This document shows, one piece after another, positions 1 to 64,000 of a DNA stretch of 64,000 nucleotides. The position numbers and the translations under genes are program-made. Position 1 is the stretch's first letter. Each line of letters opens with the position of its first letter. Source of the stretch: Actinomadura sp. DC4 (GTDB lineage Bacteria; Actinomycetota; Actinomycetes; Streptosporangiales; Streptosporangiaceae); NCBI RefSeq assembly GCF_030406325.1, contig NZ_JAUEQY010000011.1, positions 1 to 64,000 on the forward strand, read 5' to 3'. Under the pieces are notes generated by a model. That model was not told the origin of the DNA. It was given only the letters and a program-made list of their open reading frames with translations, and ran no database searches.

Positions 1-349
<349 letters not shown>

Positions 350-1198
350 CGCCGCCTGGTGGGGGGGGGGGGCCTGGTCCGGCGGGGGGACGGCGTCCGC
401 GGGCGCCGCGTCGGCCGGCGGCGGGAGGTCCGGCGCCGGCACGTCGTCCTTCAGGGGCGGGGGCGGCTGCTCGTCCGCCGGGGTCGGCGGCGGCTCCTGC
501 CCCGGTTCCGTGAGCTTGCCGCCCGCCGTGCCGTACTGACCGGCAAGCTTGGCGATGATCTCCCGCATCTTCTCGTTGAGCTCGGCCTCGATCTCCGGGT
601 ACCGCGACACGTCGACGGTCGTCCCGCCATCGGCGCCCTGGACGTACGGCGCGGGCCCGGGATCGACGGGCGCGGGGCCCGTGCCGGCGTTGTACGCCTG
701 GGCCGCGGCGTTGTACGCCCCTACCTCGTCGTTGTACCGGTCGATCGTGTCCTGGCCCGCCTCGGTGATCGCCGTGGCCACCGCGGTCTGAGCGTCGGTG
801 AGGTCGTCGCCGGCCTGGTCGAGCGCGCCCTTGTACGGCGTGAGCGAGTCGGCGTGCGCCTGGGTGTCGTCGATCATCTTCGTGATGAGCCCGGCGAACC
901 CGTCGGCCGCGGGCCCCTTCCAGGTGCCGTCCGGCCCGGTCAGCGTGTCGCGTACGTGCGTGGCGTTCTTCGCGACGCCGTCCAGCTTCGTCCTGGCGTC
1001 CTCGAAATCGGTGCCGGCGTCGTGGATGGTCGCCGGCTGCCCGTCGTTGATCGCCGCCTGGATCTGCTGCCACGTCCAGCCGGCGTAGTCGCCCGCCCCG
1101 CCGGGCGGGGCCGGCGCTGGGTCCGGAGCCATGGTTCACCTCCTCGTCATCGGCCACGCGCCGCCCGGTGGGCGGCCGTGCCTGGGTGTACGGGGCGC

Positions 1199-2968
1199 TC
1201 AGCGGCCGAGCACGCCGAGGCCGAGGGCGGTCTCGGCGCCCCAGACCTCTTCGTCCTCGACCAGCCAGGTCGTACGGTCGCGGTCCTTCTCACCGCCCGC
1301 GCCGCCGCCGCCCATTCCGCCGCCGCCCATCGGCATCGGCTCGCGGCCCCCTTCGCCGGCGGCCGCGCGGCCACCCGCGGCGGCCTCGCCGGGGGCGCCG
1401 AACTCCCTGGCGCCGGGCTTGACCGCGCCTTCGCTCGCCAGCGCGCCGGGCCTGGCCGGTGCTCCTCCGCCCACCAGGTTGGCCAGGTTGGGCGGTTTCA
1501 CCCCGGCCTTCTCGAGGTTCGCCAGCGTCGACGGGCTGAACTTGGGCAGCGGCTGGTGCGTGAGGTCGACCGGCTTGAAGCCGGGCGGCGCACCGATGCC
1601 GCCGGGGGGCGTCAGCGCCGGCTTCTTCAGATCGCCGACCGTCAGCGGCTTGCCGTCGGGGCCGGTGAGCGGCTTGCCGGTCTTCGGGTCGAGCAGGGTC
1701 CTGCCGTCCGGGCCGACCAGTGCGGGGCCGTTCGGCGTATCGACCAGACCGGGTCGCGTCAGGCCGTTGCCGTCCGCTCCACCGGGCGTGACCAGGCCGG
1801 GTGCGTCCGGCCCGGTGCCGACCAGCGGCTTGCCGCCGGGTCCGAGCTGCTGCCCGTCGGGTCCGAGCTGCTGCCCGTCGGGTCCGAGCGGCTGCCCGTC
1901 GGGTCCGAGCTGCTGCCCGTCCGGCGGGGCCAGGTCGGGTGCGTCCGGGCCCGCTCCGGGATCGGTGAGCGCCTGGTCGTCCGGGCCGGGCACCTGGTCG
2001 TCGGGTCCGAGCGGCTGTCCGTCCGGGCCGAGCGGTTGACCATCCGGGCCGAGGGGGGCGTCACCCGCGCCGCCGGGGGCGTCGGCACCGTTCTTCAGAT
2101 CGGGTGCCCCGGGTCCCTTCTGCGGGTCCGGCGGTTTCGGCGGCGGCTGCTGCTTCGGCTGCTTGGGCGGCTTCGGCAGCTTGGGGTTGGGAATGTCGAT
2201 CTTGATGGGAGCCGGGTCCTTGTTGGCGGCCGGCATGGTCGGGAGCACCCCGGTCGGCGCGGCCATGTCCGTACCGGAGGTCCGGTAGTTGCTCACCAGC
2301 GTGTTGATGGACTTGCGCATGTCGAGGGTGAGCTGGTGGTCGATGTCCGGATAGCGGGAGATCATGACGATCGTCGTGCCGTTGTAGTCGTACCAGGGCG
2401 GAGGGCCCTTCTCCGCCCCGCCGTCGGAGTAGGTGAAGTCGACGGTGCCGGTCGTGGTCCCCGGCTCCGCCGGTGTGCTGTTCCATCGGTTGATCACCGC
2501 GAGCGCGGCGTTGTAGTTCTTGGTGTTGACGTCATTGATCGCGTAGCTGAGCGCGTTGCCGGCGGAGTACAGGGTGGCGAGGTAGCTCGGTGGCCCTTCC
2601 AGCGGGGCGGCGTGCGTCTTGACCGCCGCGAGGGTCTTGGCCATCAGGCCCTTGAACGAGTCCGCCGCCGGTCCCGTCCACCGGGGGTTGTCGACCCCGA
2701 CGATCAGGTCGGTCTGCGCCTTGAGCCCATCGTGGACCAGGTTCAGATTGGTGCTGCCGGTCCCGTAGTTATTGGCCGAGGTGTACAACGACTGCGGGTC
2801 GGAGACCTCCGGCAGCTTCTGCGCCGCGGTGTTCAGGTCGGTGTTGACGCTGCCGGTGATCGAGGCCTGGATCTGCCGCCAGTCCCACGTGTCGTAGTCG
2901 GTGTTCCTCGGGTCGAGCTTGTAGCCCAGGTTGTTCTTGTGGAGATCCGGCTCGTCGGGATCGGCCAT
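1199..2968 (-). CDS. Large WXG100/PPE-like protein with GPDGQ repeats
   Basis: This is a 589-residue protein whose ATG at 2968 follows a strong AAAGGAGGAA site. Residues 1-250 are helical and contain WDWRQIQ, a W-T-G turn (RWTGPAADSF) and YPDID, a YxxxD-type export motif. The middle is Lys/Pro-rich, then low-complexity with repeated LGPDGQP/LGPDGQQ heptads. A Gly-rich stretch leads to a C terminus with an acidic WLVEDEEVWG segment and final VLGR, a tail style I associate with actinobacterial ESX-linked proteins. It lies in the same leftward unit as the WXG100 genes, 45 bp from the preceding gene. It is likely a type VII-exported surface protein; its exact function is unknown. Confidence 0.8.
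   Translation of the reverse strand: MADPDEPDLHKNNLGYKLDPRNTDYDTWDWRQIQASITGSVNTDLNTAAQKLPEVSDPQSLYTSANNYGTGSTNLNLVHDGLKAQTDLIVGVDNPRWTGPAADSFKGLMAKTLAAVKTHAAPLEGPPSYLATLYSAGNALSYAINDVNTKNYNAALAVINRWNSTPAEPGTTTGTVDFTYSDGGAEKGPPPWYDYNGTTIVMISRYPDIDHQLTLDMRKSINTLVSNYRTSGTDMAAPTGVLPTMPAANKDPAPIKIDIPNPKLPKPPKQPKQQPPPKPPDPQKGPGAPDLKNGADAPGGAGDAPLGPDGQPLGPDGQPLGPDDQVPGPDDQALTDPGAGPDAPDLAPPDGQQLGPDGQPLGPDGQQLGPDGQQLGPGGKPLVGTGPDAPGLVTPGGADGNGLTRPGLVDTPNGPALVGPDGRTLLDPKTGKPLTGPDGKPLTVGDLKKPALTPPGGIGAPPGFKPVDLTHQPLPKFSPSTLANLEKAGVKPPNLANLVGGGAPARPGALASEGAVKPGAREFGAPGEAAAGGRAAAGEGGREPMPMGGGGMGGGGAGGEKDRDRTTWLVEDEEVWGAETALGLGVLGR
1841..1924 (-). repeat. 21-bp tandem repeat, four copies
   Basis: Four successive copies of a 21-bp unit (TCCGAGCTGCTGCCCGTCGGG on the plus strand; the third copy has CGG for CTG and the last ends in CC) encode the LGPDGQQ/LGPDGQP heptads of the adjacent Pro/Gly-rich protein. 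Diverged copies continue to about 2060. Such in-frame repeats are prone to copy-number change. Confidence 0.85.
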
Positions 2969-3013
2969 GACCTTCCTCCTTTCTCCGTGCCTCTGCCGGT
3001 ACGGGCGTGCCGG

Positions 3014-3409
3014 TCAGGCCGCAGGGTTCTGCGGCAGCAGGGGATCGACCTGGTTGACGAGGTCCTGGACCTTCTGGACCAGGTCCTTGTTGAGGGACTC
3101 GACGTCGGTGTAGTTGCGGACCATCACTTCCAGGCCCTCGGCGAACTTCGTCAGCGCCGTGTTGAGGTCGGTCAGATGCTTGGAGTACGACCCGGCCCGT
3201 CCGTTGCCGTCGCCGTATCCCACGAGGCTCTTGAAGCTGACCGCGTCCGAGAAATTGCCCGGAAGGATCTTCACCGCGTCGACGGCGCCCTTGGCGCCGA
3301 GGACGTCCGGTATCAATTCGCGGATCTTCCCGGCGAACTTCGCCAGGTCGTCCGGCTGGACCAAGATGTCTTTCTTGTCCTTATCGTCTTTTTCGGGCGC
3401 GGGCGCCAT
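3014..3409 (-). CDS. Small ESX-associated helical protein
   Basis: The protein has 131 residues, with ATG at 3409 and AAAGGAG seven bases upstream. It starts with a charged Lys/Asp segment and is then mostly helical, with no tryptophan and no cysteine. A YTDVE segment near residue 100 fits a YxxxD/E export motif. Its size, its helical content and its place just after the two WXG100-like genes suggest a WXG100/EspC-like partner or substrate. I do not recognise a named family. Two GC-rich hairpins lie between it and the upstream gene. Confidence 0.7.
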   Translation of the reverse strand: MAPAPEKDDKDKKDILVQPDDLAKFAGKIRELIPDVLGAKGAVDAVKILPGNFSDAVSFKSLVGYGDGNGRAGSYSKHLTDLNTALTKFAEGLEVMVRNYTDVESLNKDLVQKVQDLVNQVDPLLPQNPAA

Positions 3410-3416
3410 TCGACGA

Positions 3417-3464
3417 CTCCTTTCCTCTGCGGGGCAGAGGCCGGCGCGGTCGCCCGCGCCGGCC
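3417..3464 (-). terminator. Intercistronic double hairpin downstream of the WXG100 pair
   Basis: A perfect 11-bp stem (3439-3449 with 3454-3464, loop TCGC) is followed in the direction of transcription by a second 7-bp stem (CCTCTGC 3424-3430 with GCAGAGG 3434-3440). The two share bases 3439-3440, so they compete. The second abuts the AAAGGAG ribosome site of the next gene (3417-3423). No U-tract follows. The arrangement could attenuate transcription, protect the upstream esx mRNA end or limit translation of the next gene. Confidence 0.55.
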
Positions 3465-3471
3465 CCGATTG

Positions 3472-3780
3472 TCAGCCGTAGACGTTCTGCCAGGATCGAA
3501 GGTTCTGCTGCTCGGTGAGGTCCACGTTGTCGAGCATGTTGTTGAGCGTCGTGTGGCTGTCGTTGAGGCAGGTGTTCATGGCGTCGGCGGCCGCGTTCCA
3601 GATGTTCTGCTGGTGGTCGTACTCGGTGCGGGCCGTGTCCTTCCAGTTCTCGTAGTCGAGGTTGTTCTTGACGTCCTTGTCGAGATCGTCGAGTTCCTGC
3701 CGGATGAGCCCGTCGAGCCGCACCAGCTCGGCCTTGTCGTCGTGCGCGGCCTGCCGGTTGAGCATCAGCCTGCTACCCAT
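3472..3780 (-). CDS. WXG100-family protein
   Basis: The product has 102 residues, the canonical WXG100 size. It starts at ATG 3780 with AAGGAGGA nine bases upstream. It is predicted as two helices joined around W46 (ENWKDTA, a W-x-D in place of W-x-G). W61 lies in the second helix, and Y54 is followed by an acidic residue. It lies 10 bp after the other WXG100-like gene, so the two probably form an EsxA/EsxB-like heterodimer exported by the EccBCD apparatus encoded upstream. One cysteine (C72) is present, which is unusual for the family. Confidence 0.85.
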   Translation of the reverse strand: MGSRLMLNRQAAHDDKAELVRLDGLIRQELDDLDKDVKNNLDYENWKDTARTEYDHQQNIWNAAADAMNTCLNDSHTTLNNMLDNVDLTEQQNLRSWQNVYG

Positions 3781-3790
3781 TTCGTCCTCC

Positions 3791-4123
3791 TTAGATCGGC
3801 AGAGTCAGGTTCTGGACGGTGCCGCCGAGCTCGTTGGCCTGGGCCTTGTTCGTGTCCTCGGTGTGGTCGGCGTTGGTCGCCGTGCCACCGAGGGCGGTCT
3901 GCACCTTGCCCAGCGCATTGGTGATCGTGCCGAACTGGGCGTTCCAGTCCTCCATGACCGAGTGGAACTGGTTCGCCGATTCGGCCTGGTAGTTGAACTG
4001 CAGGTTCTGCAGGTGGCCCTGCGCCTGCGTCCGATAGCCCTCAAGCGTCTGCAGCCGTCCGGCGATCTTGCCGGCCGTCGTCTGCATCGCGACGGTATCG
4101 ACGATTCTCTGGTCGTCGGCCAT
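3791..4123 (-). CDS. WXG100-family protein, partner of the next gene
   Basis: The product has 110 residues from ATG 4123, preceded by AAGGTGG. An in-frame GTG at 4135 lies inside that ribosome site and is less likely. It is a helical hairpin of about 100 residues with a Y-Q-A-E-S-A turn (residues 45-50) and W60, resembling EsxB-type subunits with a degenerate W-x-G. It is the first gene after the giant-protein gene, 93 bp away, and sits 10 bp before a second WXG100-like gene. The pair is the expected small substrate of the type VII system in this locus. Confidence 0.85.
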   Translation of the reverse strand: MADDQRIVDTVAMQTTAGKIAGRLQTLEGYRTQAQGHLQNLQFNYQAESANQFHSVMEDWNAQFGTITNALGKVQTALGGTATNADHTEDTNKAQANELGGTVQNLTLPI

Positions 4124-4216
4124 GGACTTCACCACCTTGTGTTCCCGGTCTGACCGACCGATTCGAATGTGCTTTCATCTGTAGCTACGCAGCACTCCGG
4201 TGGTGGGTTCAGCGTT

Positions 4217-7200
4217 TTATTTCTTGGCGATTCCCTTGGTCTTCGACAGCAGTTCGAGGCGCTCCAGCGCGGCCTTGAGCGCTTTGGTGAGATTGTTCAG
4301 CTGCGTGGCGACACCGGTCGACGCGGTGCCATTGACGATCGCCTCGCGATTCGCCGCGACCCAGGTCGTCATCTCGTCGAAGAGGCGCCGGTAGTCATTG
4401 ACCGCCGTCGCCAGGCCCTTGGGCACGGTGCCGGCCGCGGTGCTGCTCTCCGCGTCCTGCGGCAGGTCGTCCAGCAGCAGCTGGTTTCCGTACTGGATCT
4501 CGTCCCACTTCGCCAGGTTCTCCAGCGCCTGGGTCGGAGCCGCATCGGGTTCGGGCTCCTTCTTCTCCTCCGGCGCCTTCTCCGGTGCCTTCTCTGGTGT
4601 TTTCTCCGCAGGCGGCGGCTCTTCCTCGTCCTGGTCCTCTACAGCGGGCGCCGATGGCTCGTCGTCGTCATCGTCGTCGTCGTCCGGGAAGTCATCCGGC
4701 TCGCTCTCCTCCGGCGTCACGGGGAGGTTCACGGGACCCCCGCCGGCCGCCTCGACCAGCCGCTGGAACTCCTGGAAGGCGCGGCGCAGCAGCTCGGCGC
4801 GCTCGATCAGCGCCCGGCTCTCGGCGGGTGTGGGAAGCGGGCCGGGCGGCTCGAAGCCGTCGAGCAGGGCGGCGACCGCGTCCCACGAGGCCTGCAGGGC
4901 CGCGTTGGTCACCCCGCCCTGCAGCGGGTGGGCGGTGAGCTCCTCCAGCGTGTCCGCCAGCAGCCTCTCGTAGCTGTGCCGGTCCTCACGCAGGGCGCGG
5001 AACGTGCCGCGGGCGAGATCCTCGATCGTGCCGGCCACCAGCGCGCCGGCGTCCGGCTCCTCCCCGAGCTCGCCCGTGCCACGGAGCCGGGTGAGCAGCT
5101 CACCGCCCTGGATCCGGCCCGGCCCGGCGTCGCGCAGGGCGATGTTGAAGTTGCCGGCGAGCAGCAGCAGCCGCTCCGCCCGATCGCGTAGCGCGAGCCG
5201 CTGCGCGTCGTCCAGGGCGTTCGGCGTGACGTCGCCGAGCGTCCCCAGGTCCAGGACCGCCTGGTCGATGCCGGCGAGGAGGGCGTCACGGGCGGCGGTG
5301 AGCGCGCTCCGCCGCGCGCCCGTGGCGAGGCCGGGGATCATCACTTTGCGGAAACGGGTCTCCTGCCGGATGAAGACCCGGGTGGCCGGGTCGAGCAGGT
5401 AGCGCAGCAGCGGCCAGGCGCGGCCCGCCGTCACCTGGAGCCGCGGCCTCGTGAACAGGTCCGACGGCACGCGTGGCGAGCCCTCGCGGCCCGGAGCGCG
5501 CAGGCCGTCGACGTGCTCCTTGCGCAGCGTCCTGTCGAACTCCTCCAGCCGGTCCCGCAGGTTCCGGAGGACGTTCATGGCCAGCCCGGGACGATCAGTG
5601 CCCGTCGCGTTCGTGTCGAACGCCCGCGCCTGCGTGATCGCCTGGCGCAGCCCGCGCGCCACCCGTTCGACCGCCGTCACGCGTTCCTGGCGGGTCGTGG
5701 CGGCGGCGACCGCGGCGATCCGGCCGCCGATGAGGTCGTCGATGCGCGGCTCGGTCAGGAGGAACTCGACCGACCGCCGCAGGGCCGTCGCGTCCGCCGT
5801 GTTCAGCCGACCCGCGACCTCGTACAACGTCACCGGCTCGGGCCCCGCGTCCTGCGTCTTCTCGATGACCGGGGGCGCCTCACCGAGGGCCTGCTGGACG
5901 CCGAGGAGAGCCGCCTCCAGGGCCCGGTCCACGGCCTGGTACAGGTCGTGGAGCCGCTGATGCCGTGGAATGACGGTACGGAGCTGCCCCGTGGTCAGCC
6001 GCCTCGCGGGGAGCCTCATGAGGTCGTCGACGGCCTTGACGCCGTCGTCCAGCGCCTTGTCGGCCTCGGCGAGGGCGTCGCCGAGCCCGGCGACGTCGAC
6101 CGCCTGCTCGGTGGCCCGGCGGCGCAACGCGGTCAGTTCCGTGCGCCGGTTCGCGCGCTCGCCGGCGCGGGTGGCGTCGTTGTTCGCGCCGTACAGGGCC
6201 AGGTGCCGTCTCTCGAGCGCCGGTCGCGGCAGGTCCTCGGCCGGGATCAGGTCGGGGAACTGCCCGGTGACCCACTGCCTGACCTCGTCGAGGGTCTCGG
6301 CTTCGTGCTGGTGCGCGGCGTACATCGCCGACATCGCGGGGAACGCCTCGGCGAGCCGGTCCGGGCTCAGCGCGGCCGGATCGGCGCCGACGTACACGCC
6401 GTTCTCCAGGGGAACGAATGCGGGCAGCCTCGCCTCGGCGGCCTCGGACGCCGCCTGGGCCCCGGTCAGCCTGGTCCGCAGCGCCTCCACGTCGAAGCCC
6501 TGCTTCGTCGCCTCGTCCAGCCGGGCGTGCAGCCAGGCGCGGTCCGCAGCGAACGTGTCGGCCCGGTTGCGGTTCCGCTCGCCCTCGATCAGCGGCGCCA
6601 TGAACTCGCGCATCTCTTCCACGTCGCCGTCGGTGAACGCGCCCGTCTCAACATCGTCCTCGAGCTCGTCCAGTCGCGACTCGTGGTCCTTGACCGCGTC
6701 TTCGAGCTGGTCGACGGCGTCCCTTATCGTGGTCAGCTCGGCCGGGCCGAACTCCCCGACGAGGTCGGTGAAGACCGCCTCGTCGGGCGTCTCGAGCAGT
6801 TTCGGCCGTCGCCGGGTGATGTCGCCGGAGATGCGTTCCCACACCTGGTCGAAGTTGCGCCCGGCGTCCAGGAGGACGTCCGAGCCGTCTTCCAGCAGGG
6901 CGCGCCGCTCGTCGTCCGGCCGGTCCTCCAGCGCCCGTCGCATCCTCGCCGTACGGGCGTTGACCAGCCTGATCTTCGCGTGGACGGTCAGCAGGCGATG
7001 GAACCGCGTCGCCAGGTCACGGCGCAGACGCTCCTGCCGCCGCGCGGAGTCCTCGGGGCGCAGGTCCTCGGCGATCGCGTCGAGCTTGCGCCTCGCCCGG
7101 CCGAGGACCTGCTGCCACTCCCGGATCCTGCGGGACAGCTCGGTCAGGGCCCGATGGCTCAGCCGGACCTGACGGGGCGAGTACTCGGCCTCGGGGACCT

Positions 7201-10200
7201 CGAAGGAGGGGACGGCGTCCCCGGCCCGCCGTACGGCCTCGGCCGCGGCCTTCAGCTCCTTGACCATCGCGCCGACCTTGGCGCCCGCCTTCCGCGCGGC
7301 CTCGGCCCAGGCCAGCGTCTCCTCGGCCTGCTCCGCGATCACGTCCCGCACGCCGTCGCGGAACTCCAGTCCCTCCTGCAGCAGCGGCGGAAGCTGACGG
7401 CGCTCGTCCCGTACGTCCGCCTCCGCCGGCGGCCTGTGGTCGGCGAAGTCGGTCTCGAGCAGGGTGAGCAGTCCGGCCAGCGTCTCGTCGCGCCGGTTGA
7501 TCGCCTCGGCCAGGTCGCGCATGCCCAGGTACACCCGGGCCATCTGCTCCGGGGTGAGGTCGCGGACGCTCGCCGCTTCCTCCGGCCAGGCCAGGCCCTC
7601 CTGCGCCGCGATCACGGCCGCCAGCGCCCCCTGCAGCCGCCGGGCGGGTTCCTGGATGTCCTGGCCGCCGGACCTCGCGGTGTCGAGCCAGTCGAGCACC
7701 AGCGTCTCGTTGCCCCGGGCGGCCTCGAGGGCGGCCGCGGTACCGGCGGCCTGGATGGTCTCATAGAAGCCGTTCACCCGGTTCCGCAGCTGGGCGGCGC
7801 CCGCAGCCAGCGCCCCCTGCAGCCGCGTCCGTACCGTCCGGATGGCGGTGTCGAGGTCACGGGTGCGGTCGATGAGCTCCCGGAGCGGACGGGCGGCGGT
7901 GTAGGCGAGTGTCAGCGACAGGCCGAGCGGGTCGGCGGTCGCCTCCACGGCGTTCCGCCCCTCCTCCTGTACCTCCGCGAGGTCGTCCTCGGCCGCGTCG
8001 AGGATCTCGCGGATCTTCGCGACGTCGAGCCCGCCCGCTTCGGCGCCGGTGAGCCGGTCCCGCAGCTCCTGGAGGTCGGCGTCGCGCCGGGCCGCGTTCC
8101 GGTTGAGCGCCGACAGCGCGATCTGCAGGCCGATGATCCGGTTCACGAGCGGCATCGGCGCGGGCATCCTGCCCAGGGCGCGTTCGGCGTCGGCGATCGC
8201 GTCCGCGAGGGCGTCGGCGGCCGTCAGCCAGTCGCGCAGCGTGGTCCGGAGTCCGCCCAGCTGTGCGCTGCTCAGCGTGCCGATCCGCCGGCCCTGGTGC
8301 ACTCCGCTCATCCGCTGGACCTGGGCGGTGAACGCCTCGTGTGCCTCCGTCAGCGCGCGCCGCAGGTCCGCGACGTCGTGGCCGGCGCCGGCCGCGGCGT
8401 CGAGCATGTGCTCCAGATCGAGCCGGCGGGCGAGCCGCGGCCGGTTCTCCGCGACGAACTCCCGCATCTGCGCGTTGAGCGTGTTGATCTCCCAGAGCAG
8501 CACGTCGTCCTCGGGAGGCGCGGTCAGGTCCTCCTCGCGCCGGAACGCCGGCGGCAGCACGCGCGCCGGTGCGCCGGCGCCGAGCTCGCGCGTCTCCTTC
8601 AGCGGGATCAGCTCGAGCAGGTCGGGGACGCGCTCGGTCGGCGACCACAGCACCATCCCCTCGCCGGTGATCTCCACGGAGACGACCTCGGCGGGCTTGC
8701 CCGGCGCCGGCCGCCAGGAGAAGTTCCACCGCACCCGCTTGGCGTTGATCCGCGTGTAGTCGCGCTGCGTGGTCTTGTCCCCGCGCTCCAGCATGGAGCC
8801 GGGCTGGGAGGCCGTGCTGGAGTTGTCGAAGCCCACCGACGAGCTGACCGTCAGCGCTCCCGCGAGGGTCTGGAGCAGGTCGCCGTCGGGCACGTCCTTC
8901 CCGCCGTCCCGGGGGTCCTTCGACGGGACCTTCGGCACCTGCTCCAGGTGGTGGGCGCCCTTGACCACCGGCGTAACCGAACCGCCGAAGCCGTGGGAGG
9001 ACCGCACCGAAGTGGCGCTCTTGTGCAGACGGCGCTCGAAGTCCTTGGTGATGCCCTCGCTCAGGGTCACCCCGGTCACCGGGTCGTAGTCGACCGGCTC
9101 CCACTCCAGGATGTCGGCGCTGACGCCGAAGACCCCCCAGTCGTCCCACAGCACGCCGGGGACGGTCAGGTCCTCGCTCCACCCGTCGCCGTACAGCATC
9201 GGGATCGCGTTGCGGACGAGGAATCCGCTGGAGATGATCGTGTCGATCGTGTTCCGCAGCCGGTGCAGGCCGGTCTGCCAGGACGTCTTCGGGCCGAGGT
9301 CGAAGTACTTCTTCACGTTCGGCCGCTCGAAGAGCAGCTTGGCGACCTCGCGCAGCCGGGGGATGGCGCCGATCGTCTCCACGTCCGACTCCGCGAGGAG
9401 CGTCGAGTTCAGCGAGAACCCGTTCCGCAGCGTGCCGTGGTTCCGGTTCGCCGCCAGCTCCCCGTACGCGTGATCGGTAAGGGGCCGCTCCGGCTCCAGC
9501 TGCTCCACTCCGGTCGGTACGGTCACGGCGGTGTACACGAGCTGCTGGACCAGCGGGTTCACCGCCTCGTTCACGGCGTTGGACGAGCCGGTCTTCTTGT
9601 CGTCGGCGAGGCCGACCTGGGCAGCGTCGAAGGGCACGCGAGGGTCGAACCGCGTCAGGGCGCGCGGGAACGCGAGCACCAGCCCGCCGAGCTCGATCGC
9701 GGACACGTCGATCCGGGTGCTGGACCGCGGCCGGTCCAGGAGCAGGGTGTTCAGCTCGGCGACGAACGCGCGGTCCAGGACGACGCTGACGTCGAACCGC
9801 ACGTCGAAGCGGAACTGCTCGGGCCTGTCGAGGTGGAGCAGGCCGAAGCTCTCCTCGTGCTTGATGGTGGAGGTCTGCTCCCGGCCGGTCGAGCGCGTGC
9901 CCGTACCGCTGAGGCCGGCGTCCTCCTCGCGCAGGCTCTGGGTGCTGAGGAAGTTGCGGGCCTGGGTGAGCCCGGCGGTGCCGGTCCAGGACCCGGACGT
10001 GCCGCGTGACGCGTCGATCTGCTCGCCGCGGGCGTTCTTCCGCTCGATCACCTTCGTGGCGGCGGTCGGCCCCTCGTGCTGCGGGTTGGTCAGGCGCGCC
10101 TTGATGGTCAGCGTCGCCATCGAGCCGATGAAGAAGCTCCGGTCGGGGATGAGAACGCTCAGCCCGGCGAGCATGTCCTCCAACAACGCGTCGGTCCCCT

Positions 10201-13200
10201 TGACCGTGGTGATCTTCTCCAGCTGTTCCTCGATCGCCTCGGCGACCTGCTCGGGGAAGGCCCGGCGGGCCTCCTCCATGACGAGCTGGTGGAGCCCCCT
10301 GTCCCTGGCGTCCTCGCCGTGGTCCAGCTCCGGCACCTCGATTTTGATCGAGTGGCCGATGCCGTCGCCCCGCATGGTGTTCGTCGGGGGCAGCAGCGCG
10401 CCGCGGCGGACCTTGACGGGCGTGACGCCCGCGCTGAGGTCCAGCCAGTCCGGCTCCACGTCGCCGGCGCTCGCGTACAGCAGCAGCCAGGCGTGGGCGG
10501 CCTGGGGAGCGGGCAGGGAGTTGGCCGGCTGCGCACCCTCCAGCTCCGCGTCGGGCTTGATCAGATTGCGGTCCACCGCCTGCTTGTACGGCATCAGGAT
10601 CAAGCCGGAGGCGTTGACGTCGGAGCTGCGGCTCCGCATCCCCGAGCGGTGCAGCGCCCACGCGTCCCACACCTCGGCGTGCACGCTCCAGGTCAGCGCG
10701 ACGTCGCCCCACATCTGGGCGTCGATGTCGATCTCGACCCGGTCGAACTGGCCCGTACGGGTGACGGTCTCCCTCGTGGGGCCCGAGCGCGCGTACCGGG
10801 GGTTGACCGACAGCCGGAGCGAGTCGGGCGGGCTCGGCGCCGACTCCAGGCCGAAGGGGAGGTTGAGCGTGCCGCCGAAGGTCCAGTTGCCGTAGTCGGT
10901 GCTGATGCCGCGCCCCACGGTGGCGGTGGCGAGCGAGTGCGTGTAGCGGTACGCCACACGGCTCAGGCCCAGCGAGCCGATCTTGTCGACGCGCACGCGG
11001 AGGCTGACCTTGGCCATGGTGTCGCGGAACGGGCCCCAGGTCAGCCGTCCGGTCCAGATCCGCCGCGCCCGCTTCTGGAAGTCGCGGAACTGCGGCCCGA
11101 CCGTGTTGATGCGGTTGGCCAGTTGCGCGTGCTCGACCGGGGTGAGCGTCTCCACCCCGAGCAGCTTGAACACGTGCTGGATCTCGGAGAGGAGCCTGCC
11201 GGTGTCGGGGGTCACCAGGGCGCCCTGCGGCAGCCGGTGCACCAGGTTCGCACTCGAAGGGTCCGGCGTCCACTCCTGGTCCCGGCTCTCCTGGGGCAGC
11301 ACCGGCGTGGTCGTCATGCCGTACAGGTCGCGGGTGGGGATGTCCTTGAGGCGCTTCTTCCGCTCGTCGTCGAGCACGACCTCATGGGTCAGGTCCTCGT
11401 TGACGAACAGGTTGGTGGCCACCTGCACTGGAGCCGCGGTGGCGAGCTCCCTGGTCAGGGTGACGGTCGCCTCCTCGTCGTAGGCGCCGGGCATCACGGC
11501 CTGGTCCTTGCGGCGGTTGGCCGTCACCTTCTCGGCGCTCAGCAGGAAGCGGAAGCCGCCCTTGAACTCGGCCATGTAGTTGGAGCCGCCGCCGATCGCC
11601 CCTCCGGCGCTGAAGCCGCTCTTCTCCTCGACCGACCCGCTCCAGCCGACCCGTGGCTGGATGGTGAAGTCCGTCTCGGCCAGCGGGCCCTTGGTGAGCT
11701 TCTTGCCGGCGAACGGAAGGTCGATGCCCGTGCTGAGGCTCCACGCGCGTACGGTCGAGGTGGCCAGGTCCCAGAAGTTGCCGTAGTAGACCTCGACCTG
11801 GCCGCCGAGGGTCCGCAGATAGCGGAAGTCCCTGCGGTCGTACTGCGCCTGGACGCGCACCGACAGATGCCGGTCGCGTACGTTGCCCGGCAACGGCAGC
11901 AGGATCTCATCGCCTCCGCCCGCCGCCTTGTGCAGCCGGCCGGCGAGGTCCTCGGGGCCCAGGGCGTTCCAGAGCGTGAGGAAGTTGTCGAAGCCGTCGG
12001 TCCAGTTCTCGTCGAACCGCACCCGGCTGCGGCCGGCCGGGACCGCGTCGCGCAGGGAGATGCCCGGCAGGAATTCGGGGAAGTTGGCGAGGATCAGCCC
12101 GACCGCGCCGTCGAGGACGCCGATGACCTCCGGTCCCCAGCGGCTCACCCGGCTGAACGGCGGCAGCCAGTCCGCGAACTGCGGCGGGAGGACCAGCGTA
12201 CGGCCGGGGGACCGGCGTTTGCGAAGTTCCTCGGACGTCGCGGTGTCGATCTCCTCGGCGGAGTACCGGCTGCTGCTCCTCGACCGGTGTGAGATCGCCG
12301 ACCCCGACGACTTGGAGCGGCGGTCCGCCGACAGGAAGCCGACGTCCAGGGTCTTGTTCTCCTCCGTCTTCGGAGAGGCCAGCGGGGCCAGCGGCTTCAC
12401 CGTCGTGAACTCGAGACGCTCGTCCCGGCGCGCGTCCGAGGTCAGCATCCGCATCAGGACGTAGCCCTTGACGCGTTGGACCCGGTTCGCGGTGAGGCTG
12501 GAGACCTCGAAGATCGCCGTGAACCCGACCAGGCTCTGCGGTTCGCTGGTGAACTTGAGCTTGTACAGCTCCACGCCTCCCGCACCCATGCCCGGCCGGT
12601 TCTGCGACACGGACCGCTCGCCGGAGAGCGGCACCTCCGGGGAGAAACCGAGGGTGGTCGCGGCCAGCCTGATGGCGACGGAGTGCCGGGTGCTGATGGC
12701 GTCGGTCTGGCTCACCGGCTCGGACATGCTGGTCACCAGCGTGTCCTCGGTGTCGACCTTGGTGCGGGTGTCCAGCTCGGTGAGGACCTTGCCCTGGTAC
12801 AGCCGGACGTTGATCTTCACCAGGTCCGTCACGAACAGGCCGGCGGCGTTCCGCTCGTACAGCGGGTTGGACAGCAGGCCCTCCCGGTTGGCCCGGTGCA
12901 GGCCGCCCTTGAGCGTCCCGACGCCGGTGAACGTGGTCAGCGACTCGTGGCTCGCCGTGCCGACCTTCGACAGCGCGGGATGCACCAGGGAGAACGCCGC
13001 CGCGCGGACCGACGCCGAGCCGACGACCGCCTCCGTCCACGACGTCCGCGGCAATGTGTGCTCGGGGCCCAGCTCGGTGTCGGTGGGGATGGGCTCGTCC
13101 GGAGTCAGCGAAGCGTGACGCGCGCTGTCCGTACGGCCGCGGAAGTCCAGGGTGATCTGGTCGTGGAACTCCTTGACCTGGGCGGTCGTCGCGTCGAGCC

Positions 13201-16200
13201 GCGGCGAGGGCGCCTTCGCGACGGCCTGGGTCTCCGGCAACGGCACGACGTCGATCCGGTCCTCGTCCTGAGTGGTGGCGTCGTCCGCCGTCTCCTGCCC
13301 GGCCTGTTCGGTCTCGGTCTCGGCCTCGGCCTCGGTCTTCGCGTTCCACCACTCGGTCGTGGCGTAGGCCGGATCCGTCAGGCCGCGGTCGCGGGAGCGG
13401 ACGGCCTCACGGCCGAAGCTCGTCTTCAGGGCGCCTGCCACGATGTCCGTGATCAGCCGCAGGTCTCCTCCGGCCTTGTCCACCGTGAGGAGGATCCCGA
13501 CGTCGTGCACGAAGTCGATGGCCCGGTAGGACGACGTCTTGATGTAGCGCGCGGTGTTCGTCGACGTGGAGACGCCGTCGGTCTGGCCCGTCCTGTGCAA
13601 GGGGATGCTCGTGGCGCCGATCGTGCCGCCGAGTTCGGCGAACTTGCCCTTGAACCCCTTGCTCCCGCTGAGCGACGGGCCGAGGTTCAGCTCGCTCCGG
13701 TACGACCGCGAGGCACTGATCCCCCGGCCGTACTCATGCAGCTGCCGGGTCCGCAGGTCGCCCTTGCCGGGGAGGCGGCGGAACCGCTGGAAGCCCGTGG
13801 GCAGGCCCTCCAGCAGGTTGCCGCGCGGGTCGGTGATCTGCGTCCAGCCGCCCAGGTGCAGCGTCACGACCACCTCGTAGACGCCCTTGGTCGTGTGCAG
13901 CGTCAGGGCCAGGCCGTCTCCCAGCGCCTCTTCGAAGTCGGCGCCGAAGGTGTCCTCGTTCAGCGTCCGCGACAGGATGTCGGTCGCCTCCGACCGCAGG
14001 TCGTCCGGCAGGGCGCCCAGGATCAGGTTCCGCACCCGGGCGAGCAGCTCGTCGGTGGCCTCGGAGGTGTGCGGGCCGACCGTCTGCCGCAGGTCGGACC
14101 GCGTCGTGTAGTCCGGCGGCGCGAAGAGCTTGCGCAGGTCCTCCTCGTCCGGGTCCACGACGTCCTGGATCGGCCGTTCCTCTCCCTCCTGGATGAGCGG
14201 GATCCGGGCGATGCTCCCGATCTTGCTTCGGTCGCGCTGGGCGTCCCGCGCCCCGCGTACGGCGTTCCGCACCTCCTCGAACAGCCGCCGCTGGGTGTCG
14301 ATCTGCTCGGTGAGGTAGGCGCGCACCGCGGCGTCCGGCACGCGCTCGGCCGTCGCGGCCGTGTTCGCCCAGGTGAAGAGCTTCGCCACCGCGTCGTGCC
14401 GCTCGGCCAGCTTGGCGAGCCGGGGCTCGAGGCGGTCGCGTATCCCGCCCAGGTCCCCGACGTCGCCGGTGAGCCTGTCGCTCGCGTCGCGGTAGGCCGT
14501 GTCGAGACGCGCCCAGTTCTTCTTCAGGCGGTCCCAGCCGCGCTCGGCCACCTCACCGGCCTTCGCGGGCTCGGTGTGGGCCTCGCTCAGCGGGGTGTCC
14601 GGTGACCACGGCGGCTTGAGCGTCGTCCCGGTCACCGGCGGAGGCTGCCGTACGAGGGTCGTGACCAGCGTCTTGCGGGGCGGCGCGGCGGATACCGGGC
14701 GCGGCGGCGCGGTCGAGGTGGCCGGCCGGACGACCTGGACCCCGGCGGCCGCGAGGTGGTGGCGCAGCTCGGCGATCGCGGCGCGTACGGCTCCGACGCG
14801 TCCACGGACCTTCTCACGCGTCTCCGCCGTCGGGACCTGCCCGCCGAGCGCCGCCTCACGGATCTTCGCCACGGTCAGCTCGGCGTCGTGGTGCCATTCG
14901 CCGAGCGTGACGAGCTCGCCGGCCAGGGCCAGGCGGATGTCCTCGTCCTCGACCTCCTCGATGGCCCGGCGCAGCCGGTCGGTCGCCTGGGAGAAGTCCT
15001 CGGCGAAGTCGAGCCAGGCGTTGTCGACCTCGTTCCACGCCTGGAGGCCGGCGTCGAGGGACTCGGCCTCCTCGTCCTCGAAGACCATGTCCTCGTCGGC
15101 CAGGACGCCGAGCCGGTGCCGGACCGGCACCGGGATCGGCGCGGCCTCGATGTCGGTGTGCGCCACACCGAGCCCGAGGAACTCGGTCAGCGCCTGGCCG
15201 GTCAGGTCGCCGAAGGGGAGCGCGTCGTTCCCGGCCTGCGTGAACGCCTGGTCGAACGCCAGCAGCGCCGAGGCGACCTCCTGCGCCGTCCGCCAGACCG
15301 CCTCCGGCCCGGCCTGGAGGCGCGCGGGCGTCAGGTCCTCCGGAACGCCGTCGGGGAACAGCTCCCGCGCGTCCCGTACGGCCGCTTCGAGACGCCGGGC
15401 CGCCTCGGCGAGGTCGCCGGTCGCGCCCGCCGCCGCGTCCAGCGCGCCCGTCACCGCGCCCGTGTCCAGGGCCGTACGAAGGACGCTGATGGAGGTGGTC
15501 AGCCCGGTCAGCCAGGTCTGCGCCTCGGTCACGAGCCGTTCCAGGCTGTTGGCGGCCCGCAGCAGGTCATCCACCTGGAGCTGCGCCCGGGTGTACCCGG
15601 GCACGCCGGTGTAGCCGGTCGAGTCCAGCCCCGCCTGGAAGCCGGCGAGGTTGACGTCGGCGTACGCGTCGAAGACGGCCCGCAGGTCCGCCGGGAGCCG
15701 GGTGGACAGCGCCGCGAGCCCCTGCCAGGCCTCGCCGAAGCGATCCTGCAGCGCGATGCTCTGCTCGTCGAACCGCTGGACCGCCTCTTCCGGCGTCGAC
15801 TCCTCGGCGGGCGCGAACTGGTCCCAGGGGAGGTCCGGCGGCTGGTCGAGGGTGGAACGGGTCCCCATGTAGTGCCCCGGCACCCGCACGAAGTAGAGCC
15901 GCGGGCCGCCCGGCACGTGCCCGAGGTCCGTCGTGTAGCGGTTCTGGACCACGGTGATCGGCAGGCCGAGCTCCGCCGCGGCCAGGTGCGCGACCGAGTC
16001 GCCCGCCTGGTTGTTCCAGCTGTTCATCTCCCGGATCTCGCGGACGAACCGGTTCTGCTGCTCCTCCACGCTCTCGTAGTCGTTGAAGTAGAACCGGCCG
16101 CCGTACCGCGACAGCCGGCCCTGGTCGGCCACGGTGAAGTCGACGCGCAGCCGGTTCGCCAGCCACCGCCGGATGGCGCGGACGGCCTTGTACCGGTTGT

Positions 16201-19200
16201 CGCCCCTGCCGTCGCCGAGATCCGCCAGGTCCGGGATGACGCGCTTCAGATGGTCCCAGGCCATCTCGATGAGGCTGTGGTAGAAGCAGTTGGCGTCGCC
16301 GGGGACGTCGAGCTCCCGGAGGTTCAGCTCGGCCATCTTGGCCGCCAGTTCGGAGCCGTCGTACGGCGCCCGCTCGGTCGTGGCCGTCTTGATCGCGCGG
16401 GACGGCGTCCCGACCAGGGCGGTCAGGTCGCGGAAGTCCTGCGCCTTGCCCTTCGCCCGCGACGTCGTGGTCTTCTTGAGGGTGGAGGTGATCGCGGGGA
16501 TCGCCCCGCGCGCCTGGCTCTTCCTGATCTCCTCGGGTGTGACGCGCGCGGACGGGGCGCGCCGGTCCAGCCGGGCCCCTTCGAACAGCCAGTCGGCGAA
16601 CCGGCGCGCGTACGCGTCGTCGAGGCCGTACAGGACCAGCCGGACCTCCTGCACGTTCGTCGCGGTGTCGAGCAGTGCGCGTGCGGTGTACCGGGTGGCG
16701 AGATCGTCCTTCATCTTGAAGGCGTTCGTGGAGATCTGCGGGAAGGTCACCGAGGTCAGGCCCAAGGCGTCGGCCTCGCGCAGCGCGCTGTAGACCGCGT
16801 CGTAGAGCAGCTGCGCGTCCTGCTGGCTGGGGATCGCGTAATTCGGCCCGACCGTGTGGATCACGTGGGTGATCGTTCGTTTGTTCTTCTTCCCGATGTC
16901 GAAGGACTCGGTGGTGACCGCGTCGCCGACGTTGAGCGTCGTCACGCCCCGGTCGGCCAGCGCCTGCCGGCTCGCCACGTCGATGCGGCGCTCGCCGTTC
17001 TGCCGGCCGCCCGCGTCGGCGATCGTGGCGGCGATCGTGCCGCCGTGCGACAGGCCGGCGTTCGCCGCGTTCACGATGGCCTGGGTCGGCTGCTCCAGGA
17101 TGTCGCCCTGGACGATGAGCAGCCGCGGCGTGTTCGCCGTCGCGCCCGGCAGGGTGATCTCGTACGTGACGTCGTCGACCTTGGTGAGCGTGTTGCCCTT
17201 CGGCGTGGTGACGTTCTCGCCGGGGGCCCAGCTCACCGGCGCGTTGATCGGGATCTTCGCCAGCGCCTCGGCGTTCGCGGTCAGCACCGCGCCCAGGTCC
17301 GGGCCGGCCGGTGTGCGCCGCGCACCGTCGAGCTCGACGAAGTCCGCGGGTTCGGCCAGCCCCGGCAGCATGCCGGAGCCGAAGACGAACGGCCACTGGG
17401 CGGTGACCCCGCCCGGCTGCTGCCAGATCATCCCGTCGGTCGCGATGCCCTTGCCGTCGAGGTGGGACAGGATCGCGGCCGCCGCGTCCAGGAAGTAGCA
17501 GACGAGGAACAGGACCGGCCGGCCCCGGCGGCGCGGGTCGGCGTCGATCCGCCGGGCGGCCTCCGCGTCGGTCAGCGGCCGTCCGCCGTCCGTCAGCATC
17601 CCCGTCATGGCGTCCGGGTGGCCGAACACCACGAAGTAGTCCGCCAGCTCCGGGAACTCCGACGCGGCCGAGAACTCCGCCTTGTCGGCGTTCGCGCCGG
17701 CGAAGTACAGCCCGGCCGGCACCTCCATGACGCCCTGGGGCAGGGCGCCCAGGGACTCCAGCGCGTCGCCGCCCAGGACGCGTCGGAAGCCGGCCGCGGC
17801 GGCGAGCGCGTCCGCGCCGTGCAGGGTGCCGGGCGGGCCGGACCGCAGGTCGAGCAGCGCCTGGCCGTCCACCCCGTGCAAGGGAAGGTAGAACCGGTTC
17901 CCCTGGTCGCCGGCGCCGCTCAGGATGACCGCGCCGGTCTCGGCGTCGACGGCGACGGCCACCAGGGCGCCCGGGAGCCGGATGACGCCCGCGAGCTCGG
18001 CCTCCGCGAACGTACGGGCGATGCCCTCGTCCGGCGCACGGGTCAGGCCCGTGCCCTCGTCGGCGCGCCGTACCTCCTCCGTCTCGCGGCGCAGCCGGGT
18101 CCAGGTCAGGGCCGCGCCGAAGGTGTTCTGCCGCCGCGCCTCCTCGGCCAGCCAGCCGGTCAGGTCCAGCGTCGGCGGCTCGGTGCTGTGGGTGGCCTGG
18201 TAAGCGGTGGCCCACTCGGTGCGGAACTCCCGGGCCAGGCGGCCGCGTGCTGAGCCGGTGAGGTCTCCCTCGGCGTCCAGCGCCTCGTAGCGCCGGCCGC
18301 CCTGCCGGAGGGCCGCCTCCAGGCCCGCCTCCTCGGCGAAGTGGTCCGCGAGTCCGGCGAGCAGGCCGTCGCGCCAGATGTCCCAGAGCCGTTCCGCGGC
18401 CGGGCCGGAGTACGCCCGCGCCTCGTCGTACGCCTCGCGCAGCCGCTGCTCGAACCGTGCCCGCGCCCGTTCCGCGCCGGCGGGTGACAGGCCCTCGGGG
18501 ATCGCGGCCTCGATCGCCGGGGCGACCGTGGTGAGCTCCTCGTCCCAGCGCTGTTCGGCGGCCAGCCGGCCGGGGAGCGCGGCGACCAGCTCCTCCAGGC
18601 GGATCGGCCACTCCCACGCGGCGGTGGCGGGCTCCTCGCGGTGAAGGCGTTCGTAGGCGGCCGTGGCGGTGGCGACGAACCGCGCCCGCGCGCGGACCAG
18701 GGCCTCCGGGGAGAGCGGGCCGGCGTGGGCGGCGGCTTCGGCGAACCGCGCGCCGAGGTCGTCGTGGAGCGTGGCCGGCGGCGCGTCCTCGGTCGCGAGC
18801 TCCGGCTCGTCGTGTTCCTGTTCCTGGTCCGGCGCCTCCAGCCGCTCGGGGACGGAGGCGACCAGCGCCGCCGACGCGGCCTCGAAGCCGAGCCAGGCGT
18901 CGACCAGCGCCGGACCGGCGAGAGTGCCGGTGGCCAGCCCGCCGAGATGCTCGCGGAAGGCCGCCTCGACGGCCCGGTCGAAGTCCGCGCGCGCCCTCTT
19001 CCGGCTCGCGGCGGGGAGCGTGCTCTTCGCCGCCGCCTCGTCGAACAGGTGCCCGGCCGCCTGCCGCTCGGCGGCGAGCCGTGCCTCGAAGGCGATGCGG
19101 GCGGTGAACCGCGTGGTGAGCCGCTCCTGCTCGGTCTCCCAGCCGTCGCGTCGGGACCGCGCCCAGCCGAGTGTGGTGGCGAAGGCGTTCGTACGGGCGG

Positions 19201-22200
19201 CCTCGGCGGCCAGCCAGTCGCCGACGCGCAGGTGCCGGAGCCCGTTGCTCTCGGCGTACGCGTGGGCCCAGTCGGCCCGGAACCGCGTCGCGAGCCGGTC
19301 CCGTACGTCGCGCGGGAGGTTCGCCGCCTCGTCGATGACGTCGTACGCGAGCGCCGCGTCGTGCAGTGCGGCGGTCAGCCCGGCCTCTCCGGCGAAGCGC
19401 TCGTCCAGGTCCGCGGTGAGGCCGGTGACGAGGTCCGCCCACGCCTGCGCGGCGTGTTCGAGCCGCCGGGGTGCGGGCTCGGGGCTGCGGAGGAAGTCCC
19501 AGGTCCGTTCGAAGCCCTGCCGCAGGTCCGCCAGGAACCCGGCACGCGCCTGGGCGACGCCGGGCGCGGCGAGACCCTTCGTGGCGGCGGCCTCGGCCAG
19601 GGCCGCGTCGAGGGCCGGCGTGACGGCGGCGGCCTCGGCCTCCCACCGGCCCTCGAACTCCAGCCACCCCGGCAGCAGCCCGGTCAGCCGGTCCACCTGC
19701 CCGGCCCAGGTACCGCCGCCGCCCTTGAGAACGTGGTGGTACGCGGCCTTGGCCGTGGCGAGGAACTCCGCGCGCACCTGGGCCACGCCGCGGGCCGAGA
19801 CGGGATGGGCCGGGGCGCGGTGCAGGGCGTAGAACTCCTCGGTGGTCTTCTCGGCGATGGTCGCGCCTTCGCCGGACGGCCGCAAGAGGTCCTCGTCGTC
19901 GGCGGCCAGTGAGCCTCCGGCGGCCTGGTCCTCGGTGTCCTCGGCGTCCTCGACCGTGACCCGCCGGTCCGGCTCGCCCTCCTGGTACGCGCCGAGGGCC
20001 TCGTCGAACCGGTGCTCCAGCTCCCGCAGCGCGGCGGGCAGGGCCGCCTCGCCGGTGGCCTTCCGCAGAAGGGCGTCGAGGCCCTTCGTCCAGGTCTGCT
20101 TGGCGGCCCGCAGCGCCTTCGGGGCGAGGTGGCCGTGGCTCATCCGCCCGTACGCGTCGGCGTGCAGGTCGCGGGCGGCCTCGGTGAGCCGCCGCCGTGC
20201 GTCGGCGTCCTCGACGGCCTCCTCGAAGCGGGCCTGCGCCTCGGCCAGCCTCCGCTCCGCGTGCGCCTCGAACGCGAGCAGGTGCGGGATCTCCGCCTCG
20301 ATCCGCGCGGTCCACTCGACAAGCTCTTGGCCCGCCTTGACCAGGCCTTCTCCGTTCAGTTCGGGCAGGCGGCCGATCTTCTGCTCGACCGCCGTCTCGA
20401 TCCGCCGGCCGAGCTCCCGTTCCAGACGGTCGGTCGCCTCCTCGGAGAACGCGTGTTCCCCGGCCGCCTCTCCGAGCTTGTCCAGCGCCCGGTCGCGGGC
20501 GAACTCCACGGTGGCCTGGACGTCCAGCCGCCCGGCGATCCCCTCGACCAGGCGGGACACGGTGTTCTCCAGGCCGCGCAGGCCCTCTTCCAGCGTCTCG
20601 TCGGTGAGCCGGCCCTGGGCGAGCCCGCGCAGCTCGGTGCGGAACGCCTTCTCGTACGCCCGGCCGACGTCGTCACGTACCTTCGCCAGGCCCGTCTCGG
20701 ACAGCGGCGGGGCGTTCCCGGCGGACCGCCACTCGGCGATCGCGTCCTCGACGCTCTCCCCGAGCCTCCGCTTCTCGGTGATGAGCCGCTCTTCGAGGCG
20801 CGTCCGGGCCTCGTACCGCTCGATGAGCCGGTCCTGACGCTCCCGCCAGGTGGCGTCGTTCCGCGGTTCCTGTTTCACGACGACCTGTCGTCGCGCCGTG
20901 ACGGGCGTTTCGGGAACGAACCGCGGAGGGGCCGGCGCCGGGGCGGTCTCGGCCGCGCCGAGCGCCTTGGCGGCGTCGGACAGCCGGCCGCGGAGGCCGG
21001 TCGACCACATCGCCTCGCCGAGCGCGTCCGTCGTCTCGCCGAGCCGCCGCCGCGCGAACGCCCTGTCGTGCAGCCGTTCGACCTGGGCGGAGAACTCCTC
21101 CCGTACCTCGATCAGGTCGGTGAGGGAGGCCGGCAGGCCGTCGGCGGTCTCGGTCAGCCGGGTCTGCGCCTCCTCCATCCGTACGGCGAACTCCGCCTCG
21201 TGGGCGAGCCGCCGCGGCATCAGCGTGTTGATCTGGGCGAGCGTGTCGGTGAGCCGCCGGTTCGCGCCGGCGAGCCCGACCGCGCCGAGGTCACCGGTCT
21301 TCAGGCCGCCGTGGGTCGCGGCGACGGCCGCCTCGACGTCCTCGCGGAGCAGGCGTTCCATGCGGGGCGTCACCGCGGTCCCCTGCTCGGCCGCCGCCGC
21401 GCCGAGCGCGGCCAGGGCCTCGGCCTGACCGGCCTCCAGCGTCGCCTCGTAGGTCAGCAGGCCGCCGACGCCGTCCAGGAGCTCGGCGGCGGCCCGCTCG
21501 AAGGCCGGGGCGGCGGCGGCCACCGCCGTGTCGGACAGGCCGTCGACCAGGCCGCCGAGCGTCTTGTCGAACGTCTTCTTGAACGCCGCGTCGTACTGGG
21601 CGCGTACCGCCGCCGTGCCCGCCTCGGAGAGCCGCTCGCCGGAGTCGCGTACGGCCGCCGCGAACCGGTCGTCGATCCCCAGCCGGTCCTGGACCGTACG
21701 CCAGCCGGTCTCGGCCTGCCGCGGCGCGCCCGGCTCGTGGACCTGCGGCGACAGGCCCAGCTCCGTCGCGGCCACGCCGAGGTGCTCGCGCAGCCCCGAC
21801 GTCCAGAGCATGTCCTCCACCATGTGGCCGGACTTCGCGGTCGTGGGCCCTTTGCGCAGGCCGCGGAACGCCTTCCAGTGGACCTGCCGGACCGCCTCGC
21901 CGAACCGCGCGCGCACCGCCGCGACGTCGGCTCCGGTGCCGCCGGTCTCCTCCCACTGCCGTACGACGGCGTCGAGCTGGGCCTCGGCCTCGCCCGCGCG
22001 AAGGGCCAGGTGCGCTTCGTAGGCGATCTCCTGGGGGAGCGACCGGGCGATCGTCTTCAGCGCGTCCGCGAGTCCACGGCGCGCGGCGGTCTCTCCGCGG
22101 GCGTCCAGGCGGGCCCGGTCCCCGTACCGGCGGGCGGTCGCCTCCTCCACCCGGTCGCGGACGCGGTCGCGGATCCGCTCGACCGCGTCACCGGTGAGCC

Positions 22201-25200
22201 CGTCGTGGGCGGACAGCGCGGCGTCGAGCTCCTGTGCCAGTTCGGCCTGCGAGGACTCGAGGACGGCGTGGAACGTCAGCCGTCCCGGCAGGCCGTCGAC
22301 CAGCCCGGCCGTCTCTTCGCGTACGGTCTCCAGCGCCTCGCCGAGCGCCTCGGGAGCGAGTTCGTCCTCGTCCAGGCCGTGGAACTCCCGGTCGTACTTC
22401 GCGTCGAAGGCCCGCTCGAACTCCTCCCACACCTTGTCCAGGGCCGCCTCGGAGATCCGCCCGCCGCCGTCCTCCCACTGCCGTACGGCGTCGTCGAACC
22501 GGTCCGCGATCTCCACGCGCTCGGCGCTCAGGTGCTCGTCGAGCGTGACCTGAGGTGGTGTGGTCTCCGGCGCCGGCTCGGTGACCGGCGTCTCCAGCGC
22601 GAGCAGCTCGTCCTGGATCCGGCGGCCGACCCCGGCGCCGAGGCGCTCGTCGACCTGGCCGCGGGTGAGCGTGACCACGGGCGCCTGCTCGACCACCGGC
22701 TCCTCGACCACCGGCTCCTCGACCACCGGCTCCTCGTGCACCCGCGGTGCCGGGGGCTCGGGGGCCAGCTTGCGCGCCGCCGCGAGGTGGAACGGGACCG
22801 CGGCGATGAGGCCGCGGACCTCCGGCCGGAAGCGGAGCTTCACGATCTGATCCGCCTCGGGCCGCGGCAGCTTCCCGGTCTTCACCTCGCCGAACAACCG
22901 GTCGGCCGTGGCCTGGAGGTCGTCGCGCACCATGGCACGGGCCTGGGCGACCTGGTGGTCCGTCAGGTTCTCCGTCTGGGCCGCCTTCGCGTCGAACGCC
23001 TCCAGGACGGTCTGCTGGGCGACGTCCACGGTCGCCTGGAAGTCCAGCCGGTCCGGCAGGGTGCCGAGCAGTTCGTCCGCCTTGGCGGCGAAGGAGGTCC
23101 CCCTGGTCGCCTCGAAGGACGCCGTCGCGGCCTCGTCGAACTCGGCCCGTACCTTGTCCATCGCCGCGCCGGAGAGGACGTTCAGCTCGTGTGCCGCCTC
23201 CCAGTCGCCGACGGCGGCCGCGAACTTCTGCTTCAGGCCGGCCGCGCGCAGCGCCGCGGGCTCGGCGGGGGCGGGCCGGGCCGCGTCGAGGCGGTGCGGG
23301 ATCTCCTCGATGAGGTGCTCGATCCGGGGGCCCAGCCGTTCCTCGCCGATCCGGACCGCCTCCGCCTCTGACAGCGATCCGGTCTTGAGACCGCGCAGCT
23401 CCTTCTCGACCGCGCCGGCGACGTCGGCCTGGACCTTCCGGCGTACCTCGGCGACCTGCTCGGCCGGCAGCGTCGTCGTCTCCGCCGCCTCGTCGAAGTG
23501 CGCGCCGACCTCCCGCTGGACGGACTCGGTGATCGCCTGGTGGTCGAGCCGGCCCTGCACGGTCGTGGCCAGCGCCTTCGCGGTCAGCCGCAGATACCGG
23601 TCGTTCTTCTTGAACGCCGTGCTCGCCGCCCGCGCGAACTCCTCGCGCACCTGGCCGAGGCCGGCCGGGGAGATGACGCGGTCCTCCTCGCTCGCCAGCC
23701 AGGTCTCCGCGGCAGCGTCGAACGTGTCCAGCAGGGCGTCCTTGGCCGCCTGTACGGTCGCGGCGGTGACCGGCTCCGCCGTCGACGTGAGTTGCCCGGC
23801 GTCCGTGAGGGCCTCGACCACCTCCTGGACCGTTTCCGGTGCGCTCTCGACGCGCTTCCACGCCTGGTCGATCGCATGGTCGGACAGGAGGGTGTTCTCC
23901 AGCCGCGCGTCGACGGCCGCGTCGAACCGCTGCCGCGCCTCGCCGAGGGCGTCCTCGGTCCTTCGCTGGAGGTCCAGCCGGTCCGCCACGGTCCCGGCCA
24001 GCTCGTCCACGGCCGCGGCGATGTCCGGCGCGTCGCGGAACGCCTCGGCGGCGGCCTCGTCGTACTCCGCCCGTACCTTGGCGAGGCCCTCGCCGGAGAG
24101 CGTGCGTCCCTCGCCGCCGGCCTGCCAGGCGTCGACGGCGGCGGCGAACCTCTCGGCGGCCCGGTCGACCACCTTCGGCGGCGCGGGGACCGGGGTCGCC
24201 TCGTCCAGCCGGTGCGCGACGCCGTCGACCAGATGCTGGACGCGTGGTGTCACCCGGTCCGCGGTGATCAGGTTCACCTGCGGCGGGGTCAGCGTGCCGG
24301 TCTTCAGGTCGCCGAGCTCCTGGGCGATCACGTCGGCGACGTCCTCCGCGATCTGCCGGCGGACCTCGGCGGGGACGGTCAGGCCTTCGAGAGCCTGGGC
24401 CTGGAACCTCTCGACCGTGGCCTGGAAGTCGAGGCGGCCCGGTACGGAGGCGGTCAGCATGGCCGAGACCGCCGTACGGTACTGGCTGTTCTTCAGCGCG
24501 TTCCGGGCGTCCTGGGCGAACTCACCGCGTACCTTGGCGAGGCCCGCCTCAGAGAGGGCGTGCCCCTCCTGTGCCTGCCAGCCGGCGGTGGCGGTCTCGA
24601 ACGCGCTGTCCAGCGCCTCCTGCGCCGCCTCTGCCGTGTGGACCGGGTTCGCGGAGGTGGCTGGAAGCGTGCCCGCCTCGTCCAGGCGCTCGGGAAGCCC
24701 GTCGATGATCTGCTGGACCCGCGCCGCCGGGGCCTGCCCCTGCTCGATGGTGTCCCGCAGCTCGGTATGGATCCGCTCGCGCGCCTGGTCGATCTGGTGG
24801 TCCGACAGCAGCTGCCCGGGTTTGCGCACGTACTCGCCGACCGTCGCGTCGAACCGCTGCCGTACGTCGTCCTGGAAGACGCGCGTCGTCGCGGCCTGGA
24901 CACGGGCCTCGGCCGCCTCGACCGCGACCTGCTCGTCCAGCCGCGCGGGGATCGAGTCGAGGAGCGCCTTCGCCTTCGGCGCGAAGTCATGGGTGCCGGC
25001 CGTCTCGCCGAACGCCTGCCCGGCGGCCCCGCCGAACTCCTTGCGCACCTTCGCCACGCCCGCGTCCGAGAGGGTCCCCTGGCCGCGCCATTCGTCCACG
25101 GCGGCGTCGAACTTCCGGTTCAGGTTCTCCCGTGCCGCCTCCCACGCCGTCGTACGCGCGCCCGTCCTGACCTGCTCGGCCATGGTGGTCTGCGGCTCGG

Positions 25201-28200
25201 TGTGCGTGAGGTACACGGCGTCGTCCAGGCGCCGGGGGATCTCTTCGATGAGCTTCTCGAACGGGCCCTTGACGTCCTGCAGGATCCGGTCGACCTCCGG
25301 TTCGGTCAGCCCGTCCGTCTTGAGGCCGTTCGCCCGCTGGTCGAGGGTTGCCCGCGCCTCGGTCTGGATCTGGTCGCGGACCTGGGCCACCTGGTGCTCG
25401 GTGAGCGGGTCGGCACCCTCCTTGTTCAGGCGGTCGGCGACCGCGGCGTCGAGCTTCTCGTCCATGACGTCGCGGGTGGCGTCCGCGACCTCCTCGAACT
25501 CGCCGCCGCCCTCCGCCGGCTGAGGGACCGGCCGCGGCTCTCCGGGGGCACCGGTCTCCGGGTCCAGGCCGGCGATCTCGCGGAAGTCCCGGAGCGTCCG
25601 GGCCGCACGGGCGTCCGTCACCTCGGACAGGCGCGTGCCGAATGCGTCGCCGGCGCTCTTCTCCTGGGCCAGCCAGGAGTCGACGTCGAGCTCGCCGCGA
25701 CCCCACGTCTCGTCGTACGCCTCGACCCAGTCGTGCCGGAAGTCGGCGGAGAGCGTGTCGAGGGTGTCCTCGTCGAACGCCCACAACCCCTCGTTGATGC
25801 CCTCGAAGGCGGACGCGGCCTGCGGAAGCGTGGCCTCCAGCCCCTCCTCGTGGGCGAGCCGGTCCCGCAGGTCCTTCCTGAGCGCGTCGAAGCCGTCGTC
25901 GAACCGCCTGGCGTTCGCCTCGGGGAGGGGACGGCCCTCCTTCAGCGGCCCGAAGGTCTCCCTGTAAGCGGCGTCGACCTTGGCGACGAACTCGTCGCGG
26001 ACCCGGGTCAGGCCCTCCTCGGAGACCTCGCCGATGAGGCCCTGCCAGCGGTCGGCCGTCCTGGCGAAGGTGTCCTGGGCGTTGCGGATCGCGCCTTCCA
26101 TGCCTTCGTGGAACTCCATCCGGCCGTCGAGGGTCCCGGCCAGCTCCTCCGCACGGACCTGCCAGGCCTCTTGGGCCTCGCGGTAGCGCTGCGGGCTCCA
26201 CTTGTCGCCGCCTGCCAGGCCCTCGAAGACCTTCCCGTACGCGTCGCCGAGGTCACCGGTCCACTCCTCGGCGGCCTTGGCCAGCCCCTCCTCGGAGAGG
26301 TTCCAGCGCTCGGCCGCGGCGTCGAAGCGTTCCCGCAGTTCGGCGGCTGCCTGGACCTTGCCGGCCTCGACCATGAACCGGCCGGTGACCGGGTCCATGA
26401 TCTGCTCTCGCGCCTGTTCGTACTCCGCCTGCGCCTGGTCGAGCCGCTTCTCGCCCCAGGTCTCTCCGTTCGCGAGCCCGTCGTGGGCTTCGGAGTAGGC
26501 GTCCTGGACCTTGGTCAGGAACTCCTGCCTGAGCGCGGCCCGCACCTCCGGGGTCAGGCCCTCGCCCTGGTGGGCCTTCATCCAGGCGTCGTAGTCGCCG
26601 TCGAACCGCTTGCCGGCCTGCTCGAATACCTCCTGACGGCCCGCCTCCACCTTCAGCCGGCCGCCCACCGTGTCGCCGAGGTCGTTCAGGTAGTCGTCGA
26701 ACTTCTGGGTGATCCGGCTCCGCTGGTCCTCGGTCAGGCCGGGCTTCTTGAGGACCTCGGCGAACTTGTCGAACACCTTGCCCGCCGCGCGGCCGTACTC
26801 CTCGTGGACCGCCTCCAGCCGCTCACCGCTGAGGGGGGTCGCGGCGTCGCGGTTGAAGGCGTTCGCCTCGGCGGTGAACCGGCGCTCGAACTCCAGGCGT
26901 GAACCGGCCGTACGGATCAGGTCATCGACCTGGCGGCCGAAGGCCTCGTGGGTGGCGGCGAACCGCTCCGGGGACATCTCGCCGTTCTTCAACGGGCCGA
27001 AGGTGTCCTCGTACAGGTGGCGCAGGTCGCGTTCGAAGCCCTCGCGCGCCCGGCCGGCGTCGGCCTCGAAGCCGGCCTTGGCCGCGTCGACCTTGTCCAG
27101 GAAGTCGGGGACGCTCGTCTCGGGGCTGATCGTCTCCTGGAGGTCGGAGAAGTGCTCCGTGGCCTCGCGCACCCAGTCCTGGGCGGACTCGGTGAACTTC
27201 CGGGTCGCGTCGTGGTTCTGGACGGCGTAGGTGTCCTCGAAGGTGAAGCGGTCGGTGTAGGTCTGGGTGAGCTGGTCCTGCCGGAAGTCCCACGCCTCCA
27301 TCCGCGCGCCGAGCGCGTCGGGGTCGGGGAAGCGGGCGTCCGCCGGGCCGCCCACGTCGATCGGCGTGACCGGAGGGTTCTGGTCGGGCTGGTTCTGGTC
27401 GGGTGGGGTCTTGTCGAACAGGTCGGGCCGGTCGGCCGGAGTGGTGTTCTCGCCGACCACCGTCGTGGCGTCGGAGACCGATCCGTCCACGAGGGTCGCC
27501 GTGTCGTCGGGACCCGATATCTCGGACTTGCCGGTGACCGGCTTGGTCTCGGGGCCGAACGTCGCGGTCGCGGGCTTTCCGGTGGGTGTGCTCGGCGGGC
27601 CGAGCGGGCTCGTGTCCCTGGGGCCGGGGGAGGCCAGGTCGGGGCGGGGGCCGGGCGTTTCGGTACGCGGCGTCGTGCCGGGCGTCCCATGACCGCCGGG
27701 GGTCGGCTGGGGGGCGCCGACCGGTTCGTTCGGGCCGCCGAAGGGTGCGGGGGCCGTGGCCTGAGGGGTCTGCACCCCGGCGGCCGGGGACGGATCGCCG
27801 GGACCGGCGCTTTCGAGCGGTGTCGGGGCCGCGTCCCGGCCGAGACCGCCGGCCTGCGCCGGATCCTGCCGTACGCCGGAGTTGTCGGCGTTGGTGGTGA
27901 CGGTCGGCTGGTCCTGTCGTACGCCGGGTGTGTCGGCGTTGGTCGTGAAGGGCGGCTGGTCCTGCCGTACGTCCGGTGTGCCCGCGTTGGCGGTGACCGG
28001 TGGCTGGTCCTGTCCAACGCCGGGTGTGTCGGCGTTTCCGGTCGTGGGGGGTGCGTCCTGCCGTACGCCAGGGGTGTCGATGTTGGTGGTGACGGGCGGC
28101 TGGTCCTGCCGTACGCCCGGTGTGCCGGCGGTGACCGGGGGTGCGTCGTGCGGTACGCCGGGGATGCCGGTGGTCGCCGGGTCCTGCGGGAGGCCGGACT

Positions 28201-29479
28201 CGGTGGGACGGTCGAGCTGCGGGGACGGCGCGTCCGAGAACGGCACTTCGTGGGGGTTCAGGATTCCGCGGTCGTCGGGCGCCTGCTCCGGCGCCCGGCC
28301 GAACGGGGGGTACGTGCTGTGGTCCAGCGGCTCGACCGGTGTGAAGCCCGGCGGGAACTCCAGCCGCGTGGGCGGCGGCGCCTCGACCGGGAGCGGCGGG
28401 ACCTCCCCGATGACGGGCGCTTCGCTCGGTGTGAAGCCCGGGGGGAACTCCACCACCGGCGGAGGGTCGGTGACGAAGGTGTCGGGCAGGTCGTTCAGCC
28501 AGTCGCCCACCTGGGGCTCGGGCGTTCCCTGATCCGGGCCCAGGTCGGGGCGTGGCCCGGGCGGCCCGTCCCCGCCGAAGTCCGCGATGTCCGAGCCGAA
28601 GTCGGGCACGTCCACCGGGATTTCGATCTTGCCGGCTCCGGCCCGTACGCCGAGTTCCGACGCTGCCGCGCCCGCACCGCCCATGAACGCTCCGGCGGCG
28701 GCCTCGAACGGGGTCACCTCGATCGGCTCGCCGGTGATCACCTCCGTGGCCACGGTGGTGACGACGCCCAGGCCGGCCCCTGCCACGGCGTTACCGGCGA
28801 TCTTGGCCACGATGTCGTCGGTCAGCCCGGCGATCATCTTGTTCATCCCGGTGAAGATGACCGGGCCGAGCAGCCCGCCGGCCGCCGCGCCGATCGAGGC
28901 CAGCTTGGTGATGTCCTTGTCCCAGGCCTCGCGGTCACCGTTGGCGAGCTGCCCGAGCTGGATCGACGCGTCGGTGACCAGGGAGATGATCTCGTTGACC
29001 ACCACGGACGCGATGAGCTCCTCCATGAACTGCCAGGCCGCCTGGTTGGCGCCGGCCACGACCTCGGGGAGGAGGGTCAGCGCGGCGCCACCGGTGTACT
29101 CGGCCAGGAGGTAGATGTAGACGACCGTCGCCAGCGACTGGGCGAGCATGACCAGCGACGAGACCTTCATGTACTCGATCTTCAGCGCCCACTCGTAGAG
29201 CTGGTCGCGCGCCATCTGGTGAAGATCGCTCAGCTCGTCGAGACTGCCCAGCAACTGGGTGAGCGTCTGCCGGGCCTCGGCGGCACCGTCCCCGTCGAAG
29301 GCCTGCGTGAGCATTTCGAGCGGCTGGAAGAGACTCTGCCTGTCGTCCGCGATGCCGTTCGCGATCTCGAGGTGCATGAGGCCGAGGCCCTCGAGACGGT
29401 CCTCGTTGGCCATCGGAAACGCCCCGCCGTCGAACACCCCGAAGATGTCTCCGGCCCACTCGGGCAACATGATCGCCAC
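4217..29479 (-). CDS. Giant (8420 aa) LonelyCys-like/macro/OTU-like protein of the type VII locus
   Basis: One uninterrupted frame of 25,263 bp, about 0.9 MDa. The start is GTG 29479, with GGAGG eight bases upstream; longer in-frame starts lack a ribosome site. Residues 1-300 carry hydrophobic helices and an MLPEW opening like CpnT-type (WXG100-like) N-terminal domains. About 300-700 is Pro/Thr-rich with 17-residue TPGVRQDQPP repeats. About 720-3800 are many 85-110-residue helical repeats (LSxxGLAKVRxEF). About 3820-4060 resembles the LonelyCys domain (H3954, C3994 in VLFLVCYF). About 4110-4300 is a macro domain (GDILEQP, NAAN). About 4385-4545 is OTU-like (GDANCFYHS with C4398, GHYMG with H4536). 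About 4900-6900 is beta-rich. The tail has helical GxDVxxLR repeats and an Asp tract. Only two cysteines were seen. It is probably a secreted or surface effector; its function is inferred only. Confidence 0.85.
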   Translation of the reverse strand: MAIMLPEWAGDIFGVFDGGAFPMANEDRLEGLGLMHLEIANGIADDRQSLFQPLEMLTQAFDGDGAAEARQTLTQLLGSLDELSDLHQMARDQLYEWALKIEYMKVSSLVMLAQSLATVVYIYLLAEYTGGAALTLLPEVVAGANQAAWQFMEELIASVVVNEIISLVTDASIQLGQLANGDREAWDKDITKLASIGAAAGGLLGPVIFTGMNKMIAGLTDDIVAKIAGNAVAGAGLGVVTTVATEVITGEPIEVTPFEAAAGAFMGGAGAAASELGVRAGAGKIEIPVDVPDFGSDIADFGGDGPPGPRPDLGPDQGTPEPQVGDWLNDLPDTFVTDPPPVVEFPPGFTPSEAPVIGEVPPLPVEAPPPTRLEFPPGFTPVEPLDHSTYPPFGRAPEQAPDDRGILNPHEVPFSDAPSPQLDRPTESGLPQDPATTGIPGVPHDAPPVTAGTPGVRQDQPPVTTNIDTPGVRQDAPPTTGNADTPGVGQDQPPVTANAGTPDVRQDQPPFTTNADTPGVRQDQPTVTTNADNSGVRQDPAQAGGLGRDAAPTPLESAGPGDPSPAAGVQTPQATAPAPFGGPNEPVGAPQPTPGGHGTPGTTPRTETPGPRPDLASPGPRDTSPLGPPSTPTGKPATATFGPETKPVTGKSEISGPDDTATLVDGSVSDATTVVGENTTPADRPDLFDKTPPDQNQPDQNPPVTPIDVGGPADARFPDPDALGARMEAWDFRQDQLTQTYTDRFTFEDTYAVQNHDATRKFTESAQDWVREATEHFSDLQETISPETSVPDFLDKVDAAKAGFEADAGRAREGFERDLRHLYEDTFGPLKNGEMSPERFAATHEAFGRQVDDLIRTAGSRLEFERRFTAEANAFNRDAATPLSGERLEAVHEEYGRAAGKVFDKFAEVLKKPGLTEDQRSRITQKFDDYLNDLGDTVGGRLKVEAGRQEVFEQAGKRFDGDYDAWMKAHQGEGLTPEVRAALRQEFLTKVQDAYSEAHDGLANGETWGEKRLDQAQAEYEQAREQIMDPVTGRFMVEAGKVQAAAELRERFDAAAERWNLSEEGLAKAAEEWTGDLGDAYGKVFEGLAGGDKWSPQRYREAQEAWQVRAEELAGTLDGRMEFHEGMEGAIRNAQDTFARTADRWQGLIGEVSEEGLTRVRDEFVAKVDAAYRETFGPLKEGRPLPEANARRFDDGFDALRKDLRDRLAHEEGLEATLPQAASAFEGINEGLWAFDEDTLDTLSADFRHDWVEAYDETWGRGELDVDSWLAQEKSAGDAFGTRLSEVTDARAARTLRDFREIAGLDPETGAPGEPRPVPQPAEGGGEFEEVADATRDVMDEKLDAAVADRLNKEGADPLTEHQVAQVRDQIQTEARATLDQRANGLKTDGLTEPEVDRILQDVKGPFEKLIEEIPRRLDDAVYLTHTEPQTTMAEQVRTGARTTAWEAARENLNRKFDAAVDEWRGQGTLSDAGVAKVRKEFGGAAGQAFGETAGTHDFAPKAKALLDSIPARLDEQVAVEAAEARVQAATTRVFQDDVRQRFDATVGEYVRKPGQLLSDHQIDQARERIHTELRDTIEQGQAPAARVQQIIDGLPERLDEAGTLPATSANPVHTAEAAQEALDSAFETATAGWQAQEGHALSEAGLAKVRGEFAQDARNALKNSQYRTAVSAMLTASVPGRLDFQATVERFQAQALEGLTVPAEVRRQIAEDVADVIAQELGDLKTGTLTPPQVNLITADRVTPRVQHLVDGVAHRLDEATPVPAPPKVVDRAAERFAAAVDAWQAGGEGRTLSGEGLAKVRAEYDEAAAEAFRDAPDIAAAVDELAGTVADRLDLQRRTEDALGEARQRFDAAVDARLENTLLSDHAIDQAWKRVESAPETVQEVVEALTDAGQLTSTAEPVTAATVQAAKDALLDTFDAAAETWLASEEDRVISPAGLGQVREEFARAASTAFKKNDRYLRLTAKALATTVQGRLDHQAITESVQREVGAHFDEAAETTTLPAEQVAEVRRKVQADVAGAVEKELRGLKTGSLSEAEAVRIGEERLGPRIEHLIEEIPHRLDAARPAPAEPAALRAAGLKQKFAAAVGDWEAAHELNVLSGAAMDKVRAEFDEAATASFEATRGTSFAAKADELLGTLPDRLDFQATVDVAQQTVLEAFDAKAAQTENLTDHQVAQARAMVRDDLQATADRLFGEVKTGKLPRPEADQIVKLRFRPEVRGLIAAVPFHLAAARKLAPEPPAPRVHEEPVVEEPVVEEPVVEQAPVVTLTRGQVDERLGAGVGRRIQDELLALETPVTEPAPETTPPQVTLDEHLSAERVEIADRFDDAVRQWEDGGGRISEAALDKVWEEFERAFDAKYDREFHGLDEDELAPEALGEALETVREETAGLVDGLPGRLTFHAVLESSQAELAQELDAALSAHDGLTGDAVERIRDRVRDRVEEATARRYGDRARLDARGETAARRGLADALKTIARSLPQEIAYEAHLALRAGEAEAQLDAVVRQWEETGGTGADVAAVRARFGEAVRQVHWKAFRGLRKGPTTAKSGHMVEDMLWTSGLREHLGVAATELGLSPQVHEPGAPRQAETGWRTVQDRLGIDDRFAAAVRDSGERLSEAGTAAVRAQYDAAFKKTFDKTLGGLVDGLSDTAVAAAAPAFERAAAELLDGVGGLLTYEATLEAGQAEALAALGAAAAEQGTAVTPRMERLLREDVEAAVAATHGGLKTGDLGAVGLAGANRRLTDTLAQINTLMPRRLAHEAEFAVRMEEAQTRLTETADGLPASLTDLIEVREEFSAQVERLHDRAFARRRLGETTDALGEAMWSTGLRGRLSDAAKALGAAETAPAPAPPRFVPETPVTARRQVVVKQEPRNDATWRERQDRLIERYEARTRLEERLITEKRRLGESVEDAIAEWRSAGNAPPLSETGLAKVRDDVGRAYEKAFRTELRGLAQGRLTDETLEEGLRGLENTVSRLVEGIAGRLDVQATVEFARDRALDKLGEAAGEHAFSEEATDRLERELGRRIETAVEQKIGRLPELNGEGLVKAGQELVEWTARIEAEIPHLLAFEAHAERRLAEAQARFEEAVEDADARRRLTEAARDLHADAYGRMSHGHLAPKALRAAKQTWTKGLDALLRKATGEAALPAALRELEHRFDEALGAYQEGEPDRRVTVEDAEDTEDQAAGGSLAADDEDLLRPSGEGATIAEKTTEEFYALHRAPAHPVSARGVAQVRAEFLATAKAAYHHVLKGGGGTWAGQVDRLTGLLPGWLEFEGRWEAEAAAVTPALDAALAEAAATKGLAAPGVAQARAGFLADLRQGFERTWDFLRSPEPAPRRLEHAAQAWADLVTGLTADLDERFAGEAGLTAALHDAALAYDVIDEAANLPRDVRDRLATRFRADWAHAYAESNGLRHLRVGDWLAAEAARTNAFATTLGWARSRRDGWETEQERLTTRFTARIAFEARLAAERQAAGHLFDEAAAKSTLPAASRKRARADFDRAVEAAFREHLGGLATGTLAGPALVDAWLGFEAASAALVASVPERLEAPDQEQEHDEPELATEDAPPATLHDDLGARFAEAAAHAGPLSPEALVRARARFVATATAAYERLHREEPATAAWEWPIRLEELVAALPGRLAAEQRWDEELTTVAPAIEAAIPEGLSPAGAERARARFEQRLREAYDEARAYSGPAAERLWDIWRDGLLAGLADHFAEEAGLEAALRQGGRRYEALDAEGDLTGSARGRLAREFRTEWATAYQATHSTEPPTLDLTGWLAEEARRQNTFGAALTWTRLRRETEEVRRADEGTGLTRAPDEGIARTFAEAELAGVIRLPGALVAVAVDAETGAVILSGAGDQGNRFYLPLHGVDGQALLDLRSGPPGTLHGADALAAAAGFRRVLGGDALESLGALPQGVMEVPAGLYFAGANADKAEFSAASEFPELADYFVVFGHPDAMTGMLTDGGRPLTDAEAARRIDADPRRRGRPVLFLVCYFLDAAAAILSHLDGKGIATDGMIWQQPGGVTAQWPFVFGSGMLPGLAEPADFVELDGARRTPAGPDLGAVLTANAEALAKIPINAPVSWAPGENVTTPKGNTLTKVDDVTYEITLPGATANTPRLLIVQGDILEQPTQAIVNAANAGLSHGGTIAATIADAGGRQNGERRIDVASRQALADRGVTTLNVGDAVTTESFDIGKKNKRTITHVIHTVGPNYAIPSQQDAQLLYDAVYSALREADALGLTSVTFPQISTNAFKMKDDLATRYTARALLDTATNVQEVRLVLYGLDDAYARRFADWLFEGARLDRRAPSARVTPEEIRKSQARGAIPAITSTLKKTTTSRAKGKAQDFRDLTALVGTPSRAIKTATTERAPYDGSELAAKMAELNLRELDVPGDANCFYHSLIEMAWDHLKRVIPDLADLGDGRGDNRYKAVRAIRRWLANRLRVDFTVADQGRLSRYGGRFYFNDYESVEEQQNRFVREIREMNSWNNQAGDSVAHLAAAELGLPITVVQNRYTTDLGHVPGGPRLYFVRVPGHYMGTRSTLDQPPDLPWDQFAPAEESTPEEAVQRFDEQSIALQDRFGEAWQGLAALSTRLPADLRAVFDAYADVNLAGFQAGLDSTGYTGVPGYTRAQLQVDDLLRAANSLERLVTEAQTWLTGLTTSISVLRTALDTGAVTGALDAAAGATGDLAEAARRLEAAVRDARELFPDGVPEDLTPARLQAGPEAVWRTAQEVASALLAFDQAFTQAGNDALPFGDLTGQALTEFLGLGVAHTDIEAAPIPVPVRHRLGVLADEDMVFEDEEAESLDAGLQAWNEVDNAWLDFAEDFSQATDRLRRAIEEVEDEDIRLALAGELVTLGEWHHDAELTVAKIREAALGGQVPTAETREKVRGRVGAVRAAIAELRHHLAAAGVQVVRPATSTAPPRPVSAAPPRKTLVTTLVRQPPPVTGTTLKPPWSPDTPLSEAHTEPAKAGEVAERGWDRLKKNWARLDTAYRDASDRLTGDVGDLGGIRDRLEPRLAKLAERHDAVAKLFTWANTAATAERVPDAAVRAYLTEQIDTQRRLFEEVRNAVRGARDAQRDRSKIGSIARIPLIQEGEERPIQDVVDPDEEDLRKLFAPPDYTTRSDLRQTVGPHTSEATDELLARVRNLILGALPDDLRSEATDILSRTLNEDTFGADFEEALGDGLALTLHTTKGVYEVVVTLHLGGWTQITDPRGNLLEGLPTGFQRFRRLPGKGDLRTRQLHEYGRGISASRSYRSELNLGPSLSGSKGFKGKFAELGGTIGATSIPLHRTGQTDGVSTSTNTARYIKTSSYRAIDFVHDVGILLTVDKAGGDLRLITDIVAGALKTSFGREAVRSRDRGLTDPAYATTEWWNAKTEAEAETETEQAGQETADDATTQDEDRIDVVPLPETQAVAKAPSPRLDATTAQVKEFHDQITLDFRGRTDSARHASLTPDEPIPTDTELGPEHTLPRTSWTEAVVGSASVRAAAFSLVHPALSKVGTASHESLTTFTGVGTLKGGLHRANREGLLSNPLYERNAAGLFVTDLVKINVRLYQGKVLTELDTRTKVDTEDTLVTSMSEPVSQTDAISTRHSVAIRLAATTLGFSPEVPLSGERSVSQNRPGMGAGGVELYKLKFTSEPQSLVGFTAIFEVSSLTANRVQRVKGYVLMRMLTSDARRDERLEFTTVKPLAPLASPKTEENKTLDVGFLSADRRSKSSGSAISHRSRSSSRYSAEEIDTATSEELRKRRSPGRTLVLPPQFADWLPPFSRVSRWGPEVIGVLDGAVGLILANFPEFLPGISLRDAVPAGRSRVRFDENWTDGFDNFLTLWNALGPEDLAGRLHKAAGGGDEILLPLPGNVRDRHLSVRVQAQYDRRDFRYLRTLGGQVEVYYGNFWDLATSTVRAWSLSTGIDLPFAGKKLTKGPLAETDFTIQPRVGWSGSVEEKSGFSAGGAIGGGSNYMAEFKGGFRFLLSAEKVTANRRKDQAVMPGAYDEEATVTLTRELATAAPVQVATNLFVNEDLTHEVVLDDERKKRLKDIPTRDLYGMTTTPVLPQESRDQEWTPDPSSANLVHRLPQGALVTPDTGRLLSEIQHVFKLLGVETLTPVEHAQLANRINTVGPQFRDFQKRARRIWTGRLTWGPFRDTMAKVSLRVRVDKIGSLGLSRVAYRYTHSLATATVGRGISTDYGNWTFGGTLNLPFGLESAPSPPDSLRLSVNPRYARSGPTRETVTRTGQFDRVEIDIDAQMWGDVALTWSVHAEVWDAWALHRSGMRSRSSDVNASGLILMPYKQAVDRNLIKPDAELEGAQPANSLPAPQAAHAWLLLYASAGDVEPDWLDLSAGVTPVKVRRGALLPPTNTMRGDGIGHSIKIEVPELDHGEDARDRGLHQLVMEEARRAFPEQVAEAIEEQLEKITTVKGTDALLEDMLAGLSVLIPDRSFFIGSMATLTIKARLTNPQHEGPTAATKVIERKNARGEQIDASRGTSGSWTGTAGLTQARNFLSTQSLREEDAGLSGTGTRSTGREQTSTIKHEESFGLLHLDRPEQFRFDVRFDVSVVLDRAFVAELNTLLLDRPRSSTRIDVSAIELGGLVLAFPRALTRFDPRVPFDAAQVGLADDKKTGSSNAVNEAVNPLVQQLVYTAVTVPTGVEQLEPERPLTDHAYGELAANRNHGTLRNGFSLNSTLLAESDVETIGAIPRLREVAKLLFERPNVKKYFDLGPKTSWQTGLHRLRNTIDTIISSGFLVRNAIPMLYGDGWSEDLTVPGVLWDDWGVFGVSADILEWEPVDYDPVTGVTLSEGITKDFERRLHKSATSVRSSHGFGGSVTPVVKGAHHLEQVPKVPSKDPRDGGKDVPDGDLLQTLAGALTVSSSVGFDNSSTASQPGSMLERGDKTTQRDYTRINAKRVRWNFSWRPAPGKPAEVVSVEITGEGMVLWSPTERVPDLLELIPLKETRELGAGAPARVLPPAFRREEDLTAPPEDDVLLWEINTLNAQMREFVAENRPRLARRLDLEHMLDAAAGAGHDVADLRRALTEAHEAFTAQVQRMSGVHQGRRIGTLSSAQLGGLRTTLRDWLTAADALADAIADAERALGRMPAPMPLVNRIIGLQIALSALNRNAARRDADLQELRDRLTGAEAGGLDVAKIREILDAAEDDLAEVQEEGRNAVEATADPLGLSLTLAYTAARPLRELIDRTRDLDTAIRTVRTRLQGALAAGAAQLRNRVNGFYETIQAAGTAAALEAARGNETLVLDWLDTARSGGQDIQEPARRLQGALAAVIAAQEGLAWPEEAASVRDLTPEQMARVYLGMRDLAEAINRRDETLAGLLTLLETDFADHRPPAEADVRDERRQLPPLLQEGLEFRDGVRDVIAEQAEETLAWAEAARKAGAKVGAMVKELKAAAEAVRRAGDAVPSFEVPEAEYSPRQVRLSHRALTELSRRIREWQQVLGRARRKLDAIAEDLRPEDSARRQERLRRDLATRFHRLLTVHAKIRLVNARTARMRRALEDRPDDERRALLEDGSDVLLDAGRNFDQVWERISGDITRRRPKLLETPDEAVFTDLVGEFGPAELTTIRDAVDQLEDAVKDHESRLDELEDDVETGAFTDGDVEEMREFMAPLIEGERNRNRADTFAADRAWLHARLDEATKQGFDVEALRTRLTGAQAASEAAEARLPAFVPLENGVYVGADPAALSPDRLAEAFPAMSAMYAAHQHEAETLDEVRQWVTGQFPDLIPAEDLPRPALERRHLALYGANNDATRAGERANRRTELTALRRRATEQAVDVAGLGDALAEADKALDDGVKAVDDLMRLPARRLTTGQLRTVIPRHQRLHDLYQAVDRALEAALLGVQQALGEAPPVIEKTQDAGPEPVTLYEVAGRLNTADATALRRSVEFLLTEPRIDDLIGGRIAAVAAATTRQERVTAVERVARGLRQAITQARAFDTNATGTDRPGLAMNVLRNLRDRLEEFDRTLRKEHVDGLRAPGREGSPRVPSDLFTRPRLQVTAGRAWPLLRYLLDPATRVFIRQETRFRKVMIPGLATGARRSALTAARDALLAGIDQAVLDLGTLGDVTPNALDDAQRLALRDRAERLLLLAGNFNIALRDAGPGRIQGGELLTRLRGTGELGEEPDAGALVAGTIEDLARGTFRALREDRHSYERLLADTLEELTAHPLQGGVTNAALQASWDAVAALLDGFEPPGPLPTPAESRALIERAELLRRAFQEFQRLVEAAGGGPVNLPVTPEESEPDDFPDDDDDDDDEPSAPAVEDQDEEEPPPAEKTPEKAPEKAPEEKKEPEPDAAPTQALENLAKWDEIQYGNQLLLDDLPQDAESSTAAGTVPKGLATAVNDYRRLFDEMTTWVAANREAIVNGTASTGVATQLNNLTKALKAALERLELLSKTKGIAKK
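22691..22735 (-). repeat. 15-bp tandem repeat, three copies
   Basis: Three perfect copies of GACCACCGGCTCCTC encode EEPVV repeats in a Pro/Glu-rich linker between helical repeats of the giant protein. Confidence 0.9.
27860..28140 (-). repeat. Tandem repeats of about 51 bp in the Pro/Thr-rich linker
   Basis: Six or more diverged copies encode a unit of about 17 residues of the form TPGVRQDQPPVTTNAD (residues about 447-540 of the giant protein). The recurring DNA core is CTGGTCCTGYCGTACGCC. They probably form an extended, flexible spacer between the N-terminal secretion domain and the helical repeats. Confidence 0.8.
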
Positions 29480-29503
29480 GAGAACATCCCTCCGTTGGTG
29501 ACT

Positions 29504-29539
29504 CCGGCGGCTCATCCGGGAGTTACGGAGAGCGGCCGG
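29504..29539 (-). promoter_or_regulatory. Hairpin copy 1, in the leader of the giant gene
   Basis: CCGGCGGCTC (29504-29513) pairs with GAGCGGCCGG (29530-29539) with one mismatch around a 16-base loop. It ends about ten bases before the ribosome site of the giant gene. A second copy with the same stem length and loop length lies exactly 146 bp away at 29650-29685. It could be a translational or transcriptional control element. Confidence 0.55.
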
Positions 29540-29649
29540 CAGGCGTTCAATCGGCACGGTCGAGTCGCGAGCGGTTCCGGCGGCCGACTCGGGGGTGCGG
29601 GAAGCGCCCGGGTGTGCGTTCGTGCAGCGTGGTCGGGGCGTAGGTGGAT

Positions 29650-29685
29650 CCGGCCGCTCACCCGGGGTTCACAGAGAGCGGCCGG
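29650..29685 (-). promoter_or_regulatory. Hairpin copy 2, after the LysM-like gene
   Basis: A perfect 10-bp stem, CCGGCCGCTC (29650-29659) with GAGCGGCCGG (29676-29685), around a 16-base loop. It starts 17 bp past the stop of the LysM-like gene. There is no U-tract. It may be a factor-assisted terminator or an RNA-processing site separating the giant gene from the upstream genes. The loop also resembles that of copy 1 (CCGGG core), so the two are an imperfect direct repeat. Confidence 0.6.
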
Positions 29686-29701
29686 TACGCGCGGCGCGGG
29701 T

Positions 29702-31531
29702 TCAGGTGGTCGTGTCGTCGCTCTGCCAGGCCCGCGTCGCGCGGTCCGGGACGAGCGTGAGCGACCAGGCCGCGTCCGAGGCGCCGCCGAGCCGTACCTG
29801 GACCACCCGTGGTCCCCGGAGCGGGCCGAGGCCCGTCGCGTACCCGGCCGGAAGAACCGCGATGACCAGGTCCGACGGGGTCGTCGCCGCCGCGTTCAGG
29901 TCCGGTACGCGGCGTACGGCGGGGCCGCCGTCCACGCCTTCGAGGACGTCGCCGACCAGAGCGACGGACGCCCCCGCCGGGCCGGTGGCGAGCTGGGAGA
30001 CGAACGCCTCGGCCAGCCGTTCCGCCGCGTCCGCCGGTCCCTCGATCGTCACGGCGCCGGGAGCCGCGCCGAGGTCCAGGAAGAGGCACCCCTGCGGCGC
30101 CGCCCCGACGCACACCACGGCCCGCCCGGGCGGCACGTCGTGCGGCAACGGCCGCCACGCGACCGCCGCGCCGGCGGTGAGCCGTACGGTCACCAGGTCG
30201 TCTCCGAAGGAGACGTCGTGGACGACGGCGGGCCCGGCATGACGCGGGCGCACACTCCGGTCGGGTACGAGAGGCACCGGGTCGGTCGGGAACGGACCGG
30301 TGGCCGGCGGGACGTCCCTGACCACGATCGCGGCCACCACGTCCTGCGACGGCTCGTCCACCGCCGGCTCCGGCGGCACGTCCCACGTCGACCCGCCGGG
30401 ATACGTCCGCGCTGCGGAGGGCCCGAGGACGAAGCCTCCGGTCGGGACGTCCGAAGGGGCGGCGATGCCGGGGTAGGCCGCTCCGGCGGTGGGGCCGAGG
30501 GCGGCGTCTCCGGATGGGACGTCCGGGGGGACGGGCACGCCGGGATAGGGCGGGGTGCCGGGTTGGGTCCGCGCGGCGGAGGACCTGAGGGCGAAGTCCC
30601 CGGTCGGGACGTCCGGGGAGGCGGGCACGCCGGGGTGGGCCGGCGCGGTGGTGGCGTCTCCGGATGGGACGTCCGGGGGGACGGGCATGCCGGGGTAGGG
30701 CTGGGTGCCGGGATAGGTCTGGCCGGCGAGTTCGAGGTGGCTCATGGGGATCGGCGGAGCGGTCGAGTACGGCTCGGCGCCGGGGTAGGCCGGTATGACG
30801 AGGTCCGGATGCGTGACGTCGGACCGCCGAACGGCCGGCCGCGGCCCCGCGTCCCCGCGTCGGCCCTCCCTGCCTCGGTCCTTCCCGCCTCGGCGTTTCA
30901 CACCTCGGCTCTTCCCGTCTCGGTCCTTCACACGCGGGCCGTTTGCCTCCGGGGCGTTCTCGCCCGGGTCGTGGAGGGAGACGTGGTTCTGGACCGGACC
31001 GGTCTCGCCGGGCGGGGCGGCCGTACGCCGCCGGCGGCGTACGTACAGAACCGTTCCCGCCAGCAGGGCGACGCCGCCCGCGCCGGTGCCCGCCAACGGC
31101 ACGAGCAGGTCGGTGCCGGTCCGCCGGGGCGCGGTAGGCACGGGGATGGGGATCCGGCCCTGGCGCACGCCGGGCCCGGACGCGTCGTCGGGCAGGATCA
31201 GCACCCACCCGGGCTTGATGCGCGTCGGGTCGGTCAGCCGCCCGCCGTCCCGCTGCAGGCGCCCTTTCGTGAGGTCGAAGATCTCTCCGAACCGGTCGCC
31301 GTTGCCGAGGGTCTTCTGCGCGATCTCGAAGAGGAACTCCTGCTGCCCGTCGGCCGCCGCCGGCGCCACGACGTAGAACTTCACCGCCTGACCGGGCGTC
31401 GGCGACGGAGCCGGCGCGGTGGCCAGCGCCCGTGCGGGCGCCATGGCGTGCGACACGACACCGAGCGCGAGCGGCAACGCCACCGCGGACACGCGTACCG
31501 CGGCGGTAAAGGGCACGGACTTTCCATTCAT
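29702..31531 (-). CDS. Membrane-anchored LysM-like Pro-rich protein
   Basis: 609 residues from ATG 31531, with GAGGTGAGG in front; an upstream in-frame ATG at 31579 has no such site. Residues 1-35 form a signal peptide or first membrane segment. Residues 65-115 resemble a LysM domain in the actinobacterial form (FEIAQKTLGNGDRFGEIFDL, then IKPGWVLILP). Residues 142-164 are a membrane segment followed by RRRRR. Next come a Lys/Arg-rich stretch and Pro-rich repeats. The last 200 residues look folded, with no recognised family. By analogy with LysM-like anchors it may dock the type VII machine or its giant cargo to peptidoglycan. It lies between the AAA+ gene and the giant gene. Confidence 0.7.
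   Translation of the reverse strand: MNGKSVPFTAAVRVSAVALPLALGVVSHAMAPARALATAPAPSPTPGQAVKFYVVAPAAADGQQEFLFEIAQKTLGNGDRFGEIFDLTKGRLQRDGGRLTDPTRIKPGWVLILPDDASGPGVRQGRIPIPVPTAPRRTGTDLLVPLAGTGAGGVALLAGTVLYVRRRRRTAAPPGETGPVQNHVSLHDPGENAPEANGPRVKDRDGKSRGVKRRGGKDRGREGRRGDAGPRPAVRRSDVTHPDLVIPAYPGAEPYSTAPPIPMSHLELAGQTYPGTQPYPGMPVPPDVPSGDATTAPAHPGVPASPDVPTGDFALRSSAARTQPGTPPYPGVPVPPDVPSGDAALGPTAGAAYPGIAAPSDVPTGGFVLGPSAARTYPGGSTWDVPPEPAVDEPSQDVVAAIVVRDVPPATGPFPTDPVPLVPDRSVRPRHAGPAVVHDVSFGDDLVTVRLTAGAAVAWRPLPHDVPPGRAVVCVGAAPQGCLFLDLGAAPGAVTIEGPADAAERLAEAFVSQLATGPAGASVALVGDVLEGVDGGPAVRRVPDLNAAATTPSDLVIAVLPAGYATGLGPLRGPRVVQVRLGGASDAAWSLTLVPDRATRAWQSDDTTT
30420..30720 (-). repeat. Pro-rich repeats in the LysM-like protein
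   Basis: Diverged tandem units of roughly 28-30 residues contain YPGVPVPPDVPSGDA or close variants. At DNA level CCGGATGGGACGTCCGGGG recurs. They probably make an extended linker outside or inside the membrane-proximal region. Confidence 0.7.
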
Positions 31532-31566
31532 CTTCCTCACCTCACGAGAGAACGCGGCGAACTGCT

Positions 31567-31592
31567 GAGTGGTACGCACACGGGCACCACTC
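31567..31592 (-). terminator. Weak hairpin after the AAA+ gene
   Basis: GAGTGGT (31567-31573) pairs with ACCACTC (31586-31592), loop 12 bases, between the stop of the beta-helix/AAA+ gene and the LysM-like gene. There is no U-tract. It is a possible intercistronic processing or attenuation site. Confidence 0.35.
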
Positions 31593-31604
31593 GCGTTCGA
31601 CCCG

Positions 31605-34600
31605 TCAGGCCGGTACCGGAAGGTCGTCGGGCAGGAGGACGCGAAGGTCGTCCGTCGTGGGCCGGGCGAGGCGGCTGATCCGCGTCGCCTGCCTGGTGAC
31701 CATCGACTGCAGCAGCCGCCGTACGTACCGGCCGTTGCCGTGCGGCTCGTCCGGAGGCAGGCGGAGATAGTGGGCGTGGACCGCGCGGATGGTCACGGGC
31801 GGCAATTCATAGCCGGTCGCCGTCGCGTGTTGCTGGGTGATCGTGACCATCTCCTCCGGCGTGTAGTCCGGGAAGTGGATGTGGTGGGTGAAGCGTGAGC
31901 CCAGTCCCGGATTGGAGGCCAGGAAGCCGGCCATCCGATCCGTGTAGCCGGCGACGATGACGACCGTGTCGTCGCGGTGGTCCTCCATCAGCTTCACGAG
32001 CGTGTCGACCGCCTCGCGCCCGAAGTCGGACTCGTCCGACCCTCGTGGCGTCAGCGTGTACGCCTCGTCCACGAACAGCACGCCGCCCCGGGCCTTGCCG
32101 AACACCTCTTTCGTACGGATCGCGGTCTGCCCGCGGTACTGGCCGACGAGGTCGGCGCGCGTCACCTCGACGATGTGCCCGGCCGCGAGCACGCCCATCG
32201 CGGCGAGGAGCTGGCTGTACAGCCGGGCGACCGTCGTCTTGCCCGTGCCGGGCGGCCCGGCGAAGACCAGGTGCCGGCTGATCGAGGGGACCGCGAGCCC
32301 CGCGTCCTTGCGATGGCGGGCGGCGGCCAGCAGGTTGACCATCTCGGTGACCTCCTGCTTGACCTGGGCGAGCCCGACCATGCCGCTGAGGTTCGCCAGC
32401 AGGAGGTCCAGGTCGGCGGCCTCGCCGCGGGCGCCCGCGCCGATGCCGGAGGAGGCGGCGTCGCCCACGTCGGCGGGCAGCAGCCGGGTCAGGTCCGCGG
32501 GGGTCAGCTCCGTGGTCGAGGCCAGCCGCCGTGCCTGCCGGTCGATCATCTCCTCGAAGGTCTTGCGGGCCGTACGGGCGTTGCCGAAGCTCTCGTCGCG
32601 GACCATGGCCTCGAACCGGGCGCTCAGCAGGACCCGCGCGTCCTCGTCGAGTTCGAAGCGGTGCTGGTCGCACATCTGCTCCACGATCGTGACCAGCTCG
32701 CCGGTGGAGTAGTTGTCGAACTCGATCGTGCGAGAGAACCGCGAGGCCAGACCCGGGTTGGAGCCCAGGAACTTCCGCATCTCGTGCGAGTAGCCCGCCG
32801 CCACCACGACCAGGTCGTCGCGGTGGTCCTCCATGAGCTTGACCAGCGTGTCGATCGCCTCGCGGCCGAAGTCGGGGCCGGTGCCCTCACCGCTCGCCGA
32901 CAGCGCGTACGCCTCGTCGATGAACAGGACACCGCCGAGCGCGTCGTCCACCACCTCGCTCGTCTTGATCGCGGTACCGCCGACGATCTGGGCGACCAGG
33001 TCCGCTCGCGCGACCTCGACCACGTGCCCGGAGCGCAGCATCCCGAGGGCGGCCAGGATCCGGCCGTACAGGCGGGCCACCGTGGTCTTGCCCGTCCCCG
33101 GCGGCCCGGCGAAGATCAGGTGGCGGCTCATCGGAGGGACGGGCAGCCCGATCTCCTCGCGGCGTTTGGCCAGGTTGATCAGGCTGATCAGCGTCGACAC
33201 CTCCTGCTTGACGCCGTCGAGCCCGACCAGCCCGGACAGCTCCTCCCGTAGCGCGTCCAGGTCGTCGCGGGCGGGCTCGGCGGACGCGCTCGCACGTTCG
33301 CCGCCGGCCGTGGTCGCGGTGCCGTGGGCGTCGGGGCGGCCGTTGCCCCGGCTCGTCAGCCGTTCGACGGTGAGCTTCGCGTCCGGCGCGGTCTGCCGTA
33401 CGCCCGACCCGCGGTTGTCGCGCACCGTGCAGTCGACGATCGTCAGCGCCCCGGCCGCGTCCACGACCACACCGTCGCCGTCGTTGCCGAACACCTCGGT
33501 GTCGGCCAGCGAGCCGCGCGCGCCGGCCTCGAACCGCACGCCCGGGCCCGCGCAGTCGTGCACGCGGCAGCGGGTCAGCGCCGCCTCGCCGGCCACCTCG
33601 ACCGGCCCGGCGACGTCGCACTCGCGCAGCGCGACCACACCCTCGGCCGCGACGCGCACCGCCGGGCCGTCACCGGCGGTGAAGCTCGTGCCGCTGACGT
33701 ACGGTTGGGCGCCGTCGCCGGCGGCCAGCCCGGCGTCGCCGTTCCCGCCGATCTCGCAGTCTTCCAGCCGCCCGCGCCCGCCGCCGGTCACGATCACGCC
33801 GTGGCCGGCGCAGCCGCGTACCGAACCTCGCCGGAACAGCGGGTTGGCGCCCGACTTGACGCCGATGCCGTGCGACCGGCCGTCCTCGACCTCCAGGCGG
33901 TGGAACTCCGCTGCCGAGTCCTCCAGGACCACCACCGACACGTCCGCGCAGTCGCGTACGACGGTGTCGGTGAAGGCCGGCTCGCTGCCGCCGTCGACCC
34001 AGATGGCCGGGCCCTCGGTGCCGGTGAGCCGGTTGCCGCGGAAGTCGCCGCGCGAGGCCCCGGTCACGTGGATCCCGTAGCCGGAGGTCCCGGCGATCGT
34101 GCAGGAGCGTACGGACGGCGCGGCACCGGAGCCGACCGCGATGCCGTGCCCGCCGGTACCGCTGATCGAGCACTCCCGTACGGCCACGTCGCCGCCGCTC
34201 GCGACGTAGATCCCGATGTCGGCGGTGCCGGAGATCGCGCACCGCTCGACCACCGTGGCGCTCCGCTGCTCCAACGCGATCGCCGGGCGCGCCACGTCGC
34301 TGATGCGGCAGTCCTCGATCACCCCGCGGGCCTGGCCCATCGCGCACACGGCGTTGCCGCCGACCGCGCTGATCGTGCAGTGCCGTACGCGGGGATGGGC
34401 ACGTTCGCTGATGACGACCGCCGAGCTGGCCACCTCGGTGATCTCACACCGCTCGATCGAGGACTCGGTGCCGTCCATCGCCACGATGCCGGCGCCCTCC
34501 GGGTTGGTCACGCGGCACTCGTCCATCCGCAGCTCGCCGCGCGCCCGTACGAGCACCGCGCCCCAGCCGGCGCCGACCATCTCGCAGTCGCGCACCACGC

Positions 34601-34895
34601 CGAGGCCCAGGGGCACGTCCAGCGCGGGGTGTTCGACCGAGCCGCGCAGCACCAGTCCTTCGAGGACGACCCGCTCGGCCGCCACCACCACCGCGCTGCC
34701 ACCGCCGGCGCCGGCCACCTCGACGGCGCCGCGGCCTCCGTCGGCCAGGATCGTGACGTTGCGGCCCGCGACCACTGTCTCGTCGTATCGTCCGGGCGCC
34801 ACGCGTACGACGGCACCGTCCGGCGCCATCGCGACGGCCTCGCCGATCGTGCCGAAACAGTGCGGGCTTTCCGGAGCGACCACCAGAATCGACAT
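31605..34895 (-). CDS. Right-handed beta-helix protein fused to two CbxX/EccA-like AAA+ ATPases
   Basis: 1096 residues from ATG 34895 (MSILVV), chosen because GAGG lies nine bases upstream; ATGs at 34910 and 34934 lack good sites. Residues about 20-500 are parallel beta-helix repeats (many xVxxCxIxG turns). AAA+ domain 1 has Walker A GPPGTGKTT near 596 and Walker B VLFIDEAY near 655. Domain 2 has Walker A near 878 and VLFVDEAY near 937. Both carry the GSRF/ASRF arginine region. EccA of mycobacterial ESX systems has TPRs and one CbxX-type ATPase; here a beta-helix replaces the TPRs and the ATPase is doubled. It probably acts as a cytoplasmic chaperone ATPase for the secreted proteins. Confidence 0.88.
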   Translation of the reverse strand: MSILVVAPESPHCFGTIGEAVAMAPDGAVVRVAPGRYDETVVAGRNVTILADGGRGAVEVAGAGGGSAVVVAAERVVLEGLVLRGSVEHPALDVPLGLGVVRDCEMVGAGWGAVLVRARGELRMDECRVTNPEGAGIVAMDGTESSIERCEITEVASSAVVISERAHPRVRHCTISAVGGNAVCAMGQARGVIEDCRISDVARPAIALEQRSATVVERCAISGTADIGIYVASGGDVAVRECSISGTGGHGIAVGSGAAPSVRSCTIAGTSGYGIHVTGASRGDFRGNRLTGTEGPAIWVDGGSEPAFTDTVVRDCADVSVVVLEDSAAEFHRLEVEDGRSHGIGVKSGANPLFRRGSVRGCAGHGVIVTGGGRGRLEDCEIGGNGDAGLAAGDGAQPYVSGTSFTAGDGPAVRVAAEGVVALRECDVAGPVEVAGEAALTRCRVHDCAGPGVRFEAGARGSLADTEVFGNDGDGVVVDAAGALTIVDCTVRDNRGSGVRQTAPDAKLTVERLTSRGNGRPDAHGTATTAGGERASASAEPARDDLDALREELSGLVGLDGVKQEVSTLISLINLAKRREEIGLPVPPMSRHLIFAGPPGTGKTTVARLYGRILAALGMLRSGHVVEVARADLVAQIVGGTAIKTSEVVDDALGGVLFIDEAYALSASGEGTGPDFGREAIDTLVKLMEDHRDDLVVVAAGYSHEMRKFLGSNPGLASRFSRTIEFDNYSTGELVTIVEQMCDQHRFELDEDARVLLSARFEAMVRDESFGNARTARKTFEEMIDRQARRLASTTELTPADLTRLLPADVGDAASSGIGAGARGEAADLDLLLANLSGMVGLAQVKQEVTEMVNLLAAARHRKDAGLAVPSISRHLVFAGPPGTGKTTVARLYSQLLAAMGVLAAGHIVEVTRADLVGQYRGQTAIRTKEVFGKARGGVLFVDEAYTLTPRGSDESDFGREAVDTLVKLMEDHRDDTVVIVAGYTDRMAGFLASNPGLGSRFTHHIHFPDYTPEEMVTITQQHATATGYELPPVTIRAVHAHYLRLPPDEPHGNGRYVRRLLQSMVTRQATRISRLARPTTDDLRVLLPDDLPVPA

Positions 34896-34975
34896 CGGGC
34901 CCAGCCTCATCTCATCGACAGGTTCGTCATTCATCTGGAGTACGCAGCGGGGGGTGGCCGGGCTCAACGGACCGG

Positions 34976-36139
34976 TCACTCGCGGGGCAGGACGCCGGCC
35001 TGCCAGCCGCGGCGGCGGCCGGCCTGGATGACCGCCGCAGCCACGCCGATCACGGCGACCGCGCCGCCGACGCCGACGATGAGCAGCAGCGCCAGCCGCT
35101 CCGCCCGGTGGTCGGCGATCACGCGCGGGGGAAGCGTCACCCGCGGCGCGGCCCCGCCGTCTCCGCCGAGCGTCATGATCGCGCTGACCGCCTCGTACGG
35201 GTTGACGACGCCCCAGCCGACGCCCGGGTCGGGCACCGGCGTGCCGGGGCGCGTGGCCGCGTTCTCCAGGCGCCGTTTCACGTCGGCCACCGAGAGACGA
35301 GGGTGGTACGCCCGGACCAGCGCGGCCGAGCCCGCGACGTACGCCGCCGCGTACTCATTACCGGAGCCGACGAGCTGTCCGGGCCCGCCGGTGCCGAGGC
35401 TGAGCAGGTCCTTGCCGGGCGCGGCCAGGTCGACCCGCACGCCCTTCCCGGCCCGGCCGGCCGCCTCACCGTCCTGGTCGGTGGCGGCGACGGACAGTGC
35501 GTCCGTGTCGGCGGCGGGGAAGAACCGGCCCTGCCGGTCGTCGCCCGACTCGGCCGCCGGCGCGACGACCAGGACGCCGTGAGCGGTGGCGTTCCGCACG
35601 GCCCGGGTCAGTTCGGGGCCGCCGGCCACGGGCTTGACCGCGACCGCGACCACCTTCGCGCCACCGGCGACGGCGGCGTCGATCCCCGCCGCCAGCCCGG
35701 CCGCGACCGGGGCCTCGCCGTCGCGCGCGACCCGTACGGGCAGGACGGTCACGCCGGGCGCGACGCCCGTCATGCCGACGCCCTCGACCCGCCGAGCGGC
35801 GACGAGGCCCGCGGCGAACGTACCCGTCCCGACACAGTCGGTGTCGGCCCGGCCGCCGGAGGCGACGTCACGGCCCGGCGTCACGTGCCCGGTCAGCTGC
35901 GGCACGCTCGCGTCGACGCCGGTACCGAGGACCGCCACGACGACGCCGCGCCCGTCCGTCAGGTTCCAGGCGCGCTCCGGCGCGAGGGCGGCCTGCGCCC
36001 AGGGCCGCTGCGGCACGCGCTGGGTGGCGGCCGCCGCGCACTTCACCAGCGGCGCGGGCGGTGCGGCCGCGGCGGGCGTCGCCGAGAGGAGGCCGGCGAG
36101 CCCGGCAAGGCCCGCCCCGGCCATCGTGCTTCGAATCAT
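34976..36139 (-). CDS. mycP: Mycosin-like subtilase, catalytically dead
   Basis: 387 residues with signal peptide (1-26), subtilisin fold and a C-terminal membrane anchor (about 346-371), the MycP architecture. The Asp motif reads VAVLGTGV (Gly72 instead of Asp). The His motif reads DCVGTGT (Thr105 instead of His). The Ser motif reads GNEYAAAYVAG (Glu262 instead of Ser). The oxyanion Asn segment (VVAPAAES) also lacks its Asn. MycP is a structural part of ESX machines independently of proteolysis, so this protein probably keeps only the scaffold role. The reading frame is intact and the fold motifs around the lost residues are conserved, so it does not look like a decaying gene. It lies 30 bp after eccC in the same unit. 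Confidence 0.92.
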   Translation of the reverse strand: MIRSTMAGAGLAGLAGLLSATPAAAAPPAPLVKCAAAATQRVPQRPWAQAALAPERAWNLTDGRGVVVAVLGTGVDASVPQLTGHVTPGRDVASGGRADTDCVGTGTFAAGLVAARRVEGVGMTGVAPGVTVLPVRVARDGEAPVAAGLAAGIDAAVAGGAKVVAVAVKPVAGGPELTRAVRNATAHGVLVVAPAAESGDDRQGRFFPAADTDALSVAATDQDGEAAGRAGKGVRVDLAAPGKDLLSLGTGGPGQLVGSGNEYAAAYVAGSAALVRAYHPRLSVADVKRRLENAATRPGTPVPDPGVGWGVVNPYEAVSAIMTLGGDGGAAPRVTLPPRVIADHRAERLALLLIVGVGGAVAVIGVAAAVIQAGRRRGWQAGVLPRE

Positions 36140-36169
36140 GACGAGGTTCTCCCTTCAGGAGCCCGGCCG

Positions 36170-39100
36170 CTACTCCACGAGAGCGGTCTGGACGATCGAG
36201 ACGCCGCGGCGGCGGGTGATGTACTGCGCGCGGCCGGTGGGCAGTGTCTGCGGGCGCACGTCGCCGAGGAACATGCCCTCGTTGCGCGGGCAGGAGAGCA
36301 GCAGCGCCGGGGTGTTGATCTCCCAGAGCCGGCGCATGAGCGGGTCCATCATGCCCCGCCCGGCGTTGGCGCTGGATCGGGCGACGACCAGGTGCAGCCC
36401 GATCTCCGCACCCAGCGGAAGCAGGTCCAGCAGCGGCGACAGCGGGCTGTCCGTACCGCTGCTGACCAGGTCGTAGTCGTCCACGAGGACGAACAGCCGC
36501 GGCCCGTGCCACCAGTCGCGCAGCGCCAGCCGTTCCGGCGTGATGTCCGGTCCGGGGACGCGGGCCCGCAGCGAGTCAACGACGTCGGAGATGTTCTGCT
36601 TGAGCACCATGCCGGACACCGCGTAGCCCAGTTGCCGCTCCTTGGGGATCGCCTCGTACAGGTCGCGGCGGTAGTCGGCGAGCATGATGCGCGCCTGGTC
36701 GACCGGGTACCGCGCCGAGACGGCGCGTGCCACCAGCCGCAGCAGGTTCGACTTCCCGGACTCCGTCTCGCCGACGACGATCAGATGGGGCTGCTGGGCG
36801 AAGTCGTGGACGACGGGCCGCAGCGCGGTCTGGTCCAGACCCAGCGGGAGCCGCAGATCGCCGTCCGGCGCGGGCAGCGCGGAGGCGGGGATGCGGTCCG
36901 CCAGCAGGCGCACCTCCGGCGCGCGAGAGCCGGTCCATTCGTCGTCGATCGCCTGGACGACGTCGCGGATCGCGTCGCCGAGCCCCTCGCCCGAGCAGAC
37001 GCCGTCCGCGCGCGGCACCGCCGCCAGGAAGTGCAGCTTCTCGGACGTGATGCCGCGGCCGGCCTGTTCGGGCACCTGGGCGGCGGCCCGTGCGTTGATC
37101 TCCGACTCGATCGAGTCGCCGAGGCGGAGTTCGAGCCGGGTGCCGAGCAGGTCGCGCAGCCACGGGCGGATCTCCGACCAGCGGGTCGCGGTCACGACGA
37201 GGTGGATGCCGTAGCTGAGGCCGCGGTTGGCCAGGTCGGACAGGATCGACTCGGCCTGGTCGAACTCCTGCTTGAAGGTGAACCAGCCGTCGATGATGAG
37301 GAACACGTCGCCGCACCGGTCGGCCGCGGCCCAGTCCTCGTGCCGCCGCGCGCGGTACGCCTCCATCGACTCGACGCCGTGGGCGCCGAACAGGCGCTCG
37401 CGCATGGTCAGCAGCGCGTGCATCTCGGCCATCGTGCGGATCACCCGGTCCTGGTCCAGGCGGGTGGCGACCGAGCCGACGTGCGGCAGTCCCGCGACGG
37501 TCGCCAGCGCGCCGCCGCCGAAGTCGAGGGCGTAGAACTGCACCTCGGCGGGGGTGTGAGTGAGGGCCAGGCTCAGCATCAGCGTACGGACGAGGGTGCT
37601 CTTGCCGGCCTGCGGAGCGCCGACGACGCCGACGTGCCCGCTTCCGCCGGCCAGGCCGACCGTCAGCAGGTCGCGTACGCCGTCGAAGGGCCGGTCCACG
37701 ATGCCGACCGGCACGGACAGCCGGCCGTGGTGCGAGCGCTCGACGGTGGTCAGGCCCCGTACGGGATCGGGTTCCAGCGACGGCAGCAGCCCGTCGAGCG
37801 TGGGCGGATCGTCCAGCGGGGGCAGCCAGACCTGGTACGCGGGCGGCCCGGCGTCGCGCAGCCGGTCCAGCATCACCCGCATCAGCGTGTCCCTGCCGAC
37901 CTCGCCCCACGCCTTCTCCTGGAGGGTCTCCTCCGGCTCGGTCGCCTCCTGCGGCTCCTCGGGCGGCTCCAGATACGTGATCCCGTACGGCACGATCTGC
38001 CGTTTGACGTGGGCGACGCTGTGCTTGCGCCGCTCCTTGCCGCGGTAGGTGCCCGACACGTACGCGGCCTTGAAGCGCTGGAGCCCTTCGACGCCGTTCT
38101 TCATGTAGCCGTTGCCGGGCGCGGAGGGCAGCTCGTACGCGTCGGGCACGCCGAGCACGCTGCGGCTCTCGGTCACCGAGAACGTCCGCAGCCCGATGCG
38201 GTACGACAGGTGGCTCTCGAGCTGGTGGATGCGCCCCTCGTCGAGGCGCTGGGAGGCCAGCAGCAGGTGCACGCCCAGCGACCGACCCAGCCGGCCGATC
38301 ATGATGAACAGGTCCATCATCTCGCGGCGGGTGGACAGCATCTCGCTGAACTCATCCACCACGACGAACAGGGTGGGCAGCGGGTCCAGGCCGCTGCCCG
38401 CGAGGCGCGCCTTCTCGTAGTCGAGAAGCGAGGCGTACCCGGCGCGGCGCAGCAGTTCCTGCCGGCGCACGAGCTCACCCTGCAGCGCGTCCTGCATCCG
38501 GTCGACCAGCGGCAGCTCGTCGGCGAGGTTCGTGATGACGGCCGAGGTGTGCGGGAGCTCGTCCAGGCCGAGGAAGGTCGCGCCGCCCTTGAAGTCGACG
38601 AGGACGAAGTTGAGGGTCTCGGAGGAATGCGTCGCGGCGAGCGCCAGCACGAGCGTGCGCAGTAATTCGCTCTTGCCCGACCCGGTCGCGCCGATGAGCA
38701 TGCCGTGCGGGCCCATGCCGCCCTGCGCCGACTCCTTGATGTCCAGCTCGATCGGGCTGCCGTCCTGCGCGACGCCGATCGGCACCCGCAGCCGGTCCCA
38801 CGGGGACCGCGCCGCCCACAGCGCCGCCGGGTCGTACTCGCGCGGGTCGCTGATGCCCAGCAGCACGGTCAGGTCCAGGTTGGCGGCGAGTGGGTCGGCG
38901 GCCTCCGTGCCGGCGCCGAGGCGGCGGGGTGCCAGCACCTTGGCCAGGCTGCGCGCCCGTACGAGGCTGAGCGAGTCGGGTCGCCCGACCCGGGCCGGCA
39001 CGTCGCGGCCGACGCGGTCCGCGCCGACCGACTCGATGCGCTCGGCGGTGACGTCGAGGCGGAGCGTCACGCGGTCGGCCTTCCACGGCAGCGCGCGGGA

Positions 39101-40132
39101 CAGGTCCAGCACCAGCACGTTGCGGAAGCCGATGTCGGCGATCCGCGCGCCCGGCGTGACGGGCACGCCGTCGAGCACGATCACCACGAACGGCTCGTCG
39201 CCGCTGGACCGCGCACTCGGGTCGAAGCGCGGGCGCTCGGCGAAACTCTCCCCGAGCAGCCGTTCCAGCTCGGCGTAGCTGTCGGTGACGAGCCGCACCG
39301 GACCGGCGGCGTCGTTCTCGGCCGCGTGGTGGGCGTGCGGCAGCCACTTGACCCAGTCCCAGTCGGCGCGGCGGTCGGCCCCGGCGCAGACGGTCACCTT
39401 GACGTCCTCCGGAGAGTGCAGCGTGACGAGCTGCGCCAGCATCGCCCGCGCCATCCCGTGGATCGCCTCGGGATCGCCGCGGAACAGGACGCGGGCGAAC
39501 GCGCGCAGGTACGCGGCGGCCGGCAGGTCCGGCAGCGTGGTGTACGCCCGGATGAACCTCCGCAGCGCGCTGGCGCACAGGGGTTCGAGGTCCTCGACCG
39601 GCTTGCTCTGCGGTGGGCGCAGCCGTACGGCCAGGCGCTGGTCGCCGGTGCCGATCCGCGCCTCGCCGAAGTCGTCGTCGCTCGGCCGCCGCTCCCACAG
39701 GCGCGTGGACAGCGCGACCGACCACAGCGACTCGGGCACCGGGTGCCGCCAGCGGACCGCCGAGCGCTGCCGGTCGGCGTCGCGGCGCACCTGGCGGCGG
39801 GTCTGGGACAGGTAACGGAGGTAGTCGCGGCGCTCGCCGTTCATCTTCCGCTTGCGGTCGCCGGAGTTGCGCCACAGCATCCCGAACAGCATGCCGACCC
39901 CGGCCAGCCCCATCATCGCGGCGGCGAGATAGCCGATCACCGCCGTGCCGGGGCCGATGAAGATCAGCATCATCGCGCCCGACGCGGCGGCCATCGGCAG
40001 GTACGTCACCGCCGCCGCCAGCCCGCCTCCGTTGGTCTCCGGAACCGCGGGGGGCTCCTGGAGCACGATCTCGCCCTGCGGCATCTCCGGACCTGATCGC
40101 TGCGGCGGTCGCCGCACCGTCATCGTGCCCAT
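36170..40132 (-). CDS. eccC: Type VII secretion ATPase EccC (fused EccCa/EccCb)
   Basis: 1320 residues from ATG 40132, preceded by GGAGG; the open frame continues upstream but into eccD and has no coding sense there. Two membrane helices lie at about 38-85, then a cytoplasmic linker and three FtsK/SpoIIIE ATPase domains: GATGSGKS near 479 with a VVVDEF Walker B, GAPQAGKS near 836 with LIIDGW, and GETESGKS near 1119 with LVDDYD. Domain 1 keeps the full acidic pair, the others are degenerate, as is usual in EccC. It is the motor that recognises WXG100 substrates through its C-terminal domain. It is divergent from eccD. Confidence 0.96.
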   Translation of the reverse strand: MGTMTVRRPPQRSGPEMPQGEIVLQEPPAVPETNGGGLAAAVTYLPMAAASGAMMLIFIGPGTAVIGYLAAAMMGLAGVGMLFGMLWRNSGDRKRKMNGERRDYLRYLSQTRRQVRRDADRQRSAVRWRHPVPESLWSVALSTRLWERRPSDDDFGEARIGTGDQRLAVRLRPPQSKPVEDLEPLCASALRRFIRAYTTLPDLPAAAYLRAFARVLFRGDPEAIHGMARAMLAQLVTLHSPEDVKVTVCAGADRRADWDWVKWLPHAHHAAENDAAGPVRLVTDSYAELERLLGESFAERPRFDPSARSSGDEPFVVIVLDGVPVTPGARIADIGFRNVLVLDLSRALPWKADRVTLRLDVTAERIESVGADRVGRDVPARVGRPDSLSLVRARSLAKVLAPRRLGAGTEAADPLAANLDLTVLLGISDPREYDPAALWAARSPWDRLRVPIGVAQDGSPIELDIKESAQGGMGPHGMLIGATGSGKSELLRTLVLALAATHSSETLNFVLVDFKGGATFLGLDELPHTSAVITNLADELPLVDRMQDALQGELVRRQELLRRAGYASLLDYEKARLAGSGLDPLPTLFVVVDEFSEMLSTRREMMDLFIMIGRLGRSLGVHLLLASQRLDEGRIHQLESHLSYRIGLRTFSVTESRSVLGVPDAYELPSAPGNGYMKNGVEGLQRFKAAYVSGTYRGKERRKHSVAHVKRQIVPYGITYLEPPEEPQEATEPEETLQEKAWGEVGRDTLMRVMLDRLRDAGPPAYQVWLPPLDDPPTLDGLLPSLEPDPVRGLTTVERSHHGRLSVPVGIVDRPFDGVRDLLTVGLAGGSGHVGVVGAPQAGKSTLVRTLMLSLALTHTPAEVQFYALDFGGGALATVAGLPHVGSVATRLDQDRVIRTMAEMHALLTMRERLFGAHGVESMEAYRARRHEDWAAADRCGDVFLIIDGWFTFKQEFDQAESILSDLANRGLSYGIHLVVTATRWSEIRPWLRDLLGTRLELRLGDSIESEINARAAAQVPEQAGRGITSEKLHFLAAVPRADGVCSGEGLGDAIRDVVQAIDDEWTGSRAPEVRLLADRIPASALPAPDGDLRLPLGLDQTALRPVVHDFAQQPHLIVVGETESGKSNLLRLVARAVSARYPVDQARIMLADYRRDLYEAIPKERQLGYAVSGMVLKQNISDVVDSLRARVPGPDITPERLALRDWWHGPRLFVLVDDYDLVSSGTDSPLSPLLDLLPLGAEIGLHLVVARSSANAGRGMMDPLMRRLWEINTPALLLSCPRNEGMFLGDVRPQTLPTGRAQYITRRRGVSIVQTALVE

Positions 40133-40235
40133 GGTCGCCTCCATCGATTTGAACGCCTTCTGCGGCAAGGCCGTATGACTCGCCAATGGGACGTACGGCC
40201 GCATCGGCCGCTCGGTTCGGTACGAGGGAGCACCT
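40133..40235. promoter_or_regulatory. Divergent promoter region between eccC and eccD
   Basis: This 103-bp gap separates the leftward eccC-to-WXG100 unit from the rightward eccD-eccB unit and must hold promoters for at least one, probably both. The only clear element is GAGGGAG before eccD. No -10/-35 pair could be assigned with confidence. Confidence 0.5.
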
Positions 40236-41621
40236 ATGACGACTACGACAAGTGACGCATGCCGGCTGACCGTTGTGGCCCCGTCCGGCTGGATCGAGCT
40301 GGCCGTGCCCAGCGACATCGCGATCGCGGACCTGCTGCCCGCGCTCGTGCAGCAGGCGGGTGAGCACGCGGCGGAGGAGGGCCTGGAGCACTCCGGCTGG
40401 GTGCTCCAGCGGCTCGGCGAGGAGCCGCTCGATGAGGACCTGACCCCGGCCGCACTCGGCCTGCTCGACGGGGACACGCTGTACCTGCGGCCGCGTGACC
40501 GCGCGCTGGCCGTCCTGGAGTTCGACGACGTCGTGGACGGTGTGTCGGCCGGGGTACGGAACCGGCCGAGCCGCTGGCGCGACGCGGCCACCCGGTGGCT
40601 GTTCCTCGGCCTGACCGGCGTGACGCTCGCGATCGCACTGGCGGTGCTGCTGTTCGGCGGCGCCACGCTGCACCTGCGGGTCGTCTCGTCGGTGCTGGTC
40701 GAACTCCTGCTGCTCGTGGCGGCGGCCAGCATGTCGCGGGCCTTCGCCGACACATCCGCCGGCACCGTCCTCGGCCTGGCCGCCCTCCCGTACGCCGCGC
40801 TGAGCGGTGTGCTCGCGGTCGACCTGGTCGGACCGGCGACCGGTCTCGGCGCCCCGCATCTGCTGGCCGCCGCCGCGGCGACGGCGGGCGCGGCGTTCAT
40901 CGCACTGCTGGCCGTGGGCGCCTCCGCGCCGCTGTTCCTGTTCGCCGGCGGCACGGCCCTGGCGGGTACGGCCGGCGCGGCGATGCCCGTGGTGAGCGGC
41001 ATGGACGGGGCGCAGGCCGCGGCCTTCATCGCCACCGTCGTGCTGATGCTCGCCCCGAGCGTTCCGGTCACCGCGTTCCGGCTGGCACGGATGCGGCTGC
41101 CGATCCTGCCCCGTACGCCCGAGGAGCTGCAGCAGGACCTGGACCCGATCGCCAGTGACGCACTGCTCGACCGGGCCGGCGTCGCGGACCAGTATGTGAC
41201 CGCGCTGTTCGGCGGGGTCGGCGCGGTCTGCGCGGGCAGCCTGACCGTTCTCGCTCCCGGCCACGGCTGGGAGGCGCCCGCCATGGCCCTGGCGATCAGC
41301 GTCGCGCTGCTCCTGCGGTCGCGCGTGATGGCCGGCGCGTGGGCACGGGTCACCGCCGTCGCGCCCGCCTGTTACGGCGCGGGCCTGTACGTCGTGGCAC
41401 GGGTGCACGCGAACCCCCGGCTGACCGACGTCGTACTCGTCCTCCTCGTCGCGCTGGCCGGCCTGCTCCTCGTCGGCGCCCGGCGGATGCCCGGCAAGCG
41501 GCTGCTGCCCTACTGGGGCCGCGCCGCCGACCTCGCCGAGTCCGCCGTGTCCATCGCCCTGCCCGTGCTGCTGCTCGCAGTCCTGCACGCGTACGGCTTC
41601 GCCCGCTCGTTCTCGGACTAG
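40236..41621 (+). CDS. eccD: Type VII secretion membrane protein EccD
   Basis: 461 residues, ATG 40236 with GAGGGAG upstream. Residues 1-90 form the ubiquitin-like YukD-type domain (RLTVVAPSGWIELAVPSDI and LGEEPLDED). From about 120 to the end are some eleven hydrophobic segments. This is the standard EccD layout: the membrane channel scaffold of ESX systems, dimeric in each protomer with EccB, EccC and EccE. It is followed 12 bp later by eccB. Confidence 0.95.
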   Translation: MTTTTSDACRLTVVAPSGWIELAVPSDIAIADLLPALVQQAGEHAAEEGLEHSGWVLQRLGEEPLDEDLTPAALGLLDGDTLYLRPRDRALAVLEFDDVVDGVSAGVRNRPSRWRDAATRWLFLGLTGVTLAIALAVLLFGGATLHLRVVSSVLVELLLLVAAASMSRAFADTSAGTVLGLAALPYAALSGVLAVDLVGPATGLGAPHLLAAAAATAGAAFIALLAVGASAPLFLFAGGTALAGTAGAAMPVVSGMDGAQAAAFIATVVLMLAPSVPVTAFRLARMRLPILPRTPEELQQDLDPIASDALLDRAGVADQYVTALFGGVGAVCAGSLTVLAPGHGWEAPAMALAISVALLLRSRVMAGAWARVTAVAPACYGAGLYVVARVHANPRLTDVVLVLLVALAGLLLVGARRMPGKRLLPYWGRAADLAESAVSIALPVLLLAVLHAYGFARSFSD

Positions 41622-41633
41622 GAGTACCCGGAC

Positions 41634-43061
41634 ATGCAGACCAAACGGGATCAGGTGCAGTCGCACCTCTGTGTCGTCGGACGGCTCAACGCGGCGATCG
41701 TCAGCGGGGAACCGGACGCGCCCGATCCGCCGATGCGCCGCGTCGTCACCGGCGGGGTCGCCGGCCTCGTCGTGGGCGCGCTGGTCGTCGCCGGTTTCGG
41801 CGTGTACGGCCTGATCAGGCCGGGCGGGTCGACCGATTGGAGGACCGAGGGGGCGCTGGTCCAGGTGAAGGAGAGCGCCGCCCGCTTCGTGTACCTCGGC
41901 GGTGAGCTGCACCCGGTGGTCAACTTCGCCTCGGCCAAGCTCATCGGCGGGCGGAACTCGCACTTAGTGTCGGTGCACGAGAACACGATCAAAGATGCCC
42001 CGCACGGCCTTCCGGTCGGCATCACCGGCGCTCCGGACGCGTTGCCCAAGCCGGACGCGCTGAAGGGGCGGAACTGGACCGTGTGCGCGGCGCCCGTGGC
42101 CGACCAGAGCACGGGCAAGACGGCCGACCAGGTCGTGGTGTCGCTCAACACCCCGCCGCCGGCCTCCGCCGGGTCGCGCGACGAGGGCGTGCTCGTCCAG
42201 TCCTCCGACACCACGAAGTACCTGATCTGGCACGGGCGCCGTCACCGCTTCACCGCCGCGACCGGCCCGTTCGCGCTCGGCTACCGCGGCGTCACGCCCT
42301 ATCCGGTGGCCCCGCAGTGGCTCAACATGCTGCCCGCGGGGGCCGACCTCGCGTCGCCGCCGATCCCCGGCCGGGGGAACGCCGGTCCGGACATCGGCGG
42401 GCGGCCGACCCGGGTGGGCCAGGTCTTCGTCGCCGCCAGCCCGGGTACGGCCAAGCAGTACTTCGTGCTGTTCGGCGACGGGCTCCGGCAGGTCAGTGAG
42501 ACCCTCGCCGACCTCGTGCTCGGCGATCCGGCCACCACCGGGGCCTATCCGGGGAAGACCGTGGCCGCGCTCCCGCTCCAGGCCGCGGCGGCCGCGCCGC
42601 ACCTGGCGCCCGGCGGTCAGGGGGCCGGAGACCTGCCTCCCTCGCCGCCCCGCCTGACGCAGGATGCCGGGCGCCCGGTATGCGCCGTCGCGCGGGCGGG
42701 TTCGGCGCAGGGCGCGACCGTGGAGGTCGTGGTCCCCCGTGGCGGGCCGCCGGCGGGCGGCGTGCCCGTCACCGACAACGACCCCCGTACGGCGGACCGG
42801 GTCGTCGTGACGCCCGGCACCGGCATGCTCGCCCGTGCGCTGTCCGCACCGGGGAGCGCGTCGGGCGCGCAGTACCTCGTGACCGACCTCGGCGTGAAGT
42901 ATCCGCTGCCGTCCACGGACAGCGTCAGCGCGCTGGGGTACGAGGGCGTCGTCCCGGTGCCGATCCCGCCGTCGATGCTCGACCTGCTGCCCACCGGGCC
43001 GGCCCTGGACCGTACGCGGGCGACCGCGACCCAGCCGGTGTCGCCGCCCGCCACACAGTGA
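41634..43061 (+). CDS. eccB: Type VII secretion protein EccB
   Basis: 475 residues starting at ATG 41634. The N terminus (RDQVQSHLCVVGRLNAAI) and PPMRR lead into one membrane helix at about 40-62 and a large extracytoplasmic domain, the EccB organisation. Length is near the usual 480-500. EccB stabilises the membrane complex outside the membrane together with MycP. The C terminus is Thr/Pro-rich (after LLPTGPALDR). The gene ends the rightward T7SS unit and is followed by a strong terminator. Confidence 0.95.
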   Translation: MQTKRDQVQSHLCVVGRLNAAIVSGEPDAPDPPMRRVVTGGVAGLVVGALVVAGFGVYGLIRPGGSTDWRTEGALVQVKESAARFVYLGGELHPVVNFASAKLIGGRNSHLVSVHENTIKDAPHGLPVGITGAPDALPKPDALKGRNWTVCAAPVADQSTGKTADQVVVSLNTPPPASAGSRDEGVLVQSSDTTKYLIWHGRRHRFTAATGPFALGYRGVTPYPVAPQWLNMLPAGADLASPPIPGRGNAGPDIGGRPTRVGQVFVAASPGTAKQYFVLFGDGLRQVSETLADLVLGDPATTGAYPGKTVAALPLQAAAAAPHLAPGGQGAGDLPPSPPRLTQDAGRPVCAVARAGSAQGATVEVVVPRGGPPAGGVPVTDNDPRTADRVVVTPGTGMLARALSAPGSASGAQYLVTDLGVKYPLPSTDSVSALGYEGVVPVPIPPSMLDLLPTGPALDRTRATATQPVSPPATQ

Positions 43062-43065
43062 TCCC

Positions 43066-43092
43066 CGCCCCGCCGGTGCCGCCGGCGGGGCG
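43066..43092 (+). terminator. Terminator after eccB
   Basis: A perfect 11-bp stem, CGCCCCGCCGG (43066-43076) with CCGGCGGGGCG (43082-43092), loop TGCCG, begins 5 bp past the eccB stop and is followed by TTCGCTGCTTG. Confidence 0.85.
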
Positions 43093-43111
43093 TTCGCTGC
43101 TTGATGTGACC

Positions 43112-43163
43112 CTTAAATTTAGTCTTGACATAAGCCGCGAACGAGGTGAGTGTACGGGTCGTA
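43112..43163 (+). promoter_or_regulatory. Promoter region of the GH16 gene
   Basis: There is an AT-rich island (CTTAAATTTAGTCTTGACAT, about 43112-43131) in otherwise GC-rich DNA, with TTGACA at 43125-43130 but no good -10 at 17-18 bp. An ECF-like pair, GAAC (43139-43142), 17 bases, then CGTA (43160-43163), ends 41 bp before the start codon, matching the spacing seen at three downstream genes but without their flanking TGAACC. Confidence 0.4.
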
Positions 43164-43203
43164 AAGCGCTCCCTGAGCCTCTCCCCGCCACTCAGGAGAT
43201 TTC

Positions 43204-45183
43204 ATGTCGCGCGCACGCCCTCGTTCGATCCTCGCGCTGATCGCGCTGCTCGGCGCCTGTCTGACCAGCGTCCTCACCACGACCGCCGCCGGTGCCTCTC
43301 CGGTGCGCCCCGCCACCGTGCCACCGCCCCCGTCCGGCTGGACGACGGTGTTCAGCGACGACTTCACCGGGTCCGCCGGGTCGCCGCCCTCGTCGGCCAA
43401 CTGGTTCTACGACATCGGCACCGGCTACGGCACCGGCGAGATCGAGCAGACCACCAGCTCGACCGCCAACTCCTACCAGGACGGAAGCGGCAACCTCGTC
43501 CTCAAGGCCATCAAGAACGGCAGCAGCTGGACCTCTGCGCGGCTGGAGAGCACCCGCGATGACTTCCAGGCCCCGGCCGGCGGCAAGATGGAGATGACCG
43601 CGTCGCTCCAGCAGCCCGACCCGGCCAGTGGGCTGGGGTACTGGCCCGCGTTCTGGGCTCTCGGCTCGCCGATGCGGGCCGGCGGCGGCTGGCCCGGCTC
43701 CGGCGAGATCGACATGATGGAGGACGTCAACGGCCTGAACCAGGCGTCGCAGACCCTGCACGACTCGGCCAACAGTCCCGGCCACGCGCTGATCCCCTGC
43801 CCGAACACCGCCTCGACCTGCCAGACCGGCTTCCACACCTACTCGGTGATCATCGACCGTACGAACACGAGCGCCGAGACGCTGCAGTTCCTGATGGACG
43901 GCGCGGTGGAGAGCACCATCACCGAGGCCTCGGTCGGCACCGCCGCCTGGCAGCAGGCCATCGACCACGGGTTCTTCATCATCTGGGACCTGGCGATGGG
44001 CGGGAACTACCCCGACGGGATCTGCGGCTGCACGACGCCGACCGCCGCGACGACGTCCGGCGCGTCGATGAGCGTCGACTACGTGGCCGTGTACGAGCAG
44101 GGCGGCAACTCCACCCCCACCGCCACGGCGACCGCGACGGGCACGGTGAAGGGCCTGAACGGCCTGTGCCTGACCAACCAGAACTCCCTGAACACCGAGG
44201 GGAACCCGATCGGCGTCGGCGCGTGCAACGGGAGCGCCGGGCAGGTCTGGTCCACCTACAGCGACAACACCGTACGGGTGCAGGGCGGCTGCCTTGACGT
44301 GGTCAGCGCCGGGACGACCAGCGGCACCAACGTCGACTGGTATCCCTGTAACGCGACGAACGCCCAGGTCTGGAGGTATCAGTCCGGCACGCTGGTCAAT
44401 CCCAACTCCGGCCTGTGCCTGACCGACCCCGGCGGCAACACGGGCGCCCGGCTCGACATCGAGACCTGCACCGGGTCCGCGCAGCAGCAATGGACGCTGC
44501 CCGCGGGCGGTACGGGCAACACCGTGACGGTGACGAACCCGGGCGCCCAGAGCTCCACGGTCGGCACCGCGGCGAGCCTGCAGGTCAAGGCGTCGGACTC
44601 GGCGTCCGGCCAGACGCTCACGTACGGCGCGAGCGGGCTTCCGGCCGGGTTGTCGATCAACTCCTCGACCGGCCTGATCTCCGGGACGCCGACCGCGGCC
44701 GGGACCTCGAACGTCACCGTGACCGTCAAGGACACCACCGGCGCGACCGGCTCGGCCGCGTTCACCTGGACCGTGGGCTCCGGAGGCGGCTGCTCGACGA
44801 CGAACCTCGCCCAGGGGAAGACGGCCACCGCCTCGTCCGCGGAGTCGGCGTCCTTCCCCGCGCCGAACGCCGTCGACGGGGACCTCGGCACCCGCTGGTC
44901 GTCGGCGTTCAGCGACCCGCAGTGGCTCCAGGTCGACCTCGGCAGCTCACGATCCCTCTGCCGCGCGATCCTGAACTGGGAGAACGCGTACGGGACCGCC
45001 TTCCAGATCCAGGTGTCGAACGACGCGAACACCTGGACCACGCTGTACTCCACCACCACGGGGACCGGCGGCGTCCAGACCGTCTCCCTCAGCGGCTCGG
45101 GCCGCTACGTCCGGGTGTACGGCACGGCGCGGGCGACGCAGTGGGGGTACTCGCTCTGGGAGTTCCAGGTCAACGGCGCCTGA
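43204..45183 (+). CDS. Secreted GH16 beta-glucanase with CBM13 and F5/8C modules
   Basis: 659 residues with a Sec signal peptide (1-31). GH16 catalytic domain at about 45-300 has the GEIDMMED motif, nucleophile E168, D170 and acid/base E173; the MM bulge fits the endo-beta-1,3-glucanase/laminarinase type. A ricin-B/CBM13 lectin module follows (about 315-435, QxW repeats such as AGQVW, AQVW, QQQW), then an Ig-like putative domain (LPAGLSINSSTGLISGTP), then an F5/8 type C (CBM32-like) domain to the end. It probably degrades fungal or plant beta-glucans outside the cell. It stands alone. Confidence 0.92.
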   Translation: MSRARPRSILALIALLGACLTSVLTTTAAGASPVRPATVPPPPSGWTTVFSDDFTGSAGSPPSSANWFYDIGTGYGTGEIEQTTSSTANSYQDGSGNLVLKAIKNGSSWTSARLESTRDDFQAPAGGKMEMTASLQQPDPASGLGYWPAFWALGSPMRAGGGWPGSGEIDMMEDVNGLNQASQTLHDSANSPGHALIPCPNTASTCQTGFHTYSVIIDRTNTSAETLQFLMDGAVESTITEASVGTAAWQQAIDHGFFIIWDLAMGGNYPDGICGCTTPTAATTSGASMSVDYVAVYEQGGNSTPTATATATGTVKGLNGLCLTNQNSLNTEGNPIGVGACNGSAGQVWSTYSDNTVRVQGGCLDVVSAGTTSGTNVDWYPCNATNAQVWRYQSGTLVNPNSGLCLTDPGGNTGARLDIETCTGSAQQQWTLPAGGTGNTVTVTNPGAQSSTVGTAASLQVKASDSASGQTLTYGASGLPAGLSINSSTGLISGTPTAAGTSNVTVTVKDTTGATGSAAFTWTVGSGGGCSTTNLAQGKTATASSAESASFPAPNAVDGDLGTRWSSAFSDPQWLQVDLGSSRSLCRAILNWENAYGTAFQIQVSNDANTWTTLYSTTTGTGGVQTVSLSGSGRYVRVYGTARATQWGYSLWEFQVNGA

Positions 45184-45193
45184 CCTGTTTCGA

Positions 45194-45699
45194 TCACGGC
45201 GGGTCGCGTCGCATGCAGACGCGATCCGCCGGGTCGAGGCCGGCCGCCGCCTCTTCGGCGGCGACGGCGGCGAGACCGGGGGTGAGCTCGGCGTCGGCCG
45301 GCTCACGGAAGCCGCGCCGGGCGTAGCAGGGCGCGTTCCACGGCACCTGGCGGAAGGTCCGCAGCGTCAGAGCGTCCAGCCTCTGTGCGGCGGCCCACTC
45401 CGCGACGTGGTCGAGGAGCGTCCCGCCGATGCCCCGGCGTGAGTGCCGGGATCGACACTGACCTGCGCGACGTACGCGCACCGGTCGACGACGTCGGCCA
45501 CGAGGAAGGCGACCGGCTCGTCCCGCCCGGCCACCCACGCTCGGCCGGCGCTCCGGTATCCGGCCGGCACCGCCACCGGCGGAGGGGGCCTGTCGGCGAG
45601 CGCACCCAGACCGACGTCCCGGAAGAGCTGCGCGGCGGCCCCCTCGATCGCCGCCATCGCGGACAGATCCTCGACCCGCGCCGCGCGTACGTGCGTCAT
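45194..45699 (-). pseudogene. GNAT acetyltransferase, frameshifted
   Basis: The start ATG 45699 has GGGAG upstream, and the first 80 codons read as a GNAT N terminus ([20 protein letters not shown] to AQVSVDP). The frame then changes near 45445. The continuation in the other frame is [18 protein letters not shown], the acetyl-CoA-binding motif, to [14 protein letters not shown]. One base is missing just before the HSRRG codons. Either this is a real one-base deletion or a sequencing error in GC-rich DNA. Intact, it would be a single-domain acetyltransferase of about 168 residues with unknown substrate. Confidence 0.8.
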
Positions 45700-45752
45700 C
45701 GTGGCTCCCGTCGCGTGTGATGCGGGGTGCAGTTCGGTGGGTGTCGCCGGAC

Positions 45753-45860
45753 CGACGTCGCGGTGGTGGTGCGCGGCGGCCGCCCTCGATCGCCGCCATC
45801 GCGGATGGATTCCTGACTCGCGCCTCGCGTAGGCGCGTCACCCTGGCCCCGTGCCCTGTG
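45753..45860 (-). repeat. Degenerate duplicate of the GNAT 5' end
   Basis: This stretch repeats 45611-45718 at an offset of 142 bp: CCTCGATCGCCGCCATCGCG is identical, and CGCGTA/CGCGTAGGCGCGTCA matches the start region. It encodes [20 protein letters not shown], against [20 protein letters not shown] at the real gene, then loses similarity. It is a partial tandem duplication of the promoter-proximal 35 codons, no longer functional. Confidence 0.75.
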
Positions 45861-45947
45861 GCCCGATGGGGCCAGGGTGACGGGTGGCCATCTCGATCGG
45901 TGTTCGTGCGCGCTCGGCGTGCGGGCGCATTCTTGTTCGTCTCGTGC

Positions 45948-45984
45948 GCGAAGGCCCGGAGCGGGGGGTGCTCCGGGCCTTCGC
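45948..45984 (-). terminator. Terminator after the CHRD gene
   Basis: A perfect 15-bp stem, GCGAAGGCCCGGAGC (45948-45962) with GCTCCGGGCCTTCGC (45970-45984), loop of seven bases, lies 8 bp past the CHRD gene stop. Confidence 0.88.
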
Positions 45985-45992
45985 GGCGCGGG

Positions 45993-47000
45993 TCAGCCGA
46001 AGAGCTGGCCGCGCACAGCGCCGCCGGGGAACTCGGCGCTGTGGAGGTTGGCATAGAAGCCGCCGGGGTTCCGCTGGATCTCCGCGGCCACCGCCGGGTC
46101 GATGTTCTTGGCGGTGCCGGAGACGGCGAACACCGTCGTGGGGATGGCGGTGGTGAACAGCGGCGCCACGACCGGGCCGTTGGCGCCGAAGGTGCCCTTG
46201 TGCACGTGGCCGAGCGTCGGGCTGACGCCGACCCACGCGAACGCGTACCGGACCTGGCCGCCCGAGGCGCGGATGAAGGAGACGGCGCGCCCGTCCGGGT
46301 CGCCGACGGCCGGGCCGCCCGCCACCGGGACCTCCTGGTCGCCGGACAGGAACGCGCGGGAGCCGCCGCCGTTCAGGAGGTCGAGCACGTCGGCCTGCCC
46401 GCGCAGCGCCCGCAGCTGGCCGCGTACGGCGCCGCCGGGGAACTCCTTGCTGTGCAGGTTGAGGTAGAAGCCGGCCGGGTTGGCGCGGAGCTGGTCCGCG
46501 ATGGCCGGGTCGCTGACGGTGACCGCGCCGGCCGCCGCGTCGGTGGTGTCGGGCATCGGGGTGGTGAACAGCGGGACCTTGACGTCGCCGTTCGCGCCGG
46601 CCGCGCCCTGGTGGATGTGGCCGAGAGTCGGCGCGGTGATGTTCTTCCAGGTGAAGGCGAAGGTCACCCGGTTGCCCTGGACGCGCACGATGCCCGTGGC
46701 GCTGCCGTCCGGGTCGCCGACGGCGGGCTTGCCGGCCACCGGCACCTCGTTGCGCCCGTTGAGCTGCGCGGTCAGGAAGATCGGGGCCTGCTGGGCGCGG
46801 GCGATCGCGGCGTTCAGGTCCTGGGCCTCCGGAGCGGCGCTGGGCGGGGGTGCGGCGCTGGGCATCTTCATGCCGGGCATGCCAGGCATGTCCGACGACG
46901 CCGGCGCGGGCGTCGTGCCGTGCTCCGCGTGGGCGGCGGTGGCGGCGGACAGGCTCAGGGCGAGCGCCACGACCGGCAGCGCGACGATACGCATTCTCAT
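45993..47000 (-). CDS. Secreted protein with two CHRD domains
   Basis: 335 residues from ATG 47000, with AAGGA eight bases upstream; the frame extends further but without a ribosome site. Signal peptide at 1-25, then a Met/Pro-rich linker ([11 protein letters not shown]). Two CHRD-type repeats (about 72-200 and 215-335) each contain GHIHQG or GHVHKG, then PLFTT, then [19 protein letters not shown]. CHRD domains occur in secreted bacterial proteins of unclear role; the His/Met content hints at metal contact but is not proof. It is divergent from the lipoprotein gene and shares its promoter motif. Confidence 0.88.
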
Positions 47001-47045
47001 TTCCGCATCCTTCGTTGTCGTGCAATCAGTGAGTCCGCCCATCTG

Positions 47046-47070
47046 TACGGGACACCCCTGCCGGAGGTTC
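47046..47070 (-). promoter_or_regulatory. ECF-type promoter motif, CHRD gene
   Basis: On the minus strand GAAC (47070-47067, in TGAACC), 17 bases, CGTA (47049-47046), 46 bp before the start codon. Confidence 0.6.
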
Positions 47071-47096
47071 AGCCGAATTATCAAAAAAACAGGATT

Positions 47097-47121
47097 GAAC
47101 CGCCCGGCCGTGGCGTGCGTA
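47097..47121 (+). promoter_or_regulatory. ECF-type promoter motif, lipoprotein gene
   Basis: GAAC (47097-47100, in TGAACC), 17 bases, CGTA (47118-47121), 48 bp before the start codon. Confidence 0.6.
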
Positions 47122-47168
47122 CTGCTCGCCAGGCATCACCTCTACGGCTACTTCAGGGAGCAGTTCTC

Positions 47169-47648
47169 ATGCGCGCACGGTTCGTCCTTCTCGGCGCCGC
47201 CCTCACCATCGGTCTCGCCGCCTGCGGCGGCGCCTCTGATGGCTCCGGGAGCGACAAGAACACCAAACCGGCGGCCCGCCAGGCCGCCGCCCAGACGAGC
47301 GTCAAGATCAGCAAGTCCAGCCTCGGCGACATCCTGACCGACCAGAGCGGCCGTACCCTCTACGCGTTCACCAACGACAAGGGTGGCACCAGCAGCTGCT
47401 CCGGTCAGTGCATCGCCACGTGGCCCGCTCTGATCAGCAAGGACAAGGTGACCGCGGCGGCAGGGGCGAACCCCGCGCTGCTCAAGGCGACCCAGCGCGC
47501 CGAGGGCACCAGCCAGGCGACGTACGGCGTCTGGCCGCTGTACTACTACGCCGGCGACATGGGTCCGGGCGACGTGGACGGCGAGGGCGTGGACGGCGTC
47601 TGGTTCGCGGTCGGCGCGGACGGCAAGCTGGTCAAGACCGGGCAGTGA
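47169..47648 (+). CDS. Lipoprotein of the 'secreted repeat' family
   Basis: 159 residues, ATG 47169 with AGGGAG upstream. Lipobox LAAC with lipidated C19. The body has two units of the Lipoprotein_15 type: ILTDQSGRTLYAFTNDKGGTSSCSGQCIATWPAL and the second ending WPLYYYAGDM, DGVWFAVGADG. This family is widespread on actinobacterial cell surfaces and has no settled function; the two conserved cysteines (SSCSGQC) are retained. It is divergent from the CHRD gene. Confidence 0.9.
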   Translation: MRARFVLLGAALTIGLAACGGASDGSGSDKNTKPAARQAAAQTSVKISKSSLGDILTDQSGRTLYAFTNDKGGTSSCSGQCIATWPALISKDKVTAAAGANPALLKATQRAEGTSQATYGVWPLYYYAGDMGPGDVDGEGVDGVWFAVGADGKLVKTGQ

Positions 47649-47664
47649 GCTGTCGAAAGTACGG

Positions 47665-47692
47665 GCCGGGCGCACTTCTCCGTGCGCCCGGC
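47665..47692 (+). terminator. Terminator after the lipoprotein gene
   Basis: Perfect 11-bp stem, GCCGGGCGCAC (47665-47675) with GTGCGCCCGGC (47682-47692), loop TTCTCC, followed by TCGCCGTTGTTT. Confidence 0.88.
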
Positions 47693-47734
47693 TCGCCGTT
47701 GTTTCCGCGTGAAAAATAGTTTTCCCGAGGCATT

Positions 47735-47759
47735 GAACCGGCACTGAGAAATGCGCGTT
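47735..47759 (+). promoter_or_regulatory. ECF-type promoter motif, NlpC/P60 gene
   Basis: GAAC (47735-47738, in TGAACC), 17 bases, CGTT (47756-47759), 50 bp before the chosen start codon. An in-frame ATG at 47768 would lie at or before the transcription start, which supports the later start. Confidence 0.6.
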
Positions 47760-47809
47760 TCTCCGAGATGAAACACGCCATCTCTGGGCGTTCTTTCCCG
47801 GGAGAACAA

Positions 47810-48904
47810 ATGACGAAGCTCACCAAGGGCCTCACGCTGGTCGCCGGCGGTGTTCCCGCCGCGGCGATCCTCACGGCCTGTGTCATCAACGCGACCCCCC
47901 AGGCGGACGCGAGCACCGACACCGTGCACGTGGAGAACGTCGCCGCGGAGACCGAGGCGCCGCCGAAACCGTCCGCCGCGTCCACGTACGCGATGGTCCA
48001 GCCGCGCTCCCTCGCCCCGCCGGGCGAGACACGGCCGACGCCGCACAAGCACACCGGCCGCCGTACGCAGACGGTCCCCGATCCGCGGACCAGCGCGGGT
48101 ACGGTCACGCCCGCGGCTCCCGCCGTCCCGCCGGAAACGGCGGCGGACTCCGAACCGGCCTACGTCCCCACCGGCCCGAGCACCGACACCCCGGCACCGG
48201 TCGCCGCCCAGCCGACGGCACCGCACCGGCCCGACCCGAAACCGCCGCGAACCGAACCCGCCGATCGGACCAGGCCCGCCGATCGGACGAAGCCCGCCGA
48301 TCGGACCAGGCCCGTTGAGCGGACCAGGCCTGTGGAGCGGACCCGCCCGGAACGGCCCGAGAAGCGGACGCCCCCGGCCCCGGAGCGTACGACCGGCCGC
48401 CCCGCTCCTGACGCGGCCCACGAGCCCGCCGCGACCGGGACCAACCAGGCCACGATGCACCGCACGACCATCGACGACGTACGGAAGCGGTTCGGGAACA
48501 AGGTCGCGGCGTTCGCCAGAGCTCAGCTCGGCAAGCCGTACGTCTACGGCGCCGAGGGCCCCCGCGCCTTCGACTGCTCGGGCCTGGTGCAGGCGGCGTA
48601 CAAGTCGGCCGGCGTCAACGTGCCCCGCACCTCGGACGCGCAGTACTGGTTCGGCAAGCGCGTCCACGCGGGCCAGGAGATCCCCGGCGACCTGGTCTTC
48701 TTCGACTACAAGGCCGGCCACAGCGGCCCGGGCCACGTCGGCATCGTCGTGGACCCGGCCAAGGGCCTGATGATCGTCGCTCCGCACACCGGCGACCACG
48801 TGAAGGTCCAGAGCTACAAGAGGTACCCGGGCGGCCCGGTCGGCTTCACCCGCCCGCTGGACCGCCAGGACATGCACACCAAACTCGAGCGGATGACGAA
48901 GTGA
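47810..48904 (+). CDS. Secreted NlpC/P60 peptidoglycan hydrolase
   Basis: 364 residues from ATG 47810 with GGGAG upstream. The N terminus is a signal peptide with a possible lipobox (LTAC, C25). A long Pro/Thr/Arg-rich linker follows, with repeated DRTRPxERTRP, then an NlpC/P60 domain (about 230-355) with catalytic DCSG (C256), GHVGI (H309) and PHTGDH (H326). It should cut peptide stems of peptidoglycan outside the membrane. It converges with the next gene, 7 bp apart. Confidence 0.92.
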   Translation: MTKLTKGLTLVAGGVPAAAILTACVINATPQADASTDTVHVENVAAETEAPPKPSAASTYAMVQPRSLAPPGETRPTPHKHTGRRTQTVPDPRTSAGTVTPAAPAVPPETAADSEPAYVPTGPSTDTPAPVAAQPTAPHRPDPKPPRTEPADRTRPADRTKPADRTRPVERTRPVERTRPERPEKRTPPAPERTTGRPAPDAAHEPAATGTNQATMHRTTIDDVRKRFGNKVAAFARAQLGKPYVYGAEGPRAFDCSGLVQAAYKSAGVNVPRTSDAQYWFGKRVHAGQEIPGDLVFFDYKAGHSGPGHVGIVVDPAKGLMIVAPHTGDHVKVQSYKRYPGGPVGFTRPLDRQDMHTKLERMTK

Positions 48905-48911
48905 CCCGTCA

Positions 48912-50069
48912 TCACGACGTGGTCACGCGGTCGCCCTTGGACAGGCCCGAGGTGATCTCGGTGTAGGCGTCGCCGCGGACGCCGATCCGGACCGTACGGG
49001 TGCCGCCCAGGCGCAGGCGCACGGTGTACGTGCCGTTCGGGCCGGTTCGTATGGCGGACGAAGGCACGTACAGCGTGTCCGTCGCCGAGGCCGTCGTGAC
49101 CGACACGGTCCCCGACTGGCCGATCAGGATCCGGGACGGCACGTCGTCGAACGCGATCATCGCGCCGTACTTGACGAGCTTGTCGCTGGTCGTGGCGTTC
49201 GTGTCGATGTGCGTGACCGTGCCGGCGTAGGTCGTCCCGGGCTCGGCGGTCAGGGTGATCTTCGCCTGCTGGCCGACGCGTACGCTCGCCATGTCGTTCT
49301 GGGAGAACGTGGCCTGGAGCTGCACGTCGTCCAGGTCGCCGATGGTGACGAACGTGCTGGACGCCGAGGCCCGGTCGCCGGCCGTGCCGTCGACCGCGAG
49401 TACGGTGCCCGCCATCGGCGCCTTGATCACCGTGCCCGCCAGGGCGCGTTCCGCCCGGGCCAGGGTGTTCTTGGCCTGGGTGACCCGGGCGGCCGACTGC
49501 TCGGGGGAGGCCGATCCGCCCCCGGATGACTTCCCCGTCCCTCTCGGCGCGCGGGAGGCCGTCGTCGCCGGCGAACGGGCCGGCGCGCGCGGAGTCGGGG
49601 TCGACCGCGGCGTCGGTGTCGCCGACGCGCCGGGCGTCGGTGTGTAGCCGGCCGGGACGATCGTCACGCCCTCCGCGGCGACGGTGTCGGTGCCGTCCGC
49701 GGTCGCCACGGCCGCGGCGAGCGCCGCCCTGGCCGACGCGAGGTCCTCCTCTGCCTGGGTACGGTCCATCGCGGCGAGCCGCGCGCCCTCGCGCACCTTC
49801 TCTCCGACCTTGGCGTACACCCGGATCACCGTCCCCGACGCGCCGAAGGCCAGGTCGCGGCTGTCGGCGCTCTCCAGGTTCCCCGACGCGCCGGCCGTGG
49901 CCGTCACGTCTCCCTCGGCCACCGTCGCGTACGCCGGAGAGGCGCCGCTCGCGCCGCCGGAGCCGATGGCGACCGTCGTCGCCGTGCCGATGACGAGAAC
50001 GCCGAACGCACCGAGCGCCACCTGGGTGCGTCGCGAGAGACGATTGGGCGCGGGCCTCCGCAGTTTCAT
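48912..50069 (-). CDS. Membrane-fusion (HlyD/MacA-like) protein
   Basis: 385 residues, ATG 50069, no clear ribosome site. One N-terminal membrane helix (about 17-38), then a biotinyl-lipoyl-like half (GTVIRVYAKVGEKVREGARLA), a helical hairpin interrupted by a Pro/Thr/Ser-rich insertion, the second lipoyl half (GTVIKAPMAGTVLAVDG) and beta-barrel region to SGLSKGDRVTT. It is a periplasmic-adaptor-type subunit as used with MacB exporters. It is a paralogue of the divergent gene at 50201 and has no transporter of its own on this strand. Confidence 0.87.
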   Translation of the reverse strand: MKLRRPAPNRLSRRTQVALGAFGVLVIGTATTVAIGSGGASGASPAYATVAEGDVTATAGASGNLESADSRDLAFGASGTVIRVYAKVGEKVREGARLAAMDRTQAEEDLASARAALAAAVATADGTDTVAAEGVTIVPAGYTPTPGASATPTPRSTPTPRAPARSPATTASRAPRGTGKSSGGGSASPEQSAARVTQAKNTLARAERALAGTVIKAPMAGTVLAVDGTAGDRASASSTFVTIGDLDDVQLQATFSQNDMASVRVGQQAKITLTAEPGTTYAGTVTHIDTNATTSDKLVKYGAMIAFDDVPSRILIGQSGTVSVTTASATDTLYVPSSAIRTGPNGTYTVRLRLGGTRTVRIGVRGDAYTEITSGLSKGDRVTTS

Positions 50070-50124
50070 GCCGCGAGACGATGACCTGCGCGGATGACAG
50101 GGCCGTGGGGCTCAGATGAAAATC

Positions 50125-50156
50125 GTCTTTGAAGTTTCTCTCATCGTTTCTTCATC
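50125..50156. promoter_or_regulatory. Tandem direct repeats between divergent MFP genes
   Basis: GTTTCTCTCATC (50134-50145) is followed immediately by GTTTCTTCATC (50146-50156), with a weaker third copy GTCTTTGAA (50125-50133). Direct repeats with an 11-12-bp period are typical of OmpR/PhoB-family binding sites. The box lies 45 bp from the rightward start and 56 bp from the leftward start codon. Confidence 0.5.
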
Positions 50157-50200
50157 ATCGGATTAGGCTGGTTCAACGCGGCGTCGACAGCGTTTGCCGC

Positions 50201-51375
50201 GTGAAACGACTACTCAGACGCCGGTCCCTGGTGATCAACGGTGCGCTCGGCGTGCTGCTGGTCCTCGGCATCGGCGTCGGCTACTTCTCACTCACCGGCG
50301 GAGACGACGCCGCCGGAGCGTCCGCCACCCGCACCGCGACGGTCACCCGCGGCACCGTCGTGTCCTCCGTGTCGGCCTCGGGCTCGGTGGCCAGCGCCAA
50401 GAGCCGGTCGCTCGCCTTCGGCTCCTCCGGCACCGTCACCCAAATCAAGGTCGCGGCCGGCGACAAGGTCAAGAAGGGCGACGTTCTCGCCAGGATCGAC
50501 GCGACCTCGGCCGAGGAGAACCTCCAGTCGGCCGAGGCCGGCCTCGCCGCGGCGGAGGCCGGGGACACCTCCAGCGCGTCCGGTTACTCCTCCTACGTCT
50601 CCGCGAGGAACTCCTACAACCAGGCCGTACGGAGTCTCGCCGGGACGAAGCTCACCGCCCCCTTCTCCGGCACGGTCGTCTCGGTGAACGGCACCGTCGG
50701 CGGCTCGTCCAGCGGTGGCTCGTCGTCCTCGTCGTCCTCGGGCTCGTCATCCTCGGGAACGTCCGGCTCGTCCTCCTCCGGCGGCGACTCCTCCAGCGGC
50801 AGTTCGTCGAGCGACTCGTCCAGCAGCGGCTTCATCGAGCTGGCCGACCCCGCAAAGCTGGCGGTCACCTGCGAGTTCACGGAGTCGGACGCGATCAAGC
50901 TGAAGGTCGGCCAGTCCGCCGACATCACGTTCGACGCGCTCAGCGGCGTCACCGCCACCGGCAAGGTCAGCGAGATCGACATGTCGCCGACCACGACCGA
51001 CAACGTCGTGCAGTACGGCGCCACGATCACGCTCTCGAAGCCGTCCGCCCAGGTCCGGCTCGGTCAGACCACGACCGTACGCGTGACGACGTCGTCCGCG
51101 CAGAACGTCCTGTACGTGCCGGCGGCCGCGGTCAGGACGGCGGGCGGCCAGAGCACGGTGACCGTGAAGCAGGGGAGCACACAGGTCGCCAAGCGCGTCG
51201 AGATCGGCGTCCAGGGCGACCAGGGGACCGAGATCAAGTCCGGACTGAGCGAGGGCGACGAGGTCCTCATCCAGGCGACCACGACCAGCGGTTCCAGCAA
51301 CTCCCAGACCCGCCCCGGCGGCGGGGGCCTGGGCGGCGGCGGTGTCGGTGGCGGCGGCGGTTTCGGCGGCGGCCG

Positions 51376-51379
<4 letters not shown>
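50201..51379 (+). CDS. Membrane-fusion (MacA-like) protein
   Basis: 392 residues from GTG 50201 (VKRLLRRRSL); the frame continues upstream only to a TTG. Membrane helix at about 10-30, lipoyl halves (GTVTQIKVAAGDKVKKGDVLA and LTAPFSGTVVSVNG), then a Ser/Gly run of about 45 residues where the helical hairpin partner should be, a beta-barrel region and a Gly-rich C terminus. It is the adaptor of the MacB-type ABC exporter whose genes overlap downstream (ATGA overlap with the ATPase), first gene of a four-gene operon. Confidence 0.88.
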
Positions 51380-53394
<2,015 letters not shown>

Positions 53395-53402
<8 letters not shown>

Positions 53403-53964
53403 CAGCGATGAGAGGGAGAACGACGTGAGCGGCCGCAGACGACGTGTGGAACCCGCCACGGAGGCCGTAGGGGAAGGCGACGCGCTCGCCACGTCGCCGT
53501 TCGAGGACGACCTGGCCGGGGAACCGGCCAAGGCGCCGCGCGCCCGCCGGCTGCCCGGCGTGACGACGATCCTGTGCGCCGGCCTGGTGCTGGCCGTCGG
53601 GTTCCTCGTCGGCGTCCAGGCCGACCGTCACTCGGGGAATCAGGGGACGTCCGGCGCGGCACCGGCCGCTCCGGGCGGCGCGGGGACGCGGGGCGGCGGG
53701 TTCCCGGGCCAGGGCCAGGGGCGCCCGGGGGGCGCGACCACCGGCACCGTCCAGCGGATCGAAGGGAAGACGATCTACGTCAAGACGGCGAACGGCACGG
53801 TCGTCCCGGTGAAGACGACCGGCACAACGAAGATCAGCGCTGCCCGGAAGAGCTCGGTCAAGAGCCTGAAGTCCGGTACGAGCGTCGTCGTCCAGGGTTC
53901 TCAGGCCCAGGACGGTTCGGTAACCGCCACCTCGGTCAGCCAAGGCACTTCCTCGGGTGGCTGA
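53395..53964 (+). CDS. Single-pass membrane protein of the MacAB operon
   Basis: 189 residues, overlapping the permease by 8 bp. A cytoplasmic acidic N terminus (1-52), one membrane helix (about 58-78), a Gly/Pro-rich spacer, then a small beta domain (TTGTVQRIEGKTIYVKTANG, TTGTTKISAARK), similar to DUF5666-type OB-like folds. It probably assists the exporter outside the membrane. The assignment to a family is tentative. Confidence 0.75.
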
Positions 53965-54291
53965 CCTTTCACTGTCAACGGAGACGAAATTGATCGATAG
54001 AACGGCGATGGTCCGGCTGGCCGGTGTCGCGGGCGCCACGCGCCTTACGCACTTCTCGCCTCGGTCTTTCCGTAAGCGCCGAAAGGAGAAGAGCGGGTAA
54101 TCGAAAGGACCCGGTCATGCGTTCCCGAAAGGCGCCCTGCTCGGCCCGCGAGGGCATCGGCGTCACGCTCTCGGCAGCGCCCGCCCACGGAGCCCGTGAT
54201 CACGTACGAGAGGCGGCGGTACCCACTCCTCGACGGCGCCGCTGCGGACGTTCCCGGACATCGGGGCGGGCACCCGACCCTTGCGGCAGGC
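53965..54291. other. Gene-free stretch of 327 bp
   Basis: A short frame at 54117-54299 has a fair ribosome site (AAAGGA) but encodes a 60-residue Arg/Ala/Pro-rich peptide with no family likeness, so I do not call it. CTTACG (54049-54054) and CGTAAG (54071-54076) form a small hairpin. Nothing else is supported. Confidence 0.4.
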
Positions 54292-55239
54292 TCAGGTGAG
54301 GGTGGTCTGTACGGTCCGCCAGGCCGGGTCGCTGAGCAGGGTGCGCCAGGAGGTGAACAGGCCGAGCAGCGCCGGGCCGTGGGTCGTACGGAAGTCGGTG
54401 TTGACCTGGGCGAGGTCGAGTTCGTTGGCCGCGGTGAGCTCGGCCAGGTCCCGCCGGACCTCCGGTGGCGGGTCGGACTCGGCGCCGGTGAAGCGGTCGC
54501 GGAACGGTGCGCCGTCCACGGCGAGCCGCGGATAGGAGAAGCCGCGGTCGCAGCCGGCGTACAGGTGGACGAGCCGCTCGGCCTCCTCGCCGATGACCGC
54601 CGCCAGCTCGCGCCGGTCGTGCACGTCGCCCAGCGCCGCCGGGAAGCCGTCGGTGCCGTAGAAGGCGTGGCAGAGTCCGGCGAGCCGCAGCGCCGGCCGT
54701 GCCCGCCACTCTGCCAGGAGCGCGTGCACCCGGCCCAGGTGGGCCAGCAGGGTGCCGCCGGGATGGGCGAGTTCGTCCGCCCCGTGCGCGGCGAGGAAGG
54801 CGGTCACGGCGGCGAGGTCCGGCTCCGGGCGGTCGCGCAGCATCGACGTGACGCGAGCGGTGCAGACGCGGCGGTTCCGGTCGTCGGTGATGACGACGTC
54901 GTAGGTGGCGAGCGTTTCCCCGGCGTGGGTGCGGGTGGCGACGCCGGTGACGTGTCCCGAGCGCACGGCCCGGTGGTGCGTCGCGTTGATCTCGATGCCG
55001 AGCGCCTGCCGGCCCGGACCCGCGTGGACGGCGGCGCCGCACGAGCCGATGCTCTCCGCGAGGACGCAGGACGCGCCGCCGTGCAGGGTCCCGTACGCCT
55101 GGGTGTTGCCCTCCACGGGCATCCGCGCGACGACCCGGGCCGCGCTCACCTCCAGGAACTCGATGCCCAGCCGGTCGTCCAGGCCGCCTCGCGCGGCCCC
55201 GAGTTCCCGCCCGATCCGCTCCAGCTCGTCCGTCGCCAT
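54292..55239 (-). CDS. Hotdog thioesterase fused to a DUF6817-like domain
   Basis: 315 residues from ATG 55239 (MATDELERIG), no clear ribosome site. Residues 1-130 are a PaaI-type hotdog thioesterase with the HGG motif (GTLHGGASCVLAES, 50-63). Residues about 150-315 resemble DUF6817 (HPGGTLLAHLGRVHALL, AGLCHAFYGT), a family with His/Asp motifs suggestive of an HD-like metal hydrolase. The junction is in one frame without a stop. The two domains are usually separate proteins as far as I know, so this may be a functional fusion. The gene is divergent from a LysR remnant. Confidence 0.75.
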   Translation of the reverse strand: MATDELERIGRELGAARGGLDDRLGIEFLEVSAARVVARMPVEGNTQAYGTLHGGASCVLAESIGSCGAAVHAGPGRQALGIEINATHHRAVRSGHVTGVATRTHAGETLATYDVVITDDRNRRVCTARVTSMLRDRPEPDLAAVTAFLAAHGADELAHPGGTLLAHLGRVHALLAEWRARPALRLAGLCHAFYGTDGFPAALGDVHDRRELAAVIGEEAERLVHLYAGCDRGFSYPRLAVDGAPFRDRFTGAESDPPPEVRRDLAELTAANELDLAQVNTDFRTTHGPALLGLFTSWRTLLSDPAWRTVQTTLT

Positions 55240-55318
55240 GCGCGCATTGTGAGATCGGCACGAAACCCGCGTCAATCCTCGTCGGGTCACCACCGGCGGC
55301 GTCACCGTACGGCCCTTC

Positions 55319-55699
55319 ATGGCCGGCGCGATCACGGCGTCCCGCGCGCGCAACCCGCGGGCGACGCTGGAGTTCCGGCCGGCGCACTCGACCCGGCGCC
55401 GCGTCGAACTCCTGCGCGGCGGCCGCGTGGACCTGGCCTGGATCACGCTCGGGCAGCCACTGCCGGGCATCCGGCAACGGCCCGTCATCGACCTGCCGTG
55501 GGTACTCGTCGTGCACAGGCTCGACGTCGGCCACGCGGTCGTGCCCATGCCGCCGCGGCTCGTCCTCGGCCCGGACAACCCCGTGCGGGCGATCCCGATC
55601 CACGGCCTGAAGCCGATCGTCGCCGGCTGGGCCGTACGCCAGTGGAACGCGCTCAGCCCGCTCGCCGCGGAGTTCGCCGACCTCGTCGCCGCCGGCTGA
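55319..55699 (+). pseudogene. LysR-type regulator remnant
   Basis: About 127 codons resemble part of a LysR substrate-binding domain (ATLEFRPAHSTRRRVELLRG, GRVDLAWITLGQPLPGI, then VGHAVVPMPPRL and a C-terminal helix ending the effector domain). The helix-turn-helix half is absent, and the middle of the domain is shortened between VVHRLD and VGHAVV. No ribosome site precedes ATG 55319. It is best read as a decayed regulator. Confidence 0.6.
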
Positions 55700-55705
55700 C
55701 GGCGT

Positions 55706-56050
55706 CTACTCGCCGTACTCCTCGGGGATGCTCGGCAGCTTCTGCGTGAGCACGCTCTCGGTCGCGGCGGTCTCCTTCGCGACCTCCTTGGCGATCACGG
55801 TCTTCTGGTGGCGTAGCGCGCCGTTCTCCCGCAGCAGCTCGTCGGCCTCGGCACGCAGCCGGGCGACTCTCGCCCTCATCTGGATGTGGACCACCACGCC
55901 GCCGACGACGACGCCCACCGCGAACGCGGCCAGCGCGGGGACGAACAGCACGGCGACCGCGGCCACGGCCAGTGGCAGAACGATCAGGATGAGCCGGGCG
56001 TTGCCGGCTGCCCAGTCCAACGCGGCGTTGACACGCCTCGGGATCTTCAC
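55706..56050 (-). CDS. Small membrane protein with coiled coil
   Basis: 114 residues from GTG 56050, preceded by AAGGAG five bases upstream. Two adjoining membrane segments (about 20-57) are followed by a coiled coil (RARVARLRAEADELLRENGA, about 60-85) and a polar tail ending PSIPEEYGE. No family recognised. It converges with the LysR remnant. Confidence 0.65.
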   Translation of the reverse strand: MKIPRRVNAALDWAAGNARLILIVLPLAVAAVAVLFVPALAAFAVGVVVGGVVVHIQMRARVARLRAEADELLRENGALRHQKTVIAKEVAKETAATESVLTQKLPSIPEEYGE

Positions 56051-56469
56051 GCGCACTCCTTCCGGACCGGCGCGCCCGCGGCTCGGACGCTCCCGGCTTC
56101 CAAGGGCAGAACCTATTCCACGCGACCGACCGCACCGCACCCACCGAAAGGGCGAGTCGCCCGAGAACGCACCGCCCGCACCGCGGTGACCTGCGCACAT
56201 GTCGCGAACGCTGTCCTCGCCGACGGATGCCGGGAGTCCACCCGGACCGACGGGCCCCGGCAGCGAGGCCGTGCCTTGGCGTTTCCGTTACCTTCACTGG
56301 GGAAATATTGGAAAGGCGTTGTGATCTTGCTTACGCGCCGGAGGCGGCTTCCAAAGACGGCGTACCGGGGACGATCACAGCGTCCGATGCCACCGCACCG
56401 TCCTTGCCCGGCCTCCGTGGCGTACGGTGCCACAGGCACCCCCGAGGCCAAAGGTAGGAGGCCAAGCCG
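56051..56469. promoter_or_regulatory. 419-bp gap with the FHA gene leader
   Basis: No gene is supported here. GCACCGT (56395-56401) and ACGGTGC (56424-56430) form a 7-bp inverted repeat 40 bp before the FHA gene start and could be an operator or hairpin. A more AT-rich patch (GGAAATATTGG, about 56300) may mark a promoter, but no clear -10/-35 pair was found. Confidence 0.35.
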
Positions 56470-57114
56470 ATGACGCCGAGCATCCGCTGCACGCAGTGCG
56501 GTCACGCCAATCCGGACGATGCCCGCTTCTGCTCGAACTGCGGCACTCCGCTCAGCCGGGGTGTTCCGCCGGTGATGAGCGAGTCCGGGGATTCGACGTC
56601 GACGATGTCACTGAGTGCGATCGAGGCGGCCGTCGAGGCCGAGCAAGCCGAACAGGCAGGGCAGAGCCACGATTGGACGGCCGACCAGTCGGGCGTCAGG
56701 GCACTTCCGTCGAACACCGCACTGCTCCTCGTCAAACGAGGACCCAACGCCGGAAGCAGGTTTCTCCTGGATCGTGAGACCACCACCGCGGGCCGTCATC
56801 CGGAAAGCGACATCTTCCTGGACGACGTGACCGTGTCGCGTACGCACGCTGAGTTCTTCCGGCGCGGCGCGCAGTTCTCGGTACGCGACGCGGGCAGCCT
56901 CAACGGCACCTACGTCGGCCGCGAGCGCATCGACGAGGCGATGCTGTCCAGCGGCGACGAGGTGCAGATCGGGAAGTTCCGCCTGGTGTACGTCAGCAAC
57001 GCGCCCGAGGCCGCGCCCGCACCCGTACCGGCGGCCGCCGGTGCCCCTGCCGCCGGTGCCACCCGTACGGAACAACGGCCCAAGCGCGGCTGGTGGGGAC
57101 GATGGCGGCGGTGA
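56470..57114 (+). CDS. garA: GarA/OdhI-like FHA-domain protein with zinc ribbon
   Basis: 214 residues, ATG 56470 with TAGGAGG upstream. A zinc ribbon (C7, C10, C21, C24) is followed by a Ser/Thr segment (DSTSTMSLSA) at the place of the kinase-phosphorylated ETT motif, and an FHA domain at about 84-170 (LLVKRGPNAGSRFLLD, GRHPESDIFLDDVTVSR, GSLNGTYV) close to GarA. The Ala/Pro tail ends in WWGRWRR. In actinobacteria GarA/OdhI binds 2-oxoglutarate dehydrogenase and glutamate enzymes when unphosphorylated. The zinc-ribbon form is longer than mycobacterial GarA, so identity of role is inferred. Confidence 0.85.
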   Translation: MTPSIRCTQCGHANPDDARFCSNCGTPLSRGVPPVMSESGDSTSTMSLSAIEAAVEAEQAEQAGQSHDWTADQSGVRALPSNTALLLVKRGPNAGSRFLLDRETTTAGRHPESDIFLDDVTVSRTHAEFFRRGAQFSVRDAGSLNGTYVGRERIDEAMLSSGDEVQIGKFRLVYVSNAPEAAPAPVPAAAGAPAAGATRTEQRPKRGWWGRWRR

Positions 57115-57133
57115 CCGTCCCGTACGCGGCGCC

Positions 57134-58193
57134 ATGAGGGTCGTCGTCGTCGGCGCGGGCATCGTGGGGGCCGGCACGGCGTACCACCTGAGCGCGTCCG
57201 GCGCGCAGGTGACTCTGGTCGACCGGGCCGACAGGGGCAGGCGACGGCGGCCGGGGCCGGGATCGTGTGCCCGTGGCTGTCCCGCGTACGCGACCCGGCG
57301 CGGCACCGGCTCGCGAGCGAGGGCGCGCGGCACTACCCGGGGCTGATCGCGCGGCTGAACGACGAGGGCTTCACCGACACCGGGTACGCCCGTACCGGGG
57401 CGCTGGCGCCGGCCGGCCCCGGCGACGAGGTCCGCGAGATCGCCGAGCGGGTCGGCGCGCCGGAGGCGGGCGACGTGACGGTGCTCGATCCCGGTGAGGC
57501 GCGCCGGCTGTTCCCGCCGCTGCGCGGCGACCGGCCGGCGGTCCACATCACCGGGGCGGCCCGGGTGGACGGCCGGCGGCTGCGCGACACCCTTCTCGCC
57601 GCCGCGGAGCGGCACGGTGCCGGGCGCCGGAGCGGTTCCGCACACGTGACGCTGGCCGGCGACGGCCACTGGACCGTACGGGTCCAGGACGACCTCACCG
57701 AGGCCGACGCGGTCGTCGTCGCGGCGGGCGCCTGGTCGGCCCGCGTCCTGACCTCGCCGGGGGCGCCGCTGCCCGTCGTCCCGCAGCGCGGCCAGATCGT
57801 GCACCTGCGGCTGTCCGGTGCCGACACCGCCGGGTGGCCGATCGTGCTGCCGCAGAGTGATCACTACATGCTGGCCTTCGAGGACTCCCGGATCGTCGTG
57901 GGGGCGACGCGCGAGACCGGTTCCGGCTTCGACCACCGGGTGACCGCCGGGGGTCTGCGCGAGGTGCTGGACGAGGCCGTCTCCGTCGCGCCCGGACTCG
58001 CGGACGCGACGGTCGCCGACGTACGGGTCGGGTTCCGCCCGGCGAGCCTGGACGAGCGTCCGCTCCTCGGCCTCGTCGCTCCGGGTCTCGTCGTCGCGAC
58101 CGGCTTCGGGCCGTCGCGGCCGACCTCGCCCTCGGCCGTACGCCGGCGATCGACCTGGGCCCGTACGACCCGGCGCGCGCGGTCGCCCGCTGA
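57134..58193 (+). pseudogene. FAD-dependent amino-acid oxidase (DAO family), broken
   Basis: ATG 57134 opens with a Rossmann motif (VVVVGAGIVGAGTAYHLSASG). After 57238 one base is missing: the expected QATAAGAGIVCPWLSR continues only in another frame. That frame runs through PVVPQRGQIVHLRL and VGATRETGSGFDH to about 58110 (ATGFGPS). Here roughly eight to ten codons of the usual GFGPSGL...G segment are deleted and the frame changes again, ending ...ALGRTPAIDLGPYDPARAVAR. Two lesions make a sequencing error alone unlikely. An intact protein would be a glycine/D-amino-acid-oxidase-like flavoenzyme of about 360 residues. Confidence 0.85.
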
Positions 58194-58196
58194 GCC

Positions 58197-58487
58197 TCAG
58201 CGGTCGAACACCACCAGCCGCTGAATGATCACGCATCGGCGTGCGGGCCGGCGGCAGATCGCGGCCGGCGTGACGGTGTTGCCATCGACGTTCACATTGC
58301 GAATGTGCTGGACGTCGTGGCTGAAGCTTGGACTGTTGATGATGAATGAATTCCGGTTGTGCCGGCCGTTTCCATTGCCGTCGTAATAGGAGATCGAGGC
58401 GTTCGCGTCGTCGGACAGGAAACCCCCGAAGAACACTGCGGCGATGAAAAGGGGAACGACGGTCCTGCCTGGCGTAGGAGTGCGCAC
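58197..58487 (-). CDS. Small Asn-rich secreted protein
   Basis: 96 residues from GTG 58487 (GAGGG seven bases upstream). Signal peptide at 1-30 (VVPLFIAAVFFGGF, cleavage near DANAS). The mature part is rich in Asn (DGNGNGRHNRNSF) and carries two cysteines (AAIC, RRC) that could form a disulfide. No family recognised. Its lower GC at codon level differs from the neighbours. Confidence 0.6.
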   Translation of the reverse strand: MRTPTPGRTVVPLFIAAVFFGGFLSDDANASISYYDGNGNGRHNRNSFIINSPSFSHDVQHIRNVNVDGNTVTPAAICRRPARRCVIIQRLVVFDR

Positions 58488-58664
58488 GAGTGGGCCCTCT
58501 CTAATTCGCTATAGGTAATAATGTGGCATACCCGCCGCCCGCGCGTTGATGGCCCCACTCATTGAACATTGCCCAAGCTTCACCGTCGTGCCGCCGGGCA
58601 ACGGCGATTTTTACATTTACGCGGGCTATATGCGCAGTGGTGCGGTCGCTCGTACGATGGCCCG

Positions 58665-59804
58665 GTGCCCGACCTTCTTCGAGCCGTGTGGGACGAGCCC
58701 CGTCCCTCTCGCCCGCCGGCGCGAGTGTGGCGAGACTGGGCGCTCGCCGGGCTCTTGGTGCCGGCCGCCGTGCTCGAAGGGGGGTTGCGCCCGGACGTGC
58801 CATGGCGGGCGCTGTCGGTGGTCCTCACGGTCGGGCTCGTGCCCACGCTGCTGTGGCGCCGCACCCGGCCGGCGCCGATGGTCGCCATCGCCTTCGGCGC
58901 CTGCGGCCTGGCCGGACTGCTGACGAGCGGCGAGCCACCGGGCCTCGACACGCTGGTGTACCTCATGCTCCTGCCGTACGCGCTGTTCCGGTGGGGGTCC
59001 GGACGCGCGATCGTGCTCGGCGTGACGGTCATCGTCGCCAAGGTCGGCCTCTCGGCCGTCGTCGACGAGACCGGGGCCGGGGACGCCGTCGCCGGCTTCG
59101 CCTTCCTGTCGTCGAGCATGGCCCTGGGCGTGGCGCTGAGGTACCGCGCCGGGACGCGGGCACGCGCGCTCGACCGCGCCAAGCTCCTCGAACGCGAACG
59201 GCTGGCGCGCGACCTCCACGACACCGTGGCCCACCACGTCTCGGCGATCGCGATCCGCGCCCAGGCGGGCCTCGCGACCTCGGAGGCGGATCCGCGGGCC
59301 GCGGCCGAGGCGCTCCGCCTGATCGAGACCGAGGCGTCACGGACCCTCGCGGAGATGCGCGGCATCGTCCGTGTGCTGCGCCGCGACGAGCCGGCCGACC
59401 TGGCGCCGAGCCCGCACCTCGCCGATCTACGGCGGCTCGCGAGCCACGGCGAGGCCGGGCCGGCCGTGGACGTGGAGCTGTCCGGCGACCTGGACGACGT
59501 GTCGCCGGCGGTCGGGGCGGCGATCTTCCGGCTGGCCCAGGAGTCGGTCACCAACGCCCGGCGGCACGCGCGCGACGCCACCCGCATCGAGGTCCACGTC
59601 ACCGCCGACGAGACGTCGGTGCGCCTTTGGGTGAGCGACGACGGCGACACCGGCCTCGTACGGCCGGCGGCGTCACAGGGGTACGGACTGCGCGGCATGA
59701 CCGAGCGCGCGGGCCTGCTGGGCGGCACCTGCGAGGCGGGACCAGGCCCGGAGCGAGGCTGGACCGTGACGGCCGTGCTGCCCCGGGCGGAGTGGACGTC
59801 GTGA
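58665..59804 (+). CDS. Two-component histidine kinase, NarL-partner type
   Basis: 379 residues from GTG 58665; no ribosome site is visible, and TACGAT (58653-58658) lies seven bases upstream, so a leaderless transcript is possible. Four to five membrane helices fill about 20-160. The HisKA_3 dimerisation domain has ERLARDLHDTVAHHV with H185. The HATPase domain shows QESVTNARRHA and GYGLRGMTERAG. The sensor region has no known ligand domain. The response regulator gene overlaps its stop. Confidence 0.9.
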   Translation: MPDLLRAVWDEPRPSRPPARVWRDWALAGLLVPAAVLEGGLRPDVPWRALSVVLTVGLVPTLLWRRTRPAPMVAIAFGACGLAGLLTSGEPPGLDTLVYLMLLPYALFRWGSGRAIVLGVTVIVAKVGLSAVVDETGAGDAVAGFAFLSSSMALGVALRYRAGTRARALDRAKLLERERLARDLHDTVAHHVSAIAIRAQAGLATSEADPRAAAEALRLIETEASRTLAEMRGIVRVLRRDEPADLAPSPHLADLRRLASHGEAGPAVDVELSGDLDDVSPAVGAAIFRLAQESVTNARRHARDATRIEVHVTADETSVRLWVSDDGDTGLVRPAASQGYGLRGMTERAGLLGGTCEAGPGPERGWTVTAVLPRAEWTS

Positions 59805-60475
59805 ACGTCCGGGTGGTCGTGGCGGACGACCAGGAGATCGTGCGTACCGGGCTCAGGATGATCCTCAACGCGCAGCCGGGCATCGAGGTCGTCGGTGAGG
59901 CCGCCGACGGCCGGAGCGCGGTCGAGCTGGCGCGGCGCGTACGCCCCGACGTCTGCCTGTTCGACATCCGCATGCCCGGGATGAACGGCATCGAGGCCAC
60001 GCGCGCCCTCGCCGGGCCGGCCGTCGAGGATCCCATCGCGGTCGTCGTCATCACCACCTTCGACCTCGACGAATATGTGTACGCCGCGCTGCGGGCCGGC
60101 GCCCGCGGGTTCCTGCTCAAGGAGGCCGGCCCCGACCTGCTCGCGCAGGCCGTACGCGCCGCCGCGTCCGGAGACGCGCTCATCGCGCCGAGCGTGACCG
60201 CGCGGCTGCTGGAGGCGTTCGCCGGCTCCGGGCCGGAGGCACCGGCGCCGCAGCCGGTCGAGGCGCTCACGGGCCGCGAGGAGCAGATCCTCGGCGCGGT
60301 GGCGCGCGGGCGTACCAACGGTGAGATCGCCGACGAGCTCCACATCACGCTCAGCACCGTCAAGGCGCACGTCACCAGCCTGATGACCAAGCTCGGCGCC
60401 CGGAACCGCGTCGAGGTCGCCATGTGGGCGTACGAGACCAGCCGTGTCAGGAACCGGCGGACCCGGAGACGCTGA
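59801..60475 (+). CDS. NarL/FixJ-family response regulator
   Basis: 224 residues from GTG 59801 (GTGA overlap with the kinase). Receiver domain with DDQ at 9-11, phospho-acceptor D55 (LFDIRMPGMNG) and K105-like LLKEAG; LuxR-type helix-turn-helix at about 155-215 (LTGREEQILGAVARGRTNGE, TVKAHVTSLMTKLGARNR). The next gene, a membrane protein, is a plausible target. Confidence 0.94.
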   Translation: MNVRVVVADDQEIVRTGLRMILNAQPGIEVVGEAADGRSAVELARRVRPDVCLFDIRMPGMNGIEATRALAGPAVEDPIAVVVITTFDLDEYVYAALRAGARGFLLKEAGPDLLAQAVRAAASGDALIAPSVTARLLEAFAGSGPEAPAPQPVEALTGREEQILGAVARGRTNGEIADELHITLSTVKAHVTSLMTKLGARNRVEVAMWAYETSRVRNRRTRRR

Positions 60476-60502
60476 GGGCGCACTGGCCGAAAGTACGACC
60501 CG

Positions 60503-60529
60503 GGAACCAGACGATCGGCCAGGTACGTT
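60503..60529 (+). promoter_or_regulatory. Possible ECF-type promoter
   Basis: GGAAC (60503-60507), 18 bases, CGTT (60526-60529), 50 bp before the DUF2306-like gene. The spacer is one base longer than in the three-gene set at 47 kb. Confidence 0.35.
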
Positions 60530-60579
60530 CCGGCTCTTCGGCCGATGAACCGTACGGCGCCGTCGGCCACGATCGAGCC

Positions 60580-61305
60580 ATGAGCGACAGCGCAGCGACA
60601 CGGCGTCCGGCCGGCGGGCCTCGACGGACCCGGGCCGGGTGGCCCGTGCCCACCGGACTGATCCTGCTCGCCCTCGTCCCGGTGATCGCCGGCGCGGCCC
60701 GCATGAGCGAGCTGGCCGGCGGCGCCGAGGTCACGCCGGACAACGCCCGGTTCCTCGCCTCGCCCGTGCCCATCGTGGTCCACGTCGTCAGCGTCACCGT
60801 CTACAGCATCCTGGGCGCCTTCCAGTTCGCCTCGGGGTTCCGCCGCCGCAGGCCGGGCTGGCATCGGGCCGCCGGGCGCGTCCTGGTGCCCTGCGGGCTG
60901 GGCACGGCCCTCTCAGGGCTGTGGATGACCTTGTTCTACGCCCGCCCGGCCGACGTGGGCTCCGCTGTCACCGGCCTTCGGCTCGTGGTCGGCTCGGCCA
61001 TGCTGGCCGCGATCGTTCTCGCCTTCACCGCGATCCGCCGGCGGGAGATCGCCCGGCACCGTGCCTGGATGATCCGGGCGTACGCGCTCGCCCTGGGCGC
61101 GGGCACCCAGGCGTTCACCCAGATGCCCTGGATCCTGGCCGTCGGACCGCTCGACAAGTCCAGCAAGGCTGCGCTCATGGGCCTCGGCTGGGCGATCAAC
61201 ATCGCCGTCGCCGAATGGATCATCAGACGGCCGTCCCGCCTCCGGGACGCGCGCACGAGGGCACGACACGACCGGCCGGCCTCGGTCCCCGCATCGTCCG
61301 GCTGA
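60580..61305 (+). CDS. DUF2306-like membrane protein
   Basis: 241 residues, ATG 60580. Six to seven hydrophobic segments with conserved His (IVVHVVSVTVYSILGAFQF, PGWHRAAGRV, RHRAWMIRAYALALGAGTQ), as in DUF2306 proteins. Function unknown; these often sit next to NarL-type two-component genes, as here. The C terminus is Arg-rich. Confidence 0.8.
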   Translation: MSDSAATRRPAGGPRRTRAGWPVPTGLILLALVPVIAGAARMSELAGGAEVTPDNARFLASPVPIVVHVVSVTVYSILGAFQFASGFRRRRPGWHRAAGRVLVPCGLGTALSGLWMTLFYARPADVGSAVTGLRLVVGSAMLAAIVLAFTAIRRREIARHRAWMIRAYALALGAGTQAFTQMPWILAVGPLDKSSKAALMGLGWAINIAVAEWIIRRPSRLRDARTRARHDRPASVPASSG

Positions 61306-61491
61306 CGGAACCCGTGCGTCCCCGGAACGGCCGGCAGTCGGTGCGGGGCGAGGTGCCTCCTTCGCCCTCGTCCGGCCCGGCGGCCATCTCGCCCGGTCCT
61401 CCGGCTCGGCGGCCGCTCCGGCCGATTCGCCGCGCCGGTGGTCCGGTCCGCCGGAGGCCGCGTGCGCCGGGTCCGCCCGCCCGTACGCGGA

Positions 61492-61857
61492 TCAGCTGGT
61501 GCGCCGGAGGCGCACGCCGCCGAAGATGCCGTACGCCAGGACGCGGACGGTCGGGGCGCCGGGGATCACGGGGCCGGTATCGGAGGGGCGGCGGCCGATC
61601 AGGTTGAACCCCTCGACCACGACGTTCACGCCCTCGGGCACGGTGAGCTTCACGCCGCCGACCAGCGACACCTTGATCACGGTCGCCTCCCCCTCGGGAA
61701 GGGCGGCCTCGGTCAGGTCCAGGTCGATCCCGCCGACCGGGGTGATCACGATCGTACGGCGGCGCATCTGCCAGACGTCCTCGCGGCGGAATCCGCCCAG
61801 CAGGGTCAGGTGGAGGTCGGTGGTCTTTTCGGCCGGCGTGGGCTCAGTGTTCGTCAT
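61492..61857 (-). CDS. LiaF-like C-terminal domain protein
   Basis: 121 residues, ATG 61857, without a clear ribosome site. It is a beta-solenoid-like domain (LHLTLLGGFRREDVWQMRRR, VGGIDLDLTEA, SLVGGVKLTVPEGVNVVVEG) matching the cytoplasmic LiaF/DUF2154-type domain but without membrane helices or DUF1707. It is probably a cytoplasmic member of envelope-stress signalling; function inferred from the family. Confidence 0.8.
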   Translation of the reverse strand: MTNTEPTPAEKTTDLHLTLLGGFRREDVWQMRRRTIVITPVGGIDLDLTEAALPEGEATVIKVSLVGGVKLTVPEGVNVVVEGFNLIGRRPSDTGPVIPGAPTVRVLAYGIFGGVRLRRTS

Positions 61858-61942
61858 GGATATGACGGTATGGCGCGGATCGGCCGCCGGTTAGTCACGG
61901 TGATCACGCCTTGCCCATGACATTCGTCATCTCAGCAGACGT

Positions 61943-61973
61943 CGGCGAGCCCCGCCCAGGGCGGGGCTCGCCG
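61943..61973 (-). terminator. Terminator after the NlpC-like gene
   Basis: Perfect 13-bp stem, CGGCGAGCCCCGC (61943-61955) with GCGGGGCTCGCCG (61961-61973), five-base loop, 5 bp past the stop of the leftward gene. Confidence 0.88.
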
Positions 61974-61978
61974 AAGGC

Positions 61979-62632
61979 TCAGTGGATGGCGAGGAACCGG
62001 TAGGCGCGGTAGCCGCGCTGGTAGTTCGCCGACCAGACGTGCTGGCGGGGACCGGACTGGCCGCCGGCCTGCTCGTACACCACGGCCGGGCCGCCGACCT
62101 TGCCCTGCCAGCGGACGAACAGCGCGATGTGCGCGTCGTCGCCCGGGCCCTTGTAGTAGGCGAACGCGTCGCCCGGGGCCAGCGCCGACTTGGCGATCTC
62201 GCGGGACTTCGAGGTGTGGCCGCCGAGCGGGGTCAGCGCGGGGTTGGAGCTGCCGACAGTGAGGTTGCCGACGTTCCAGGCGAGCGAGACGTAGCCGGAG
62301 CAGTCCGCGCGGAACGTACCGGCCCGGCAGGAGGACCGCTGTCCGGAGGTGGTGTAGCAGGTGCTCTGGGAGTACGGGATGTTCGTCTTGTTCAGCCACC
62401 ACCGGGCCCGTGCGAGCACGGCGGCGCGGGTGATGCCGGTCGCCGCGCGTGCCTCGCCGCCGGCGCCGGGGCCGTTCCCCGCGAGCGAGACCTCCGCCGC
62501 CTTGTTCGTGGCCTTGTTCGCGATTATGGGTCTCGGCGCGGTGTGGCCGCCGCTCGCGGCGACGGGCACCGCGACGGCGAGGGCGGGCACGCCGAAGGCG
62601 GCGCCCAGGAGGAGCGTGTGCGTACGTTTCAT
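61979..62632 (-). CDS. Secreted NlpC/P60-like hydrolase
   Basis: 217 residues from ATG 62632 (AGGAAGAG upstream). Signal peptide 1-28, polar linker, then a C40-like domain: FRADCSGYVSLAWN with the catalytic Cys, DAHIALFVRW with the His, and extra cysteines (STCYTTSGQRSSC). It is probably a cell-wall amidase or endopeptidase. The third catalytic residue is not obvious. Confidence 0.8.
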   Translation of the reverse strand: MKRTHTLLLGAAFGVPALAVAVPVAASGGHTAPRPIIANKATNKAAEVSLAGNGPGAGGEARAATGITRAAVLARARWWLNKTNIPYSQSTCYTTSGQRSSCRAGTFRADCSGYVSLAWNVGNLTVGSSNPALTPLGGHTSKSREIAKSALAPGDAFAYYKGPGDDAHIALFVRWQGKVGGPAVVYEQAGGQSGPRQHVWSANYQRGYRAYRFLAIH

Positions 62633-62818
62633 GGTTCGTCTCTTCCTCTCGATCCGGTCGTGCACGGACGGGATCGATTGAAGGCACGGCCCTGACCGGC
62701 CGCAAGACATTCGCCGTCCGAGGTGGTCCGGGACGGTTGACTCATGTCCCGGACGCAGGTCAAGGCCATGGTGGAAACTGTCGCCCGAACGTTCCGACTC
62801 CGCTGGGGAGGACCAGCG

Positions 62819-63619
62819 ATGGCCGAGCTCCCGCCGGACACCGCCGCGACCGTCGAGGACTACGTCGGGCTGCTGAGCGCTCTCTGCGACCGCTCCGGGC
62901 TGAGCCTGCGCGGCCTCGAGCGCCGGGCCCGTACGCTCGCGCTGCCCCGCTGGCTGCCCACCTCGACGGTCAGCGACGTCTTCCGCGACCCCGGCCGGCT
63001 CACGACCATGACCGACCGGCGGGAGTTCGTCGAGTCGATCCTGCGCTGCTGCGGCGTGGCCGATCTTGAGCCCTGGCTGACCGCGCTCGACCGCCTGACC
63101 ACACGCGAGCCCGAAGCGGCGGCTCCGCGGAGAAAGGTGCCGGGCCGATGGTCAGCCGCGGCCGGCCTGGTCGCGGCCTGCGTGGTGGCCGCCGGCGTCA
63201 TGTGGTTCGCCTGGAGCCCGGGCGACGCCACGGCACCGGCGACCTGCGTGACCGGCGCGGTCCGCGACGCGACGATCGACGCGTCCGCCCTGGTCGGCAC
63301 GGACGCCAAGCGTGAGGACCCGACTCTCGACTTCGGCTACCTGCACGGCTCGGCCTGGTACGCCTCCCACGACGGAGCCACCTACTACTGGGGTCGGGGC
63401 CGCTCCGACGCCGGCACCGGGGGCGTACGGCTCGACTGGCGGGCGCGTACGGGCCCCTGGCACTCGTGTCCCGCGCTGATCACCGGCCACGAGCCGTCCG
63501 GCACCTACGTGCGCACGCCCGCGGTCCGGAAGGTGGCCGGGCGAACCGACCTCGTGATGCGCATCTGCCTGTGGGCCGACCATCCCCGGCACGCCGAGAA
63601 GTGCACGGCGACCCTCTGA
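62819..63619 (+). CDS. Membrane protein with HTH-like cytoplasmic domain
   Basis: 266 residues from ATG 62819, with GGAGGA upstream; the longer frame from 62744 is less likely. Residues 1-100 resemble the helical domain found at the N terminus of many actinobacterial proteins (VEDYVGLLSALCDRSGLSLR, LPTSTVSDVFRDP, FVESILRCCGV). One membrane helix (about 113-133) and an extracytoplasmic domain with four Cys (ATCVTGAV, WHSCPALI, RICLWADH, EKCTATL) follow. Function unknown; the layout suggests a signal-linked receptor. Confidence 0.75.
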   Translation: MAELPPDTAATVEDYVGLLSALCDRSGLSLRGLERRARTLALPRWLPTSTVSDVFRDPGRLTTMTDRREFVESILRCCGVADLEPWLTALDRLTTREPEAAAPRRKVPGRWSAAAGLVAACVVAAGVMWFAWSPGDATAPATCVTGAVRDATIDASALVGTDAKREDPTLDFGYLHGSAWYASHDGATYYWGRGRSDAGTGGVRLDWRARTGPWHSCPALITGHEPSGTYVRTPAVRKVAGRTDLVMRICLWADHPRHAEKCTATL

Positions 63620-63623
63620 GCTC

Positions 63624-64000
63624 TCAGAGCGCGGAGGCGCCGCCGTCGACGGTGAGAAAGGCGCCGTTGACGAACGCGGCCGAGTCGGAGGCGAGGTACG
63701 CCACGGCCGCCGCGATCTCCTCAGGACGGCCGACGCGGCCCGCCGGGGTGATCGCCAGGAACGGGCCGCGTTCGTCGCCAAGGGCGGTCTGGACGCCCTC
63801 GGTCTCGATGATGCCGGGCAGCACGGCGTTGACGCGGACGCCGGAGGGACCGTACTCGGCGGCCCAGATCCGGGTGAGCTGGTCGACCGCCGCCTTGCTG
63901 GAGGTGTACGCCGTGGCGCCGGTGATGCCCTTGCGCGCGGCGACCGTGCCGATGTTGACGACCAGACCGGCGCCCTTGGCCGCCATGGCCGGGATCAGCT
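63624..64000 (-). CDS. SDR-family oxidoreductase, partial
   Basis: The 3' part of a short-chain dehydrogenase runs off the window. Visible are the NIGTVAARKG strand, the YTSSK active site, RVNAVLPGIIETE, the RVGRPEEIAAAVAYLASD segment and the C-terminal LTVDGG, all typical of classical SDRs. The NAD(P)-binding N terminus is outside, so cofactor and substrate cannot be told. Confidence 0.92.
   Translation of the reverse strand, partial: LIPAMAAKGAGLVVNIGTVAARKGITGATAYTSSKAAVDQLTRIWAAEYGPSGVRVNAVLPGIIETEGVQTALGDERGPFLAITPAGRVGRPEEIAAAVAYLASDSAAFVNGAFLTVDGGASAL

Follow-up and report, generated by a model that had tools for sequence, protein, structure and literature searches.

A single gene at the start of contig C10 of Actinomadura sp. 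DC4 (assembly GCF_030406325.1; 10.67 Mb in 101 contigs) raises the question of what a bacterium might do with a protein of several thousand residues encoded inside a secretion locus. In the 64,000 nucleotides analysed here (the window), this gene lies on the minus strand at 4217..29479 and codes for 8,420 residues, residue i beginning at 29479-3(i-1). The frame is open without interruption from an alternative GTG start at 29557 down to 4217; since GGAGGG stands 8 bases 5' of the GTG at 29479, 8,420 residues is the likely length, and the GC content by codon position (0.74/0.49/0.95) fits real coding. The giant is a real feature, and the original prediction of one protein of this length is borne out by the open frame and by the GGAGGG before its GTG. 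Its N-terminal export domain is followed by a Pro-rich linker and helical repeats; a His...Cys segment, the macro domain and the OTU domain come next, and a helical stretch separates these from a beta-rich module and the C-terminal part, which is again helical. We favor, with a probability of about 0.45, the reading of the giant as a self-processing, multifunctional effector secreted by a type VII (ESX-type) system and most likely directed against eukaryotic grazers such as amoebae. The computational evidence on its side comprises the export-type N-terminus, the type VII locus, the repeats, the His...Cys segment, the macro domain, the OTU fold, a beta-rich module in common with other giants and the scarcity of cysteine.

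The placement of the gene within an eccB/C/D locus, as had been proposed, is confirmed by Pfam matches for all three components: EccB (41634..43061, plus strand; PF05108, E 4e-100), EccD (40236..41621, plus strand; PF19053, E 2e-80) and the EccC ATPase (frame at 36170..41353, minus strand, its true start probably further in; PF01580, E 2e-87). These are accompanied by WXG100 proteins, a mycosin-like S8 protease (34976..36139, minus strand; PF00082, E 4e-26) and an EccA-like AAA protein (31605..34979, minus strand); no EccE was seen among the type VII genes around the giant. In the EccA-like protein Pfam recognizes a right-handed beta-helix joined to two AAA domains, an arrangement that to our knowledge is unusual for an ESX chaperone. 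A 625-residue membrane protein (29702..31579, minus strand) that has no Pfam match appears LysM-like by eye. Downstream of the giant, likewise on the minus strand, are two WXG100 proteins of 114 (3791..4135; PF06013, E 2e-8) and 102 residues (3472..3780; PF06013, E 1.5e-7), a 131-residue protein (3014..3409) and a 589-residue Pro-rich protein (1199..2968), both without a Pfam family, and a 283-residue T7SS_signal/WXG100 protein (281..1132; PF21725, E 4.5e-6). At an E-value threshold of 0.01, three of these five thus fall into WXG100/T7SS families, and the other two are without a match. The 589-residue protein, with its repeated LGPDGQPLGPDGQ-type segments and Gly-rich end, is perhaps a further type VII substrate, judging by eye. 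None of the five belongs to an immunity family, in agreement with the earlier statement that no immunity gene is apparent beside the giant; this rests on Pfam, which would miss unknown immunity families.

The first 300 residues (28580..29479) were predicted to be CpnT-like, and we examined them as a WXG100_2-type export domain. In the giant this region matches PF25547 below the cut-off (E 4e-4; 20.7 against 27 bits). It is homologous to the N-termini of four other giants described below (phmmer, best E 3.8e-11), and eight other N-termini scanned with the same profile score 28.7-52.6 bits. Type VII export is therefore supported by the locus and by the homologous, export-type N-termini, while the giant's own N-terminus stays under the Pfam cut-off. 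A Pro/Thr-rich linker follows (residues 300-750; 27230..28582, minus strand), and then about 30 divergent helical repeats with a spacing of mostly 70-110 residues (residues 750-3800; 18080..27232, minus strand). An iterated hidden Markov model, run without a control, gave 31 matches in the giant, 30 of them at residues 794-3765, in line with the roughly 3000 residues of helical repeats noted at first sight.

Set between the His...Cys segment and the OTU domain, the macro domain (residues 4105-4310; 16550..17167, minus strand) is beyond doubt in terms of sequence: PF01661 recovers it (E 1.5e-19), and 42 different sequences in the PDB match it at E<=1e-3. It has the GDI and NAAN motifs in common with macro domains of the AF1521/MacroD type. 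The binding loops of macro domains bind ADP-ribose, the second, glycine-rich one being the diphosphate loop. Compared with AF1521, the giant has GGT in place of GGG and STNAFK in place of SAGIYG, so that its second loop is no longer rich in glycine, and these changes render hydrolysis of ADP-ribose doubtful. Because of this altered loop the domain is perhaps just a reader of ADP-ribose. Among 12 macro matches in eight genomes of the genus Actinoallomurus, that of the giant is the sole one within a giant frame.

The adjoining region (residues 4373-4560; 15800..16363, minus strand), delimited by module alignment, AlphaFold and structure matches, contains GDANCFYHS at residue 4394 and GHYMG at residue 4535, which supply the predicted catalytic Cys4398 and His4536. 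The AlphaFold model is mostly confident here, and 49 of the 50 structures listed from Foldseek's first 1000 chains are OTU deubiquitinases, as the original prediction would have it. Moreover, the catalytic cysteine and histidine (Cys32 and His170 of module A1) are invariant in the 12 OTU modules aligned. The prediction of an OTU-like cysteine protease hence stands on fold and active-site residues, and finds no counterpart in the curated families: no Pfam OTU family matches the giant, Peptidase_C65 matches one of 12 relatives of the module (E 0.034), and the OTU alignment, searched against the PDB, found nothing significant (at best an OTU at E 0.064, ranked behind a non-OTU at 0.041). Unlike the known OTU deubiquitinases such as OTUD3, the nairovirus OTU and the otubains, with which it shares 10-20% identity, the putative OTU domain is devoid of a Pfam match and embedded in a giant. 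When named genomes were scanned with the alignment, six loci emerged, five in Actinoallomurus and one, a short match, in Endozoicomonas; the profile was found in one of 393 other genomes of the class, with five candidates scored per genome. Both alternatives raised at the outset, a ubiquitin-cleaving effector and self-processing, are compatible with the modeled fold and the kept Cys/His pair, which would fit either kind of protease alike.

Residues 3826-4090 (17210..18004, minus strand) had been termed LonelyCys-like. In clan CD peptidases a histidine and a cysteine each stand behind a hydrophobic strand-like stretch, and we find this pattern at His3954 and Cys3994; we regard the region as a caspase-like peptidase segment by pattern, with a putative fold. 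Membership in the lonely_Cys family proper was rejected, as the NCBIfam model NF012197 did not match the segment at E 0.01, E 1 or even E 10, so that of the earlier label the likeness in the His...Cys pattern remains. Both residues are invariant in eight segments picked by pattern and in four picked by position or homology. The eight are the aligned part of a separate list of 12 such segments, and in the unaligned remainder that of G006 C15221 carries Pro in place of the His. Matches to the segment of the giant were found in a 3,298-residue frame from another genus (E 1.3e-5; one of 393 other genomes of the class, six candidates scored per genome) and, pairwise, in the segment of an A. iriomotensis protein discussed below (E 2.6e-5), and all of these display the same pattern. 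The AlphaFold model has a pLDDT under 55, a comparison of the segment with profiles of four other such segments by hhalign found nothing (0.2%), and a PDB sequence search with the eight segments returned a chance match only. A giant of another family (genome G185), a frame of 12,384 residues, has a single cysteine, and the segment around it does match NF012197, though below the cut-off (E 2.4e-10); it is followed directly by the part collinear with the beta-rich module of our giant. The LonelyCys label is therefore fair as a likeness, not as a membership.

A search with an OTU-containing query, which biases the collection toward OTU domains, recovered at least 14 OTU-bearing frames in six of the eight Actinoallomurus genomes, measuring up to 25,518 residues from stop to stop. 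Nine of 12 frames examined lie 4-12 kb (within 15 kb) of a gene for EccB, and for the other three (C33, C42 and C27) no EccB was among the matches on their contig. Seven of the eight EccB-linked loci besides the window share one order: behind EccB come two to four small genes, by eye resembling WXG100, then a gene for a 697-1,130-residue protein, then one or two more small genes, and finally the giant. At C55, the eighth, no 697-1,130-residue frame passed the filter. The gene after the giant codes for SseB by Pfam in two such loci submitted to the search, and a third locus, C47, has a weak lectin match instead. The giant at G003:C3 is 41-58% identical to nine other giants over stretches of a thousand residues or more, and the 2,401-residue C27 frame shows no match to it. 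As full-length homologues of the window giant the others were rejected, since matches are confined to the N-terminus, the OTU domain, weak repeat matches and the beta-unit described below. The longest frame, in A. iriomotensis (G003:C14:71781-148337, minus strand; loci L054-L058), lies 5.6 kb from EccB; besides 7 cysteines it has a pair of OTU modules and, counted without a chance control, six HExxH motifs. Larger bacterial proteins are known, and we therefore claim no size record for it. About 63 kb further along the contig of the window itself is a second giant frame of 18,762 residues (G000:C10:93012-149300, plus strand; loci L033-L036), in which we count 5 cysteines, eight or more HExxH motifs and two lonely_Cys matches, both weak.

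One locus of A. iriomotensis matches that of the window in its EccA-like protein (E 0), mycosin (1e-68), EccC, EccB and EccD, and we take it as orthologous because the other loci of the giants are without such an EccA-like or mycosin gene. It ends in a protein of 3,367 residues (G003:C2:303314-313417, minus strand; loci L104-L105) whose export domain is 26% identical to that of the giant (E 9e-19). This protein also has a His...Cys segment, a beta-rich part with the beta-unit, and an OTU-like domain in which Ser replaces the catalytic Cys and the His is kept (hhalign 92.5%, E 4.8e-7); BLAST found neither a macro domain nor helical repeats in it, and its end resembles a second His...Cys-type segment lacking the Cys (E 0.064). 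In this one pair compared, the later domains differ behind a kept export domain, so that a different payload follows one and the same N-terminus, and the Ser for Cys replacement implies that OTU catalysis of such a kind is dispensable there. These observations bear on a different reading, which we hold to be possible though rather unlikely, in which rival bacteria are the target and both the OTU domain and the His...Cys segment serve as proteases that process the giant, with the payload in the beta-rich or C-terminal part and a substrate other than ubiquitin. The recurrence of OTU modules in the 14 frames from six of eight genomes, albeit retrieved with the biased query, and the presence of several cysteine-enzyme sites together with HExxH motifs in each related giant would agree with such a processing role. 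Conversely, Pfam places no immunity family beside the giant, the likeness of the OTU part is to OTUs that cleave ubiquitin, though in fold only, and the pseudo-OTU of A. iriomotensis speaks against an essential role in processing.

The distribution of cysteines offers a further view of these chains. The giant contains 2 cysteines in 8,420 residues as against 74 expected (Poisson P 2e-29) from the 0.88% rate of 11 other genes of the window (47 in 5,356 residues). As the five likely type VII proteins adjoining it contain just 1 cysteine in 1,219 residues, the scarcity is partly a trait of exported proteins and by itself does not mark an effector. We surveyed 12 of the 14 OTU-bearing frames (2,401 to 25,518 residues; all except the G002 and G005 frames), which amount to 133,455 residues with 52 cysteines; three near a frame start were dropped because they are probably upstream of the start codon. 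Motifs written after inspection of the contexts assign 38 of the remaining 49 to active sites: 14 OTU, 10 His...Cys (one of which has Pro instead of the His), 9 papain-fold, 3 NCW and 2 protein-glutaminase. Among the 11 left over, two look like variants of the OTU site by eye, the first of them inside a module found by BLAST and the second about 57 residues before such a match; four more form two pairs of like sites, of which the one window scanned per pair narrowly passes the Pfam Gln_amidase cut-off (24.2 and 24.9 against 24.1 bits). Altogether 44 of the 49 were assigned to cysteine-enzyme sites, 38 by motif and six by eye or kinship, and three of the other five are within the last 20 residues of their frames. 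Pfam matches for seven of ten lone-cysteine windows listed comprise five to Gln_amidase and one to Gln_deamidase_2, with none for an NCW window; for the five Gln_amidase windows the best stretch falls on the later, His/Asp portion of the profile and leaves out the Cys itself. Exceptions to the rule are the A. iriomotensis protein, with one of its two cysteines in the export domain, and the 3,298-residue frame, with two of three there. The C-terminal cysteines belong to the frames G000:C55, C27 and C33, and in C55 and C33 they occur in an SSYS/SSHS...CVEV context that may be akin to DUF397.

This pattern weighs on yet another explanation, that the giant is a cell-surface or extracellular scaffold, such as a stalk or an adhesin, whose macro and OTU domains are mostly decayed binding modules. 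Such a view would accommodate the 3,000 residues of repeats, the altered macro loop and the Cys-less OTU at the matching locus of A. iriomotensis; nevertheless, Cys4398 and His4536 are conserved in a chain with almost no other cysteine, and the sister giants show the same at their other cysteine enzymes, making us consider a scaffold improbable.

Returning to the favored secreted effector, a helical stretch (residues 4560-5110; 14150..15802, minus strand) leads from the OTU domain to the beta-rich module (residues 5111-6959; 8603..14149, minus strand). The latter is collinear with part of the 12,384-residue G185 frame (27% identity over 1,883 columns, E 5e-110) and has no sequence relative in PDB. 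Scans of 295 genomes of the class and of 295 genomes of the relative's genus, with two candidates scored per genome, each found the long module outside its own genome once, in both cases in G185. No plasmid yielded a relative of the module; a plasmid search with the core of the giant returned 26 records, and in the 20 rows listed the match falls on the macro domain. The G185 frame itself (G185:C23:38920-76074, minus strand; loci L085-L087; one cysteine) is a mosaic that combines the window-like beta module with one resembling that of the other Actinoallomurus giants. Attempts to join the window/G185 pair with the beta-rich part of the A. iriomotensis protein over its length failed in hhalign (E 0.076, 93 columns). 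A smaller 75-residue beta-unit (residues 6744-6824; 9008..9250, minus strand) is more widely shared: a model grown from two seeds, with E-values inflated by iteration, gave 18 matches in 13 of 14 proteins scanned, the exception being the 2,401-residue C27 frame, and none in reversed sequences. The Ser/Thr/Gly-rich stretches of the module prompt the idea of a role in pore formation or translocation. The remainder (residues 6990-8420; 4220..8512, minus strand) is predicted to be helical, with an acidic/Pro stretch near its end.

How far is such a protein new? Our literature search found no paper on "lonely Cys", none on Actinoallomurus with type VII secretion and, for macro, OTU and type VII combined, solely that of Zhang et al. 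2012 (PMC3482391). The relevant passages of that work describe actinobacterial proteins above 10,000 residues with OTU, caspase-like and other toxin domains (the longest, e.g. SACTE_5178, of 13,652 residues), as well as OTU toxins with N-terminal WXG domains; they leave undecided whether the OTUs of the gigantic proteins process or attack, and propose the processing option considered above. The architecture of our giant, in which several enzymatic domains share one chain (the macro domain by sequence, the OTU domain by predicted fold), is therefore less new than the original prediction implied, as giants of actinobacteria that combine OTU with caspase-like domains have been in print since 2012. 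Whether it is simply one more gigantic actinobacterial polymorphic toxin, new in the macro domain alone, we regard as an even bet, and this would be compatible with any of the readings. In contrast to the gigantic toxins as described there, the window giant carries a macro domain, placed after the caspase-like segment and before the OTU domain, about 30 helical repeats and only two cysteines. "Macro domain" does not occur in the first 300,000 characters of Zhang et al. 2012, and its relevant passages do not mention the cysteine pattern, the shared beta-unit or the change of payload. Knowledge of actinobacterial giants goes back to sequences described in 2012, and our search found no experimental test of one.

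If the giant is indeed a secreted effector, it could be threaded out through the ESX pore, maybe more easily without cysteines, with the helical repeats serving as a long stalk and the beta-rich module binding or crossing the target membrane. The caspase-like Cys3994 segment would then cut the chain, and the freed macro-OTU block might act on ubiquitin through the OTU domain and on ADP-ribose marks through the macro domain. We know of no earlier case of one bacterial chain facing both signals in such a setting. MARTX toxins of Gram-negative bacteria similarly combine long repeats, several effector domains and a cysteine protease for release; their export system is different, and the likeness would be one of analogy. 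Of the proposed action against eukaryotic neighbors, type VII export, the macro domain and the OTU domain speak in its favor, and the altered macro loop and the Ser for Cys in the A. iriomotensis OTU-like domain against. The effector reading is weakened by these two features together with the pLDDT under 55 and the hhalign result of 0.2% for the His...Cys segment, the Pro for His in one sister segment and the want of a PDB relative for the beta module.

A bolder extension, which we offer as a long shot, is that the giants form a class of multi-enzyme export chains of up to about 25,500 residues, in which cysteine is kept almost only as a catalytic residue, allowing threading and refolding without wrong disulfides, and in which the beta-rich module might be a single-chain carrier that brings the enzyme block inside eukaryotic cells, for a joint attack by macro and OTU on ADP-ribose and ubiquitin signaling. 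The locus of A. iriomotensis, by setting a pseudo-OTU without a macro domain against the active-looking OTU and macro domain of the window, provides a natural pair for working out the role of this block. If cysteine does mark active sites, a scan for lone cysteines would point to the enzymes of a giant with no need of a family model; two lone cysteines outside our motif list were subsequently seen to match a papain-fold toxin family, narrowly over the Pfam cut-off.
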